Below are positions 1 through 44,695 of a stretch of DNA of 44,695 nucleotides, one piece after another (positions within the stretch are counted from its first letter, which is position 1; each line of letters starts with the position of its first letter). The stretch is from an uncultured Bacteroidota bacterium (GTDB taxonomy: Bacteria; Bacteroidota; Bacteroidia; Bacteroidales; P3): NCBI GenBank assembly GCA_902791695.1, contig CADAWR010000015.1, positions 1 to 44,695 of the forward strand, read 5' to 3'. The position numbers and the translations under genes were made by a program. The notes under the pieces were generated by a model. It did not search any database. It was not told the DNA's origin and saw only the letters and a program-made list of their open reading frames with translations.

Positions 1-1
1 G

Positions 2-806
<805 letters not shown>

Positions 807-836
807 GCCGCCGCGTGCTCGCGGAGAGCAATAAAA

Positions 837-864
837 AGAAAGGCACCCGATTGGGTGCCTTTCT
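837..864. terminator. Bidirectional intrinsic terminator between groEL and the AlaX-like gene
   Basis: A perfect 12-bp stem, AGAAAGGCACCC (837-848) and GGGTGCCTTTCT (853-864), with a GATT loop. It is T-rich on the 3' side and A-rich on the 5' side, so it can stop transcription both ways. It lies between two convergent genes, with the AlaX-like stop codon directly after it. Confidence 0.9.
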
Positions 865-1332
865 TTATTCTTCTAATTTAAACCGCATGCGCCACACCTT
901 GGTGTCTGCATTATAATCGTGGGAGATGATTCTGAAGCGGCCGATTTCTGAGGTGTTCTGCACGTGGGTGCCGACACATGCACAGAGGTCATAGTCGCCA
1001 ATGCGCACCAGACGGAGGGTCTCGCTGGCGTCGTCGGGCAGTTTCCAGAGGTCCACCTCGGGCGGCACCTCTCCCCTCTTCACAAACTCGTAGCTGACAG
1101 GCAGATGCTGTGCTATCACCTCGTTCACGCGGCGCTCTATCTCCGCCACATGCTCCTCGGTGGGGCATGCGTCGAGCAGATAGTCGCACTTGCTCTTCTT
1201 CCGTTCGATATGCGCGTTGCGCGACCGCGGGCAGCCAAACATGCGCACCATGGTCTGGTTCAATATATGCTCCGCCGTATGCATCGGCGGGTACTCCTGC
1301 TTATTATGCTCATTCAATATAGGTTGTTCCAT
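865..1332 (-). CDS. AlaX-type alanyl-tRNA editing protein
   Basis: A free-standing homologue of the editing (second additional) domain of alanyl-/threonyl-tRNA synthetases. The family hydrolyses mischarged tRNA-Ala, mainly Ser-tRNA-Ala, in the cytosol. The two zinc-site motifs are visible: HTAEH (H18 and H22) and CVGTH (C119 and H123), counting from the ATG at 1332. At 155 residues it matches the short AlaX class without the synthetase or the glycine-rich linker. A TTG at 1347 would add five residues, but the ATG at 1332 fits better with MEQPIL at the start. It is convergent with groEL and divergent from the glycosyltransferase. No clear promoter of its own was seen in the 86-bp gap. Confidence 0.85.
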   Translation of the reverse strand: MEQPILNEHNKQEYPPMHTAEHILNQTMVRMFGCPRSRNAHIERKKSKCDYLLDACPTEEHVAEIERRVNEVIAQHLPVSYEFVKRGEVPPEVDLWKLPDDASETLRLVRIGDYDLCACVGTHVQNTSEIGRFRIISHDYNADTKVWRMRFKLEE

Positions 1333-1362
1333 ATTGATATAACGCAAGATAAGTATTTCTAT

Positions 1363-1393
1363 TTTGTAGTTTGACAGAAAAATCGTATTTTTG
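1363..1393 (+). promoter_or_regulatory. Bacteroidetes-type promoter for the membrane glycosyltransferase
   Basis: A -33 TTTG at 1363-1366 and a -7 TATTTTTG at 1386-1393 (consensus TAnnTTTG) are separated by exactly 19 nt. This is the expected architecture for the primary sigma factor of Bacteroidetes. Transcription should start near 1400, leaving a short leader before the ATG at 1419. Confidence 0.8.
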
Positions 1394-1418
1394 CAGTCTA
1401 AACTGACAATACGCTAAT

Positions 1419-3491
1419 ATGAAAGCCAAACCGATATACGCACTTCTGTTTTTTGTGCTTGTGGTGATATGCTACCGATTGTCAGGCTACACGGGACATT
1501 ACGGCTATGACGACATGCAGTATGCCGAGATTGCGGCAAATCTGCTGAACGGGAATGTGGATTTTGACGACCATTTCACATTCAGGTTTACTATTATAGC
1601 CGCCACAGCCCTTTGCTATAGACTGTTTGGCATCAATGACTTTGCATCATCATTACCAGCGATGGTACTGACCATAATGATGCTCGTGACCATATATGTG
1701 ATATTGCGCAGACGAGGCTTTTGGACGACAGCCATAGGTCTGGCCCTCACGGTGACGACAGAAGCCATACTATTTTATTCGAACAAACTGATGCCCGACA
1801 TATATGTAGCGTTTTTCACCGTATTGGCGGCATATACATACTATCGTCAACGGTATGAAACACAGAAGCACACGGGACTGTATGCCGTAATGTTTGCCGT
1901 ATCGCTATGGCTCGCATTCATGTCGAAAGGCACGGTGGTGTTGCTGCTGCCGTGGTTGCTGTATCTATTTGTCAGTGACTGCATACAGAAGAAAGCCGGG
2001 AAGTTCTGGATATGGGCGATAGTGTCGGGAGCGGTATGCCTAGTTATCTATTTTGCAAGCATCAGGCTGATGACGGGAGAGTTTTTCTACAGGTTCAAGT
2101 CGATTGCACAAAACAGCTACCTGAACAAATGCAGCTACGATCAGCAACCCCTTGCAATCCTGCTTAAGCGCATATATTTCGACTATTTCGATATGACGGT
2201 CACGAGCGGGATGGCCGTTCCGATGATTTGTGTTGCTGCGGCGTTTGTTTCCAAGGAATGGCGGAAGATGCTTAAGGTGGCCGATACGACATCCTTTTTT
2301 GTCGTATCGGCGATGCTGATGTTCCTCTCGGGCAATTTCATGACCATCTCGGCCACATCGTACATACCCATGTGCATAGACCCGCGACACTACCTATTCA
2401 TTATCCCTATTGGTGCTATTGGTTCAGCGCTCATGCTGCAGAAACGGCCAAGCCGCATACAGACTTTGGTCATTGCCACACTAACTGTACTTGCAACCGC
2501 CTATACGTTCTTCTGGAATAGAAATATCTGCTATTATTGCTATCTACCCGTAACCATTGTAGCTATCGCAGCAGCCATCAAACAATACAGCAAAAAACCG
2601 TGCAGATACATTCATACTGCGCTGTTTGTGGCATTGATGGTTATGCCCATAAAACTAATGGCGGACCAGTCTTACAAATACAAAGAACGTCGCGAAATGC
2701 TGATTGACAACATCGTCAACAATAGCGAGTACAGCCATATCTTCTCAGATGAAGCTTGCGTACGCATGTTACGCTACTACAATGGATTCCGTGCCAACGA
2801 CCGTTATATTCATTTCGAAGAAATGTACAAAGAGACAGATAGCAACTACAACGGGAGAGCAGCAGTAGTCCTCAACTATCACACAATGGCGTTAGACGGC
2901 ATATCATACAACGACATTCCCGATTTCGCATTCAATGCATACCAAAACACCACGCCCATTTTGGACCAATTCGGCGTCAAAATATACAGATTAGAAAATG
3001 TATACAGCACAATACCGCAATACGACACCATAATACGTATCACAAAAAACAATGGTAACGAGAGTGTTGGCACATATTCTACAACCATCACATACCCCCT
3101 CGACACGCTGCGCGCATTATGTTGCGACACCATCATCGTAAAAGCCACTGCCATGTGCAACAGCTACGCATACACAAACTGTGCAATGGTTATTTCCGTC
3201 GAGAAAGCAGACAGCACCATCAGTTGGAATTCTTCACCGATAGACGGTAGCATTCGTGCCTATTCGCACTGGTTCCCATTCGAATATAAGCAGGAGCTGC
3301 ATCTGGACGAACTACCATCCGGTGCAGAAGTACGCGTATACTTATTCAAGACCGACAACACACTAGTCCTCATCAATGACCTTTCCGTCAGTATATACAA
3401 AAAATCTACTATGTCAGGCAATTCTTTTGCCAAAGAGAATAATATAGACGAGCAGTCACAGAAACGAATATGGAAACCAACCCTCAGATAG
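1419..3491 (+). CDS. Integral membrane glycosyltransferase, GT39/ArnT-like (GT-C fold)
   Basis: A 690-residue protein with about 12 predicted membrane helices in the first ~430 residues, then a soluble C-terminal region of ~260. The first external loop carries YGYDDMQYAE, the place of the catalytic acidic pair in GT-C enzymes that move a sugar from a polyprenyl-phosphate carrier. Family members glycosylate protein, lipid A or envelope polymers; the acceptor cannot be told here. The gene is visibly richer in A/T (ATA, AAA, ACA codons, mostly in its 3' half) than its GC-rich neighbours, which hints at a different history. It has its own promoter, and its 3' end overlaps the helicase gene by 22 bp, so the two are probably co-transcribed. 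Confidence 0.75.
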   Translation: MKAKPIYALLFFVLVVICYRLSGYTGHYGYDDMQYAEIAANLLNGNVDFDDHFTFRFTIIAATALCYRLFGINDFASSLPAMVLTIMMLVTIYVILRRRGFWTTAIGLALTVTTEAILFYSNKLMPDIYVAFFTVLAAYTYYRQRYETQKHTGLYAVMFAVSLWLAFMSKGTVVLLLPWLLYLFVSDCIQKKAGKFWIWAIVSGAVCLVIYFASIRLMTGEFFYRFKSIAQNSYLNKCSYDQQPLAILLKRIYFDYFDMTVTSGMAVPMICVAAAFVSKEWRKMLKVADTTSFFVVSAMLMFLSGNFMTISATSYIPMCIDPRHYLFIIPIGAIGSALMLQKRPSRIQTLVIATLTVLATAYTFFWNRNICYYCYLPVTIVAIAAAIKQYSKKPCRYIHTALFVALMVMPIKLMADQSYKYKERREMLIDNIVNNSEYSHIFSDEACVRMLRYYNGFRANDRYIHFEEMYKETDSNYNGRAAVVLNYHTMALDGISYNDIPDFAFNAYQNTTPILDQFGVKIYRLENVYSTIPQYDTIIRITKNNGNESVGTYSTTITYPLDTLRALCCDTIIVKATAMCNSYAYTNCAMVISVEKADSTISWNSSPIDGSIRAYSHWFPFEYKQELHLDELPSGAEVRVYLFKTDNTLVLINDLSVSIYKKSTMSGNSFAKENNIDEQSQKRIWKPTLR

Positions 3492-5554
3492 AACTAGCGC
3501 GGCGCTATGTAGAGCAGACGGGTGTGTCGGTGTTCCTAACCGGCAAGGCAGGCACCGGCAAGACGACTTTCCTGCGCGAAGTGGCGGCACAATGTCCCAA
3601 ACGCCACGCTATTGTGGCACCGACAGGCGTGGCGGCCATCAATGCTGGTGGTGTCACCATCCACTCGTTCTTCCAGCTGCCATTTGACCCCTACCTGCCA
3701 GACGTCAAGGAGCTCGTGACTGAGTACCAGATGCCGGAGACCCGCAAGTCGCTCAGCAAAAACAAGCTCAACATAATACGCACACTTGAGTTGCTCATCA
3801 TCGACGAGATATCAATGGTACGTGCAGACCTCCTCGACGCCATTGATATGACGCTGCGGCGATACCGCCGCTCGAGCCGTCCTTTTGGCGGCGTACAACT
3901 GCTAATGATTGGCGACGTGCACCAACTATCGCCAGTCGTCACTGATGCCGAGAAGTCATACATGCAACAGGTCTATCCTACCCCTTACTTCTTTGCCAGC
4001 AAGGCGTTACAAAGAACGCCCTATATCACAATTGAACTCACCACCGTATACCGTCAGCAAGACGCTGCTTTTGTGGACCTACTGAACCACGTGCGCGACA
4101 ACAACATCGACGACGCCACCCTCCAGACCCTCAACGCAAGAGTCAATGCAACAAAGCAGAAAGACGCTATCACACTGACGACCCACAACCGACAGGCCGA
4201 TGCCATAAATAGACGACATATGGAAGCCTTGACTGGTGAACGTCGCGTGTTCGAGGCCTTCATCAGAGGTAACTATCCAGAGCAGGCGCTCCCATGCGAC
4301 CGGAGCCTTGAAGTAAAGGTAGGCGAACGCGTGATGTTCGTCAAAAACGACACCTCCGGCGGACATCGCTACTACAACGGCATGTTAGGTACCGTGACAC
4401 GCTTCCTTTATGATGACGAGGAAAAGAAGGATTTTATCGAGGTCATTAGTGACGACGGCGATGTCATCATTGTGAGCCACGAAACATGGGAGAGCCTTAA
4501 ATACAAGCTAAACTCCAAAACCAACGAGATTGAGCAGGAAGTGGAAGGTACATTCAGGCAATATCCCTTGCAGGCCGCATGGGCCGTAACCATCCACAAA
4601 GCCCAGGGGCTCACCTTCGACCACGTGGTCATCGATGCCGCCGATGCCTTCGCCTTCGGGCAGGTCTACGTAGCCCTCAGTCGATGTCGTACCCTTGAAG
4701 GCCTCACACTATCGACGCCACTCTCACCTAAAGTAGCCTTCGAAGACTTAAACGTAAGCCAGTTCATATCGGCCCAGCCAAGTTTCGAGCAAACCGAGGA
4801 AGCCGCAAGCAAATACGAACGGCAATACCGCATGGACAAACTAATGGAACTCTTCGGCATGGACGACCTGGTACGTCTCAGCGAGCGGCTGCAGGAGCAT
4901 TACGGCAAACTGAAGAACATTTACCCCGAGAACGTGGAACGTCTGCGCAACGCCAGCAACACAATTGTCGACTTGTATGGTGTTAGCGAGAAGTTCAAAG
5001 CACAGCTTATACGGCTTGACGAAAGCTGCCAGAACGAGCGAGCCGATAAGGGGGCAGAATACTACCTCTCGCAACTATCGCCATTCCTTGCCGTTGTCAA
5101 GGTACTCCTTGACGTCGACATTGACAATAAAGAGACCGCAAAGAGCTTGGAGGAGGCCGGTAAACAACTTACCGAGGCCCTAAACATTAAGATAGCCTGC
5201 CTCGAAGCCGTCAAGAAAAAAGGATTCAACGTGCTGGCTGTACAGCATGCCAAGATTGGCTTCCTTGTCGAGAAAGATGATAAGAAAGGGCACTCCAAAG
5301 CCGTCAAAAAACGTGGCAGCGAGAAGATAAGCAACGATCTCTTCACCGCCCTGCGCAACTGGCGCGCAATGAAGGCAAAAGACGAGGAGGTGCCTGTATA
5401 CATGGTACTACAGCAGAAAGCGCTCCATGCCATTGCCACCAACAAGCCCGTAAACGTTGCCGAACTGAAGCAGCAGCTCGGCGTGGGTGAAAAGACGGTG
5501 GAACGATACGGTGCAGAAATACTTGATATTGTTAAAGATTACTTAGATAATTAA
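3470..5554 (+). CDS. PIF1/RecD-like DNA helicase with C-terminal HRDC-like region
   Basis: A superfamily 1B helicase of 694 residues. Motif I is GKAGTGKTT (around 25-33), motif Ia is APTGVAA (50-56), Walker B is LLIIDEIS with D112 and E113, motif III is GDVHQLSP, and the late motifs are [16 protein letters not shown] and [12 protein letters not shown]. The last ~80 residues ([12 protein letters not shown]...[14 protein letters not shown]) look like an HRDC domain, the nucleic-acid-binding module of RecQ helicases. Expected role: 5'-3' unwinding of D-loops, stalled forks or G-quadruplexes. Bacteroidetes commonly carry this fusion. It overlaps the upstream glycosyltransferase, and nfo, a repair gene, follows 11 bp later, which suits a DNA-maintenance role. 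Confidence 0.88.
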
Positions 5555-5565
5555 ACATAACCACT

Positions 5566-6405
5566 ATGACCAAATACATAGGCGCACATGTGAGCGCATC
5601 GGGAGGCGTAGGAAACGCCATACTGAACGCTGAGGCCATCGGAGCCAACGCGTTTGCTTTGTTTACACGTAACCAAAGAAGCTGGGTGAGCAAGCCGCTG
5701 CCGCAGCTGGAAATTGACGGCTTCAGGGCGTTGCTCGTCGACAGAGGCTTCAAGCCCGAGATGGTGCTACCGCACGACAGCTACCTCATCAACCTCGGCT
5801 CGCCCGACGAGGAGACTCTTCAAAAATCCCGCGCTGCCTTCCTCGACGAGATGCAGCGCGCCCAACAGCTGGGACTCACCATGCTGAACTTCCATCCCGG
5901 CAGCCACCTCAACAAGATAAGTGAGGAGGAATGCCTCGACCAGATTGCCCGCGAGGTGAACCTCGCACTCAGCAAGACCGAAGGCGTGACGGCCGTCATT
6001 GAGAACACCGCCGGACAGGGCACCAACCTCGGCTGGAAGTTCGAGCAAATCGCACGAATTATTGAAGGCATCGACGACAAGAGCCGCGTGGGCGTCTGCA
6101 TCGACACCTGTCACACGCTGGCCGCCGGATACGACCTCTCGACGGAGATGGGCTACATGTTCTGCTTCGAGGAATTCGACCGGTTGATAGGCCCGCAGTA
6201 TCTCCGCGCCATCCACCTCAACGACAGCAAGAAGAACTCCGGCAGCCATGTTGACCGTCACGAGGTGCTGGGTGAGGGCTTCCTCGGCAAAGCATTCTTC
6301 AGCCGCTTCATGCACGACCCCCGATTCGACGACATGCCCATCATCCTCGAGACCCCCGACCCGATGCGCTGGGCCGAGGAAATCAAGTGGCTGCGAAATC
6401 TGTAG
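5566..6405 (+). CDS. nfo: Endonuclease IV (AP endonuclease)
   Basis: Cuts DNA 5' of abasic sites in base-excision repair, using a three-zinc centre. At 279 residues it has the usual length, and all nine metal ligands of the family can be placed: H70, H110 (NFHPGSH), E146 (IENTAGQG), D180 and H183 ([13 protein letters not shown]), H217 (HLNDSK), D230 and H232 (HVDRHE), and E262 (LETP). The ATG at 5566 follows the helicase stop by 11 bp, giving a helicase-nfo pair. No frame damage is seen. Confidence 0.97.
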
Positions 6406-6414
6406 AGATAAGAG

Positions 6415-6918
6415 ATGATTGATAATACAATACTAGCCGTCAACGGTCCCAAGAAATGTCCAATTTGGGAGAAGATTCTTGACTCTCTTCCCCCATTTCT
6501 CATGCTGTTTGTTGTCATTATGATGATATTTGTTATTGTTACAACGGCAAAACAAAATGACGTAGACTTGATTATATGGACTTTTTACACGGCAGCCTTC
6601 CTATTTTGTACATACATGTTCTTCTTCGTATTAGACAATCAAATACGTCTATTCCACGCCCAAGAGACCATATCAATACAAGGTGATAACATTGTCATTA
6701 ACTGTACAAACAGCTTTATGCGGCGACATAAAAGTATTCCATTGTCTTCAATACGCCGTGTAGAGCATTACGATGGCAGCAGAGGTAGCAGCCTCACCGT
6801 ACCCGACACCTTGCGGGTATATTATGGTCGCCACAGCCGCTACCGCTTTGCCATTAATATGACATACAGCGACAGTAGCCAATTGGCAAAAGAAATAATG
6901 AAATTTGTCCACAAATAA
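6415..6918 (+). CDS. Small membrane protein of unknown function, possible PH-like C-terminal domain
   Basis: I do not recognise this 167-residue protein. It has two hydrophobic helices (around 26-46 and 54-74) followed by a soluble tail with alternating strands (ETISIQGDNIVINC, KSIPLSSIRRVEHYDG, LRVYYGRHSRYRFAINM). That layout, two membrane helices then a small beta domain with an I-PLSSI-RV pattern, resembles bacterial PH-domain membrane proteins, but this is only a fold guess. Base composition is clearly more A/T-rich than nfo before it and the DUF2461 gene after it. It sits 9 bp after nfo and its stop is 16 bp before the next ATG, so it is probably read with them. An AAGAG-like purine run precedes the ATG. 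Confidence 0.6.
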   Translation: MIDNTILAVNGPKKCPIWEKILDSLPPFLMLFVVIMMIFVIVTTAKQNDVDLIIWTFYTAAFLFCTYMFFFVLDNQIRLFHAQETISIQGDNIVINCTNSFMRRHKSIPLSSIRRVEHYDGSRGSSLTVPDTLRVYYGRHSRYRFAINMTYSDSSQLAKEIMKFVHK

Positions 6919-6934
6919 AATCATTAATATCAAA

Positions 6935-7642
6935 ATGACACCCCAACTACACCCCGACACCCTGCCCTTCCTGCAGGAACTGACTGTCAACAACAACCGC
7001 CCGTGGTTCAACGACCACAAGGACCGCTGGCTGGCCATTAAGGCCGACTTCGAGGCCTTCACGCAGGCCCTCATCGACGAGATGGTGAAATACGACGACA
7101 CCCTTGTGGGCCTCACGGCCAAGAACTCGGTCTACCGCATCTACCGCGATACACGCTTCTCGGCCGACAAGACGCCCTACAAGACACACATCGCCTGCTT
7201 TCTCAGCAGCTGGGGTCCGAAGAACAGCGGCGTGCCGGGCTACTACTTCCAGATAGGCACCGAGGAAGCCTACGGCCTCAAGGGCACCTGCAACCTCGGC
7301 GGCGGCATCTTCATGCCCACACCCGAAGCATTAAACGCCATCCGTCAGGAGATATTCTACTGCACCGACGAGTTCCTCGCCATCATGAACGAGAAGAGCT
7401 ACAAGCACTATTTTGGCAGTGAGTTCTTCACACTGAAGAAACTACAGCGCGTCCCAAAGGGCTACCCCGCCGACTGGGAGCATGCCTACCTGCTGCAATA
7501 CAAAGATTACACCACCAGTTACACCATGCCGGACAAGTTCATCGGCAACGACTGCCTCTTCGATGAGGTGCTGAAGGTGTGGCGAGCCAGTGTTCCATTA
7601 AATCGCTTCGTGCAACGAGCCATGGAAGACATAAGACAATAA
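6935..7642 (+). CDS. DUF2461 family protein
   Basis: A 235-residue cytosolic protein of the DUF2461 (TIGR02453) family. Typical signatures are FLQELTVNNNRPWFNDHKDRW near the start, then VYRIYRDTRFSADKTPYKTH and GGGIFMP. The biochemical role of the family is not established. The ATG at 6935 is preferred over an upstream in-frame TTG at 6905, because homology begins at LHPDTLPFLQEL and the TTG lies inside the previous gene. It ends the +-strand block and its stop codon touches the terminator stem at 7642. Confidence 0.85.
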   Translation: MTPQLHPDTLPFLQELTVNNNRPWFNDHKDRWLAIKADFEAFTQALIDEMVKYDDTLVGLTAKNSVYRIYRDTRFSADKTPYKTHIACFLSSWGPKNSGVPGYYFQIGTEEAYGLKGTCNLGGGIFMPTPEALNAIRQEIFYCTDEFLAIMNEKSYKHYFGSEFFTLKKLQRVPKGYPADWEHAYLLQYKDYTTSYTMPDKFIGNDCLFDEVLKVWRASVPLNRFVQRAMEDIRQ

Positions 7643-7673
7643 AAAAGAGCGACCCAATCGGGTCGCTCTTTTT
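7642..7673. terminator. Bidirectional intrinsic terminator between DUF2461 gene and MFS transporter
   Basis: A perfect 14-bp stem, AAAAAGAGCGACCC (7642-7655) and GGGTCGCTCTTTTT (7660-7673), with an AATC loop. The A-run and T-run allow termination from either side, as fits the convergent genes. Confidence 0.92.
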
Positions 7674-7694
7674 AGCTATTGATACCGGTAGTTA

Positions 7695-9323
7695 TTAAGC
7701 CTTGATGTTGGGCTGTTCCAGACCGTAGCCTTTCTTCTTGTCAACGGCACGGAGGTATACCGAGATAAGCAGAGCAGCGATACCGAGGGCAGCCAACATG
7801 ACCAGTGCCCAAGTATAGTCGAGCTCATGAGCGGCAGTACCTTCGGGGTTGGTGTTGTTCAACACCATACCTATAAGGGCGGGGAACAAGCCGAGGCCGA
7901 TGTTCTGAATCCAGAAGATAGCGGCATAGGCGGAACCGATGATCTTCTCGTCAACCAGCTTGGGAACGCTGGGCCACAAGGCGGCAGGCACCAAAGAGAA
8001 ACTTGCGCCAAGCACGAGGATGGTGACGTAAGCAACGATGGTGCCACCAACGGCATTGCCCTTGAAGGCGGGCAGGATGAAGGCAAATGTGAGATGGCAT
8101 ATAACCAGCAGAATGGAGCCAAGCATAAGCATCGAAGCAGCTTTACCCTTGTGGTCGACATAGTTGCCAAGTATGGGGGTGATGGCCACAGCCAGCAGCG
8201 GGAACACTGCGAAGATAGTCTCAGCGGTACCGCGCATGTAGCCCATGTAGCAGTATACAACCAGTGCCACCACAGCAAAGCCCATCAAGCCATACTTCAG
8301 ACCCTTGTTAGTCTTGATGAAGTTGCTAGAAAACGAGGCAGCGGCAACGACGAGCATCAGCAGGTACTGCACCCATGTCACAGAACTGCCTGCCCAGAAG
8401 GTACCCTCTTCGGCGGGGTTGAGTGTCAGGTTGCACTGCAGCATGTTGACGGCATATTTCTGGAAGGGGAAGATGGCGCTGTAGTAGAGCACGCACAGCA
8501 GAGCCACAAGCCAGAAACCAAGGCTGGTGAATATCTTGCCAAGGTCGCTGATCTTGAAGGGGTCGTCCTTCTCTTCGGCCTCGCCAGTCTGGCTGTCGAG
8601 TTTCTTGTCCATGAAGAAGTAGGTGATGAACATAATGAGGGCGATGCAGAGCAGCACCACGCCGAACTTCACGGCATTGTCCACGTGAACCTCGCCGCCG
8701 AGCTTGGCAAAGTAGGGGCTGAAAATCATGCAGGTGGCCACACCCAGACGGGCGAGGGCCATCTCGCTGCCCATGGCCAAAGCCGTCTCACGACCCTTGA
8801 ACCACTTGACGATACCGCGGCTCACCGTGATACCGGCCATCTCACAGCCGCAGCCGAAGAACATGAAGCCCAAAGCGGCTAGCTTGGCCGAAGCTGGCAT
8901 ACCTGCCGCGAAGGGCAGTATGGCACCGATGATTGGCAACTCACCGTTCCAGTTCAGATTGTTGGAGAACCAAGCCTCAATGCTGCTGCCGATAAAAGCC
9001 TCGCTGCAAGCGTAGAACTTAATCAGGCCGCCAAAAAGCATCACGGCACCCGAAAGCACAGCAGTGAAACGCACACCCATCTTGTCAAGGATGATACCTG
9101 CGAAGATGAGGAAGAACACATAGACGTTGAGGAACACCTCAGCGCCCTGCATGCGGCCGAACGAAGCACTGTCCCAGCCACGGGTTTCCTGCATCAGGTC
9201 CTTGATAGGTGACAGGATGTCCATGAAAACATAGCTGCAGAACATGGCCAAAGCCAAGAGCAGCAACGCTGTCCAGCGCATTCCGGCACTGTCGCGCAAT
9301 GTCTTGATAGTTGTTTGTGTCAT
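7695..9323 (-). CDS. Major facilitator superfamily transporter, MFSD1-like
   Basis: A 542-residue inner-membrane protein with about 12 hydrophobic helices. The N-terminal half has the MFS signatures FCSYVFMDILSPIKDLMQ, a GIILDKMGVRF loop (the MFS loop 2-3 motif) and SRGIVKWFKGRETALAMG. A hydrophilic loop (DKKLDSQTGEAEEKDDPFK) splits the halves. It resembles the branch that includes the eukaryotic lysosomal protein MFSD1, a dipeptide exporter, so peptides are a possible substrate; this is inference. It has its own promoter (9362-9392) and ends at a strong terminator, so it looks monocistronic, although tyrS lies just upstream on the same strand. Confidence 0.82.
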   Translation of the reverse strand: MTQTTIKTLRDSAGMRWTALLLLALAMFCSYVFMDILSPIKDLMQETRGWDSASFGRMQGAEVFLNVYVFFLIFAGIILDKMGVRFTAVLSGAVMLFGGLIKFYACSEAFIGSSIEAWFSNNLNWNGELPIIGAILPFAAGMPASAKLAALGFMFFGCGCEMAGITVSRGIVKWFKGRETALAMGSEMALARLGVATCMIFSPYFAKLGGEVHVDNAVKFGVVLLCIALIMFITYFFMDKKLDSQTGEAEEKDDPFKISDLGKIFTSLGFWLVALLCVLYYSAIFPFQKYAVNMLQCNLTLNPAEEGTFWAGSSVTWVQYLLMLVVAAASFSSNFIKTNKGLKYGLMGFAVVALVVYCYMGYMRGTAETIFAVFPLLAVAITPILGNYVDHKGKAASMLMLGSILLVICHLTFAFILPAFKGNAVGGTIVAYVTILVLGASFSLVPAALWPSVPKLVDEKIIGSAYAAIFWIQNIGLGLFPALIGMVLNNTNPEGTAAHELDYTWALVMLAALGIAALLISVYLRAVDKKKGYGLEQPNIKA

Positions 9324-9361
9324 ATTGTTTTGTTTTTTGTTTATATTTCAGATTGAAAGTG

Positions 9362-9392
9362 CAAAGATACGAATAAAAAACGAATACACAAT
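9362..9392 (-). promoter_or_regulatory. Bacteroidetes-type promoter for the MFS transporter
   Basis: On the minus strand a -7 TATCTTTG (9369 down to 9362) lies 19 nt from a -33 ATTG/TTG (9392-9389). Consensus is TTTG-N19-TAnnTTTG. The transporter's ATG is at 9323, giving a short leader. Confidence 0.78.
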
Positions 9393-9398
9393 ACTTTT

Positions 9399-10676
9399 TT
9401 ATTCAACGTTCAATATATAGTAGTTCTTCTTGCCTTTCTGCACAAGGATACATCCGCTATTGAGGATGTCTGCGGCACCGAGGGTGCAATCCTCCCCGAC
9501 CTTTTGTTTGTTTACACTTATGCTGTTCTGTTTCAGCTCGCGGCGGATAGCGCCCTTGCTCTCAAACATGCCCACCTCAGCAGCGAGGTCGACCAGAGAA
9601 GCACCGGCCTCGATGGCGGCGCGGTTCACCGTAAATTGCGGCACACCGTCGAATACGCTCAGCAGTGTGGCACGGTCAAGCGCGTTCAGTTGCTCGGTGG
9701 TAGCCTTGCCAAAGAGCAGTTCACTGGCAGCAATGGCTGTGTTATAGGCTTCCTCACCATGCACACGGATGGTGATGTCCTTGGCCAGGGCTTTCTGCAG
9801 TATTCGCTGCTCGGGGGCTTCGGCATGCTGTTTCTCCATAACCTCTATCTCCTCGCGGCTGAAGAGGGTAAATATACGGATATACTTGGCGGTATCCACG
9901 TCCGAGCAGTTGAGCCAGAACTGGTAGAACTTATAGGGGCTGGTCTTCTCGGGGTCGAGCCACACGTTGCCGCCCTCAGTCTTGCCAAACTTGGTGCCGT
10001 CGGCTTTGGTGATGAGCGGGCAAGTGAGTGCGAATGCCTCACCACCTTCCATACGGCGGATGAGCTCGGTGCCAGTGGTAATATTGCCCCATTGGTCGCT
10101 GCCGCCCATCTGCAACTTGCAGCCCTTGGTGCGGTAGAGGGTGAGGAAGTCGTAGCCCTGCAGCAGCTGGTAGCTGAACTCAGTGAACGAGATGCCGGTC
10201 TCCATACGCATCTTCACACTGTCCTTGGTCATCATGTAGTTTACCGTGATATGCTTGCCCACGTCACGGATGAAGTCCAGAAACAGATAATCCTTCATCC
10301 AGTCATAGTTGTTGCATATCTCGGCCCCATTGACGGGATTGTTGAAGTCGAGGAAGCGCTCCAACTGTTTGCGAATGCACTGCACGTTGTGCTGTATCTC
10401 CTCGACGGTAAGCAGTTTACGCTCCTGTGCCTTGAAGCTGGGGTCACCTATCATGCCTGTGGCTCCGCCAACGACGGCCAACGGCTTGTGACCTGCCATC
10501 TGCAGATGCTTTAGCAGCATGATGCTCACCAGATGGCCTATATGCAGCGAATCTGCTGTGGGGTCGATGCCCACGTATGCGGTAGTGACTTCTTTCTTCA
10601 GCTGTTCTTCTGTTCCGGGCATGATATCATGAATCATCCCGCGCCATTTCAGTTCTTCTACGAGATTGGTGTTCAT
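9399..10676 (-). CDS. tyrS: Tyrosyl-tRNA synthetase
   Basis: Charges tRNA-Tyr with tyrosine in the cytosol. A class I synthetase of 425 residues, the usual size for bacterial TyrRS. It has the HIGH motif at H45-H48 (DSLHIGHL), the KMSKS-equivalent loop KFGKT at 229-233, the substrate-pocket stretch QLLQGYDF and GGSDQWGNI, and a C-terminal S4-like RNA-binding domain (about 355-420, [16 protein letters not shown]). The start at 10676 gives [14 protein letters not shown]. It lies 87 bp downstream of the type IX cargo gene on the same strand. No clear TAnnTTTG box was found directly upstream, so read-through from that gene is possible. Confidence 0.97.
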
Positions 10677-10707
10677 TTATTATATTATTTTGTATTCCTT
10701 TTTATAT

Positions 10708-10745
10708 ACGAAGAGGTGCTGCTCTGTCGGGCGGCACCTCTTCGT
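10708..10745 (-). terminator. Stem-loop between the type IX cargo gene and tyrS, weak terminator or processing site
   Basis: Arms ACGAAGAGGTGC (10708-10719) and GCACCTCTTCGT (10734-10745) form a perfect 12-bp stem, which can be extended inward past one mismatch. It lies downstream of the cargo stop at 10764 on the minus strand. What follows in that direction is A-rich rather than T-rich, so it may be a partial terminator or an mRNA-stabilising hairpin and not a full stop. Confidence 0.55.
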
Positions 10746-10763
10746 GTTTATTGTAATGCCCGA

Positions 10764-13700
10764 TTAGCGAACCATCATCTTTGTAGCGGAGGTGTGACCG
10801 CCCATGATGACATTCACAAGGTACATGCCCTTAGCCATACCCTCGGTGCTGATGCTGTACACCTGCTCGCCCTCGGCAACATGGCCAAGGTTGCGGACAC
10901 TCACGCAGCGACCGTTGAGGTCGTAGATGCGCAGCTGGGCATCGCCAGCCTCGGTGGCGCTGATGGAGAGGTTAGCCTCACCAACAACCGGGTTCGGGAA
11001 GATGCTGACAGAGGTGTTGCTGTTACCCTTGACCGTGGGGATACCGAAGGTGTAGTCGCCCTCGTCGAGGATAGCATTGCTACGGTCGGTAACATAGGTC
11101 ATATCCATGAAGATACCGCGGCCATAAGTGCCGAAGTAAATGGCGCCCGGCCATTTGGTCTTCGGATACAGGTAGTACTCGGCGTTAATACCGTTGTGTC
11201 CGATATGGCGGCGGGCAGGCAGATTGGCCTTCTGCTGCATCATGGTCGGCACGGCGATACCGCGCAGATGCTCATACTGGTGCCAGGCGTTGTTTTCATT
11301 AATCCACACACCGTCGGCGGTACCGACATAGATGTTACCGGTGGAAACCTCGACAAATGCGCAGTAGGCGGGCAGCTCTTTATGGCCGGTGATTTCCATC
11401 TGCGTGAGGGTCTGGTTTCCTGTCCAGTCACCCTGTGCGTTGTCCAGCGTAGCCACATTGGCAAAGTTTGTGCTGTAGTCCTCGAAGGTCATGATGAGAC
11501 GCTCGGTACCAAGCGAGTTGTCGGCAACCAGCGAACTCACCGCACGAGGCAGCCACACACTGTTGTTCACCTTCAGTGTGTCGAAGCTCAGACGCGAACG
11601 GTTCGAATACTGCGAGCAGCTGATCTGCTCCCACGTGGTCTTGGAGTCGCCACCGAAGTTCACGTTATCAAATCCCTTGACGCGCACAATCATAGTGGTG
11701 TGCTCACCACGGTCCTCGACGGCGATGTAAGCCATACGGCCATCGGCGCTCATCACGGCCAGGCGGGGGATACGGTTCTTGTTACCGCTGATAGTAGTGT
11801 CAACATAATAGATACCGGCCCACTCCTGCCAGGTCTCGCGGGAAGCGTCGACATCCCAAACCTTCGAGAAGTCGGTGGCACGCCACGACAGCCATACAGT
11901 CCACATCGACTTACGGGTAGCATCGCTACCGATGATGAGCATACGCGACTGCATGGGGTTCTTAAGCTTAAGAGTATTGGCGTGGCCGTTGCCGTCGCCA
12001 GCGGTCATTGCCTTGGTGAAGGTGTAGTCAATGGGATAATAGGCCTGAGCGCGGCTCATCACAGTCATCACGTCACCGCTTTCTATCTGGAACTTGCCAT
12101 TGCGCATCCAGATGGTGTCCAGACGACCGGTGCCCGTAGTATCGCGACGCACATAACCCAAGGTGTCGATAGTCACGGTGATGGAATCGTTGAAGATATT
12201 GTCGTTGGCGGTCTCCCAGAACGACATGAACGAAACCTGCTGGCCACTGATCATGGAGTTGCTGAGGAAGCGCTCTCCAATAGTCCAGGTCTGGGTCTGC
12301 GTGTAGTTCATATAGTCGGCGTACGAGCGGCCGAACTGGTTGTCGCGCGACGAGACGAAGATGGTGCGGCGCAATGTGGGAGCATACTGCTGGAACATCG
12401 AAGCAGCCACCATGCCACCGTTGTCCTTCCAGGTGATGAGGGCGTCGTGGTTGATATTGCCATGAGTGCCATCGTCGTACCATTCCACCTCAGGCTGGCC
12501 GCCGTCGTGGTCTGTACGGGCCTCGATAAGGGGACAAGCGCCATTGTGGGCACCACTGACAACAGTGCCGTCGGGCGAGACAGCCACGCCATTGGTCTGC
12601 ATAACGTTCAGACCGCGGTTGAGATCCTCATAGCTACGGAATTCATTGTAGGTGCGGAACACACCGCCATCGGTGGCGATATAGTAGACATAACGCATTT
12701 CGCCGTAGATCTCACGCGGGGCACAGAGAATGTGATGGATGCCGGAGTGCACATACGAAGGATTGCCAAAAACCGATGCCATATAGTCGCCATAGTTCAA
12801 CTCCTGCTCACAGTAGGACATCATGGTCCACTGGTAGTACGAACCCGGGACATAGCTGCGGCCGCTCCAGATAGTGGAACCGGCGATAACAACATGCTGG
12901 GGATCACGCGGGTCGACATAGATGGTACCGCTGTGGCGGCCGTCGCCGTTGACGACGGGCTTGCCGTTGACAGCCGACATAGAGAACACACGCACAGTGC
13001 TGGTGGTCAGGATCTGCCAGGTCTGCAAGTCGCGGGTCAAATAGAGGCCCTTCATAATGCCGTTGGAGTTGATGACCATCAAGTAGAGGTAACTAGGATC
13101 GGACGGAGCGACGGCAATCTTCAGCGCCGAATTCTCACCGCCAAGAGTATAGTCGGCATTCATCACACGCACCGTGGAGGCCTGCATGGCAGAAGCGGTG
13201 GCATTCAGGTTACCGATCTTGTACAGCTCGTTACCCACGGTGAAGTAGGCCATGCGGAGCGAACGCACAATGATAAACTGGTCGATGCTCCCGTTGGCAC
13301 CGCTGAACACCAGCTCGGGGGCCTGCCAGGCGCCACCGATGCGGTTGATGCGATAGATATTGTTCTTGGCGACGGCGAAAAGATGCACATCACCGTTGGC
13401 ATCCTCGACAAAGTCAACCTTGCGAACCGAAGCCCAGTCGCTGTTCCACGAGGCAGGCTCCGTACCGGGGATGACAGAATAGCCAAACATATTGGTGTTG
13501 AACACAAAGATACCGCGGCCGACGGCAGACATGGGAGCGAAGGTGCTGCCGACAGAGAACTCGTCGCTACCAGTACCGATAACAATACTGTTGTCGGCAA
13601 GCTGCACCATGCTGCTGATCGGAAGGATAACCTCCTTGCCGTCCTCGAAATACGGCACATAGTGCCACAAATCCCTGTTGGCGGCAAGCGACGTGCTCAT

Positions 13701-13943
13701 TCCGCGATAAGTGTAGACATCGTTGAGTGTCTGCTGTTTGTCCGAACGGACAAAAAGGCCGCCGGTGGCCGAACCCGCATAGATGGTTGTGGCGTCGTTA
13801 CGGTCAGCCACAAGACAGGTGACATGTCCGCCAACGTTGACTGGTCCAATCTCCACGAAATTGGTGTCCTGGGCACTCGCGTTGCCTCCAACCAAAGCCA
13901 TTACGCCTGCAAACAAGCCGAGAAGTACTTTGTTAATTTTCAT
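10764..13943 (-). CDS. Secreted beta-propeller-like protein with type IX secretion C-terminal sorting domain
   Basis: A 1059-residue exported protein. It starts with a signal peptide (MKINKVLLGLFAGVMALVGG, cleavage after NASAQ). The body has many repeats resembling sialidase/VPS10-type beta-propeller blades (for example GVFRTYNEF, GTVVSGAHNGACPLIEARTD, IYVGTADGVWINENN). The last ~86 residues (974-1059) form a por-type sorting domain: SIFPNP, then LRIYDLNGRCV, then GMYLVNVIMGG and a basic end. Such tails send proteins across the outer membrane by the type IX system and are usually removed at the surface. Residues about 370-720 also hold longer non-repeated stretches. Ligand or enzymatic role is not evident. 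It has its own promoter and is divergent from the moxR-bat operon. Confidence 0.82.
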   Translation of the reverse strand: MKINKVLLGLFAGVMALVGGNASAQDTNFVEIGPVNVGGHVTCLVADRNDATTIYAGSATGGLFVRSDKQQTLNDVYTYRGMSTSLAANRDLWHYVPYFEDGKEVILPISSMVQLADNSIVIGTGSDEFSVGSTFAPMSAVGRGIFVFNTNMFGYSVIPGTEPASWNSDWASVRKVDFVEDANGDVHLFAVAKNNIYRINRIGGAWQAPELVFSGANGSIDQFIIVRSLRMAYFTVGNELYKIGNLNATASAMQASTVRVMNADYTLGGENSALKIAVAPSDPSYLYLMVINSNGIMKGLYLTRDLQTWQILTTSTVRVFSMSAVNGKPVVNGDGRHSGTIYVDPRDPQHVVIAGSTIWSGRSYVPGSYYQWTMMSYCEQELNYGDYMASVFGNPSYVHSGIHHILCAPREIYGEMRYVYYIATDGGVFRTYNEFRSYEDLNRGLNVMQTNGVAVSPDGTVVSGAHNGACPLIEARTDHDGGQPEVEWYDDGTHGNINHDALITWKDNGGMVAASMFQQYAPTLRRTIFVSSRDNQFGRSYADYMNYTQTQTWTIGERFLSNSMISGQQVSFMSFWETANDNIFNDSITVTIDTLGYVRRDTTGTGRLDTIWMRNGKFQIESGDVMTVMSRAQAYYPIDYTFTKAMTAGDGNGHANTLKLKNPMQSRMLIIGSDATRKSMWTVWLSWRATDFSKVWDVDASRETWQEWAGIYYVDTTISGNKNRIPRLAVMSADGRMAYIAVEDRGEHTTMIVRVKGFDNVNFGGDSKTTWEQISCSQYSNRSRLSFDTLKVNNSVWLPRAVSSLVADNSLGTERLIMTFEDYSTNFANVATLDNAQGDWTGNQTLTQMEITGHKELPAYCAFVEVSTGNIYVGTADGVWINENNAWHQYEHLRGIAVPTMMQQKANLPARRHIGHNGINAEYYLYPKTKWPGAIYFGTYGRGIFMDMTYVTDRSNAILDEGDYTFGIPTVKGNSNTSVSIFPNPVVGEANLSISATEAGDAQLRIYDLNGRCVSVRNLGHVAEGEQVYSISTEGMAKGMYLVNVIMGGHTSATKMMVR

Positions 13944-13996
13944 AAGTTATTATTGATTAGTTAATTATTCTATTCTATCATAAATCTTTTAATGCA

Positions 13997-14026
13997 CAAA
14001 GATACATTTTTTTTTATATATACAAT
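13997..14026 (-). promoter_or_regulatory. Bacteroidetes-type promoter for the type IX cargo gene
   Basis: On the minus strand a -7 TATCTTTG (14004 down to 13997) lies 18 nt from an ATTG (14026-14023). It is about 55 nt before the ATG at 13943. Confidence 0.72.
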
Positions 14027-14045
14027 ATATTTTTTTGTTTTTTTT

Positions 14046-14255
14046 ATCCACACTCCATCTTTTTACCCCATTTCCGCTCCACATATCAGCCTTCATCAGC
14101 GCCCTTTTTCCGCCCCGAAACACCGATTCAGCACCGTATCCTCTCCGTCTGTTCTACGATTGTTCACAGGTTGTTTAACGGTTGTTTAACGGTTTATATC
14201 GTAGAACAATCGGAGAACAATCGTAGAACAGACGGAGCGGGTACGGAGAGGCATC
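14046..14255 (+). repeat. Composite palindromic 11-bp-unit element, copy A
   Basis: First of three related intergenic elements. 14046-14131 is a G-poor, C/T/A-rich tract. The border CACCGTATCCTCTCCGTC (14132-14149) follows. Then come four forward 11-bp units, TGTTCTACGAT, TGTTCACAGGT, and TGTTTAACGGT twice (14150-14193), a TTAT centre, and three inverted units, ATCGTAGAACA, ATCGGAGAACA, ATCGTAGAACA (14198-14230). The outer arms 14143-14165 and 14215-14237 are a perfect 23-bp inverted repeat. The right border 14231-14255 differs from that of copy C at only two of 25 bases. Function unknown: mobile-type intergenic repeat, protein-binding array or structured RNA are all open. Confidence 0.8.
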
Positions 14256-14358
14256 GGTGAGGCGACAATGTAAAAAATGTTAAAGAGGCAATATTTGTTT
14301 TGGTTTGTTGTTTTTATAACCAAAATATATAATAAGGAAACAAAAACAATAATAGACA

Positions 14359-15366
14359 ATGGAATCGGTAAACATTCAAGAACTGAACGAGCGCATCAAC
14401 CGCGAGAGTGCTTTCGTCGATGTGCTGCGCATGGAGATGGGCAAACAGATTGTGGGCCAAAAACACATGGTCGACGGGCTGCTGATAGGTCTGCTGAGCG
14501 GCGGCCATGTGCTGCTCGAGGGTGTGCCCGGACTGGCCAAGACGCTGACCATCACCACGCTGGCCAAGGCTATCGACGCCAAATTCAGCCGCATACAGTT
14601 CACGCCCGACCTGCTGCCGGCCGACCTTATCGGCACATTGATATACAGCCAGAAGAACGAGAGCTTCCAGGTGAAAAAGGGACCTATTTTCAGCCACTTC
14701 ATCCTGGCCGATGAAATAAACCGTGCCCCCGCCAAGGTGCAGAGCGCCCTGCTCGAAGCCATGCAGGAGCGCCAGGTGACCATAGGCGAGCAGACCTACC
14801 GCCTCGAGGAGCCGTTCCTGGTTATGGCCACGCAGAACCCCATAGAGCAGGAAGGCACCTATCCCCTGCCCGAGGCTCAGGTGGACCGCTTCATGCTGAA
14901 GGTGGTCATCAGCTACCCCAAGAGGGACGAGGAGCGTGCGATACTGCACCAGCAGGTAAATGAGGGCAGAACAGAAAATGAGCCCAAAGGCCCGAAAGCC
15001 ATATTGAAGCCCGAGGACATCCTCAAGGCGCGCGAGGTGGTGAAGGAGGTCTACATGGACGAGAAGATTGAGAACTACATCACCGACATTATCTTTGCCA
15101 CCCGCTTCCCTGGCCAATACGGTCTGGAGAAGATGGAGGGCCTGATAAGCTATGGCGCTTCGCCGCGCGGCAGCATCAACCTGGCGGCAGCGTCGAAAGC
15201 CTACGCCTTCATGAAGCGCCGCGGATACGTCATTCCCGAGGATGTGCGTGCCGTGGCCATGGATGTGCTGCGCCACCGCATTGGCCTCACCTACGAGGCC
15301 GAGGCCGAGAACGTCACCAGCGAAGAGGTGGTCAGCGAAGTGCTCAACCGCGTTGATGTGCCCTGA
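14359..15366 (+). CDS. MoxR-family AAA+ ATPase (first of two)
   Basis: A 335-residue AAA+ ATPase that acts as a chaperone for partner proteins with von Willebrand A domains. Walker A is GVPGLAKT (55-62), Walker B is FILADE (114-119), followed by [20 protein letters not shown] and the sensor 1 region [22 protein letters not shown]. It is the first gene of the moxR-bat run; the DUF58 gene starts 2 bp after its stop. In Bacteroides the matching gene stands upstream of batA. The partners are expected to be the DUF58, BatA and BatB proteins encoded next. Its protein is similar to the MoxR encoded at 28090-29031, though that one has different neighbours. Confidence 0.93.
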   Translation: MESVNIQELNERINRESAFVDVLRMEMGKQIVGQKHMVDGLLIGLLSGGHVLLEGVPGLAKTLTITTLAKAIDAKFSRIQFTPDLLPADLIGTLIYSQKNESFQVKKGPIFSHFILADEINRAPAKVQSALLEAMQERQVTIGEQTYRLEEPFLVMATQNPIEQEGTYPLPEAQVDRFMLKVVISYPKRDEERAILHQQVNEGRTENEPKGPKAILKPEDILKAREVVKEVYMDEKIENYITDIIFATRFPGQYGLEKMEGLISYGASPRGSINLAAASKAYAFMKRRGYVIPEDVRAVAMDVLRHRIGLTYEAEAENVTSEEVVSEVLNRVDVP

Positions 15367-15368
15367 TT

Positions 15369-16235
15369 ATGGATGAAGAGATAATAAAGAAAGTCCGCAA
15401 GATAGAGATAAAGGCGCGAGGGCTGAGCCAGCAGATGTTCAGCGGCGAGTACCACTCGGCCTTCAAGGGGCGCGGTATGGCCTTCAGCGAGGTGCGCGAG
15501 TACCAGTACGGCGACGACGTGCGCAACATCGACTGGAACGTCACCGCGCGTCTGGCGCATCCCTACGTGAAGATATTCGAGGAGGAGCGCGAGATGACGG
15601 TGATGCTGCTGGTGGACGTTAGCGGTAGCGGCCGTTTCGGCACCCAGGGCCAGTTCAAGGAAGAGCTGGCGGCCGAGGTGGCGGCAACACTGGCCTTCAG
15701 CGCCATAGCCAACAACGACAAGGTTGGCGTGATACTCTTCAGCGACCGCATCGAGAAGTTCATACCACCCAAGAAAGGACGGCAGCATATACTACGTATC
15801 ATACGAGAACTGATAACATTCAGACCTGAGAGCAACGGCACCGACATTGCGCAGGCGCTGCAGTATTTCAGCAACGTCATCAAACGGCGCTGCACGGCAT
15901 TCCTGCTCAGCGACTTCTTCTCTCCCAAGCCCTATTCGGACGCTCTGAAGATAGCCGCCGGCAAGCACGACATTGTGGCGTTGAGGCTGGTGGACCGTCG
16001 CGAAGAGCACCTGGCCGACCTGGGACTGATGAAGCTCTACGACCCCGAAAGCACCGAGACGCTGTGGGTGGACACCGGCAGCGAGGCGGTGCGCATGGTG
16101 GTCGACGCCCGTGCGGCGCAACAGGCCGAAGAAACAGCGCGCACCATGCGGCGCTACGGCATCGACATGGCGACACTGCACACGGGCGAAGATTTCGTGA
16201 AACCGCTGCTGACACTGATGAAAAAGAGAAGCTAA
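15369..16235 (+). CDS. DUF58 domain protein (VWA-like fold)
   Basis: A 288-residue protein of the DUF58 family that regularly accompanies MoxR ATPases. The DUF58 signature FSEVREYQYGDDVRNIDWNVTAR spans about 39-61. A VWA-like region follows with the metal-site motif DVSGS (D83, S85, S87), so it may bind Mg2+. No signal peptide or membrane helix is seen; it is probably cytosolic or peripheral. The next ATG follows its stop codon with no gap, which implies translational coupling. The role in the MoxR/Bat complex is inferred from gene order. Confidence 0.9.
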   Translation: MDEEIIKKVRKIEIKARGLSQQMFSGEYHSAFKGRGMAFSEVREYQYGDDVRNIDWNVTARLAHPYVKIFEEEREMTVMLLVDVSGSGRFGTQGQFKEELAAEVAATLAFSAIANNDKVGVILFSDRIEKFIPPKKGRQHILRIIRELITFRPESNGTDIAQALQYFSNVIKRRCTAFLLSDFFSPKPYSDALKIAAGKHDIVALRLVDRREEHLADLGLMKLYDPESTETLWVDTGSEAVRMVVDARAAQQAEETARTMRRYGIDMATLHTGEDFVKPLLTLMKKRS

Positions 16236-17111
16236 ATGAAGAAGACAATCATCATAGGTTTAATTGGTTTATTGGGCTTGATGGGGCTTATGGGCGAAGC
16301 GAGGGGGCAGGCTGTGGCCACACTTGCAAGCGACACCATAGCCCTCGGAGACCAGACGACGCTGACTGTACGCAATGCGCTGACCTTCCCGTCGACGGAC
16401 CTGCTGAGCCAGAACGGCGTTGTGGCCCTCAGGCAGGACTTCGACACCGCCGCACGGTCGCAGACGACAGTGATTACCAGCTTCGAGCCTGGCGAGCATT
16501 ACATAAAGCTCAGCGACGAGGACTCGCTGCTGCTGGTGGTTACCGACGTGGAGATTGACAGTGCCACGGCCGAGCTGCGCGACATTGCGCCTATAGAGCG
16601 CGTGCCCTACACCTTCTGGGAGGTGTTCCGCTGGGTGCTGCTTGGTCTGGCGTTGGCGGCAGCGGCTTTCGGCATCTGGTGGCTGCTGACGCACCGCATG
16701 CAGGTGCAGGCAGCCCTGACCAAAAGCGAGCCCGTCGACAACCGCACACCCGAAGAGCGCGCCCTGCAGACACTGGAGGCTCTGCGCGTGGAACGCCTGT
16801 GGCAGAGCGGGCGCGTGAAGGAATACCACACGCGGCTCACCGATGCCGTGCGCCAGTTCATCGAGGAAAGCACCGGCATACGCGCCACCGACATGACGAG
16901 CGACGAATGCGTGGATGCGCTGACGGGCAAAAACATCAATGTCAGCGCGCTGCGTGACATATTCAATACCGCCGACATGGTGAAGTTCGCCAAGAGCGAA
17001 CCGTCGCCGCACGAGCACGAACGCTCGATGGACGAGGCAGTAGGGTTCGTGGGCGAGATGTGGCAGGTTGTGAAACCAGCCGAAAACAAGGAGGAGGTGA
17101 AGAATGCATAA
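16236..17111 (+). CDS. Bat-operon membrane protein (DUF4381-like position), unknown function
   Basis: A 291-residue envelope protein that stands between the DUF58 gene and batA, the place where aerotolerance operons of Bacteroides carry a small membrane protein. It has a signal peptide built of Gly-Leu repeats (IIIGLIGLLGLMGLMGEARG), an external domain to ~residue 125, one strong membrane helix (about 132-150, VLLGLALAAAAFGIWWLL), and a helical cytosolic tail (RTPEERALQTLEALRVERLW, then VDALTGKNINVSALRDIF) like the tail of BatD. No catalytic motif was recognised. The signal-peptide DNA is a 9-bp tandem repeat. Its stop overlaps the batA start by 8 bp. Confidence 0.75.
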   Translation: MKKTIIIGLIGLLGLMGLMGEARGQAVATLASDTIALGDQTTLTVRNALTFPSTDLLSQNGVVALRQDFDTAARSQTTVITSFEPGEHYIKLSDEDSLLLVVTDVEIDSATAELRDIAPIERVPYTFWEVFRWVLLGLALAAAAFGIWWLLTHRMQVQAALTKSEPVDNRTPEERALQTLEALRVERLWQSGRVKEYHTRLTDAVRQFIEESTGIRATDMTSDECVDALTGKNINVSALRDIFNTADMVKFAKSEPSPHEHERSMDEAVGFVGEMWQVVKPAENKEEVKNA

Positions 17112-18096
17112 CATAAGCTTCGCACAACCGTGGATGTTGCTGGGCCTGGTGCTGGTGCCGCTGATGGCGGCCTACTATATCTGGCGCTACCGCAAGCAGG
17201 AAGCGGCGGTGCAGCATTCGGACATAGCGGTGTTCGCCGGCGTGAAGAAAACGTTGCGCGTGCGCCTGCGCTGGCTGCCCTTTGCACTGATGACACTTGC
17301 CGTCGGAGCCATGGTGGTGGCGCTGGCGCGTCCGCAGAGCCGCCTGAGCCGTCAGGAGATGAAGGTGGAAGGAATAGACATTGTGCTGGCCATGGACATC
17401 AGCGGCAGTATGCTGGCCGAGGACTTCCGCCCCAACCGACTGGAAGCCGCCAAGAAGGTGGCCGCCGATTTCATCGATGGGCGCAAGAGCGACCGCATGG
17501 GACTGGTGGTGTTCTCGGGAGAGGCATTCACACAGGTACCGCTGACGGTGGACCACCATGTGCTATTGAAGCAGCTGGGTGCCCTAAAGAGCGGAATAAT
17601 ACGTGACGGCACGGCTCTGGGCGACGGATTGGCAACAGCCATCAACCGCATAAAGGACAGCGAGGCCAAGAGCAAGGTGATAATACTGCTTACCGACGGT
17701 GTGAACAACCAGGGAAGCGTCGACCCGCAGAGTGCCGCCGAGATAGCGGCTATGTACGGCATACGCCTCTACACCATCGGCGTGGGCTCGCTGGGCAAAG
17801 CCCCCTACCCTTTCCGCGACCAGTTTGGGCGGGTGCACTACCAGAACATCGACGTGGAAATCGACGAGCCGTTGATGCAGCAGATGGCAGCGTCGACAGA
17901 AGACGGGCGCTATTTCCGCGCTACCAACAAGAAAGCTCTGGAAGAGATATTCTCGCAGATTGACGAGATGGAGAAAAGCAAGATAGATGTAACCCAATAT
18001 GCGCAGACCAAAGACGAGCAGGGCCGGTGGCTGTGGGCAGCCTTCGCCGCACTCCTGCTGGCATTGCTGATGCGCTGGGGATGGATGAGATGGTGA
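17104..18096 (+). CDS. batA: BatA-like VWA-domain membrane protein
   Basis: A 330-residue inner-membrane protein. Two N-terminal helices (about 11-26 and 58-75) precede a von Willebrand factor A domain with a complete metal site: DISGS (D98, S100, S102) and later LTDGVNNQG. A C-terminal helix (about 305-325) ends the chain. In Bacteroides fragilis the bat genes were linked to aerotolerance; the molecular action is unresolved and probably concerns envelope protein assembly with MoxR. The start at 17104 overlaps the preceding gene by 8 bp. A 65-bp gap with a 7-bp tandem repeat separates it from the batB-batC fusion, the only sizeable gap in this part of the operon. Confidence 0.9.
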   Translation: MHNISFAQPWMLLGLVLVPLMAAYYIWRYRKQEAAVQHSDIAVFAGVKKTLRVRLRWLPFALMTLAVGAMVVALARPQSRLSRQEMKVEGIDIVLAMDISGSMLAEDFRPNRLEAAKKVAADFIDGRKSDRMGLVVFSGEAFTQVPLTVDHHVLLKQLGALKSGIIRDGTALGDGLATAINRIKDSEAKSKVIILLTDGVNNQGSVDPQSAAEIAAMYGIRLYTIGVGSLGKAPYPFRDQFGRVHYQNIDVEIDEPLMQQMAASTEDGRYFRATNKKALEEIFSQIDEMEKSKIDVTQYAQTKDEQGRWLWAAFAALLLALLMRWGWMRW

Positions 18097-18100
18097 TAAA

Positions 18101-18149
18101 GGTTACAGGTTAAAGGTTAACGGTTAAAGATTAAAGGTTACAGGTTAAA
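18101..18149 (+). repeat. Heptanucleotide tandem repeat in the batA-batB gap
   Basis: Seven consecutive 7-bp units fill most of the 65-bp gap: GGTTACA, GGTTAAA, GGTTAAC, GGTTAAA, GATTAAA, GGTTACA, GGTTAAA. The repeat ends 12 bp before the batB ATG at 18162, so its length sets the distance between the genes. The unit is a cyclic form of KARAGGT, also found in two signal-peptide coding regions of this window. Confidence 0.85.
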
Positions 18150-18161
18150 GGATTCTGAAAG

Positions 18162-19985
18162 ATGGTTCATTTTGAGCATATAGAATATTTGTGGCTGCTG
18201 CTTGTGGTGGCGGCATGTGGATTGTTATGGATATTTGCCGAGTGGCGCAACCGGCGCAAGTTGGAGGCGTGGGCCGACAGGCAAATGTTCGGCCGACTGA
18301 TACCCGACAGGTCACGTTGGCGTCCGACGGTGAAGGTGGTGCTGGCTCTCATAGGCTTCGCTCTGCTGGTGGTCGCACTCGCCAATCCCCAGATGGGAAC
18401 AAAGATTGAGAAGGGCAAACGCGCCGGTAGCGATGTGGCGATATGCCTCGACCTCTCGAACAGCATGATGGCCGAGGACATACAGCCCAACCGTCTGGAG
18501 CGCAGCAAGCGTGTGGTGAACAACATCATGTCCACGCTGGCGGGCGACCGCATAAGCCTGGTGGTGTTCGCCGGTGCAAGCTACATACAGATGCCGCTCA
18601 CCAACGACTACAGCGCCGCCAAGCTCTTTCTCGACCAGGTGAGCTGCGACATGATTGCCTCGCAGGGTACAGCCATAGGCGACGCCATAGAGAAAGCCAT
18701 GCAGACCTTTGGCTATGACGACCCCGACCGCGAATGGGAGAAGAACAAAGGGCGCGCTATTATCGTCATAAGCGACGGAGAGAACCATGAAGACGACGCC
18801 GTAGGAGCTGCCCGTAAAGCCGCCAAAGAAGGTGTGCGCGTCTGCACCATAGGCATGGGTCTGCCCGACGGGGCACCCATACCGGAATACGACCCACGTG
18901 GGCGAAAGAACAGCTATAAGCGCGAACGCGGCGGCACGATAATAATGACCAAACTGAACGAAGAGATGATGCGGCAGATTGCCGATGCCGGCAATGGCGT
19001 GTATGTACGTGCCAGCAATGCCGGCAGCGGATTGGGCGAAATCACCAAAGTCATCGAAGGGTTGGAAAAAGAGGACTACGGCGAGGCGGTCTTCAGCGCC
19101 TACGAAAGCCGTTATCAGTACCCGCTGGCGGCAGCCATAGTTTGCCTGATGGCATCGGTGCTACTGTTTGAGCGCAAAAACCGCAAGTGGTCGCTCAGCA
19201 GCCTTACCGGTGCTGCAATACTCTTCTTGCTGATTATGCCCACTGACGCTTCGGCTCAGGCCAACCGCAAGCAGATGCGTGAGGGCAACAGGCACTACAA
19301 CAAAGAGAAATACGACCAAGCAGAGGTTACATATCGCCGTGCATTGGAGAGCGACACTACAGACTTCCGAGGACAATACAACCTTGCATCGAGCCTATAC
19401 CGCCAGAAGAAATACGACGAAGCGGCCATGCACTACCTGCAGGCTCTCGCGGCACCGGACGTCAGCGACAGCCGTCGTGCAAAAGCATTGCATAACGCCG
19501 GCAACAGCATGGTAAAGGCAGGGCTGGAGAGCGAGCAACAAGGCATGCAATACTTCCAGCAAGCAGTGAAATCGTACCAAGAAGCCCTGAAGTTGGACCC
19601 AAAGAACGACGACACACGCTACAACCTCGCCTATGCACGTCGCTTATTGCAGCAAGCCCAGCAGCAACAGCAGCAACAAGGCGGCGGTGGCAACGACCAG
19701 CAAAACAAGGACCAGCAACAGCAGAACCAGCAACAGCAACAAGGCGATAACCAGAACAAAGACCAACAGCAGCAGAACCAGCAGCAACAAGGCAACCAGC
19801 AGGACCAGCAACAGCAGCAAGGCAAGGAGCAGCAAAAGCAGCAGCAAGCAAAACCGCAGGAGCAGCGCAAGCAGGATGCCGAGCGCATGTTGGAAGCTGT
19901 GAAAAACAACGAGCGTCAGACGTTGAAAGAACAAGCACGCAAAGAACAAGTGAGCACCAACCGTCATACCGACAAAGACTGGTAG
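18162..19985 (+). CDS. batB: BatB-BatC fusion: VWA domain plus TPR and Gln-rich tail
   Basis: A 607-residue protein joining what are two genes in Bacteroides fragilis. Residues 1-340 are BatB-like: membrane helices at about 10-26 and 58-75, a VWA domain with DLSNS (D97, S99, S101) and ISDGENHED, then a helix at about 320-336. Residues 344-366 (SLSSLTGAAILFLLI, then MPTDASAQA) look like the signal peptide of a former separate BatC. Residues 367-495 hold TPR motifs (EGNRHYNKEKYDQAEVTYRRAL, then NLASSLYRQKKYDEAAMHYLQAL). From ~497 to 569 the chain is almost pure Gln/Asn/Asp/Lys. No frame break is seen. The TPR part is expected in the periplasm, perhaps binding BatA, BatD or BatE. Confidence 0.9.
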   Translation: MVHFEHIEYLWLLLVVAACGLLWIFAEWRNRRKLEAWADRQMFGRLIPDRSRWRPTVKVVLALIGFALLVVALANPQMGTKIEKGKRAGSDVAICLDLSNSMMAEDIQPNRLERSKRVVNNIMSTLAGDRISLVVFAGASYIQMPLTNDYSAAKLFLDQVSCDMIASQGTAIGDAIEKAMQTFGYDDPDREWEKNKGRAIIVISDGENHEDDAVGAARKAAKEGVRVCTIGMGLPDGAPIPEYDPRGRKNSYKRERGGTIIMTKLNEEMMRQIADAGNGVYVRASNAGSGLGEITKVIEGLEKEDYGEAVFSAYESRYQYPLAAAIVCLMASVLLFERKNRKWSLSSLTGAAILFLLIMPTDASAQANRKQMREGNRHYNKEKYDQAEVTYRRALESDTTDFRGQYNLASSLYRQKKYDEAAMHYLQALAAPDVSDSRRAKALHNAGNSMVKAGLESEQQGMQYFQQAVKSYQEALKLDPKNDDTRYNLAYARRLLQQAQQQQQQQGGGGNDQQNKDQQQQNQQQQQGDNQNKDQQQQNQQQQGNQQDQQQQQGKEQQKQQQAKPQEQRKQDAERMLEAVKNNERQTLKEQARKEQVSTNRHTDKDW

Positions 19986-19989
19986 AAAC

Positions 19990-21801
19990 ATGAAAAAGAA
20001 AATCATAATAGGGATAATAGGCTTAATAGGCTTAATTGGCATAGCGTATGCACAAGAGATAACTGTGCAGGCGCCGGAAGAGGTGTACATGGGAGACCAC
20101 TTCACCGTAAAGTTCAGCGTCAACGAACAAGCCAAAGACTTCCACGGGCCTTCATTCAAGGGTTTCAGCCTGATTGCCGGCCCCAGCACGTCGTCGCAGA
20201 CCTCTATGAGTTTTATCAACGGACAGATGTCGCGCTCGGTGAGCACCTCTTTCTCCTACACCCTGATGGCCGATGTCGAGGGCACCTTCACCGTAGAACC
20301 TGCATCATGCGTCGCCGACGGCAAGAAGATTAGCTCAAAACGCTTCACCATAAAGGTCATCAAGATGAGCGCCGCACAGCAGCAACAGCGTCAGCAACAA
20401 CGCCAGCAACGCAGTGCCTACGACCCCTGGGCACAGCAGCCACAACCGGCGACGCAGATTGACGAGAAGACCCTCTTCGCGCGAGCCTCCATAAGCAAGA
20501 GCAACCCTTATCAAGGCGAGCAAATCATCATCACCTACAAGATATACACCCAGGTGCCCATCAGCCAGTTCGCCATAGACAAACTGCCAGGCAACCGTGG
20601 ATTCTGGGCCGAAGACCTTAGCGTAGGACAGCAGATAAAGCAATACGAGGAAACTGTAGGCGACCGCCGCTACCAGGTGGCCGAGATACGCCGCGGGGCG
20701 CTCTTCGCACAAGAGAGCGGCAAACTGGATATTGATCCCCTAGATCTCAATGTCCTCGCAATGGTGCAGCAGCAGCGTCGACGCACCGGCAGCATCTGGG
20801 ACCTCTTCGACGACCCATTTTTCAACTCTCGGCAAGCTGTCGAACGACCGCTACACACCAACCGCATATCTGTCAATGTCCGTCCTTTACCAACGGCCCC
20901 GGACAACTTCACCGGCGCTGTCGGCAGTTTCGATGTACAGGGGGGGCTTACCGGCAACAAGGTGAAAGCCAACGAAGCCATATCATACCGCATAACAGTC
21001 AGTGGCCGCGGCAATCTTATGCTCATCAATGCCCCGCAGCCAGAGTTCCCATCGGCTTTCGAAGTCTACGACCCACAGATTGACGACAATATTCGCAAGA
21101 GCAGCGACGGTATCAGCGGCAGCCGCACCTACGAGTGGATTCTCATTCCGCGCAACAAGGGCCGCTACACCATACCGGAGTTCTGCTTCGTATACTTCGA
21201 CCCCGCAAGTGGACAGTACGTCACCAAACGCATTCCCAAACAGGAGATTGTCGTCGACAAAAACGATGCTGCAGCATACGACAACGGGGTTTCCTCCAAC
21301 CGTCCCACGACCCTCAACAACATACATCCCATAACCAAACTGCACCCCGCCAAGGACAACGATACTGCGGGTGCCGCCTTCTACATCATCATCGCGCTTA
21401 TCGCCACTGCCACAGTATGCACCATTGCAGTGTTCCGCAAGCGGAGAGCTGCTGAGCAGGATGTTGCCGGCATGCGTATGAAACGCGCCGTAAGAATGGC
21501 CCGTAAACGTCTGAAGAAAGCTGAAGGGCACCTCAAAGGTGGCGACACTGGACGCTTCTACGAGGAGATTTACCGCGCCATATGGGGCTGTTTGGCTGAC
21601 AAATACAACATACCGCTCGCCGATCTCAACCGCGACACCGTTAGTGCCTGCCTGCTAGGCAAGGATGTACCGCAAGATCAGCATAATCACATCATGCAGG
21701 TATTGCATGATGTCGATATGGCACGTTTTGCACCAATAGACCCCGAAGCACAAAAGCAGAAAATATACGACGAAGCACTCCAAATGATTGCAAGCATATG
21801 A
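19990..21801 (+). CDS. batD: BatD-like protein
   Basis: A 603-residue envelope protein of the BatD (oxygen tolerance) family. It has a signal peptide (IIIGIIGLIGLIGIAYAQ), a long periplasmic beta-rich region with the family signatures FTVKFSVNEQAKDFHGPSFKGF and SYRITVSGRGNLMLI, a membrane helix (about 458-478, FYIIIALIATATVCTIAVF) and a cytosolic helical tail. A Gln-rich linker lies near residues 130-155. It starts 4 bp after the batB-batC stop, and its stop overlaps the batE start. The C-terminal tail resembles the tail of the protein at 16236-17111, so both may meet the same cytosolic partner. Confidence 0.88.
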   Translation: MKKKIIIGIIGLIGLIGIAYAQEITVQAPEEVYMGDHFTVKFSVNEQAKDFHGPSFKGFSLIAGPSTSSQTSMSFINGQMSRSVSTSFSYTLMADVEGTFTVEPASCVADGKKISSKRFTIKVIKMSAAQQQQRQQQRQQRSAYDPWAQQPQPATQIDEKTLFARASISKSNPYQGEQIIITYKIYTQVPISQFAIDKLPGNRGFWAEDLSVGQQIKQYEETVGDRRYQVAEIRRGALFAQESGKLDIDPLDLNVLAMVQQQRRRTGSIWDLFDDPFFNSRQAVERPLHTNRISVNVRPLPTAPDNFTGAVGSFDVQGGLTGNKVKANEAISYRITVSGRGNLMLINAPQPEFPSAFEVYDPQIDDNIRKSSDGISGSRTYEWILIPRNKGRYTIPEFCFVYFDPASGQYVTKRIPKQEIVVDKNDAAAYDNGVSSNRPTTLNNIHPITKLHPAKDNDTAGAAFYIIIALIATATVCTIAVFRKRRAAEQDVAGMRMKRAVRMARKRLKKAEGHLKGGDTGRFYEEIYRAIWGCLADKYNIPLADLNRDTVSACLLGKDVPQDQHNHIMQVLHDVDMARFAPIDPEAQKQKIYDEALQMIASI

Positions 21802-22544
21802 ACAAAGGAATATTCATAGCCATTCTGGCTTTCACCTTACACCTCGCACCTTTCACCTCGGTCGCACAAAGCGGTGACGACTTCTATCGCATGGGTGACT
21901 ACCAAGCTGCAGCCGAAGCCTATGAGACTACGCTGGCCGAAGGGCTCACGTCACCCGAGTTGCACTACAACCTCGGCGGTGCTTACTATCATGAGGGCCA
22001 GATGGGTAAAGCCATACTCAACTACGAGCGTGCTCTCAGACTCGACCCTTCGTTCAAGGACGCCAAAGAGAACCTTGCTCTCGCCAACAGCCACACCACC
22101 GACCATATAGCGGTGCTTCCCAAACCTCTCTTCGTGCGCTGGTGGAACAACCTCTGCACCTCCATGCTTCCTGGCGGCTGGCGTGTCGTGTGGCTTGCGC
22201 TGTTCGCTCTTCTGGGCGCTGCAATCGTCATGATCCGTATCGGCAACACGGTCACCATACGCAAAACGTCACTGGCGGCGGCAGCGGCCACCCTGTTTCT
22301 CCTTATCGTGACCACGGCGCTCCTCATCGGCTCCACCCGTCGCTTCAACGCCCACAGCGAGGCCATTGTCACTCAGCAGGCAGTGACTCTGAAGGCGTCA
22401 CCCGACAACAAGAGTGCCGACAAGATGACCATTCATGAAGGCACCAAAGCCACCATCACCGACCATCTGCCCGGATGGTACAAGATTACACTCTCGGACG
22501 GCACTGTCGCTTGGTGCACACAAGAAGCTATTGAACGCATATGA
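21798..22544 (+). CDS. batE: BatE-like TPR and SH3-domain protein
   Basis: A 248-residue membrane protein. It has a signal peptide (AFTLHLAPFTSVAQ), TPR motifs from ~27 to 95 (FYRMGDYQAAAEAYETTL, LHYNLGGAYYHEGQMGKAIL), two membrane helices (about 128-148 and 155-177), and a C-terminal bacterial SH3-like domain (VTLKASPDNKSADKMTIHEG, then PGWYKITLSDGTVAWC). This order matches BatE of Bacteroides. The ATGA start overlaps the batD stop by 4 bp, and its own stop overlaps the WG-repeat gene by 4 bp. The signal-peptide DNA (21829-21863) is a 7-bp repeat. Confidence 0.87.
   Translation: MNKGIFIAILAFTLHLAPFTSVAQSGDDFYRMGDYQAAAEAYETTLAEGLTSPELHYNLGGAYYHEGQMGKAILNYERALRLDPSFKDAKENLALANSHTTDHIAVLPKPLFVRWWNNLCTSMLPGGWRVVWLALFALLGAAIVMIRIGNTVTIRKTSLAAAAATLFLLIVTTALLIGSTRRFNAHSEAIVTQQAVTLKASPDNKSADKMTIHEGTKATITDHLPGWYKITLSDGTVAWCTQEAIERI
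21829..21863 (+). repeat. Heptanucleotide repeat inside the batE signal-peptide codons
   Basis: Five adjacent 7-bp units: CTTTCAC, CTTACAC, CTCGCAC, CTTTCAC, CTCGGTC. The reverse complement is GTGAAAG-like, a cyclic form of KARAGGT. The unit length is not a multiple of three, so gain or loss of one unit would shift the batE frame. Confidence 0.8.
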
Positions 22545-23818
22545 AACATCTCGGGTTATTGTTTTTATTGACATTATTGTCCGCCGGCATTCAAGCCCAG
22601 CAGGTGGAATATGTTGACGACGAGGCGTGCGGCTGCGAGCTGGTCTTCGTTGACGGCATCCAAACCACCACCGACGGCTCTCTCTTCGGCTTCAAGCGTG
22701 CCGACGGCACCATCATCACACCCAACCGCTATCGCTTTGTCGACAAGTTCCACGGCGACTACTGCAAGGTCTATCTAGATTACAACAAGTGCGGACTCAT
22801 CGACCGCGACGGCAACGAGGTGCTCCCTTGCATCTACAACGAGCTCGACTACCCTGCCGAAGGACGCATTCTCGTGGTTCGCGACGGGCATTACGGCTAC
22901 ACCGACCTCAAAGGTAACATCGTCATCGAGCCGCAATATCTCCTTGCCGGTACCTTCCACGATGGTCTCGCTCCAATACAGATAATCATCGACACCTACT
23001 TCACCGCCTGCTCTTTCATCGATACTCTCGGACACCAGATTCTTCCGGCCATCTACGAGACCGTGCAGCCTTTCAACGAAGGCTATGCACCGGTGATGCG
23101 ATACCAGCGCTGGGGACTCATCGACCAGTCAGGCAAAGAGGTGCTCACCATACGCTACGAACAGATAACCAACAACGCCGACGGCATCTTCTTCGCCGGC
23201 GACACCGCCGGAATGGCCCTCTTCGACTATTCGTTCAAACCGCTCACACCATTCGTCTACACTTGGACCACAGGCCTCTGCGAAGGTCGCATCGGAGTGC
23301 GCAAGGGTGGCAAATACGGTTTCCTCGATGTCCACGGACACGAGGTGATACCCTGCATCTACGACGAAGCAGGCATGTTCTGCAACGGACGCACCGTTGT
23401 CGCCATCGACGGCCACTACGGCATCATCGACACCAACGGCAGCATCATCCTCCCGCTTGAATACGACGACCGGACGCCCCACGGCGACAAATACGTCTAC
23501 CACGACGGCCTCGCCCTCGTCGAGAAGAACGGAAAGCTCGGGTATGTAGACCTCGCAGGCAAGCTCGTCATCCCCATGTACTTCGACCAGGCCTTCCACT
23601 TTACCGAAGGGCTCGCCTGCACCCGCTTCAATGGCCGCTGGGGTTACATCGACACCACGGGCGCCATCTTCGTGCCGCACATCTTCGACCACGCCTCGCC
23701 CTTCGAATGGGGACGCGCAGAAGTCATATACAACGGCAACGTCAGCAAGATGGACCGCCGCGGAAAATGCGTAAAAAACTGCAAAGACATCATAGCATGG
23801 AGAAACTGGAAAGAGTAG
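22541..23818 (+). CDS. Secreted WG-repeat protein
   Basis: A 425-residue exported protein with a signal peptide (HLGLLFLLTLLSAGIQAQ) and about ten WG/KWG-type repeats of 40-45 residues. Each repeat has an aromatic-Gly-(Leu/Tyr/Phe)-(Ile/Val)-Asp core followed by a (Val/Ile)-(Leu/Ile)-Pro turn: CGLIDRDGNEVLP, HYGYTDLKGNIVIEP, RWGLIDQSGKEVLT, KYGFLDVHGHEVIP, HYGIIDTNGSIILP, KLGYVDLAGKLVIP, RWGYIDTTGAIFVP. The fold is likely beta-rich and used for binding. Its partner is unknown. The 4-bp overlap with batE and the 22-bp overlap with rseC tie it to the operon. Confidence 0.88.
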   Translation: MKHLGLLFLLTLLSAGIQAQQVEYVDDEACGCELVFVDGIQTTTDGSLFGFKRADGTIITPNRYRFVDKFHGDYCKVYLDYNKCGLIDRDGNEVLPCIYNELDYPAEGRILVVRDGHYGYTDLKGNIVIEPQYLLAGTFHDGLAPIQIIIDTYFTACSFIDTLGHQILPAIYETVQPFNEGYAPVMRYQRWGLIDQSGKEVLTIRYEQITNNADGIFFAGDTAGMALFDYSFKPLTPFVYTWTTGLCEGRIGVRKGGKYGFLDVHGHEVIPCIYDEAGMFCNGRTVVAIDGHYGIIDTNGSIILPLEYDDRTPHGDKYVYHDGLALVEKNGKLGYVDLAGKLVIPMYFDQAFHFTEGLACTRFNGRWGYIDTTGAIFVPHIFDHASPFEWGRAEVIYNGNVSKMDRRGKCVKNCKDIIAWRNWKE

Positions 23819-24219
23819 CCCGTCACGACGGCATTGTCACCGCTGTGAATGACGGTAGCGTCACAGTGCAGATCAAGAGCGTAAGCGCCTGTGCCTCCTG
23901 TGCGGCCCACGCCAAGTGCGGCTTCGCCGAGTCGAAAGACAAGGAGCTGGAGATACCCACACAGCAGCGCTACAACGTAGGCGACCACGTCACCGTATGC
24001 ATCGACACCTCGAGCGGCATGCGTGCCGTTTGGATAGCCTACCTGCTTCCGGCCATTCTCATCATCGCCGTCGTCATCGCCCTCTCCGCAGCTTCTGTAC
24101 CCGAAGGCTTTGTGGCCCTCGCCGCCTTCGGAGTCCTCGCCCTTCACATCCTCGTGCTCTTCATCCTGCGCCGCAAGATAGACAGCCGCTTCCAAATAAC
24201 CCTTGCCCCCAACGACTAA
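23797..24219 (+). CDS. rseC: RseC/MucC family membrane protein
   Basis: A 140-residue inner-membrane protein. The N-terminal domain carries a cysteine cluster (C32, C35, C41: SACASCAAHAKCGF) typical of RseC, and two helices follow (about 78-96 and 103-124). RseC proteins are linked to SoxR reduction and to the Rnf complex, and in Bacteroidales rseC usually sits before rnfB. No rnf gene is present here. The start is taken as the ATG at 23797 inside the WG-repeat gene; longer in-frame starts give unrelated sequence. The next gene, ruvC, follows after 14 bp. Confidence 0.85.
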   Translation: MEKLERVARHDGIVTAVNDGSVTVQIKSVSACASCAAHAKCGFAESKDKELEIPTQQRYNVGDHVTVCIDTSSGMRAVWIAYLLPAILIIAVVIALSAASVPEGFVALAAFGVLALHILVLFILRRKIDSRFQITLAPND

Positions 24220-24233
24220 CTCCTAACTGAGAA

Positions 24234-24812
24234 ATGCTCATCCTCGGCATCGACCCCGGCAGCCAGATACTCGGCTACAGTCTCCTCAGAGTCAGCGAGG
24301 CATCCGACCTCACGATAGAGGAGATGGACGTCCTCTACCTCAAGCGCACACCTGATTTCGACGAACGCATCAAGCAGATTTTCCACTCCGTCAACGACAT
24401 CATAGCCGCCAACCGACCCGACCACCTCGCCATCGAGGCCCCCTTCCTCGGCAAGAGCGCCCAGTCGATGCTCAAGCTCGGCCGCGCTCAGGGCATTGCC
24501 ATTGCCGCCGCCCTCGCCCACGACATACCATACACCGAATACGAGCCATCGCTCATCAAGCAAACCGTCACCGGCAACGGCAATGCATCCAAGGAACAAG
24601 TGGCCGACCTTCTGCGCTCAATTCTGCGCTTCGACCAGCACCCCCACTACCTTGACGCCACCGACGCCCTCGCCGTCGCCTACACCCACTACGCCCAGAC
24701 CTCCTCTCCCCTATCCACCGCCAACCTACGACTCCACAGCCCCAAGAAACACAAATCATCCAAAAAACAATGGTCAGACTTCGTCAACAGCAACCCCGAC
24801 AGGTTAGCATAG
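24234..24812 (+). CDS. ruvC: Holliday junction resolvase RuvC
   Basis: Cuts four-way DNA junctions symmetrically during recombination, with RuvAB. At 192 residues it carries the four catalytic acids in their usual places: D7 (GIDPGS), E68 (IEAPFLGKSAQSMLKLGRAQG), D141 and D144 (HYLDATDALAVA). The C-terminal extension past ~165 is basic. ruvAB are not in the window. The lipoprotein gene starts inside ruvC, with a 43-bp overlap. Confidence 0.96.
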   Translation: MLILGIDPGSQILGYSLLRVSEASDLTIEEMDVLYLKRTPDFDERIKQIFHSVNDIIAANRPDHLAIEAPFLGKSAQSMLKLGRAQGIAIAAALAHDIPYTEYEPSLIKQTVTGNGNASKEQVADLLRSILRFDQHPHYLDATDALAVAYTHYAQTSSPLSTANLRLHSPKKHKSSKKQWSDFVNSNPDRLA

Positions 24813-26029
24813 CCCTCCTCATCCTCACCTGTCTCCTGATAGCCTCATGCGGCAGCAAGAGCAACAAGCTCTACGACCCCGCCAAGGTCAACTTCAACGT
24901 CGCCTACAACCCCATCTTCGACAACCAGTTCTACCCCTCGCTGATACTCGCCACCGAATCCGTACAGTCACTCACCAACACCGCCGAGCAGGGGCTCATC
25001 CCCTTCACCTTCAGCGTCACAGCACCTAGCGACGGCTGCGTGCTGCGCGTCGTCATCGACTCGTCGGTGCTCAACTACGTCACCATCCTGCAGGAAGTCC
25101 TACCCCACCGCGGCGAGCAGTACACCATCCAGGGCACCGCCAAGTGGAAATACGACAACCTGCGCCGCACACGGCAGGGCTACCCCGTCGACCTCACCTT
25201 CACCTGCTACATCAACGACGAGGAAGTAGACATAGAGAACCTGCGCATCAACTGCCGCTCCATCAACGAATGCCCCCTCTCCCTCGCCGGAGGCAACCGT
25301 CGCGAAGACACGCGCTGGCTCTTCGCCGCATACGTCAATGAGGACCATCCACAGATTGAGAACATACTCTCCGACATCCTCGACCAAGGCATTGTCAACT
25401 CCTTCAACGGCTACCAGAACGGGCCCGAGAGCGTGCGCCGCCAGGTCCTCGCAGTGTGGCACTACGTCCTGCGGCGCGGCATAGCCTACTCATCCATCTC
25501 CTGCACCTCCAACCCCTCCACCTCGGCCAACGTCCAGCACATACGCCTCTTCGACGAAGTGTGGAACACCCGGCAGGCCAACTGCATAGACGCCTGCGTT
25601 TTCCTCGCCTCCATCCTGCGCAAGATAGGCATCCGCACCGTCATCTTCGTCGAACCCTGCCACGCCTACCTCGGCTACTACACCGACAAAGGGCGCCGCA
25701 AACTTGAGCTCATCGAGACCACCATCACCTCGTGGGTCAACATACCCGAACTGCAGCGAAGCCTCGATGCCGACGGGCGCCTGCCACAGGAACAGTTCGA
25801 CAAAATATCCAAGTTCCTCTCGCAGAAAGACATCCAGCTTTGGAACGAAGGCCGCATGACCTTCGACCAACTTACGCAAGCCCTTGCCAAGAGCCTGCTC
25901 GAGAAAGCCAAAGTCTACAACGACGACACCTACCAGGCCAATCGCAACAACTTCGCCGACACAACCAACATCACCTACCAGCAGCTCGACATCGAGCAGC
26001 TGCGCTCCAAGATCCAGCCCATCCGTTAA
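24770..26029 (+). CDS. Lipoprotein with transglutaminase-like domain
   Basis: A 419-residue lipoprotein. The lipobox LIASCGS places the lipidated Cys at C27. The first ~240 residues form a beta-rich domain of unknown type. A transglutaminase-like core follows: the nucleophile is probably C272 in QANCIDACVFLASILRKIGI, the His is probably H298 in PCHAYLGYY, and an acidic partner could be in KLELIETT. Such domains can be cysteine proteases or crosslinkers; activity is not shown. MoxR-DUF58 clusters often include a transglutaminase-like membrane protein, and this gene closes such an operon. The start at 24770 lies inside ruvC, because no later start precedes the signal. Confidence 0.8.
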   Translation: MVRLRQQQPRQVSIALLILTCLLIASCGSKSNKLYDPAKVNFNVAYNPIFDNQFYPSLILATESVQSLTNTAEQGLIPFTFSVTAPSDGCVLRVVIDSSVLNYVTILQEVLPHRGEQYTIQGTAKWKYDNLRRTRQGYPVDLTFTCYINDEEVDIENLRINCRSINECPLSLAGGNRREDTRWLFAAYVNEDHPQIENILSDILDQGIVNSFNGYQNGPESVRRQVLAVWHYVLRRGIAYSSISCTSNPSTSANVQHIRLFDEVWNTRQANCIDACVFLASILRKIGIRTVIFVEPCHAYLGYYTDKGRRKLELIETTITSWVNIPELQRSLDADGRLPQEQFDKISKFLSQKDIQLWNEGRMTFDQLTQALAKSLLEKAKVYNDDTYQANRNNFADTTNITYQQLDIEQLRSKIQPIR

Positions 26030-26053
26030 GCGCCTCCGCAACAACGCCGCAAC

Positions 26054-26232
26054 GACGCCCCTCCGAATCCGGCCCGACCGTTTTACGGTTGTTCACCGGT
26101 TGTTTAACGGTTTAAACCGTTAAACAACCGGTGAACAACCGTAGAACAGACGGAGAGGGTACGGAGAGAGTACGGTGGGGGGATGATGGGGGTAAAAGGT
26201 TATGGGGTTGTGGTTTGGTTTAGGGGGAAAAG
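26054..26232 (-). repeat. Composite palindromic 11-bp-unit element, copy B (reverse orientation)
   Basis: The second copy, inverted relative to A and C. 26084-26143 is a perfect 60-bp palindrome centred between 26113 and 26114, made of 11-bp units (TGTTCACCGGT, TGTTTAACGGT and their complements) about a TTTAAA centre. The right part reads GACGGAGAGGGTACGG, then GAGAGTACGGTG. Bases 26176-26232 contain no C at all, which mirrors the G-poor tracts of copies A and C on the other strand. The left end (26054-26072) matches the GAGGCATC-type border of the other copies less well. It lies between the two convergent operons. Confidence 0.8.
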
Positions 26233-26273
26233 ATTACGGGGCTGAAGCAACAAAGGTTGCTACGGCCCCGTAA
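26228..26273 (-). terminator. Intrinsic terminator of the guaB-caspase-like run
   Basis: On the minus strand a long hairpin with outer arms TTACGGGGC (26234-26242) and GCCCCGTAA (26265-26273) and inner arms AGCAAC/GTTGCT, followed by TCTTTTCC. It lies just after the stop of the caspase-like gene at 26295. Confidence 0.75.
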
Positions 26274-26294
26274 GCTGCAAGGTGCGTGTATGTG

Positions 26295-28079
26295 TTATCG
26301 GATGTGGAGGTGCTGCCAGTCGGCGGCGTATTTGCCGTCGACGAAGCCGGAGATGACCTGCCACTTGCCCTGGAGGGCTGACTCTTTGTTGAGTTTGCGC
26401 TCGACGGCCTCGTAGATGTCCTGATAGGTGTAGGAGTCGAAGTCGGAGGTGGCAGCAAGGCCTTTAATTTCCTTGAGGAGGAAATAGGTGAGGAAGCCGT
26501 GGTGCTGGGCGTCGAAGGAGAAGGCCGTCTTGTCGGTGGCGGCGGCGAGGAGGACTATGGCGTCTGACGCCTTGTTGGCTTTGCGCTTGGCCTTCTTACC
26601 TTTTGCGTCTGGGGTGACTTTGCGGTCGGAGCGGAGCATGGGGGCGCCGTTGCGCTGGTTGCCGTCGAAGGAGGCGTCGACGATGACGGTGAGGCGGTTG
26701 ACGGGGTAGGTCTCGCGCTTGCCCTTGCCCTTGAGGGCGGAGCAGAGGGAGTCGAGGGAGATGCACTGGCGGGCGAAGAGCGCGGCGTCCTTGCGCGAGA
26801 GGGCTATGTCGTAGGCTGTGGGCTCGACGATGGTTTTGCGCTTCTTGCCACAGCCTTTCTTGCCGCCGAGGGCTTTGATGCCGTCGAGGCGGAGGTTGTT
26901 GGGGATGAGGTAGGCGTTGCCGTCGAAGTCGAGGAAGCCGTGCCCTGCGTAGTAGACGAAGAGGTTGGCCTGGGGCACTGGCTGGCCGCCGGATTGCGTG
27001 GCCACGGCCTGAGAGAGGTCGGTGAGCCAGTGGATACCTTCATAGATGGCTGCGCGTGATGCGTTGTTGACGACCTTGACCTGGCGCTCGGGGACGCCGA
27101 GGGCGCGGACGAAGTACTGGCGGACGATGTCGCCGTCGTTGGAGGCGAAGGGGACTGAGGGCAGGAAGGCGTGGTCGTAGTCTTCGTTGGCGATGATGAG
27201 GACATAGGCGTTCTCATAGGGGGTTGAGCTCTGGGGGATGTTGAAGTCGACGTAGTCGTCCTGAATCTTGTCGGCAGTCATGAGGTCGATGGCCTCGCGG
27301 AAGGCGTCGTGGACGGTGATTTCAATGGAGGAGCGGCGGTAGAAGGAGCCGGTGTCGGTGTAGGAGCGGGTGACATAGGAGAAGTCGTTGACGGTGCGGG
27401 AGAGGTTGCGGACGTTGTTCTGGAGGAAGTGGCGCACGGATTGGGCACGGATGTAGGCGAGCTGGCAGTTGTTGTTGATGCCGGCAGTGTCGACGGAGAT
27501 GCGGAGGCGCTCGTTGTTGAAGACGACGGGCATGTAGCGGAAGTTGCCGTAGCGGCCGTCGTAGGGGATGACGCGAGAGAGCTCGACGCCGTCGGTGGTG
27601 GAGTAGATTTTGACGGAGACGGCTTTACCGGGGCGGAAGATGTCGTCTAGGATGCCTTCGACGAAGGTTTTGGTGAGGTTGCAGATGGCGCGGACGGAGT
27701 TGGAGGAGTCGCAGTCGAAGACGCCGAGGGGGTAGTCGTCGGTGTAGCCTTCGAGGTGGCGGCAGTTGTAGGAGATGTCGAAGAGGTAGTTGAGCTCGGG
27801 GGAGCCGTCGTCGCGGGTACCGTCGACGAGCGCGGTGCGGATGGAGATATAGGTCTCGTCGTAGAGCTTCTCGCTGTTGGGGAGGCTGAGGAGAATCTGC
27901 TCGGCGCGGCGCTGCATGGTGCGCTGGCGGTTGGCAATGTCCTGCGAGAGGAACTCGCGGATGGCTGACTGGTACTCGGAGTTGAGTTGCTGTTCGCCGG
28001 ATTGTGCTTGCGAGGTGAGAGGTGATAGGAGAAGGGTGAAGGGTAACAAGAATGCGGCAATAAATAATGTCTTTTTCAT
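26295..28079 (-). CDS. Secreted caspase-fold (C14-like) protein with Cys-to-Ser change
   Basis: A 594-residue exported protein: signal peptide (LFIAAFLLPFTLLLSPLTSQ), a region of unknown type to ~285, then a caspase-like domain. The domain start is AYVLIIANEDYDHAFLPSVPFASNDG, the catalytic His motif is YYAGHG (H380), and the end is HHGFLTYFLLKEIKG. The active-site strand, normally DACFSGAQRNG in related Bacteroidales proteins, reads VIVDASFDGNQRNG, so the nucleophile is Ser (S470). It is therefore probably a non-proteolytic pseudo-caspase or has altered chemistry. A Lys/Arg-rich insert (about 484-504) follows the site. The gene comes 10 bp after a MoxR gene and ends at a strong terminator. 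Its signal-peptide DNA is a 7-bp repeat. Confidence 0.82.
   Translation of the reverse strand: MKKTLFIAAFLLPFTLLLSPLTSQAQSGEQQLNSEYQSAIREFLSQDIANRQRTMQRRAEQILLSLPNSEKLYDETYISIRTALVDGTRDDGSPELNYLFDISYNCRHLEGYTDDYPLGVFDCDSSNSVRAICNLTKTFVEGILDDIFRPGKAVSVKIYSTTDGVELSRVIPYDGRYGNFRYMPVVFNNERLRISVDTAGINNNCQLAYIRAQSVRHFLQNNVRNLSRTVNDFSYVTRSYTDTGSFYRRSSIEITVHDAFREAIDLMTADKIQDDYVDFNIPQSSTPYENAYVLIIANEDYDHAFLPSVPFASNDGDIVRQYFVRALGVPERQVKVVNNASRAAIYEGIHWLTDLSQAVATQSGGQPVPQANLFVYYAGHGFLDFDGNAYLIPNNLRLDGIKALGGKKGCGKKRKTIVEPTAYDIALSRKDAALFARQCISLDSLCSALKGKGKRETYPVNRLTVIVDASFDGNQRNGAPMLRSDRKVTPDAKGKKAKRKANKASDAIVLLAAATDKTAFSFDAQHHGFLTYFLLKEIKGLAATSDFDSYTYQDIYEAVERKLNKESALQGKWQVISGFVDGKYAADWQHLHIR
28010..28051 (-). 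repeat. Heptanucleotide repeat inside the caspase-like signal-peptide codons
   Basis: On the + strand the units are GCGAGGT, GAGAGGT, GATAGGA, GAAGGGT, GAAGGGT, AACAAGA. They encode the LLPFTLLLSPLTSQA part of the signal peptide on the minus strand. This is the same KARAGGT family as the repeats at 18101 and 21829, but more degenerate. Confidence 0.65.
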
Positions 28080-28089
28080 ATCTGCGGGG

Positions 28090-29031
28090 TTATTGTTTAT
28101 TCAACAGTGATTTGATAATCTGGTCGGGAGTGACGCCGTCGGCTTCGGCATAATAGCTGGTGACGATGCGGTGGCGCAGGACCGAGAGGGCGACGGCGTC
28201 GACATCCTCTGAGTCGGGGGAATACTTGCCGCGGATGGCGGCGTGGCTCTTGGCACCGATGACAAGATACTGTGAAGCACGGGGGCCGGCGCCGTAGGAG
28301 ATGTATTTGTTCTCCTGACGGGTGCTGGCGACGAGGCGGACGGCATACTCTACCACATTGTCGGGCACAGGCATACGGCGAATGGCTTGCTGGAAGGCAA
28401 GGATCTGCTGGGCGTCGAGCACCTGGGCCACGTTGTGGGAAGAGTCGGCGGTAGTCTGCTTGACGATCTGCACCTCGTCGTCGAAAGAGGGGTAGTCGAG
28501 CCTGACGTTGAACATGAAGCGGTCGAGCTGAGCCTCGGGCAGGGGGTAGGTACCCTCCTGTTCGATGGGGTTCTGGGTGGCGAGCACAAAGAAAGGCGAC
28601 GGCAGGGGCCATGTGGTGCCTGAGACAGTGACTGAGCGCTCCTGCATAGCCTCGAGGAGAGCGGCCTGAGTCTTGGGAGGGGTGCGGTTGATCTCGTCGG
28701 CGAGGACGACGCCAGCGAAGACGGGGCCTTTGACGAAACGCAGTTGGCGGTCGCGGTCGATGATCTCGCTGCCAGTGATATCGGAAGGCATGAGGTCGGG
28801 GGTGAACTGAATGCGGCTGAAGGTGAGGCCGAGGGTGCGAGCGAGGGTGCTGACCATAAGTGTTTTGGCCAATCCCGGCACACCGAGGAGTAGGCAGTGC
28901 CCGCCAGAGAAGAGGGTTAGCAGGAGGCTGTCGACAGCCTCGGATTGGCCCACAATCACCTTGGCAATCTCGGAGCGGAGCTCGGCATAGCGCTCAACCA
29001 AAGTATCGAGTTGTTCTTTGTCTTGCATCAT
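28090..29031 (-). CDS. MoxR-family AAA+ ATPase (second copy)
   Basis: A 313-residue AAA+ ATPase with Walker A GVPGLAKT, Walker B VVLADE, then [21 protein letters not shown] and [22 protein letters not shown]. It is clearly a paralogue of the MoxR at 14359, but has no DUF58 or VWA gene beside it. It follows the SurA-like gene with a 4-bp overlap and precedes the secreted caspase-like gene by 10 bp. A link between a cytosolic AAA+ chaperone and exported proteins must be indirect; partners could be the VWA proteins of the facing operon. The start may be either of two adjacent ATGs (29031 or 29028). Confidence 0.92.
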
Positions 29032-30359
29032 TTGAGGTTTTTGAAAACACAGTCCTTGAAGTCGTCGGAGAGACGGATATAGATATTGTCCATATAGCGC
29101 TTGGCCCAGAGGCGCAGCTTGTTCTGCTTGGCGGCGGCGAGAGCGGCGTTCTGGATATTGTCGTAGTCGTCGACAAGGTTGGCCCTGTGGGCGGCATGCT
29201 TGCGGTCGAGGCGGACGATGCGGTAGGCGTCGCGCTGGCGGTCGGAGGTTTTGAAGGCGGTAGCGTTGCTGATATCGCCAACATCCATACCGGGGATGCC
29301 GACAGAGTAGTATAGCTGGTCGATTGCATCGCGGTCGAAACGGGGTGTGCCGTCGGCAGGGTTGGTAGCCACACCGCCCGTCTGTGCATTAGCAGCAGTG
29401 CTGTAGAGACGGGCAGCCTCGTCGAAAGCAAGGTGGCCGGAGCGGATTTCGACAGCGACACTATCGAGCTTCATGCGAGCCTTGAGGAGATCCTCGGCCG
29501 ACACCTGGGGGATGATTAGGATATGGCGCGCGTTGATGGTGTTGCCGCGTCGCTCGATGAGCTGGATGATGTGGAAACCATACTGGGTCTCGATGACGGG
29601 AGAGACCTCGCCGGGCTTGAGGGCGAAAGCAGCGGACTCGAACTCGCCCACCATATCGCCGCGGGAGAAAAAGCCCAGTTCGCCGCCCTTCTTGGCAGAG
29701 CCTGGGTCCTGCGAATAGAGCGTGGCGAGCATTGAGAATTTCTCACCTTTGATGACACGCTCGCGGAGCTCGGCGAGCTGGGTGCGCACACGGTCACGCT
29801 CGGCTTCGGAAATCTGGGGCTCGATAACAATCTCGGAGAGCTCGAAGCGTTCTGGCATCATAGGCAGGCTGTCGGCAGGCAGGCTATTGAAGAACTCGGT
29901 TACTTGACGGGGCGTCACGGTGACGTCCTCGGTGAGTTGATACTCGACACGGCGGCTGAGGAGATTGTTTCGCATCATGCGCTGATACTGCTCCTTAAGC
30001 TCATCGTAGGTGAAGCCGGTAGCCTCACGGAGGGCCTCGCGGGAGCCGTAGTTGCGCATATCGGCCTTGAGGTAATAATCGACATACTGGTTGACCTCTT
30101 CGTCGGAGACCTCGACGCTGTCGATTTCGCCCTTATGGACGAGGAGTTGTGCGAGGATAAGATTCTCGAGCACAGCGCAGCGGTTGTTGAAAGCGTCGGC
30201 GGCGCCCTGTTTGAGGCGAATCTGAGCGTAGGAACGCTCAACGTCAGAGTACTTGATGATATTGCGGCCCACAACGGCGGCGACACCATCGACGAGGTCA
30301 CCCTGCGCATGCACGGTGAGCGGTAGTAGTAAGGCAAAAGCCAACAATATTTTCTTCAT
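29028..30359 (-). CDS. SurA-like periplasmic peptidyl-prolyl isomerase
   Basis: A 443-residue exported chaperone. It has a signal peptide ([16 protein letters not shown]), a SurA N-terminal helical domain ([19 protein letters not shown]), and two parvulin-type rotamase domains (about 170-270 with [20 protein letters not shown] and YGFHIIQL, then about 275-375 with NARHILI). The C-terminal helix returns to the chaperone domain. Expected role: folding of outer-membrane beta-barrels in the periplasm. It is third of a set of three related genes behind guaB. The start follows the previous stop by 6 bp. Confidence 0.9.
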
Positions 30360-30365
30360 ATTCTT

Positions 30366-31214
30366 CTATCTCTTTATATGTCCGCCATCTTGAGCTTCCT
30401 TGAGGAGGTCGGCCTGCAGACGGCTCAGTATATCAAGCTTGCGGTGGTTTAGTATGATAGCGCGGATATTATCCTTCTGTAGTTCGAGGGGTGCGATATC
30501 ATCGGAGATTTTATAGTCGAGAATCCTAACGTACCAAGAGAGCGAATCGTCGGAGAGGACAATGGACCGGTTCTGTTTCAGGAAAAGACCCTCGTTGTAT
30601 GTAGTGACAGGCACCAGCGACTGGAGAGAGTAGAACGGCATCCAAGTATCGGCGTCGTAGCTGCCGGAGAAGCCGGCGCGGGAGGCAATAGCCTGCATTT
30701 CCACGATATCCTCGTCACGGAACTGATGTTTGTTGATGATGCTCTTGAGCCTGCTGTCGGCAATGTTGCGTTTAGGGGCAGAGACATAGACAGCCTTCAC
30801 GATAGTGTTCTTAAGGTGGAACTGCTCGTTGTTGGCCTCATAATACTCCTCTATCTCACTATCGGACACGCTGGTATCCATCAACTGCGACACAATCTGC
30901 TGCTCATAGGCATAGATAAGGAGGCTGTTGCGGTACTCGTTCATCTGACGGCTAAAGTCGTCTTTGACGTTCTTCTCAGCCTTTGCAAGAATAACTTTCT
31001 GGCGTACCCACTGGTCGACATAATTGTCCACGATAGCGGTGCTATCCTCAGCGCTGACGCCCTCACCGACAAGTCCGGCGAGGTCGTCCATACGTAGCTC
31101 ATAGTCATAGACCTTGGCCACCAATGGCGAGAGTTCTTCGCCACGGTGACAAGCCACAGACAACAGGCAGCAAAGTGCGGCCAGCAGGCTAGTACTTAAT
31201 CTGTTTGACAACAT
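30366..31214 (-). CDS. SurA-like lipoprotein lacking rotamase domains
   Basis: A 282-residue lipoprotein: LLSVACHRG gives the lipobox with the lipidated Cys near residue 22. The region YDNYVDQWVRQKVILAKAE and the SVSDSEIEEYYEANNEQFHL stretch match the helical chaperone part of SurA/PrsA. No rotamase signature (such as GFHIIQL) is seen, so it is likely a chaperone without isomerase activity, or a fast-evolving one. It lies between two PpiC-type genes, with a 26-bp overlap upstream and a 6-bp gap downstream, as in other Bacteroidales. Confidence 0.8.
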   Translation of the reverse strand: MLSNRLSTSLLAALCCLLSVACHRGEELSPLVAKVYDYELRMDDLAGLVGEGVSAEDSTAIVDNYVDQWVRQKVILAKAEKNVKDDFSRQMNEYRNSLLIYAYEQQIVSQLMDTSVSDSEIEEYYEANNEQFHLKNTIVKAVYVSAPKRNIADSRLKSIINKHQFRDEDIVEMQAIASRAGFSGSYDADTWMPFYSLQSLVPVTTYNEGLFLKQNRSIVLSDDSLSWYVRILDYKISDDIAPLELQKDNIRAIILNHRKLDILSRLQADLLKEAQDGGHIKR

Positions 31215-33267
31215 CGTAGTTTATCTTGACGTTGTATTTCCTGCGGAGTTCCGCGTTATGCTGCTGCTCCATCTCATTCTGGTATGCGTTGAGGTAGTAA
31301 CCGCGGGCTGCCATCTGCTCCTTGAGCATCGGAGGCAGCACTTCTTCAACCACCACAGCGCGGTAACCCTTCGCCTTGGGACTCAGATACACACCCTTGG
31401 CCCACTGGTTGTCGGCCAGCATTTTCTGGCGCCCATGTTCAATGATGTCAGGCTCCACGGAGACCATCGACGGCACACGTGCCACCATGGCGGAGAGCAG
31501 CATCTCCTTCATTTCCATGCTCCCCTTGTTCTTTTTGAGAGCCTTGTTGAGGATCTTGGCCGCTTTGGCCGGCGCGAGACAAGCGCTGTCGACAACATCT
31601 ATCTTGACAATGCGGGCGCGCTTGTGCCAAAAATAGACCGAATCCTCGGGGCGGTCCATCCGCTTGGTGAGGCTTTCACGGGCATAGAAGGCAGCAAAAC
31701 CAGCACTATCGTGCAGTGTCTTCTTCCACACCATGTCGTTGTTGTAGTTGAATATCATCAATCCGCGACGGTATTCGTCTACGACAGCTGCAAAATCGGG
31801 ATGCTCTGCTTCGAGGCGGCTGTCGGCATACACCATAACAACGCTGTCTATGAATTCACCGTAACGAAGGTTGACAAAATACTCCGACTTCAGCGCACGT
31901 CCGGCTCTCTGATGGACAGAGATATAGCGTGCCAGGTCAAGTGTAGTGTAGGTGCGGTCGCCCACAATGAGAATAGGATGTACGTCGGTAACCATAGTGT
32001 CGTTGTATTTCCACTGGTTACGTGTAGCCTCAACGGGCACTATTTCATAGAGTTGCTGGAGCGAAGCCTGCATCTTGACAGGCTCGTTTTTCTTGCGCTT
32101 CTTGCCCTTGGGCTGCTCGACGGGAGTCTTGGTAAGGTCTACCACATTGTAGCGCTCGCGGCAGGTGCGCACGAACGACTTGCGGCTGTTCTCGCCACGC
32201 TGGTCGCGCGACATGCGCTGCTTGTAGTAGGGCACCATGTTCTCATAGGGTGCCAGCGTATCGTGACGTATCAGTTTGATGATATGCCAGCCATACTGGG
32301 TAAAGAAAGGCTTGGAGAACTCGCCGTCCTTGAGGTTCTGTGCAACTTTAACGTATTCCGGCGGCAGGTTGTTCAGAGGAGCGTCATTCATCAGGCCTCC
32401 GTTGTCGCGTGTGGTGCGGTCGTCGCTGCGGAGAGCCACGGTGGCGAAATCCTCACCGTTCACGAGGCGATTGTAGCATATGTCTATCTCGTTGCGACGC
32501 AGGTTGCTGTCCTGCGAACTAAGCCAGATATGCGCCATATCGCACTTGCCGGTCATCTGCACCTTGTCCAGCAACTTGATGAGATGGTATCCGAAGCGGG
32601 TACGCACAGGCATACTCACCTCGCCCACCTTCAGCCCGTAGGCAGCATTCTCGAATGGGTAAACCATATCGAATGCCGTGAAAAAGCCCAGGTCGCCCTC
32701 ATAGGGACGCACCTGTGCGTTGGGGTTCTGCTTCAGCACCTCCTCGGCAGAGACGGCAAAGAAATCCTCACCGTTCACAATACGGTTGCGGAGCTCCATG
32801 ATGCGGTTGTAGGTCTTCGCGCTATCCTCGGCCGAAGCGTCAGGAGCCAGATAGAGCAGTATGTGGGCGGCATGCAGCGAGTAGTGGTTGCGCTCGTAGG
32901 CCTCGTGCAGTATGCGCTCCAGCTCCACACTGTCTATCAGGTAGGGGGCAGCAAGCTCGGCGCGGTAGGTCTTCAGTTCTTGGCGCAGAGCCTCTGTGGT
33001 ATCGAAACCGAGGGCATAGGCGTCGGCGAGCTTGGCGCGGAAGTTGGCAAACAGCTCCACATACTCCTCCAGTGCCTGACGCTTCTCCGCTGCCGGAGTC
33101 TGGGGATTCTTGGCGAGCCGGTCACCAACCGACGTCATAAACTCCTTCATGAACTCCGACTTCTTTATCTGACGGCCTGCAACCTCCATAACCACCGGGT
33201 CGCTATTCTGCGCTCCGGCAGCCACCATCAGCAGCAACGCCGCAATAGTAAGCAAAACTTTCTTCAT
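31189..33267 (-). CDS. Large periplasmic peptidyl-prolyl isomerase with two parvulin domains
   Basis: A 692-residue exported protein. The signal peptide (VLLTIAALLLMVAAGAQ) is followed by a helical N-terminal domain. Two rotamase domains follow (about 130-235 with AAHILLYLAP and YGLKVGEVSMPVRTRFGYHL, then about 240-345 with MAHIWLSSQ and YGWHIIKL). A long C-terminal part (345-692) has a Lys-rich linker (KGKKRKKNEP). Probable role: periplasmic folding factor for outer-membrane proteins. It is the first chaperone gene after guaB, 29 bp downstream, and overlaps the next gene by 26 bp. Confidence 0.9.
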   Translation of the reverse strand: MKKVLLTIAALLLMVAAGAQNSDPVVMEVAGRQIKKSEFMKEFMTSVGDRLAKNPQTPAAEKRQALEEYVELFANFRAKLADAYALGFDTTEALRQELKTYRAELAAPYLIDSVELERILHEAYERNHYSLHAAHILLYLAPDASAEDSAKTYNRIMELRNRIVNGEDFFAVSAEEVLKQNPNAQVRPYEGDLGFFTAFDMVYPFENAAYGLKVGEVSMPVRTRFGYHLIKLLDKVQMTGKCDMAHIWLSSQDSNLRRNEIDICYNRLVNGEDFATVALRSDDRTTRDNGGLMNDAPLNNLPPEYVKVAQNLKDGEFSKPFFTQYGWHIIKLIRHDTLAPYENMVPYYKQRMSRDQRGENSRKSFVRTCRERYNVVDLTKTPVEQPKGKKRKKNEPVKMQASLQQLYEIVPVEATRNQWKYNDTMVTDVHPILIVGDRTYTTLDLARYISVHQRAGRALKSEYFVNLRYGEFIDSVVMVYADSRLEAEHPDFAAVVDEYRRGLMIFNYNNDMVWKKTLHDSAGFAAFYARESLTKRMDRPEDSVYFWHKRARIVKIDVVDSACLAPAKAAKILNKALKKNKGSMEMKEMLLSAMVARVPSMVSVEPDIIEHGRQKMLADNQWAKGVYLSPKAKGYRAVVVEEVLPPMLKEQMAARGYYLNAYQNEMEQQHNAELRRKYNVKINYDVVKQIKY

Positions 33268-33296
33268 TTGTCTTGTCTTCTTAAACTTCTCAACTC

Positions 33297-34769
33297 CTAT
33301 CTCGAATAGTTGGGTGCCTCACGGGTGATGGCGATATCGTGCGGATGGCTCTCGGTGCGGCCGGCGGCGGTGATGCGTATGAACTTGGCCAGCTGCAGGT
33401 CGCCAATAGTGCGGCTGCCGGTGTAGCCCATACCGGCCTTCAGGCCACCCACCATCTGGTAGAGTATCTCGCTGAGGGTGCCTTTGTACGGCACGCGGCC
33501 AACCACGCCTTCCGGCACCAGCTTCTTGGCGTCGGTCTCCTTGTCCTGGAAATAGCGGTCCTTGCTGCCAGCCTGCATAGCCTCGAGCGAGCCCATGCCG
33601 CGGTAGCTCTTGAATTTACGGCCTTCGTAGATGATGGTCTCTCCCGGAGCCTCGTCGGTGCCTGCCACCAGGCTGCCCACCATGACGGTGCTGGCGCCAG
33701 CGGCCAGAGCCTTGACGATGTCGCCGCTGTAGCGTATGCCGCCGTCGGCGATGACGGGCACGTCGTAGCCCTTCTGCTTCAGGGCGCCGACCACCTCGCA
33801 CACAGCCGTCAACTGCGGCACGCCGATGCCGGCGATGATACGCGTCGAGCAGATGCTGCCGGGGCCGATGCCCACCTTGATGGCGTCAGCGCCTGCTTCG
33901 GCAAGCATCAGCGCAGCCTCGCCGGTGGCTATGTTACCAACCACGACGTCGATGTCGCTGTATTTGGCTTTGACACTCTTCAGAGCCTTCACCACATTGG
34001 CACTGTGGCCGTGGGCAGTGTCGATAACGATGGCGTCGGCACCGGCCTTCACCAGGGCGTCGACACGATCCATCATGTCGGGCGTGATGCCCACACCGGC
34101 AGCCACGCGCAGACGACCGTTGGCGTCCTTGCAAGCCATCGGGCGTTCCTTGGTCTTCATGATATCACGATAGGTGATGAGGCCCATAAACTGGCCCTTC
34201 TCGTTGACCACAGGCAGCTTCTCTATCTTGTGCTGCTGCAATATATCGGTAGCCTCGGCAAAGGTGGTGCCGACATGGGTGGTGATGAGCTTGGTAATCA
34301 TTATTTCGCTCAGCGGACGCTCCATGTCGCGCTCGAAGCGCAGGTCGCGGTTGGTGACCATACCTATGAGCATGCGGTTCTCGTCGACAATGGGAATGCC
34401 GCCGATGCCGTATTCTTCCATCAAATGCAGGGCATCCTTCACCTTGGCCTCCTTGTTCAGAGTCACGGGGTCGATAATCATGCCGTTCTCGGCGCGCTTC
34501 ACCTTGCGCACCTCGTTGGCCTGGCGTTCGATGCTCATGTTCTTGTGTAGCACACCGATGCCGCCCTCCTGCGCCATGCCGATAGCCATGGCGGCCTCGG
34601 TCACCGTGTCCATGGCGGCCGACACGAGGGGCATGTTGAGAGCGATGTGGCGCGAGAAACGCGTCGCCACTGATACTTCGCGGGGAATGATTTCGGAATA
34701 GGACGGCACAAGGAGCACATCATCGTAAGTGAGGCCTTCGCCGATGAATTTTGTGGTGTCTGTATACAT
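33297..34769 (-). CDS. guaB: IMP dehydrogenase
   Basis: Oxidises IMP to XMP with NAD+, the committed step of GMP synthesis. The 490-residue length is standard. The catalytic Cys loop is GPGSICSTR (C307), and the CBS pair spans about 97-210 ([45 protein letters not shown]). Other landmarks are [49 protein letters not shown] and [10 protein letters not shown]. It leads a six-gene minus-strand run. A TATCTTTG -7 box lies ~35 bp upstream. Confidence 0.97.
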
Positions 34770-34803
34770 ACTTTTTAGATATTATTCACTATAAAATAAT
34801 TTG

Positions 34804-34811
34804 CAAAGATA
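34804..34811 (-). promoter_or_regulatory. -7 box for guaB
   Basis: TATCTTTG on the minus strand, about 35 nt before the guaB ATG at 34769. A TTTG at minus-strand 34827-34824 is only 12 nt away, and no good TTTG was seen at the usual 19 nt, so only the -7 box is called. Confidence 0.6.
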
Positions 34812-34845
34812 CTACTTTTTTTCCAAACGGTGGCATTTTTTTTCA

Positions 34846-35087
34846 CAACCAATCCCACAACCCGCATAACCACCTGACGCACAACGCAACCCACCACCAG
34901 CCAAATCGCGCCGCCATTTGCCAAACCATCTTTTTCCGCCATCCCGCATTTTGTTTTTAGCCCCACCGTACCCTCTCCGTCTGTTCACCGGTTGTTCTAC
35001 GATTGTTCGACGGTTTAAATCGGTGAACAACCGGTGAACAACCGGTGAACAGACGGAGAAGAGACGGAGCGGGTAGGCAGAGGCATC
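34846..35087 (+). repeat. Composite palindromic 11-bp-unit element, copy C
   Basis: Third copy. 34846-34963 is C/A-rich and G-poor. The border CACCGTACCCTCTCCGTC (34964-34981) follows. Then come units TGTTCACCGGT, TGTTCTACGAT, TGTTCGACGGT (34982-35014), a TTAA centre, and inverted units ATCGGTGAACA, ACCGGTGAACA, ACCGGTGAACA (35019-35051). The outer arms 34975-34997 and 35036-35058 are a perfect 23-bp inverted repeat. GACGGAG appears twice, and the end (35063-35087) matches copy A at 23 of 25 bases. Confidence 0.8.
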
Positions 35088-35154
35088 TGTGTGCAGGTGC
35101 CACAAGCTTGTATGCAATTCGCTATTTATAATTCACGGCATCCGTTTTTTTTCG

Positions 35155-35162
35155 TATTTTTG
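35155..35162 (+). promoter_or_regulatory. -7 box for the TlpA-like lipoprotein operon
   Basis: TATTTTTG (consensus TAnnTTTG) stands 22 nt before the ATG at 35185. The base at the -33 site (19 nt upstream) is ATTCA and does not match TTTG well. Confidence 0.55.
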
Positions 35163-35184
35163 CAGCGGAAACCTAATATATAAA

Positions 35185-36291
35185 ATGATGAAAAAGACAA
35201 TGCAATTCTTTTGCGCTGTGGTTCTTATGGCAATATTTGCCAGCTGCGGCGGTGGTAAAATGTACAAAGTGGACGGCATGCTTGACGACGCACAGTTCGA
35301 AGGCAAGATGGTGTATCTGGTTTGCGACCGTGAGGCAGTGGACAGCGCTGTGGTCAAAGACGGTGCTTTCACCTTCGAGGGCAAGGCCGACGAGGCTTGG
35401 ATAGGCACGCTATACGCCATGGGCGAGACCACACAGGTGCAGCAGGACCTTATCGTGGAGCCGGGCAACATCATCGTGGACCTCCTGACTGAGCATATCG
35501 GTGGCACCGCCTTGAACGACAGCCTGCAGATGTTCCTCGAGGAGGATGCCGAGGGTGAGTTTGAGGCGGAGATGGAGATGTATATTGAACAATACTATAT
35601 GGCACAGAATGCTGAGGAGCGCAGTGTTGCCGAGCACATGTATGACTCGCTGGAGGCCATTGCGACGACGCGCGTCTACGACCGAGCCATGGCTTTCTAC
35701 AATGACAACCGCGACAATATCCTGGGCGCCTACGCAATGGCTGTGCTCTGTGGCACCGACCGCCTGACCTACAACCAGCTGAATGAGTTACTGAGCGACG
35801 CCGCCGACGTGGTGAAGAACCACAAGCCTGTGAGCGACAAGCTGGCCCAGCTCAAGGCCGTCGAAGAGACATCGGCAGGCAAGCACTACACCGACATAGA
35901 GGGTGTCGACGGCAAGTTGAGCGACATCATCGAGGGCAAGCTGGCCCTGGTCGACTTCTACGCCAGCTGGTGCGGCCCTTGCCGCGCCGAGATACGCGAC
36001 AACCTGGTGCCGCTGTGGGCTAAATACCAGAACAAAGGCCTGGTGGTAGTAGGTCTGAACGTGTGGGAGCGCGGCGACGCCGAGGCCCGCAAGGCGGCTC
36101 ACGAGAATGTCATGGCCGACCTGGGCATCACCTATCCGCAGTTGGTCGACAGCACCCGCACGGCCACCGACACCTATGGTGTGCGCGGCATACCGCAGAT
36201 TATGCTTATCGGCCCCGACGGCACAATACTGGCTCGCGACCTGCGTGGCGCCGCCATCGAAGAGGCTGTCATCAACGCTCTGGGCAAATAA
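35185..36291 (+). CDS. TlpA/ResA-like thioredoxin lipoprotein with N-terminal DUF4369-like domain
   Basis: A 368-residue lipoprotein: the lipobox AIFASCGGG puts the lipidated Cys at C21. Residues ~26-125 resemble the DUF4369 domain found before thioredoxin domains in Bacteroidetes (MYKVDGMLDDAQFEGKMVYL). A helical linker follows. The thioredoxin-like domain has the active site WCGPC (262-266) and the cis-Pro loop VRGIPQIMLIGPDG. Expected role: periplasmic disulfide reduction or isomerisation. The ATG at 35185 is chosen because the signal begins there; an extension to 35089 would put the promoter inside the gene. It heads the long +-strand run to the window end. Confidence 0.87.
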   Translation: MMKKTMQFFCAVVLMAIFASCGGGKMYKVDGMLDDAQFEGKMVYLVCDREAVDSAVVKDGAFTFEGKADEAWIGTLYAMGETTQVQQDLIVEPGNIIVDLLTEHIGGTALNDSLQMFLEEDAEGEFEAEMEMYIEQYYMAQNAEERSVAEHMYDSLEAIATTRVYDRAMAFYNDNRDNILGAYAMAVLCGTDRLTYNQLNELLSDAADVVKNHKPVSDKLAQLKAVEETSAGKHYTDIEGVDGKLSDIIEGKLALVDFYASWCGPCRAEIRDNLVPLWAKYQNKGLVVVGLNVWERGDAEARKAAHENVMADLGITYPQLVDSTRTATDTYGVRGIPQIMLIGPDGTILARDLRGAAIEEAVINALGK

Positions 36292-37418
36292 TGAAGAAGC
36301 TGTTGGGTTTAATGTGGCTGATGGGTTTAATGGGCTTGCTGCCCATTGAACCCGTAGTGCCCATCAACCCCGTAACGGCACAGGACACCAGCCGACTGGA
36401 GCTGTGCGTGGAGACAAGGCAGTTCTTCCAAGACAATGAGTTCTTCGGGCTGCATGCCGTGGGCTACACGCTGCCGGGCTTCTACCTTAGGCCTATGGTT
36501 GCCTGGCATGTGTCGCCGACGGTGACACTCGAAGCCGGTGTGCACTGGTTGCACTTCTGGGGGGCACGCAACTACCCGTCGGGCGAGGCCCTGGGAGTAT
36601 GGCAACGCGAGAGCGACACGGCCACGGCGGCGCACGTGCTACCGTGGGTGAGGGCGGAATGGAAGTGGACGGGCGGACGTGTGACTATGGGATGCCTGAG
36701 GGCACATGAACTGCCGTTGCCACTGTACAATCCGGAGAGGCTCTATGCCGCCGACCCGGAGGCAGGTGTGCAGCTGCAGCTCGACTACAAGCACTTCGAC
36801 ATGGACGTATGGGTCGACTGGCGCGAATATATTTGGCAGCACAGCAGCCGTCAGGAGCGCTTCACGGCGGGCCTGAGCGGTGTGCTGGACTTTGGCGACG
36901 GCGACTGGGGAATAAAAGTGCCGCTGCACGTCATCGGCCAGCATGTGGGTGGGCAGGGGCTCGCCGAGCACACAATGGTGCAGAACCATTTCAACGGCGC
37001 CATAGGCCTGCTGGGAAACCATAAAAAGATGCAGGCAGGCTGCTATGTCATGGGCTACACACAGAAGAACGCACCCGGCATACCGTTCAAGCGCGGTTGG
37101 GGCGTGTACCCTGTGGTCAGTGGCCAGTGGTCAATGGCCAGAACAGCCCTCACCGTGGATGCAGGCTACTGGCAGGGGCACGGCTTCGTACCGCTGCTGG
37201 GGAGCATGCTGTTCAGCAACGTGGCATACGTTGACGGCGTCACATACTTCGGCATGAACCGCATGGCGAATATCGGCGCAAGCTGCCGGTGGGACATGGG
37301 CGGCGGCGAGTTGAGAGTCGAGGGCCGGTGGTACTACTATCTGGAGAAAGAGAATCCGTCACAATACTCAATTGGAGTGTTCATAGACTTGGCACCGAAG
37401 ATTACAATTGCAAAATGA
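36291..37418 (+). CDS. Putative outer-membrane beta-barrel protein
   Basis: I do not recognise this 375-residue protein by family. It starts with a signal peptide (LLGLMWLMGLMGLLPIEPV, cleavage near VTAQ). The rest is rich in aromatic residues and in alternating hydrophobic strands (FYLRPMVAWHVSPTVTLEAGVHWLHFW, HVLPWVRAEWKWTGGRVTMG, ARTALTVDAGYWQGHGFVPL, LRVEGRWYYYLEKENPSQYS). The last stretch, IGVFIDLAPK, resembles a barrel-closing strand. No catalytic motif was seen. Its ATG overlaps the stop of the TlpA-like gene (TAATG), and its stop overlaps ribF by 4 bp. Its signal-peptide DNA carries a strong inverted repeat (36323-36353). Confidence 0.65.
   Translation: MKKLLGLMWLMGLMGLLPIEPVVPINPVTAQDTSRLELCVETRQFFQDNEFFGLHAVGYTLPGFYLRPMVAWHVSPTVTLEAGVHWLHFWGARNYPSGEALGVWQRESDTATAAHVLPWVRAEWKWTGGRVTMGCLRAHELPLPLYNPERLYAADPEAGVQLQLDYKHFDMDVWVDWREYIWQHSSRQERFTAGLSGVLDFGDGDWGIKVPLHVIGQHVGGQGLAEHTMVQNHFNGAIGLLGNHKKMQAGCYVMGYTQKNAPGIPFKRGWGVYPVVSGQWSMARTALTVDAGYWQGHGFVPLLGSMLFSNVAYVDGVTYFGMNRMANIGASCRWDMGGGELRVEGRWYYYLEKENPSQYSIGVFIDLAPKITIAK
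36323..36353 (+). repeat. Inverted repeat within the signal-peptide codons of the beta-barrel gene
   Basis: GGGTTTAATGGGC (36323-36335) and GCCCATTGAACCC (36341-36353) pair over 13 bp, with one T-G wobble, around a 5-base loop. It lies 32 bases after the ATG, so the mRNA could fold near the ribosome entry site. Confidence 0.75.
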
Positions 37419-38341
37419 ACATTGAGATATATAGCAAAGAAGGGCGCGTGGAGCAAATAGGCGAAGAGACAGCCGTAACGGTAGGAGTCTTCGACGGGGT
37501 GCACCGCGGGCACCAGCAGCTTCTGAAACAACTGGCATCAGTCAGCAGAGAGCAGTCTGCGGCCAGTTTGGCAGTAACGTTGACGGCGCATCCGTCATTT
37601 GTGCTTGGTAACAGAGAGAGCGAATACTGGCTCGACGACCCCGACGAGCACCTACAGCTGATGTTCGACGCAGGGATAAAATACGTGGCAATGCTGCCGT
37701 TCACCAAAGAGGTGGCACATATGACGGCCTGCGAGATGGTGAGGTGGATGTATGAGGAACTGGGGATGCGCACGCTGCTGGTAGGATACGACAGCCGTTT
37801 TGGCAGCAAAGAGAACGATGACTTCAGGGACCTGCCGATGTTTTCCATTGAACTGGGCTTCACGCTTCTGAGAGGACATCCATTTAACGTGGATAGTGAG
37901 CCAATAAGTTCGAGCCGCATAAGGCAGACGCTGATTGACGGGCGCGTGGAGGATACAGCAGCTCTTCTGGGGCGTAACTATAGCCTCAGCGGTGAGGTGA
38001 TGCACGGTCGCGGAGTGGGTCACACAATGGGATTTCCCACAGCCAACATAGACATAGCGCATACACGGAAGATGTTGCCCAAAGAGGGCGTATACGCTGT
38101 GATAATGGGCGGTGGCAAGTGCGAAGGGAAAAGAGGTATCGCCAACCTTGGTGCTGCGCCCACCTTTGGGGTGGACAGCACAATGCTGGAGGTACACATG
38201 ATTGACTATAATGGTGATATATACGGGGAAACGGTGACAGTGGAATTCCTGCACCGCATAAGAGACATACAGCGCTTCGACAGTGCCAGCGAATTGCAAA
38301 AGCAATTGAAAGAAGACATTGAGGAGGCACATAGATGGTAA
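37415..38341 (+). CDS. ribF: Bifunctional riboflavin kinase/FAD synthetase
   Basis: Makes FMN and FAD from riboflavin. The 308-residue chain has the N-terminal nucleotidyltransferase motif GVFDGVHRGH (24-33) with its HxGH-type site, the ISSSRIRQTL region, and the C-terminal kinase domain (GEVMHGRGVGHTMGFPTANI, then GIANLGAAPTF, then VEFLHRIRD). The true start is the ATG at 37415, overlapping the barrel gene's stop (ATGA). The sequence upstream is unrelated. The nitrilase gene starts inside its last codons (7-bp overlap). Confidence 0.95.
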   Translation: MNIEIYSKEGRVEQIGEETAVTVGVFDGVHRGHQQLLKQLASVSREQSAASLAVTLTAHPSFVLGNRESEYWLDDPDEHLQLMFDAGIKYVAMLPFTKEVAHMTACEMVRWMYEELGMRTLLVGYDSRFGSKENDDFRDLPMFSIELGFTLLRGHPFNVDSEPISSSRIRQTLIDGRVEDTAALLGRNYSLSGEVMHGRGVGHTMGFPTANIDIAHTRKMLPKEGVYAVIMGGGKCEGKRGIANLGAAPTFGVDSTMLEVHMIDYNGDIYGETVTVEFLHRIRDIQRFDSASELQKQLKEDIEEAHRW

Positions 38342-39081
38342 TAACGCTGTATCAACAAGACATACGATGGCACGAGCCTGAAGAAAACAGGCGCCGTGTC
38401 GAAGCCGCACTGGCTGCGGCTCAGGAAAGCGACATATTCGTGGTGCCGGAGACATTCACCACAGGCTTTGGCGAAGGAATGGCCGACCTGGCCGAGGAAC
38501 CCGACGGGCCGACGCTGCAGTGGGCACGCCGCATGGCGGCACAGTACAACAGGCTGATAGTCGGCACATGGATTGTACGCGAAGACGACAGATGCTACAA
38601 CCGCATGCACTGGGTGAGGCCCGACGACAGCTACGGCACGTACGACAAAGGGCATACATTCCGCGTCAGCGGGGAATACGACGTGATAGCACGAGGCAGG
38701 AAACGCGAGGTGTTCGAGTGGCGCGGATGGCGCATAAAGCCTGCCGTGTGCTACGACTTGCGCTTCCCCAAATGGCTGCGCAACGACAATATGGATTACG
38801 ACCTGCTGCTGGTATGCGCCAACTGGCCCGGCAGTCGCCACGAGGCATGGACCACGCTACTTAAGGCGCGGGCCATAGAGAATCTATGCTACACCGTGGG
38901 GTGCAACCGATGCGGCTTGGACGGTGTCGGTGGCAGCTACAGCGGCAACAGTGCTGCAATAGACTACAGAGGACTACCATTGGCAGAATGCACCGGCGAG
39001 GAAACGCTAACCGTCACACTCGACAAAGAGCGGCTAAAGACCTTCCGCCAGCATTGGCCTCTCTATCTTGACTTTGACTAA
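38335..39081 (+). CDS. Nitrilase-superfamily amidohydrolase, omega-amidase (YafV)-like
   Basis: A 248-residue cytosolic C-N hydrolase. The catalytic triad is clear: E39 (VVPETF), K105 (YDKGHTF) and C139 (AVCYDLRFPKWLRN). The short length and VSGEYDVIA, then CANWPGSRHEAW, point to the YafV/omega-amidase branch, which hydrolyses 2-oxoglutaramate and 2-oxosuccinamate in metabolite repair. Other nitrilases cannot be fully excluded. It overlaps ribF by 7 bp and its stop is directly followed by the mutS2 ATG. Confidence 0.88.
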   Translation: MVITLYQQDIRWHEPEENRRRVEAALAAAQESDIFVVPETFTTGFGEGMADLAEEPDGPTLQWARRMAAQYNRLIVGTWIVREDDRCYNRMHWVRPDDSYGTYDKGHTFRVSGEYDVIARGRKREVFEWRGWRIKPAVCYDLRFPKWLRNDNMDYDLLLVCANWPGSRHEAWTTLLKARAIENLCYTVGCNRCGLDGVGGSYSGNSAAIDYRGLPLAECTGEETLTVTLDKERLKTFRQHWPLYLDFD

Positions 39082-41511
39082 ATGGACAATATAGAACAGA
39101 AACTGGGCTTCGACCGCATAAGGCAGATGGTGGTGGAGCAGTGCACTAACGCCCTCGCCACTCGCATGGCCGAAGAGATGCAATTCTCATCCGACTTCGA
39201 AAAGGTGCAGTACGAGTTGCAGCTCACCGAAGAGATGCGCCAGATTGTGCTCATGGAGAGCGAGTTTCCGCAGCAGGACTTCATAGATCTGACGCCGATA
39301 CTGACGCACTTGCGCGTAGGTAACACAGTGATACCTCTCGAGAACCTATTTGACCTTAAGCTCTCGCTGCGCACCATACGAGAATGCTATTATTTCCTAA
39401 CTGCGGAGGAGCATATGCAGTACGAGGCGCTGCGCAACATGGCCATAGAGGTTGAGCTGGGTTACGGCGGCAAAAGTTCGCAGCTGAATGTGATAAACTC
39501 GCTCTTGGGAAAACTCATCGACGACCACGGGGAACTATACGACAACGCCTCCCCTGCCCTAGCCGAGATACGACGCACCAAGGCCCGCAAAGCCGCCGAA
39601 GTGGACGCACAGGTGAGTAGCACACTGGCGCGTGCCAAACGCGAAGGATGGGCACCCGAAGGAGCCGAAGTAACAATACGCGACGGCAGGCCTGTGATAC
39701 CGTTGCTGACCACGCACCGCCGAAAGATAAAAGGACTGATACAAGACGAGAGTGCCACAAGACTGACGGCCTTCGTGGAGCCTGCCGAGGTGGTGGAACT
39801 GGGCAACGACCTGCGCGAACTTGACTTCGATGAGCGTCATGAGATACAGCGCATACTGCTGGTATTCAGTGACAAGATGCGTCCTTTGTTGCCGCAGCTT
39901 GACGAGGCATACCGCTTTCTGGCAAGAATAGACTTCCTGCGGGCGAAGGCACATGTGGCTGTGGGGCTCAACGCCAGCGTCCCGGTTCTGCACAAAGAGC
40001 CGCACATCGAATGGATGGATGCACGGCACCCGATACTATACCTGCAGAAAAAAGACGGGGTGGTGCCGTTTAACCTCAACATGTCCAACAGCTCTCGCAT
40101 TCTCATAATCTCAGGACCGAATGCCGGTGGCAAGTCGGTATGCCTGAAAGCTGTGGGCCTGATACAATACATGCTGCAGTGCGGTATGCCTGTGCCGCTT
40201 AGGCCTACATCCGAATGCGGCATCTTCGGCAGCATCTTCATAGACATAGGCGACCAGCAAAGCATCGACAACGACCTTAGTACATACACGTCGCACCTTC
40301 AGAACATGAAGGCGCTCATTGGTTCAGCCAACGAGAAGACACTCTTCCTACTCGACGAGCTTGGCGGCGGTACCGAACCGAGAAGCGGCTGCGCAATAGC
40401 AGAAGCGGTGCTGGAAGAGTTGTACAGCAAGGGTGCTTTCGGTGTGGTAACGACCCACTTCGCCGACCTCAAGTTGCTGGCCGATCGTCTCCCAGGTATC
40501 GTCAACGGGGCTATGCTCTTCGACACTGACGCCATGCGGCCGCTATACCGGCTGGCCGTAGGACATCCCGGCTCAAGCTTCGCCTTCGAAATTGCCGAAA
40601 GCATCGGTTTCCCGAAGGAGATACTCGATAAGGCAGGTGAGTTGGTGGGGCGCGAACAGCTGAACTTCGAGCACCAGCTGCAGCAGTTGGAGCTCGACAA
40701 GCAGGAAATTGCACGGCAGAAAGAGGAGCTGCGCGTGGCTGACGACTTCCTCAATGAGGTGACACAGAAGTATCAACGGCTGAACGACAACCTGCAAGCA
40801 CGCCGCCACGAGATTATCAGCGGCGCCCGACGCGAAGCGCAGCAGATACTCACCGACGCCAACCGTACCGTGGAGCGCACCATAAGCGACATCAAGAGTG
40901 CCAAAGCAGAGAAAGAGGCCACACAAGCCGCCCGTGCCAAACTGATCGAAGCCACAGAGCAGGTGGAGAAAGAGATAAAGAAAGCCGAAGAGAAGCGTAA
41001 CAAAAAAACAGAGCTGGTAGATAAAACAGGCATATCTGAACTGCTACCAGTAAATGTGGGAAGCATCGTGCGCATCGACGGCGAAGAGACCTATGGGCAA
41101 GTGGTGGAGATAAAAGGCAAGAAGGCCGTGGTGGAGAGCAACAGCGTACGCATGACCATACCGCTAAGCCGACTAACAGGTACCGCCAAGCAAAAAATAC
41201 CCACCGAAAGAAAGCCCGTCAGTGTAAGCCGCTCGATATACGACGAGATGAACGACAAACGCAAAAGCTTCAACCCCACTCTCGACCTCCGCGGCCATCG
41301 CGCTGAGGAAGCGATAGATTTGCTGCACCGCTTCCTTGACGACGCATTGCTGCTCAGCGAGAAAGAGGTGCGCATCCTGCACGGGAAAGGCTACGGCATT
41401 CTGATGCAGATAATCCAGCAAGAACTGAAGTCCATGCGCGAAGTTCGCACCTTCCACCCAGAGAAGGTGGAGCTCGGCGGTGTGGGCGTGACAATAGTAG
41501 AACTGAGATGA
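39082..41511 (+). CDS. mutS2: MutS2 family ATPase with Smr endonuclease domain
   Basis: An 809-residue MutS2 homologue without mismatch-binding domain I. Walker A is GPNAGGKS (345-352). Walker B/signature is LFLLDELGGGTEPRSGCAIAEAVLEEL. A long coiled coil (about 520-660, many Glu, Lys and Arg) follows. The Smr domain is at ~730-809, with LDLRGHRAEEAID and HGKGYGILMQIIQQEL. Known roles of the family include suppressing recombination and splitting collided ribosomes. Its stop overlaps the hydF start by 4 bp. Confidence 0.96.
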   Translation: MDNIEQKLGFDRIRQMVVEQCTNALATRMAEEMQFSSDFEKVQYELQLTEEMRQIVLMESEFPQQDFIDLTPILTHLRVGNTVIPLENLFDLKLSLRTIRECYYFLTAEEHMQYEALRNMAIEVELGYGGKSSQLNVINSLLGKLIDDHGELYDNASPALAEIRRTKARKAAEVDAQVSSTLARAKREGWAPEGAEVTIRDGRPVIPLLTTHRRKIKGLIQDESATRLTAFVEPAEVVELGNDLRELDFDERHEIQRILLVFSDKMRPLLPQLDEAYRFLARIDFLRAKAHVAVGLNASVPVLHKEPHIEWMDARHPILYLQKKDGVVPFNLNMSNSSRILIISGPNAGGKSVCLKAVGLIQYMLQCGMPVPLRPTSECGIFGSIFIDIGDQQSIDNDLSTYTSHLQNMKALIGSANEKTLFLLDELGGGTEPRSGCAIAEAVLEELYSKGAFGVVTTHFADLKLLADRLPGIVNGAMLFDTDAMRPLYRLAVGHPGSSFAFEIAESIGFPKEILDKAGELVGREQLNFEHQLQQLELDKQEIARQKEELRVADDFLNEVTQKYQRLNDNLQARRHEIISGARREAQQILTDANRTVERTISDIKSAKAEKEATQAARAKLIEATEQVEKEIKKAEEKRNKKTELVDKTGISELLPVNVGSIVRIDGEETYGQVVEIKGKKAVVESNSVRMTIPLSRLTGTAKQKIPTERKPVSVSRSIYDEMNDKRKSFNPTLDLRGHRAEEAIDLLHRFLDDALLLSEKEVRILHGKGYGILMQIIQQELKSMREVRTFHPEKVELGGVGVTIVELR

Positions 41512-42626
41512 AAGGAAATGAACTGAAGCCCAGAATAGGCTTCTTTGGCCGCAGGAATGTTGGCAAGAGCACGATGATAAATTGGCTCACAGGCCAGCAG
41601 ATAGCTATCGTCAGCGATACCGCCGGAACGACCACCGACCCTGTGCGCAAGAGCATGGAGATTGGCGGCATCGGACCCGTGGTGCTCATCGACACCGCCG
41701 GCATTGACGACGAGGGCGAGCTGGGCCTGCAACGCGTGGAGAAAAGCATGGCAGCGCTGACCGAAGTAGATCTCGCACTACTACTATATACCGAAGGCTG
41801 CTACGGAGAGCCAGAGGAACGCGTGGAGCGCTGGTGCATGGATCATGGCACACCGATAATAAAGATTCTTACCAAGACGTCGCCCATTGATAAAGAACAA
41901 CTGATTGAACAGATAAAGAAGGCGCTGCCCGAAAGTGCATACCGTGGACGCTCGCTGCTGGGCGATGTTGTCTCACAGGGCGATACTGTAGTGTTGGTTA
42001 CGCCTATCGATTCGTCGGCTCCCGAAGGTCGCATGATACTGCCGCAGGTACAGGTACTGCGTGACCTTATGGATATTCATGCCCAGGCTTTCTTCTGCCA
42101 GCCGGAAGAACTACCGTCAACTCTGGCGGCGCTGAAAGAACCACCCTCTCTGGTAGTTACAGACAGCCAAGCATTCAAACAGGTAGCAGCTATAGTCCCC
42201 GAGGATGTGTGTCTGACAAGCTTCAGCGTGGTACTGGCACGCCAGAAAGGTCTCTTCAAAGAGTATCTTGATGGTACCCGCAAGATTGGCGATCTAAAAG
42301 ACGGCGACCGCGTGCTGCTGCTGGAGAGCTGCACGCACAACGTCACCTGCGAGGACATCGGGCGCGTAAAACTGCCGGCCGCATTGAAGAAAGCCACAGG
42401 CATAGAGTTGCTCTGCGAGGTTATCGGCGGGCAGTCGCCCCTACCATCCGATTTGTCGCAGTATGCGTTGGTCATTCAATGCGGCGGCTGCGTAATCACA
42501 GCCCAGCAAGTCAAGGCACGCCTGCTACCAGCCATCGAGGCTGGCGTACCTGTAAGCAACTACGGCCTTGCATTAGCTTGGTGCAATGGTATATTTGAAC
42601 GTGCAACAAAGATATTCCAACAATGA
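41508..42626 (+). CDS. hydF: [FeFe] hydrogenase maturation GTPase HydF
   Basis: The GTPase scaffold on which the di-iron subcluster of the [FeFe] hydrogenase is assembled with HydE and HydG. The 372-residue chain has an N-terminal G domain (GRRNVGKS at 14-21, DTAGTTTDPV, DTAGIDDEGEL) and the C-terminal cluster ligands C275-T-H277 and C325-G-G-C328, separated by the spacing typical of HydF. hydE, hydG and the hydrogenase are not in the window. It overlaps mutS2 and folA by 4 bp each. Its presence suggests hydrogen metabolism. Confidence 0.94.
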   Translation: MKGNELKPRIGFFGRRNVGKSTMINWLTGQQIAIVSDTAGTTTDPVRKSMEIGGIGPVVLIDTAGIDDEGELGLQRVEKSMAALTEVDLALLLYTEGCYGEPEERVERWCMDHGTPIIKILTKTSPIDKEQLIEQIKKALPESAYRGRSLLGDVVSQGDTVVLVTPIDSSAPEGRMILPQVQVLRDLMDIHAQAFFCQPEELPSTLAALKEPPSLVVTDSQAFKQVAAIVPEDVCLTSFSVVLARQKGLFKEYLDGTRKIGDLKDGDRVLLLESCTHNVTCEDIGRVKLPAALKKATGIELLCEVIGGQSPLPSDLSQYALVIQCGGCVITAQQVKARLLPAIEAGVPVSNYGLALAWCNGIFERATKIFQQ

Positions 42627-43153
42627 TAGACTTAAACAAGAAACCAAAACTAAGCATCATCGTGGCACAGGCCGAGAACCGCGCCATTGGACTGAACGGC
42701 GATATGCCGTGGCATCTCAGCGGCGACCTCAAACGTTTCAAGGCACTGACAATGGGACACCCCGTGGTGATGGGGCGCCGCACATGGGAAAGCCTGCCGA
42801 AGCGCCCACTAGTAGGGCGCCGCAACATCGTCTTCTCGCAAAGCGAGGATTTCACCCCCGAAGGGGCTGAAGTGGTGCATAGCGTCAACGGACTGTTCGA
42901 CCTGCTGCGAGACTGCGACGACGAGGTGTTCATCATAGGTGGCGGCCGCATCTACAATATGCTCATGCCGTGGGCAAACCGCCTTTACATCACCTGGGTT
43001 CACAAGGAATTCCCCGAGGCAGATACCTTCTTCCCCGTCATCGATCTCTCGGAGTTTACCAAGGTCAACGAGACCGAGCGTATGGTGGACGAGAAGTGTG
43101 GCCTGGAATTCAGCTACGCAGAATACGATAGAAAGTTTAGGATATGCAAGTAA
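42623..43153 (+). CDS. folA: Dihydrofolate reductase
   Basis: Reduces dihydrofolate to tetrahydrofolate with NADPH. The 176-residue chain has IIVAQAENRAIGLNGDMPWH, then LSGDLKRFK with the catalytic acid at D35, then MGRRTWESLP and EVFIIGGGRIYNML. A short N-terminal extension (MIDLNKKPK) is within the family range. The ATG overlaps the hydF stop by 4 bp; its end overlaps cinA by 10 bp. Confidence 0.96.
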   Translation: MIDLNKKPKLSIIVAQAENRAIGLNGDMPWHLSGDLKRFKALTMGHPVVMGRRTWESLPKRPLVGRRNIVFSQSEDFTPEGAEVVHSVNGLFDLLRDCDDEVFIIGGGRIYNMLMPWANRLYITWVHKEFPEADTFFPVIDLSEFTKVNETERMVDEKCGLEFSYAEYDRKFRICK

Positions 43154-44367
43154 CAATCATTAACATAGGCGACGAGCTGCTGATTGGTCAGGTCGTCAAC
43201 ACGAACGCATCAACTATGAGTCGTTTGCTCACCGCAGCGGGCATGGATGTGCTAAAGACCATGGTGGTTGGTGACGAACGGCAAGCAATATGGAATGCTG
43301 TAGACGAGGCCATGCGCGAGAGCGACGCGGTGCTTGTCACAGGCGGCCTCGGTCCTACCAAGGACGACATAACCAAGAAGCTGCTCTGCGAGTATTTCGG
43401 CAGTGAGCTGGTTGAGAGCCCGATGGCACTCGACAACGTGAAACGCATCTTCGAAAGCCGTGGTTACGAACTCACACCCGTCAACCGTGCACAAGCATTG
43501 GTGCCTAAGTGCTGCGAGGTACTCAACAACGACCTCGGCACCGCGCCGTGCATGTGGTTCCCTGGTAAGACCGTTTTGGTGTCGCTACCAGGAGTGCCGT
43601 TCGAAATGGAGTGGTTGATGCGCAACCGCGTCATTCCAAAGCTGCAGGAGACTTTTCATACAGACATCATCGTCACCAAGAACATTCTTGTTCAGGGCAT
43701 AGGCGAGTCGTTCCTGAGCGACCTTATCGAGCCGTGGGAGCTTTCGCTGCCCGAACATATCAAACTGGCATACCTGCCTGTGGCCGGCCTAACCAAGCTG
43801 CGGCTGACCGTACATGGCAACTATGATCCGGCAATACTGAAGGGTTTGTATGACCTTGCTGGCAAATACATAGTCGGCGAAGACTGCGAAACACTTGACG
43901 AGCTGGTGCACACGACTCTTATCAAGCGCGGTCTGACGCTGGCCACCGCAGAGAGTTGTACCGGCGGCAACATAGCACGCCTGCTCACCGCACAAGCCGG
44001 CGCTTCGGCCTACTTCAAGGGCGGCATCGTCGCCTACAGCAACGAGGTGAAGGAGAGCGTACTCGGCGTGAAGCATAGCACGCTGGCGGCCCACGGTGCC
44101 GTGAGCGAGGCGACCGTCCGCGAAATGGCGGAGGGCGTGCGCCAAAGGCTGGGCACCGACCTGGCCATCGCCACCACCGGCATCGCCGGCCCCGACGGCG
44201 GCACCAAGGAGAAGCCCGTGGGCACCGTGTGGATTGCCGTCGCCAACGCCAACGGCACCGAAGCCAAGCTGCTGCAGTTTGGCGCCAATCGCCGCCAGCA
44301 GAACATCGACCGTAGCACCAACCAAGCCTTTGCAATGTTAATTAGAATGATATGCCAAAAGCACTAA
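43144..44367 (+). CDS. cinA: CinA-like protein (NMN deamidase / ADP-ribose pyrophosphatase type)
   Basis: A 407-residue two-domain protein. The N-terminal MoCF-like part (IINIGDELLIGQVVNTNAST, VTGGLGPTKDDITKK) is linked to ADP-ribose pyrophosphatase activity. The C-terminal PncC-like part (TAESCTGGNIARLLTAQAGAS, IATTGIAGPDGG) is a nicotinamide mononucleotide deamidase. Expected role: pyridine nucleotide recycling. It overlaps folA by 10 bp and the DUF486 gene by 16 bp. Confidence 0.94.
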   Translation: MQVTIINIGDELLIGQVVNTNASTMSRLLTAAGMDVLKTMVVGDERQAIWNAVDEAMRESDAVLVTGGLGPTKDDITKKLLCEYFGSELVESPMALDNVKRIFESRGYELTPVNRAQALVPKCCEVLNNDLGTAPCMWFPGKTVLVSLPGVPFEMEWLMRNRVIPKLQETFHTDIIVTKNILVQGIGESFLSDLIEPWELSLPEHIKLAYLPVAGLTKLRLTVHGNYDPAILKGLYDLAGKYIVGEDCETLDELVHTTLIKRGLTLATAESCTGGNIARLLTAQAGASAYFKGGIVAYSNEVKESVLGVKHSTLAAHGAVSEATVREMAEGVRQRLGTDLAIATTGIAGPDGGTKEKPVGTVWIAVANANGTEAKLLQFGANRRQQNIDRSTNQAFAMLIRMICQKH

Positions 44368-44695
44368 TCACCATCCTGCTGCTCATCGTCAGCAACATCT
44401 TCATGACCTTTGCCTGGTACGGCAACCTCAAGCTCACCGAGCTGAAGATCAACACCAGCTGGCCGCTGATACTCATCATCCTCACCTCGTGGGGCGTGGC
44501 ATTCTTCGAGTACTCGTTCATGATACCCGCCAACCGCATAGGCAGTCAGATCAACGGCGGCCCCTTCTCGCTGATGCAGCTCAAGATACTGGCCGAGTGC
44601 ATCTCGCTGACGGTCTTCACCGTCATCGTGGCCACCGTCTTCAAGAGCGAGCCCATCCGCTGGAACCACCTCGTCAGCTTCATCTTCATCCTGCT
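44352..44695 (+). CDS. DUF486 family membrane protein, 3'-truncated by the window edge
   Basis: The first 114 codons of a small inner-membrane protein with about four helices. It starts at the ATG at 44352, inside the cinA end. The chain reads LITILLLIVSNIFMTFAWYG, then LKINTSWPLILIILTSWG, then FEYSFMIPANRIGSQINGG, then ISLTVFTVIVATVF. This is the DUF486/DMT-like layout of ~115-120 residues, so only the last few residues are missing. Function is unknown. Confidence 0.85.
   Translation, partial: MPKALITILLLIVSNIFMTFAWYGNLKLTELKINTSWPLILIILTSWGVAFFEYSFMIPANRIGSQINGGPFSLMQLKILAECISLTVFTVIVATVFKSEPIRWNHLVSFIFIL

Follow-up and report, generated by a model that had tools for sequence, protein, structure and literature searches.

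What kind of element places tandem 11-bp units, in two inverted arms, between genes at three sites of one contig? The window, that is, the whole stretch of DNA analysed, is 44,695 nt long and derives from an uncultured Bacteroidota bacterium (assembly GCA_902791695.1, contig CADAWR010000015.1, positions 1-44,695, forward strand). The host is a rumen-type bacterium, and its genus is large, mostly uncultured and found in rumen and gut.

Three inverted arrays in the window

All of the three copies were intergenic inverted arrays in which 11-bp units flank a 4-nt centre, and the observation of the first-pass annotation is confirmed. The neighbouring genes were called with a custom script, not a standard caller. 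The features are as follows.

14121-14259, no strand: copy 1, palindromic, 4+3 units with borders; divergent gap between 10764-13943 (-), a protein with a C-terminal secretion-sorting domain, and 14359-15366 (+), a MoxR-like AAA ATPase
14150-14193, + strand: copy 1, left arm, four 11-bp units
14194-14197: copy 1, centre TTAT
14198-14230, - strand: copy 1, right arm, three inverted 11-bp units
26057-26178, no strand: copy 2, palindromic, 3+3 units with borders; convergent gap between 24770-26029 (+), without a Pfam match, and 26295-28079 (-), a Peptidase_C14 caspase domain protein
26079-26111, + strand: copy 2, left arm, three 11-bp units, the outermost degenerate
26112-26115: copy 2, centre
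26116-26148, - strand: copy 2, right arm, three inverted units
34960-35087, no strand: copy 3, palindromic, 3+3 units with borders; divergent gap between the IMPDH gene 33297-34769 (-) and 35185-36291 (+), with DUF4369 and AhpC-TSA domains
34982-35014, + strand: copy 3, left arm, three 11-bp units
35015-35018: copy 3, centre TTAA
35019-35051, - strand: copy 3, right arm, three inverted units
34846-34959, + strand: copy 3, flank, C-rich and G-poor when read towards the element; a composition bias, with no sequence common to the copies

The annotated unit numbers 4+3 and 3+3 were borne out, and copy 2, given there as 2-3+3, is 3+3 with a degenerate outermost left unit. On its right side, further outer G-rich 11-bp units reach about 26178. 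The 11-bp period extends into the CTCCGTACCCG-type borders. The outer C/A-rich tract survives as a bias of base composition and not as a shared sequence, since conservation in 29 aligned copies falls to the background level at a distance of about 77-90 bp from the centre. The proposed GAGGCATC-like end is absent from the 29-copy consensus.

A two-unit pattern allowing up to 3 mismatches gave 14 matches in the window, all within the three copy regions, against a mean of 0.29 and a maximum of 3 in 100 shuffles of the same window. The predicted RNA folds had energies of -80.9 kcal/mol for copy 1 (z -13.4), -74.8 for copy 2 (z -10.9) and -74.6 for copy 3 (z -9.1). Stems of the family are roughly 20-50 bp long, and CCGTC is paired to GACGG. 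A scan of 34700-35250 for intrinsic terminators (stem, then T run) found no terminator-like site at copy 3.

The family in its own genome

The same genome (G000, 95% complete) yielded 420 overlapping two-unit matches, 219 forward and 201 reverse, against 1 for a reversed control pattern. The further copies on which the idea of a family depended are thus plentiful. Two subtypes were distinguished. The palindromic form was counted 33 times in 748 kb. The other subtype is asymmetric, with a single arm, and has 36 copies in the whole genome. This asymmetric form is built as an outer-type palindrome whose centre holds a one-armed insert; its ends are sharper than those of the palindromic form, it carries a T run, and its copies are near-identical whole elements at unrelated sites.

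The consensus of 29 palindromic copies is position-specific. The commonest variable triplets, from outside to inside, are CTA, CAC and then TAA on one side and CGA or CTA on the other. Information content drops outward on both sides in two genomes. No sharp ends were seen in the 29 copies, and conservation is lost gradually. Selection on RNA pairing was considered and rejected. Arm matching within a copy is weak beyond the family level: an excess over the matching between copies was seen for the two outer arm units (p 0.0015 and 0.014), and a deficit for the innermost pair. Exactly one TAA unit is present in 25/29 copies, where 14.6 were expected (permutation p 5e-5). In G029, there was no excess of within-copy arm matching.

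Arrays were called with author-chosen thresholds and a low-complexity filter, and the contigs sampled from other genomes were those with earlier hits, not random ones. No array lay inside a called gene in the samples of the own genome and G029, the two genomes that were read in depth. Among gaps of at least 200 bp, an array was carried by 77/120 divergent, 49/232 codirectional and 17/42 convergent ones. The excess in divergent gaps persisted at matched length (34/47 vs 17/56 in gaps of 300-500 bp). The position relative to genes, a point left to be checked, is therefore intergenic with a preference for divergent gaps, and the arrays lie near transcription-unit boundaries. In orthologous gaps of the sampled genomes, divergent only, arrays were found in both members of 5 pairs, in one member of 8 and in neither of 7, an association that is not significant. 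A structured RNA, one of three options in the first-pass annotation, finds no support, as about half of the arrays (77/143) are in divergent gaps, which no neighbour's sense transcript enters; moreover, Rfam gave no match in the window at gathering scores.

Distribution in the genus and competing explanations

The comparison within the genus used one draw of 99 genomes. The 11-bp period and the inverted layout recur genus-wide, and the unit sequences are many and different. This holds even for a single orthologous gap, flanked by the same pair of genes: the inverted 11-bp layout is kept there and the unit sequence differs between genomes. At the IMPDH gene, arrays passed a strict threshold at 22/30 same-genus loci (the 30 with the best scores among 94 genomes that had a match) and at 0/50 loci in other genera and families (likewise the best-scoring loci of family and order, not all). 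Amplification of closely similar families is confined to a few species. The TGTT unit was found in 15/99 genomes, the own one included, with many matches in only a few. The asymmetric core was counted 36, 47 and 43 times in three genomes and once in each of two others; the remaining 94 have none. TTCTTCAGTAG occurs in 6/99, with many copies in two.

The best explanation, to which we give a probability of about one half, is a REPIN-like family of dispersed, non-coding, hairpin-forming and non-autonomous repeats that lacks a RAYT in its own genome. It is also the best fit among the three annotated options, given the many intergenic copies. It is supported by whole elements with a position-specific consensus at many intergenic sites, by the amplification of similar families in few species, and by the fact that most of the few sites checked are common with one relative. 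In that relative, G073, 10 of the 43 asymmetric copies were examined, and 7 of them lie next to genes that also neighbour an asymmetric copy in the own genome, on both sides in 6 and on one side in 1. Of four further asymmetric copies, from G019, G023 and G015, only the G023 copy shares its site with the own genome, and the remaining three had no matching site in the sequence compared. The common sites speak against frequent jumping. In several orthologous pairs, the flanks too are 94-99% identical, and some of the common sites may therefore stem from recent exchange. Exchange of blocks with edges at the elements was rejected: an 8.5-kb block common with G023 neither starts nor stops at a listed array. 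The missing sharp ends of the palindromic form count against the REPIN-like explanation, as do the weak arm matching within copies and the non-significant association in divergent orthologous gaps.

Copies of such a family would spread and stay alike through copying that uses the hairpin, or through homologous repair (gene conversion). Growth from the centre in 11-bp steps would make the outer units older. Three observations point to it, namely the outward fall of information content in two genomes, the arrays upstream of IMPDH in the two closest relatives by that gene, which consist of the outer unit type only, and the structure of the asymmetric form as an outer-type palindrome with a central insert. 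For G068 and G047 (loci L101 and L102, outside the 38 compared), the outer-type comparison concerns a different gap, because the own genome's divergent IMPDH neighbour is missing there. A host role, if any, may be that of a two-sided barrier between adjacent transcription units.

The Y1 transposase (PF01797) gave no match in G000, G029 or G019, while 13/22 scanned genomes had it at E <= 0.001, 12 of them over the cut-off. It is present in G073 and G093, both of which also have many copies. The Y1 search thus pointed to no mobilising enzyme for the family, which weighs against the REPIN-like explanation. With a genome 95% complete, Y1 is likely absent from G000. A REP driven by a RAYT was accordingly rejected for the own genome. 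A phage and a plasmid origin were also set aside; copy 1 had no match in one phage collection and copy 3 none in one plasmid collection. As a separate lead, the three-unit pattern was found in 5 viral contigs, always as tandem arrays within frames and never as palindromes; by eye, these frames resemble phage replication initiators.

The most novel explanation, which we hold to be less likely than not, is that the class is defined by a ruler. The 11-bp step, the inverted arms and the C-rich incoming strands would be kept, and dedicated machinery at transcription-unit boundaries would change the unit sequence in all copies together. The rewriting would span perhaps a hundred sites per genome and differ between species at one orthologous gap. 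If true, this would need an 11-bp-measuring copying enzyme or a co-evolving DNA-binding protein. An 11-bp period as the sole short one was rejected, since non-palindromic arrays of 7, 8 and 9 bp are common (94, 39 and 21 arrays, respectively, in 40 kb from each of 30 genomes). It is palindromy that distinguishes the 11-bp class: 23/66 arrays at period 11 were palindromic vs 7/161 at periods 7-10 (Fisher p 8e-9), which speaks for the REPIN-like explanation.

A two-sided Rho-dependent boundary is a less probable explanation. According to it, RNA from either side would read a C-rich, G-poor stretch with cytosines spaced about 11 nt and then a pausing hairpin, and Rho would stop read-through and antisense transcription. 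Judged by composition, the incoming strand does present a C-over-G stretch followed by a hairpin. The C/G ratio of the 80-bp flanks read towards the element was 1.59 in divergent, 1.51 in codirectional and 1.34 in convergent gaps, against 0.99-1.04 in array-free gaps. It exceeded the controls in 19/21 genomes with both kinds of gap (sign test), and the test per gap (117 vs 196) gave p 8e-20, or 2e-11 without G000. In codirectional gaps, 32/39 arrays are closer to the upstream stop. However, the array strand there is independent of gene direction (sense C>G 17, G>C 21, tie 1; n=39), and the asymmetric copies in such gaps were 9 on the same strand and 3 on the opposite one (p 0.15). The most occupied gaps are divergent ones, which the neighbours' sense transcripts do not enter. 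The bias is weak in G029 (1.20 vs 0.98) and reversed in G001 and G063, and C exceeds G in the arms of 20/26 sets, some of which are one genome twice. The C-rich flank could also descend from shared older outer units, and Rho leaves the single dominant unit sequence per genome unexplained.

Equally doubtful is a putative array of protein-binding sites, one per helical turn, in which the specificity of the protein would shift between species and the sites would follow. In line with it are the 11-bp step, the dominance of a single unit family in the genomes that were read in depth, and the spacer of the palindromic copies in G029, which has a constant length of 5 nt in 21/21 despite 14 different sequences. 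Tandem sites need no inversion, yet the 11-bp arrays are often palindromic, and the CarH motif TnnACA, compared by eye, fits some unit variants only. Finally, a selection-free by-product of replication slippage and hairpin template switching, with arrays persisting where intergenic DNA tolerates them, is improbable: the genus is rich in the non-palindromic short arrays counted above and other genera of the family carry 21-bp AT-rich arrays, but slippage alone does not yield near-identical whole elements at unrelated sites, tie the palindromic class to one period or give the divergent-gap excess at matched length.

Relation to known systems

No description of this build was found in the open-licence part of PubMed Central. 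Like the elements described here, REPINs with RAYT are, in the cited descriptions, intergenic inverted hairpin pairs of high copy number and non-autonomous (PMC3116915, PMC8049555). In contrast, the present elements consist of tandem 11-bp units with an apparent centre-out layering, and the own genome, G029 and G019 have no Y1 transposase match. The CGTC-tagged REPs are described as palindromes with loops of 4-5 nt and no dedicated transposase, also in Bacteroidetes; their stems are 8-9 bp, the CGTC tag is unpaired, the tail is mostly CCA, and the REPs of that study lie mainly between unidirectional and convergent genes (PMC3733652). Membership in that class was rejected, because the stems here are longer (roughly 20-50 bp), CCGTC is paired to GACGG and divergent gaps are preferred. 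PINSR of Prevotella intermedia/nigrescens is likewise an intergenic repeat, of 188 bp, with 177 and 184 copies in two strains, a range of four related species and about three quarters of its sites common between strains. It is reported without terminal inverted repeats, and is set apart here by this description, not by sequence (PMC4755523).

The operators of CarH (MerR family) are reported as tandem 11-bp repeats bound on one face of the DNA (PMC9304148). Tandem 11-bp direct repeats are present here too, but the CarH operators are direct repeats at particular promoters, and by eye their motif is generally unmatched. Rho utilisation sites are searched for by C over G, cytosines every 11-13 nt and a pause hairpin downstream, according to the cited criteria (PMC6407284). 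The arrays resemble them in these respects and differ in being independent of gene direction and in having one dominant unit sequence per genome. MITEs are also short, non-coding and of high copy number, whereas neither defined terminal repeats nor a parent element were identified here. Iterons of 11 bp are known from parC of plasmid R1.

Most unusual is the 11-bp period that spans the genus while the unit sequences change, and this is new relative to the first-pass annotation. The usual way to recognise an intergenic repeat is by its sequence. In this class, spacing and layout are constant and the sequence turns over, and an ordinary repeat search would report nothing but repeats that seem unrelated and specific to each species. 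Should the boundary or the binding explanation be true, the arrays would offer a natural collection of different answers to a single functional constraint, and the old question of the role of REP-like elements in their hosts would become testable by comparison.

Build of the element in the window and in its own genome

Three regions of the window carry the 11-bp unit TGTTYNMCGRT in inverted arrays around a 4-nt centre. They are listed below with their single-strand RNA folding energies, followed by the two genes beside copy 3.

14121-14259: copy 1, 4+3 units, divergent gap, -80.9 kcal/mol (z-score -13.4)
26057-26178: copy 2, 3+3 units, convergent gap, -74.8 kcal/mol (z-score -10.9)
34960-35087: copy 3, 3+3 units, divergent gap, -74.6 kcal/mol (z-score -9.1)
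33297-34769 (-): IMPDH gene
35185-36291 (+): divergent neighbour of IMPDH

The first-pass annotation described three intergenic regions sharing this inverted build, and the pattern search bore it out. All 14 window matches to the two-unit pattern (up to 3 mismatches) fell within the three regions, and the shuffled window gave a mean of 0.29. The 11-bp step runs on into the borders, of CTCCGTACCCG type on one side and ACGGAGAGAGT type on the other. Two other repeats were seen in the window. A TAAAGGT heptamer array of 7.9 copies (18097-18151) lies in the intergenic stretch that follows a gene ending at 18096, and an inverted pair of 124 nt with 75% complementarity (14811-14934 and 28474-28597) perhaps represents related genes on opposite strands.

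The further copies for which a genome search had been proposed do exist. The own genome is a 2.17-Mb draft in 37 contigs, and searching it with the two-unit pattern (at most 2 mismatches allowed) gave 219 forward and 201 reverse matches, several per copy, versus one for the control, the same pattern read backwards. Within the 748 kb read (contigs C1 and C2, 320 kb of C3 and the window), 33 palindromic copies were found, with a centre of 4 nt in 29 and of 15 nt in 4. From outside to inside, the commonest variable triplets are CTA and CAC; the innermost is most often TAA in one arm and either CGA or CTA in the opposite arm. The units are position-specific and therefore the consensus is common to whole elements, not merely to loose units. 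Exactly one innermost TAA unit was present in 25 of the 29 copies (14.6 expected; permutation p = 5e-5). Therefore, a perfect central palindrome seems to be avoided.

There is also a one-armed subtype: across the whole genome, 36 copies match its 34-base pattern, which has one free position, with at most 2 mismatches, and 29 of them were mismatch-free. Its consensus is the outer-type palindrome, CTCCGTACCCG units followed by CTCCGAC ... GTCGGAG, carrying a central insert of TGTTCACCGGT TGTTTAACGGT and a T run in just one arm. Among the 30 copies whose surroundings were read, 14 lie in divergent and 2 in convergent gaps, 9 on the same and 3 on the opposite strand in codirectional gaps, and 2 are undecided.

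Gap preference and flank composition

No array was found inside any called gene in the own genome (748 kb) or in G029, a genome of the same genus (400 kb). Across these two and another 29 genomes (40 kb each), gaps of at least 200 bp held arrays in 77/120 divergent, 49/232 codirectional and 17/42 convergent cases (divergent versus codirectional, p = 4e-15). With gap length matched at 300-500 bp, the occupancy was 34/47 versus 17/56 (p = 3e-5). Gaps of 30-200 bp, kept outside this count, held arrays in 0/167, 2/93 and 5/332 cases in the own genome, G029 and the 29 genomes, respectively. Of the 39 arrays in codirectional gaps 200-900 bp long, 32 were closer to the upstream stop than to the downstream start.

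The 80-bp flanks, read towards the element, have a C/G ratio of 1.34-1.59 depending on gap class; array-free gaps have 0.99-1.04. The bias agrees in 19 of the 21 genomes having both kinds of gap (G001 and G063 disagree) and is weak in G029 (1.20 versus 0.98). The per-gap test gave p = 8e-20, and 2e-11 without the own genome. A Rho-type boundary is a possible alternative explanation for part of the data: the C-rich flanks match the composition of Rho sites (PMC6407284). On the other hand, array strand does not track gene direction (17 versus 21 of 39).

Periods, spread and proposed growth

In 30 same-genus genomes sampled at 40 kb each (L181-L240), 66 arrays of lag 11 were spread over 25 genomes. 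Other lags gave 94 arrays at 7 (under a looser low-complexity filter), 39 at 8, 21 at 9 and 7 at 10, mostly non-palindromic and with their own unit sequences. Frequent palindromy was confined to the 11-bp class, where a stem score of at least 14 was reached by 23/66 arrays in this sample, 36/55 in the own genome and 24/37 in G029. The counts were 4/94, 3/39, 0/21 and 0/7 for periods 7, 8, 9 and 10, and 0, 2 and 4 of 150 random windows in the three sets. An array of binding sites for a putative protein is another possible explanation for part of the data. Five viral contigs (IMG/VR, L361-L365; GC 0.27 to 0.54) carry tandem 11-bp arrays fitting TGTTYNNCGRT within frames resembling, by eye, phage replication initiators, as an origin iteron might; these may be chance among numerous 11-bp arrays.

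The exact two-unit match occurred in 15 of 99 same-genus genomes, the own included (1 to 688 matches each). In a family sample of 61 genomes from 12 genera, 3 had such a match, and each of these belongs to the own genus. The named relatives are Bacteroidales MAGs, many of them sampled from rumen and some from the gut of horses; Candidatus Colimorpha is among them. Other 11-bp units are present in many genomes without the TGTT-type unit. Within 500 bp upstream of IMPDH, an 11-bp array was present in 38 of 79 scored loci (from the best 80 of 166 relatives, one being too short); other lags from 8 to 30 appeared in at most 3 loci each, except lag 22 (25). The same divergent neighbour was found in 38 of the best 80 loci. 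An 11-bp array is present in 19 of them, built from a wide variety of unit sequences; in one of the 19, L130, the gap is 2.7 kb. At the stricter threshold, arrays were found in 22/30 loci of the same genus, 0/22 of other genera of the family and 0/28 of other families, and at the looser threshold in 23/30, 2/22 and 1/28, a comparison covering the IMPDH locus and its surroundings rather than whole genomes. Near IMPDH, other genera of the family have AT-rich arrays with a 21-bp period, 9 when the strict threshold is applied (L275, L314, L316, L318, L319, L322, L323 and L326).

In the own genome and G029, information content per 11-mer starts at about 1.7-1.9 and drops outward on both sides, reaching 0.1-0.2 within 77-90 bp. 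By IMPDH, G068 and G047 are the nearest relatives; both have solely CTCCG-type units upstream of this gene, resembling the outer layer of the own element, but lack the own genome's divergent neighbour. G009 (L105) and G094 (L104) have this neighbour and CTCCGA-type units there too. This pattern, together with the one-armed subtype, suggests that new units would be added at the element centre, an order that we infer. Ten of the 43 one-armed copies in G073 were checked (8 hand-picked among 19 exact, and 2 others): 7 adjoin genes flanking a one-armed copy of the own genome (6 on both sides, 1 on one), one adjoins an own-genome gap with a palindromic copy, and 2 have no counterpart among the stretches read. 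Among four further copies in G019 (2), G023 (1) and G015 (1), only that of G023 shares its site. In 99 orthologous gap pairs of the sampled genomes, arrays were in both gaps of 5, one of 15 and neither of 79 (pooled p = 0.008); divergent pairs alone gave 5, 8 and 7 and no significant association (p = 0.65). Unit families differ in 4 of the 5 pairs with arrays in both gaps.

An 8.5-kb block of contig C2 (about 144063-152618) is 96.9% identical to G023, with flanks at 79-86%. It holds the only exact TTCTTCAGTAG pair of the own genome; this family has 101 matches in G023. Between-species nucleotide identity steps at the element from 0.70 to 0.97 (L353/L374), 0.71 to 0.97 (L352/L376) and 0.85 to 0.99 (L338/L373), as if elements were recombination junctions.

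Comparison with known systems

A search of the own genome for a RAYT transposase (PF01797) gave 0 matches, and therefore the family is not filed as a RAYT-driven REP. No description of an 11-bp modular hairpin build was found in the open-licence literature searched. The family works like REPINs, being composed of numerous non-coding intergenic hairpins restricted to a lineage. It is set apart by its modular 11-bp build and by the turnover of unit sequences with spacing and layout preserved.
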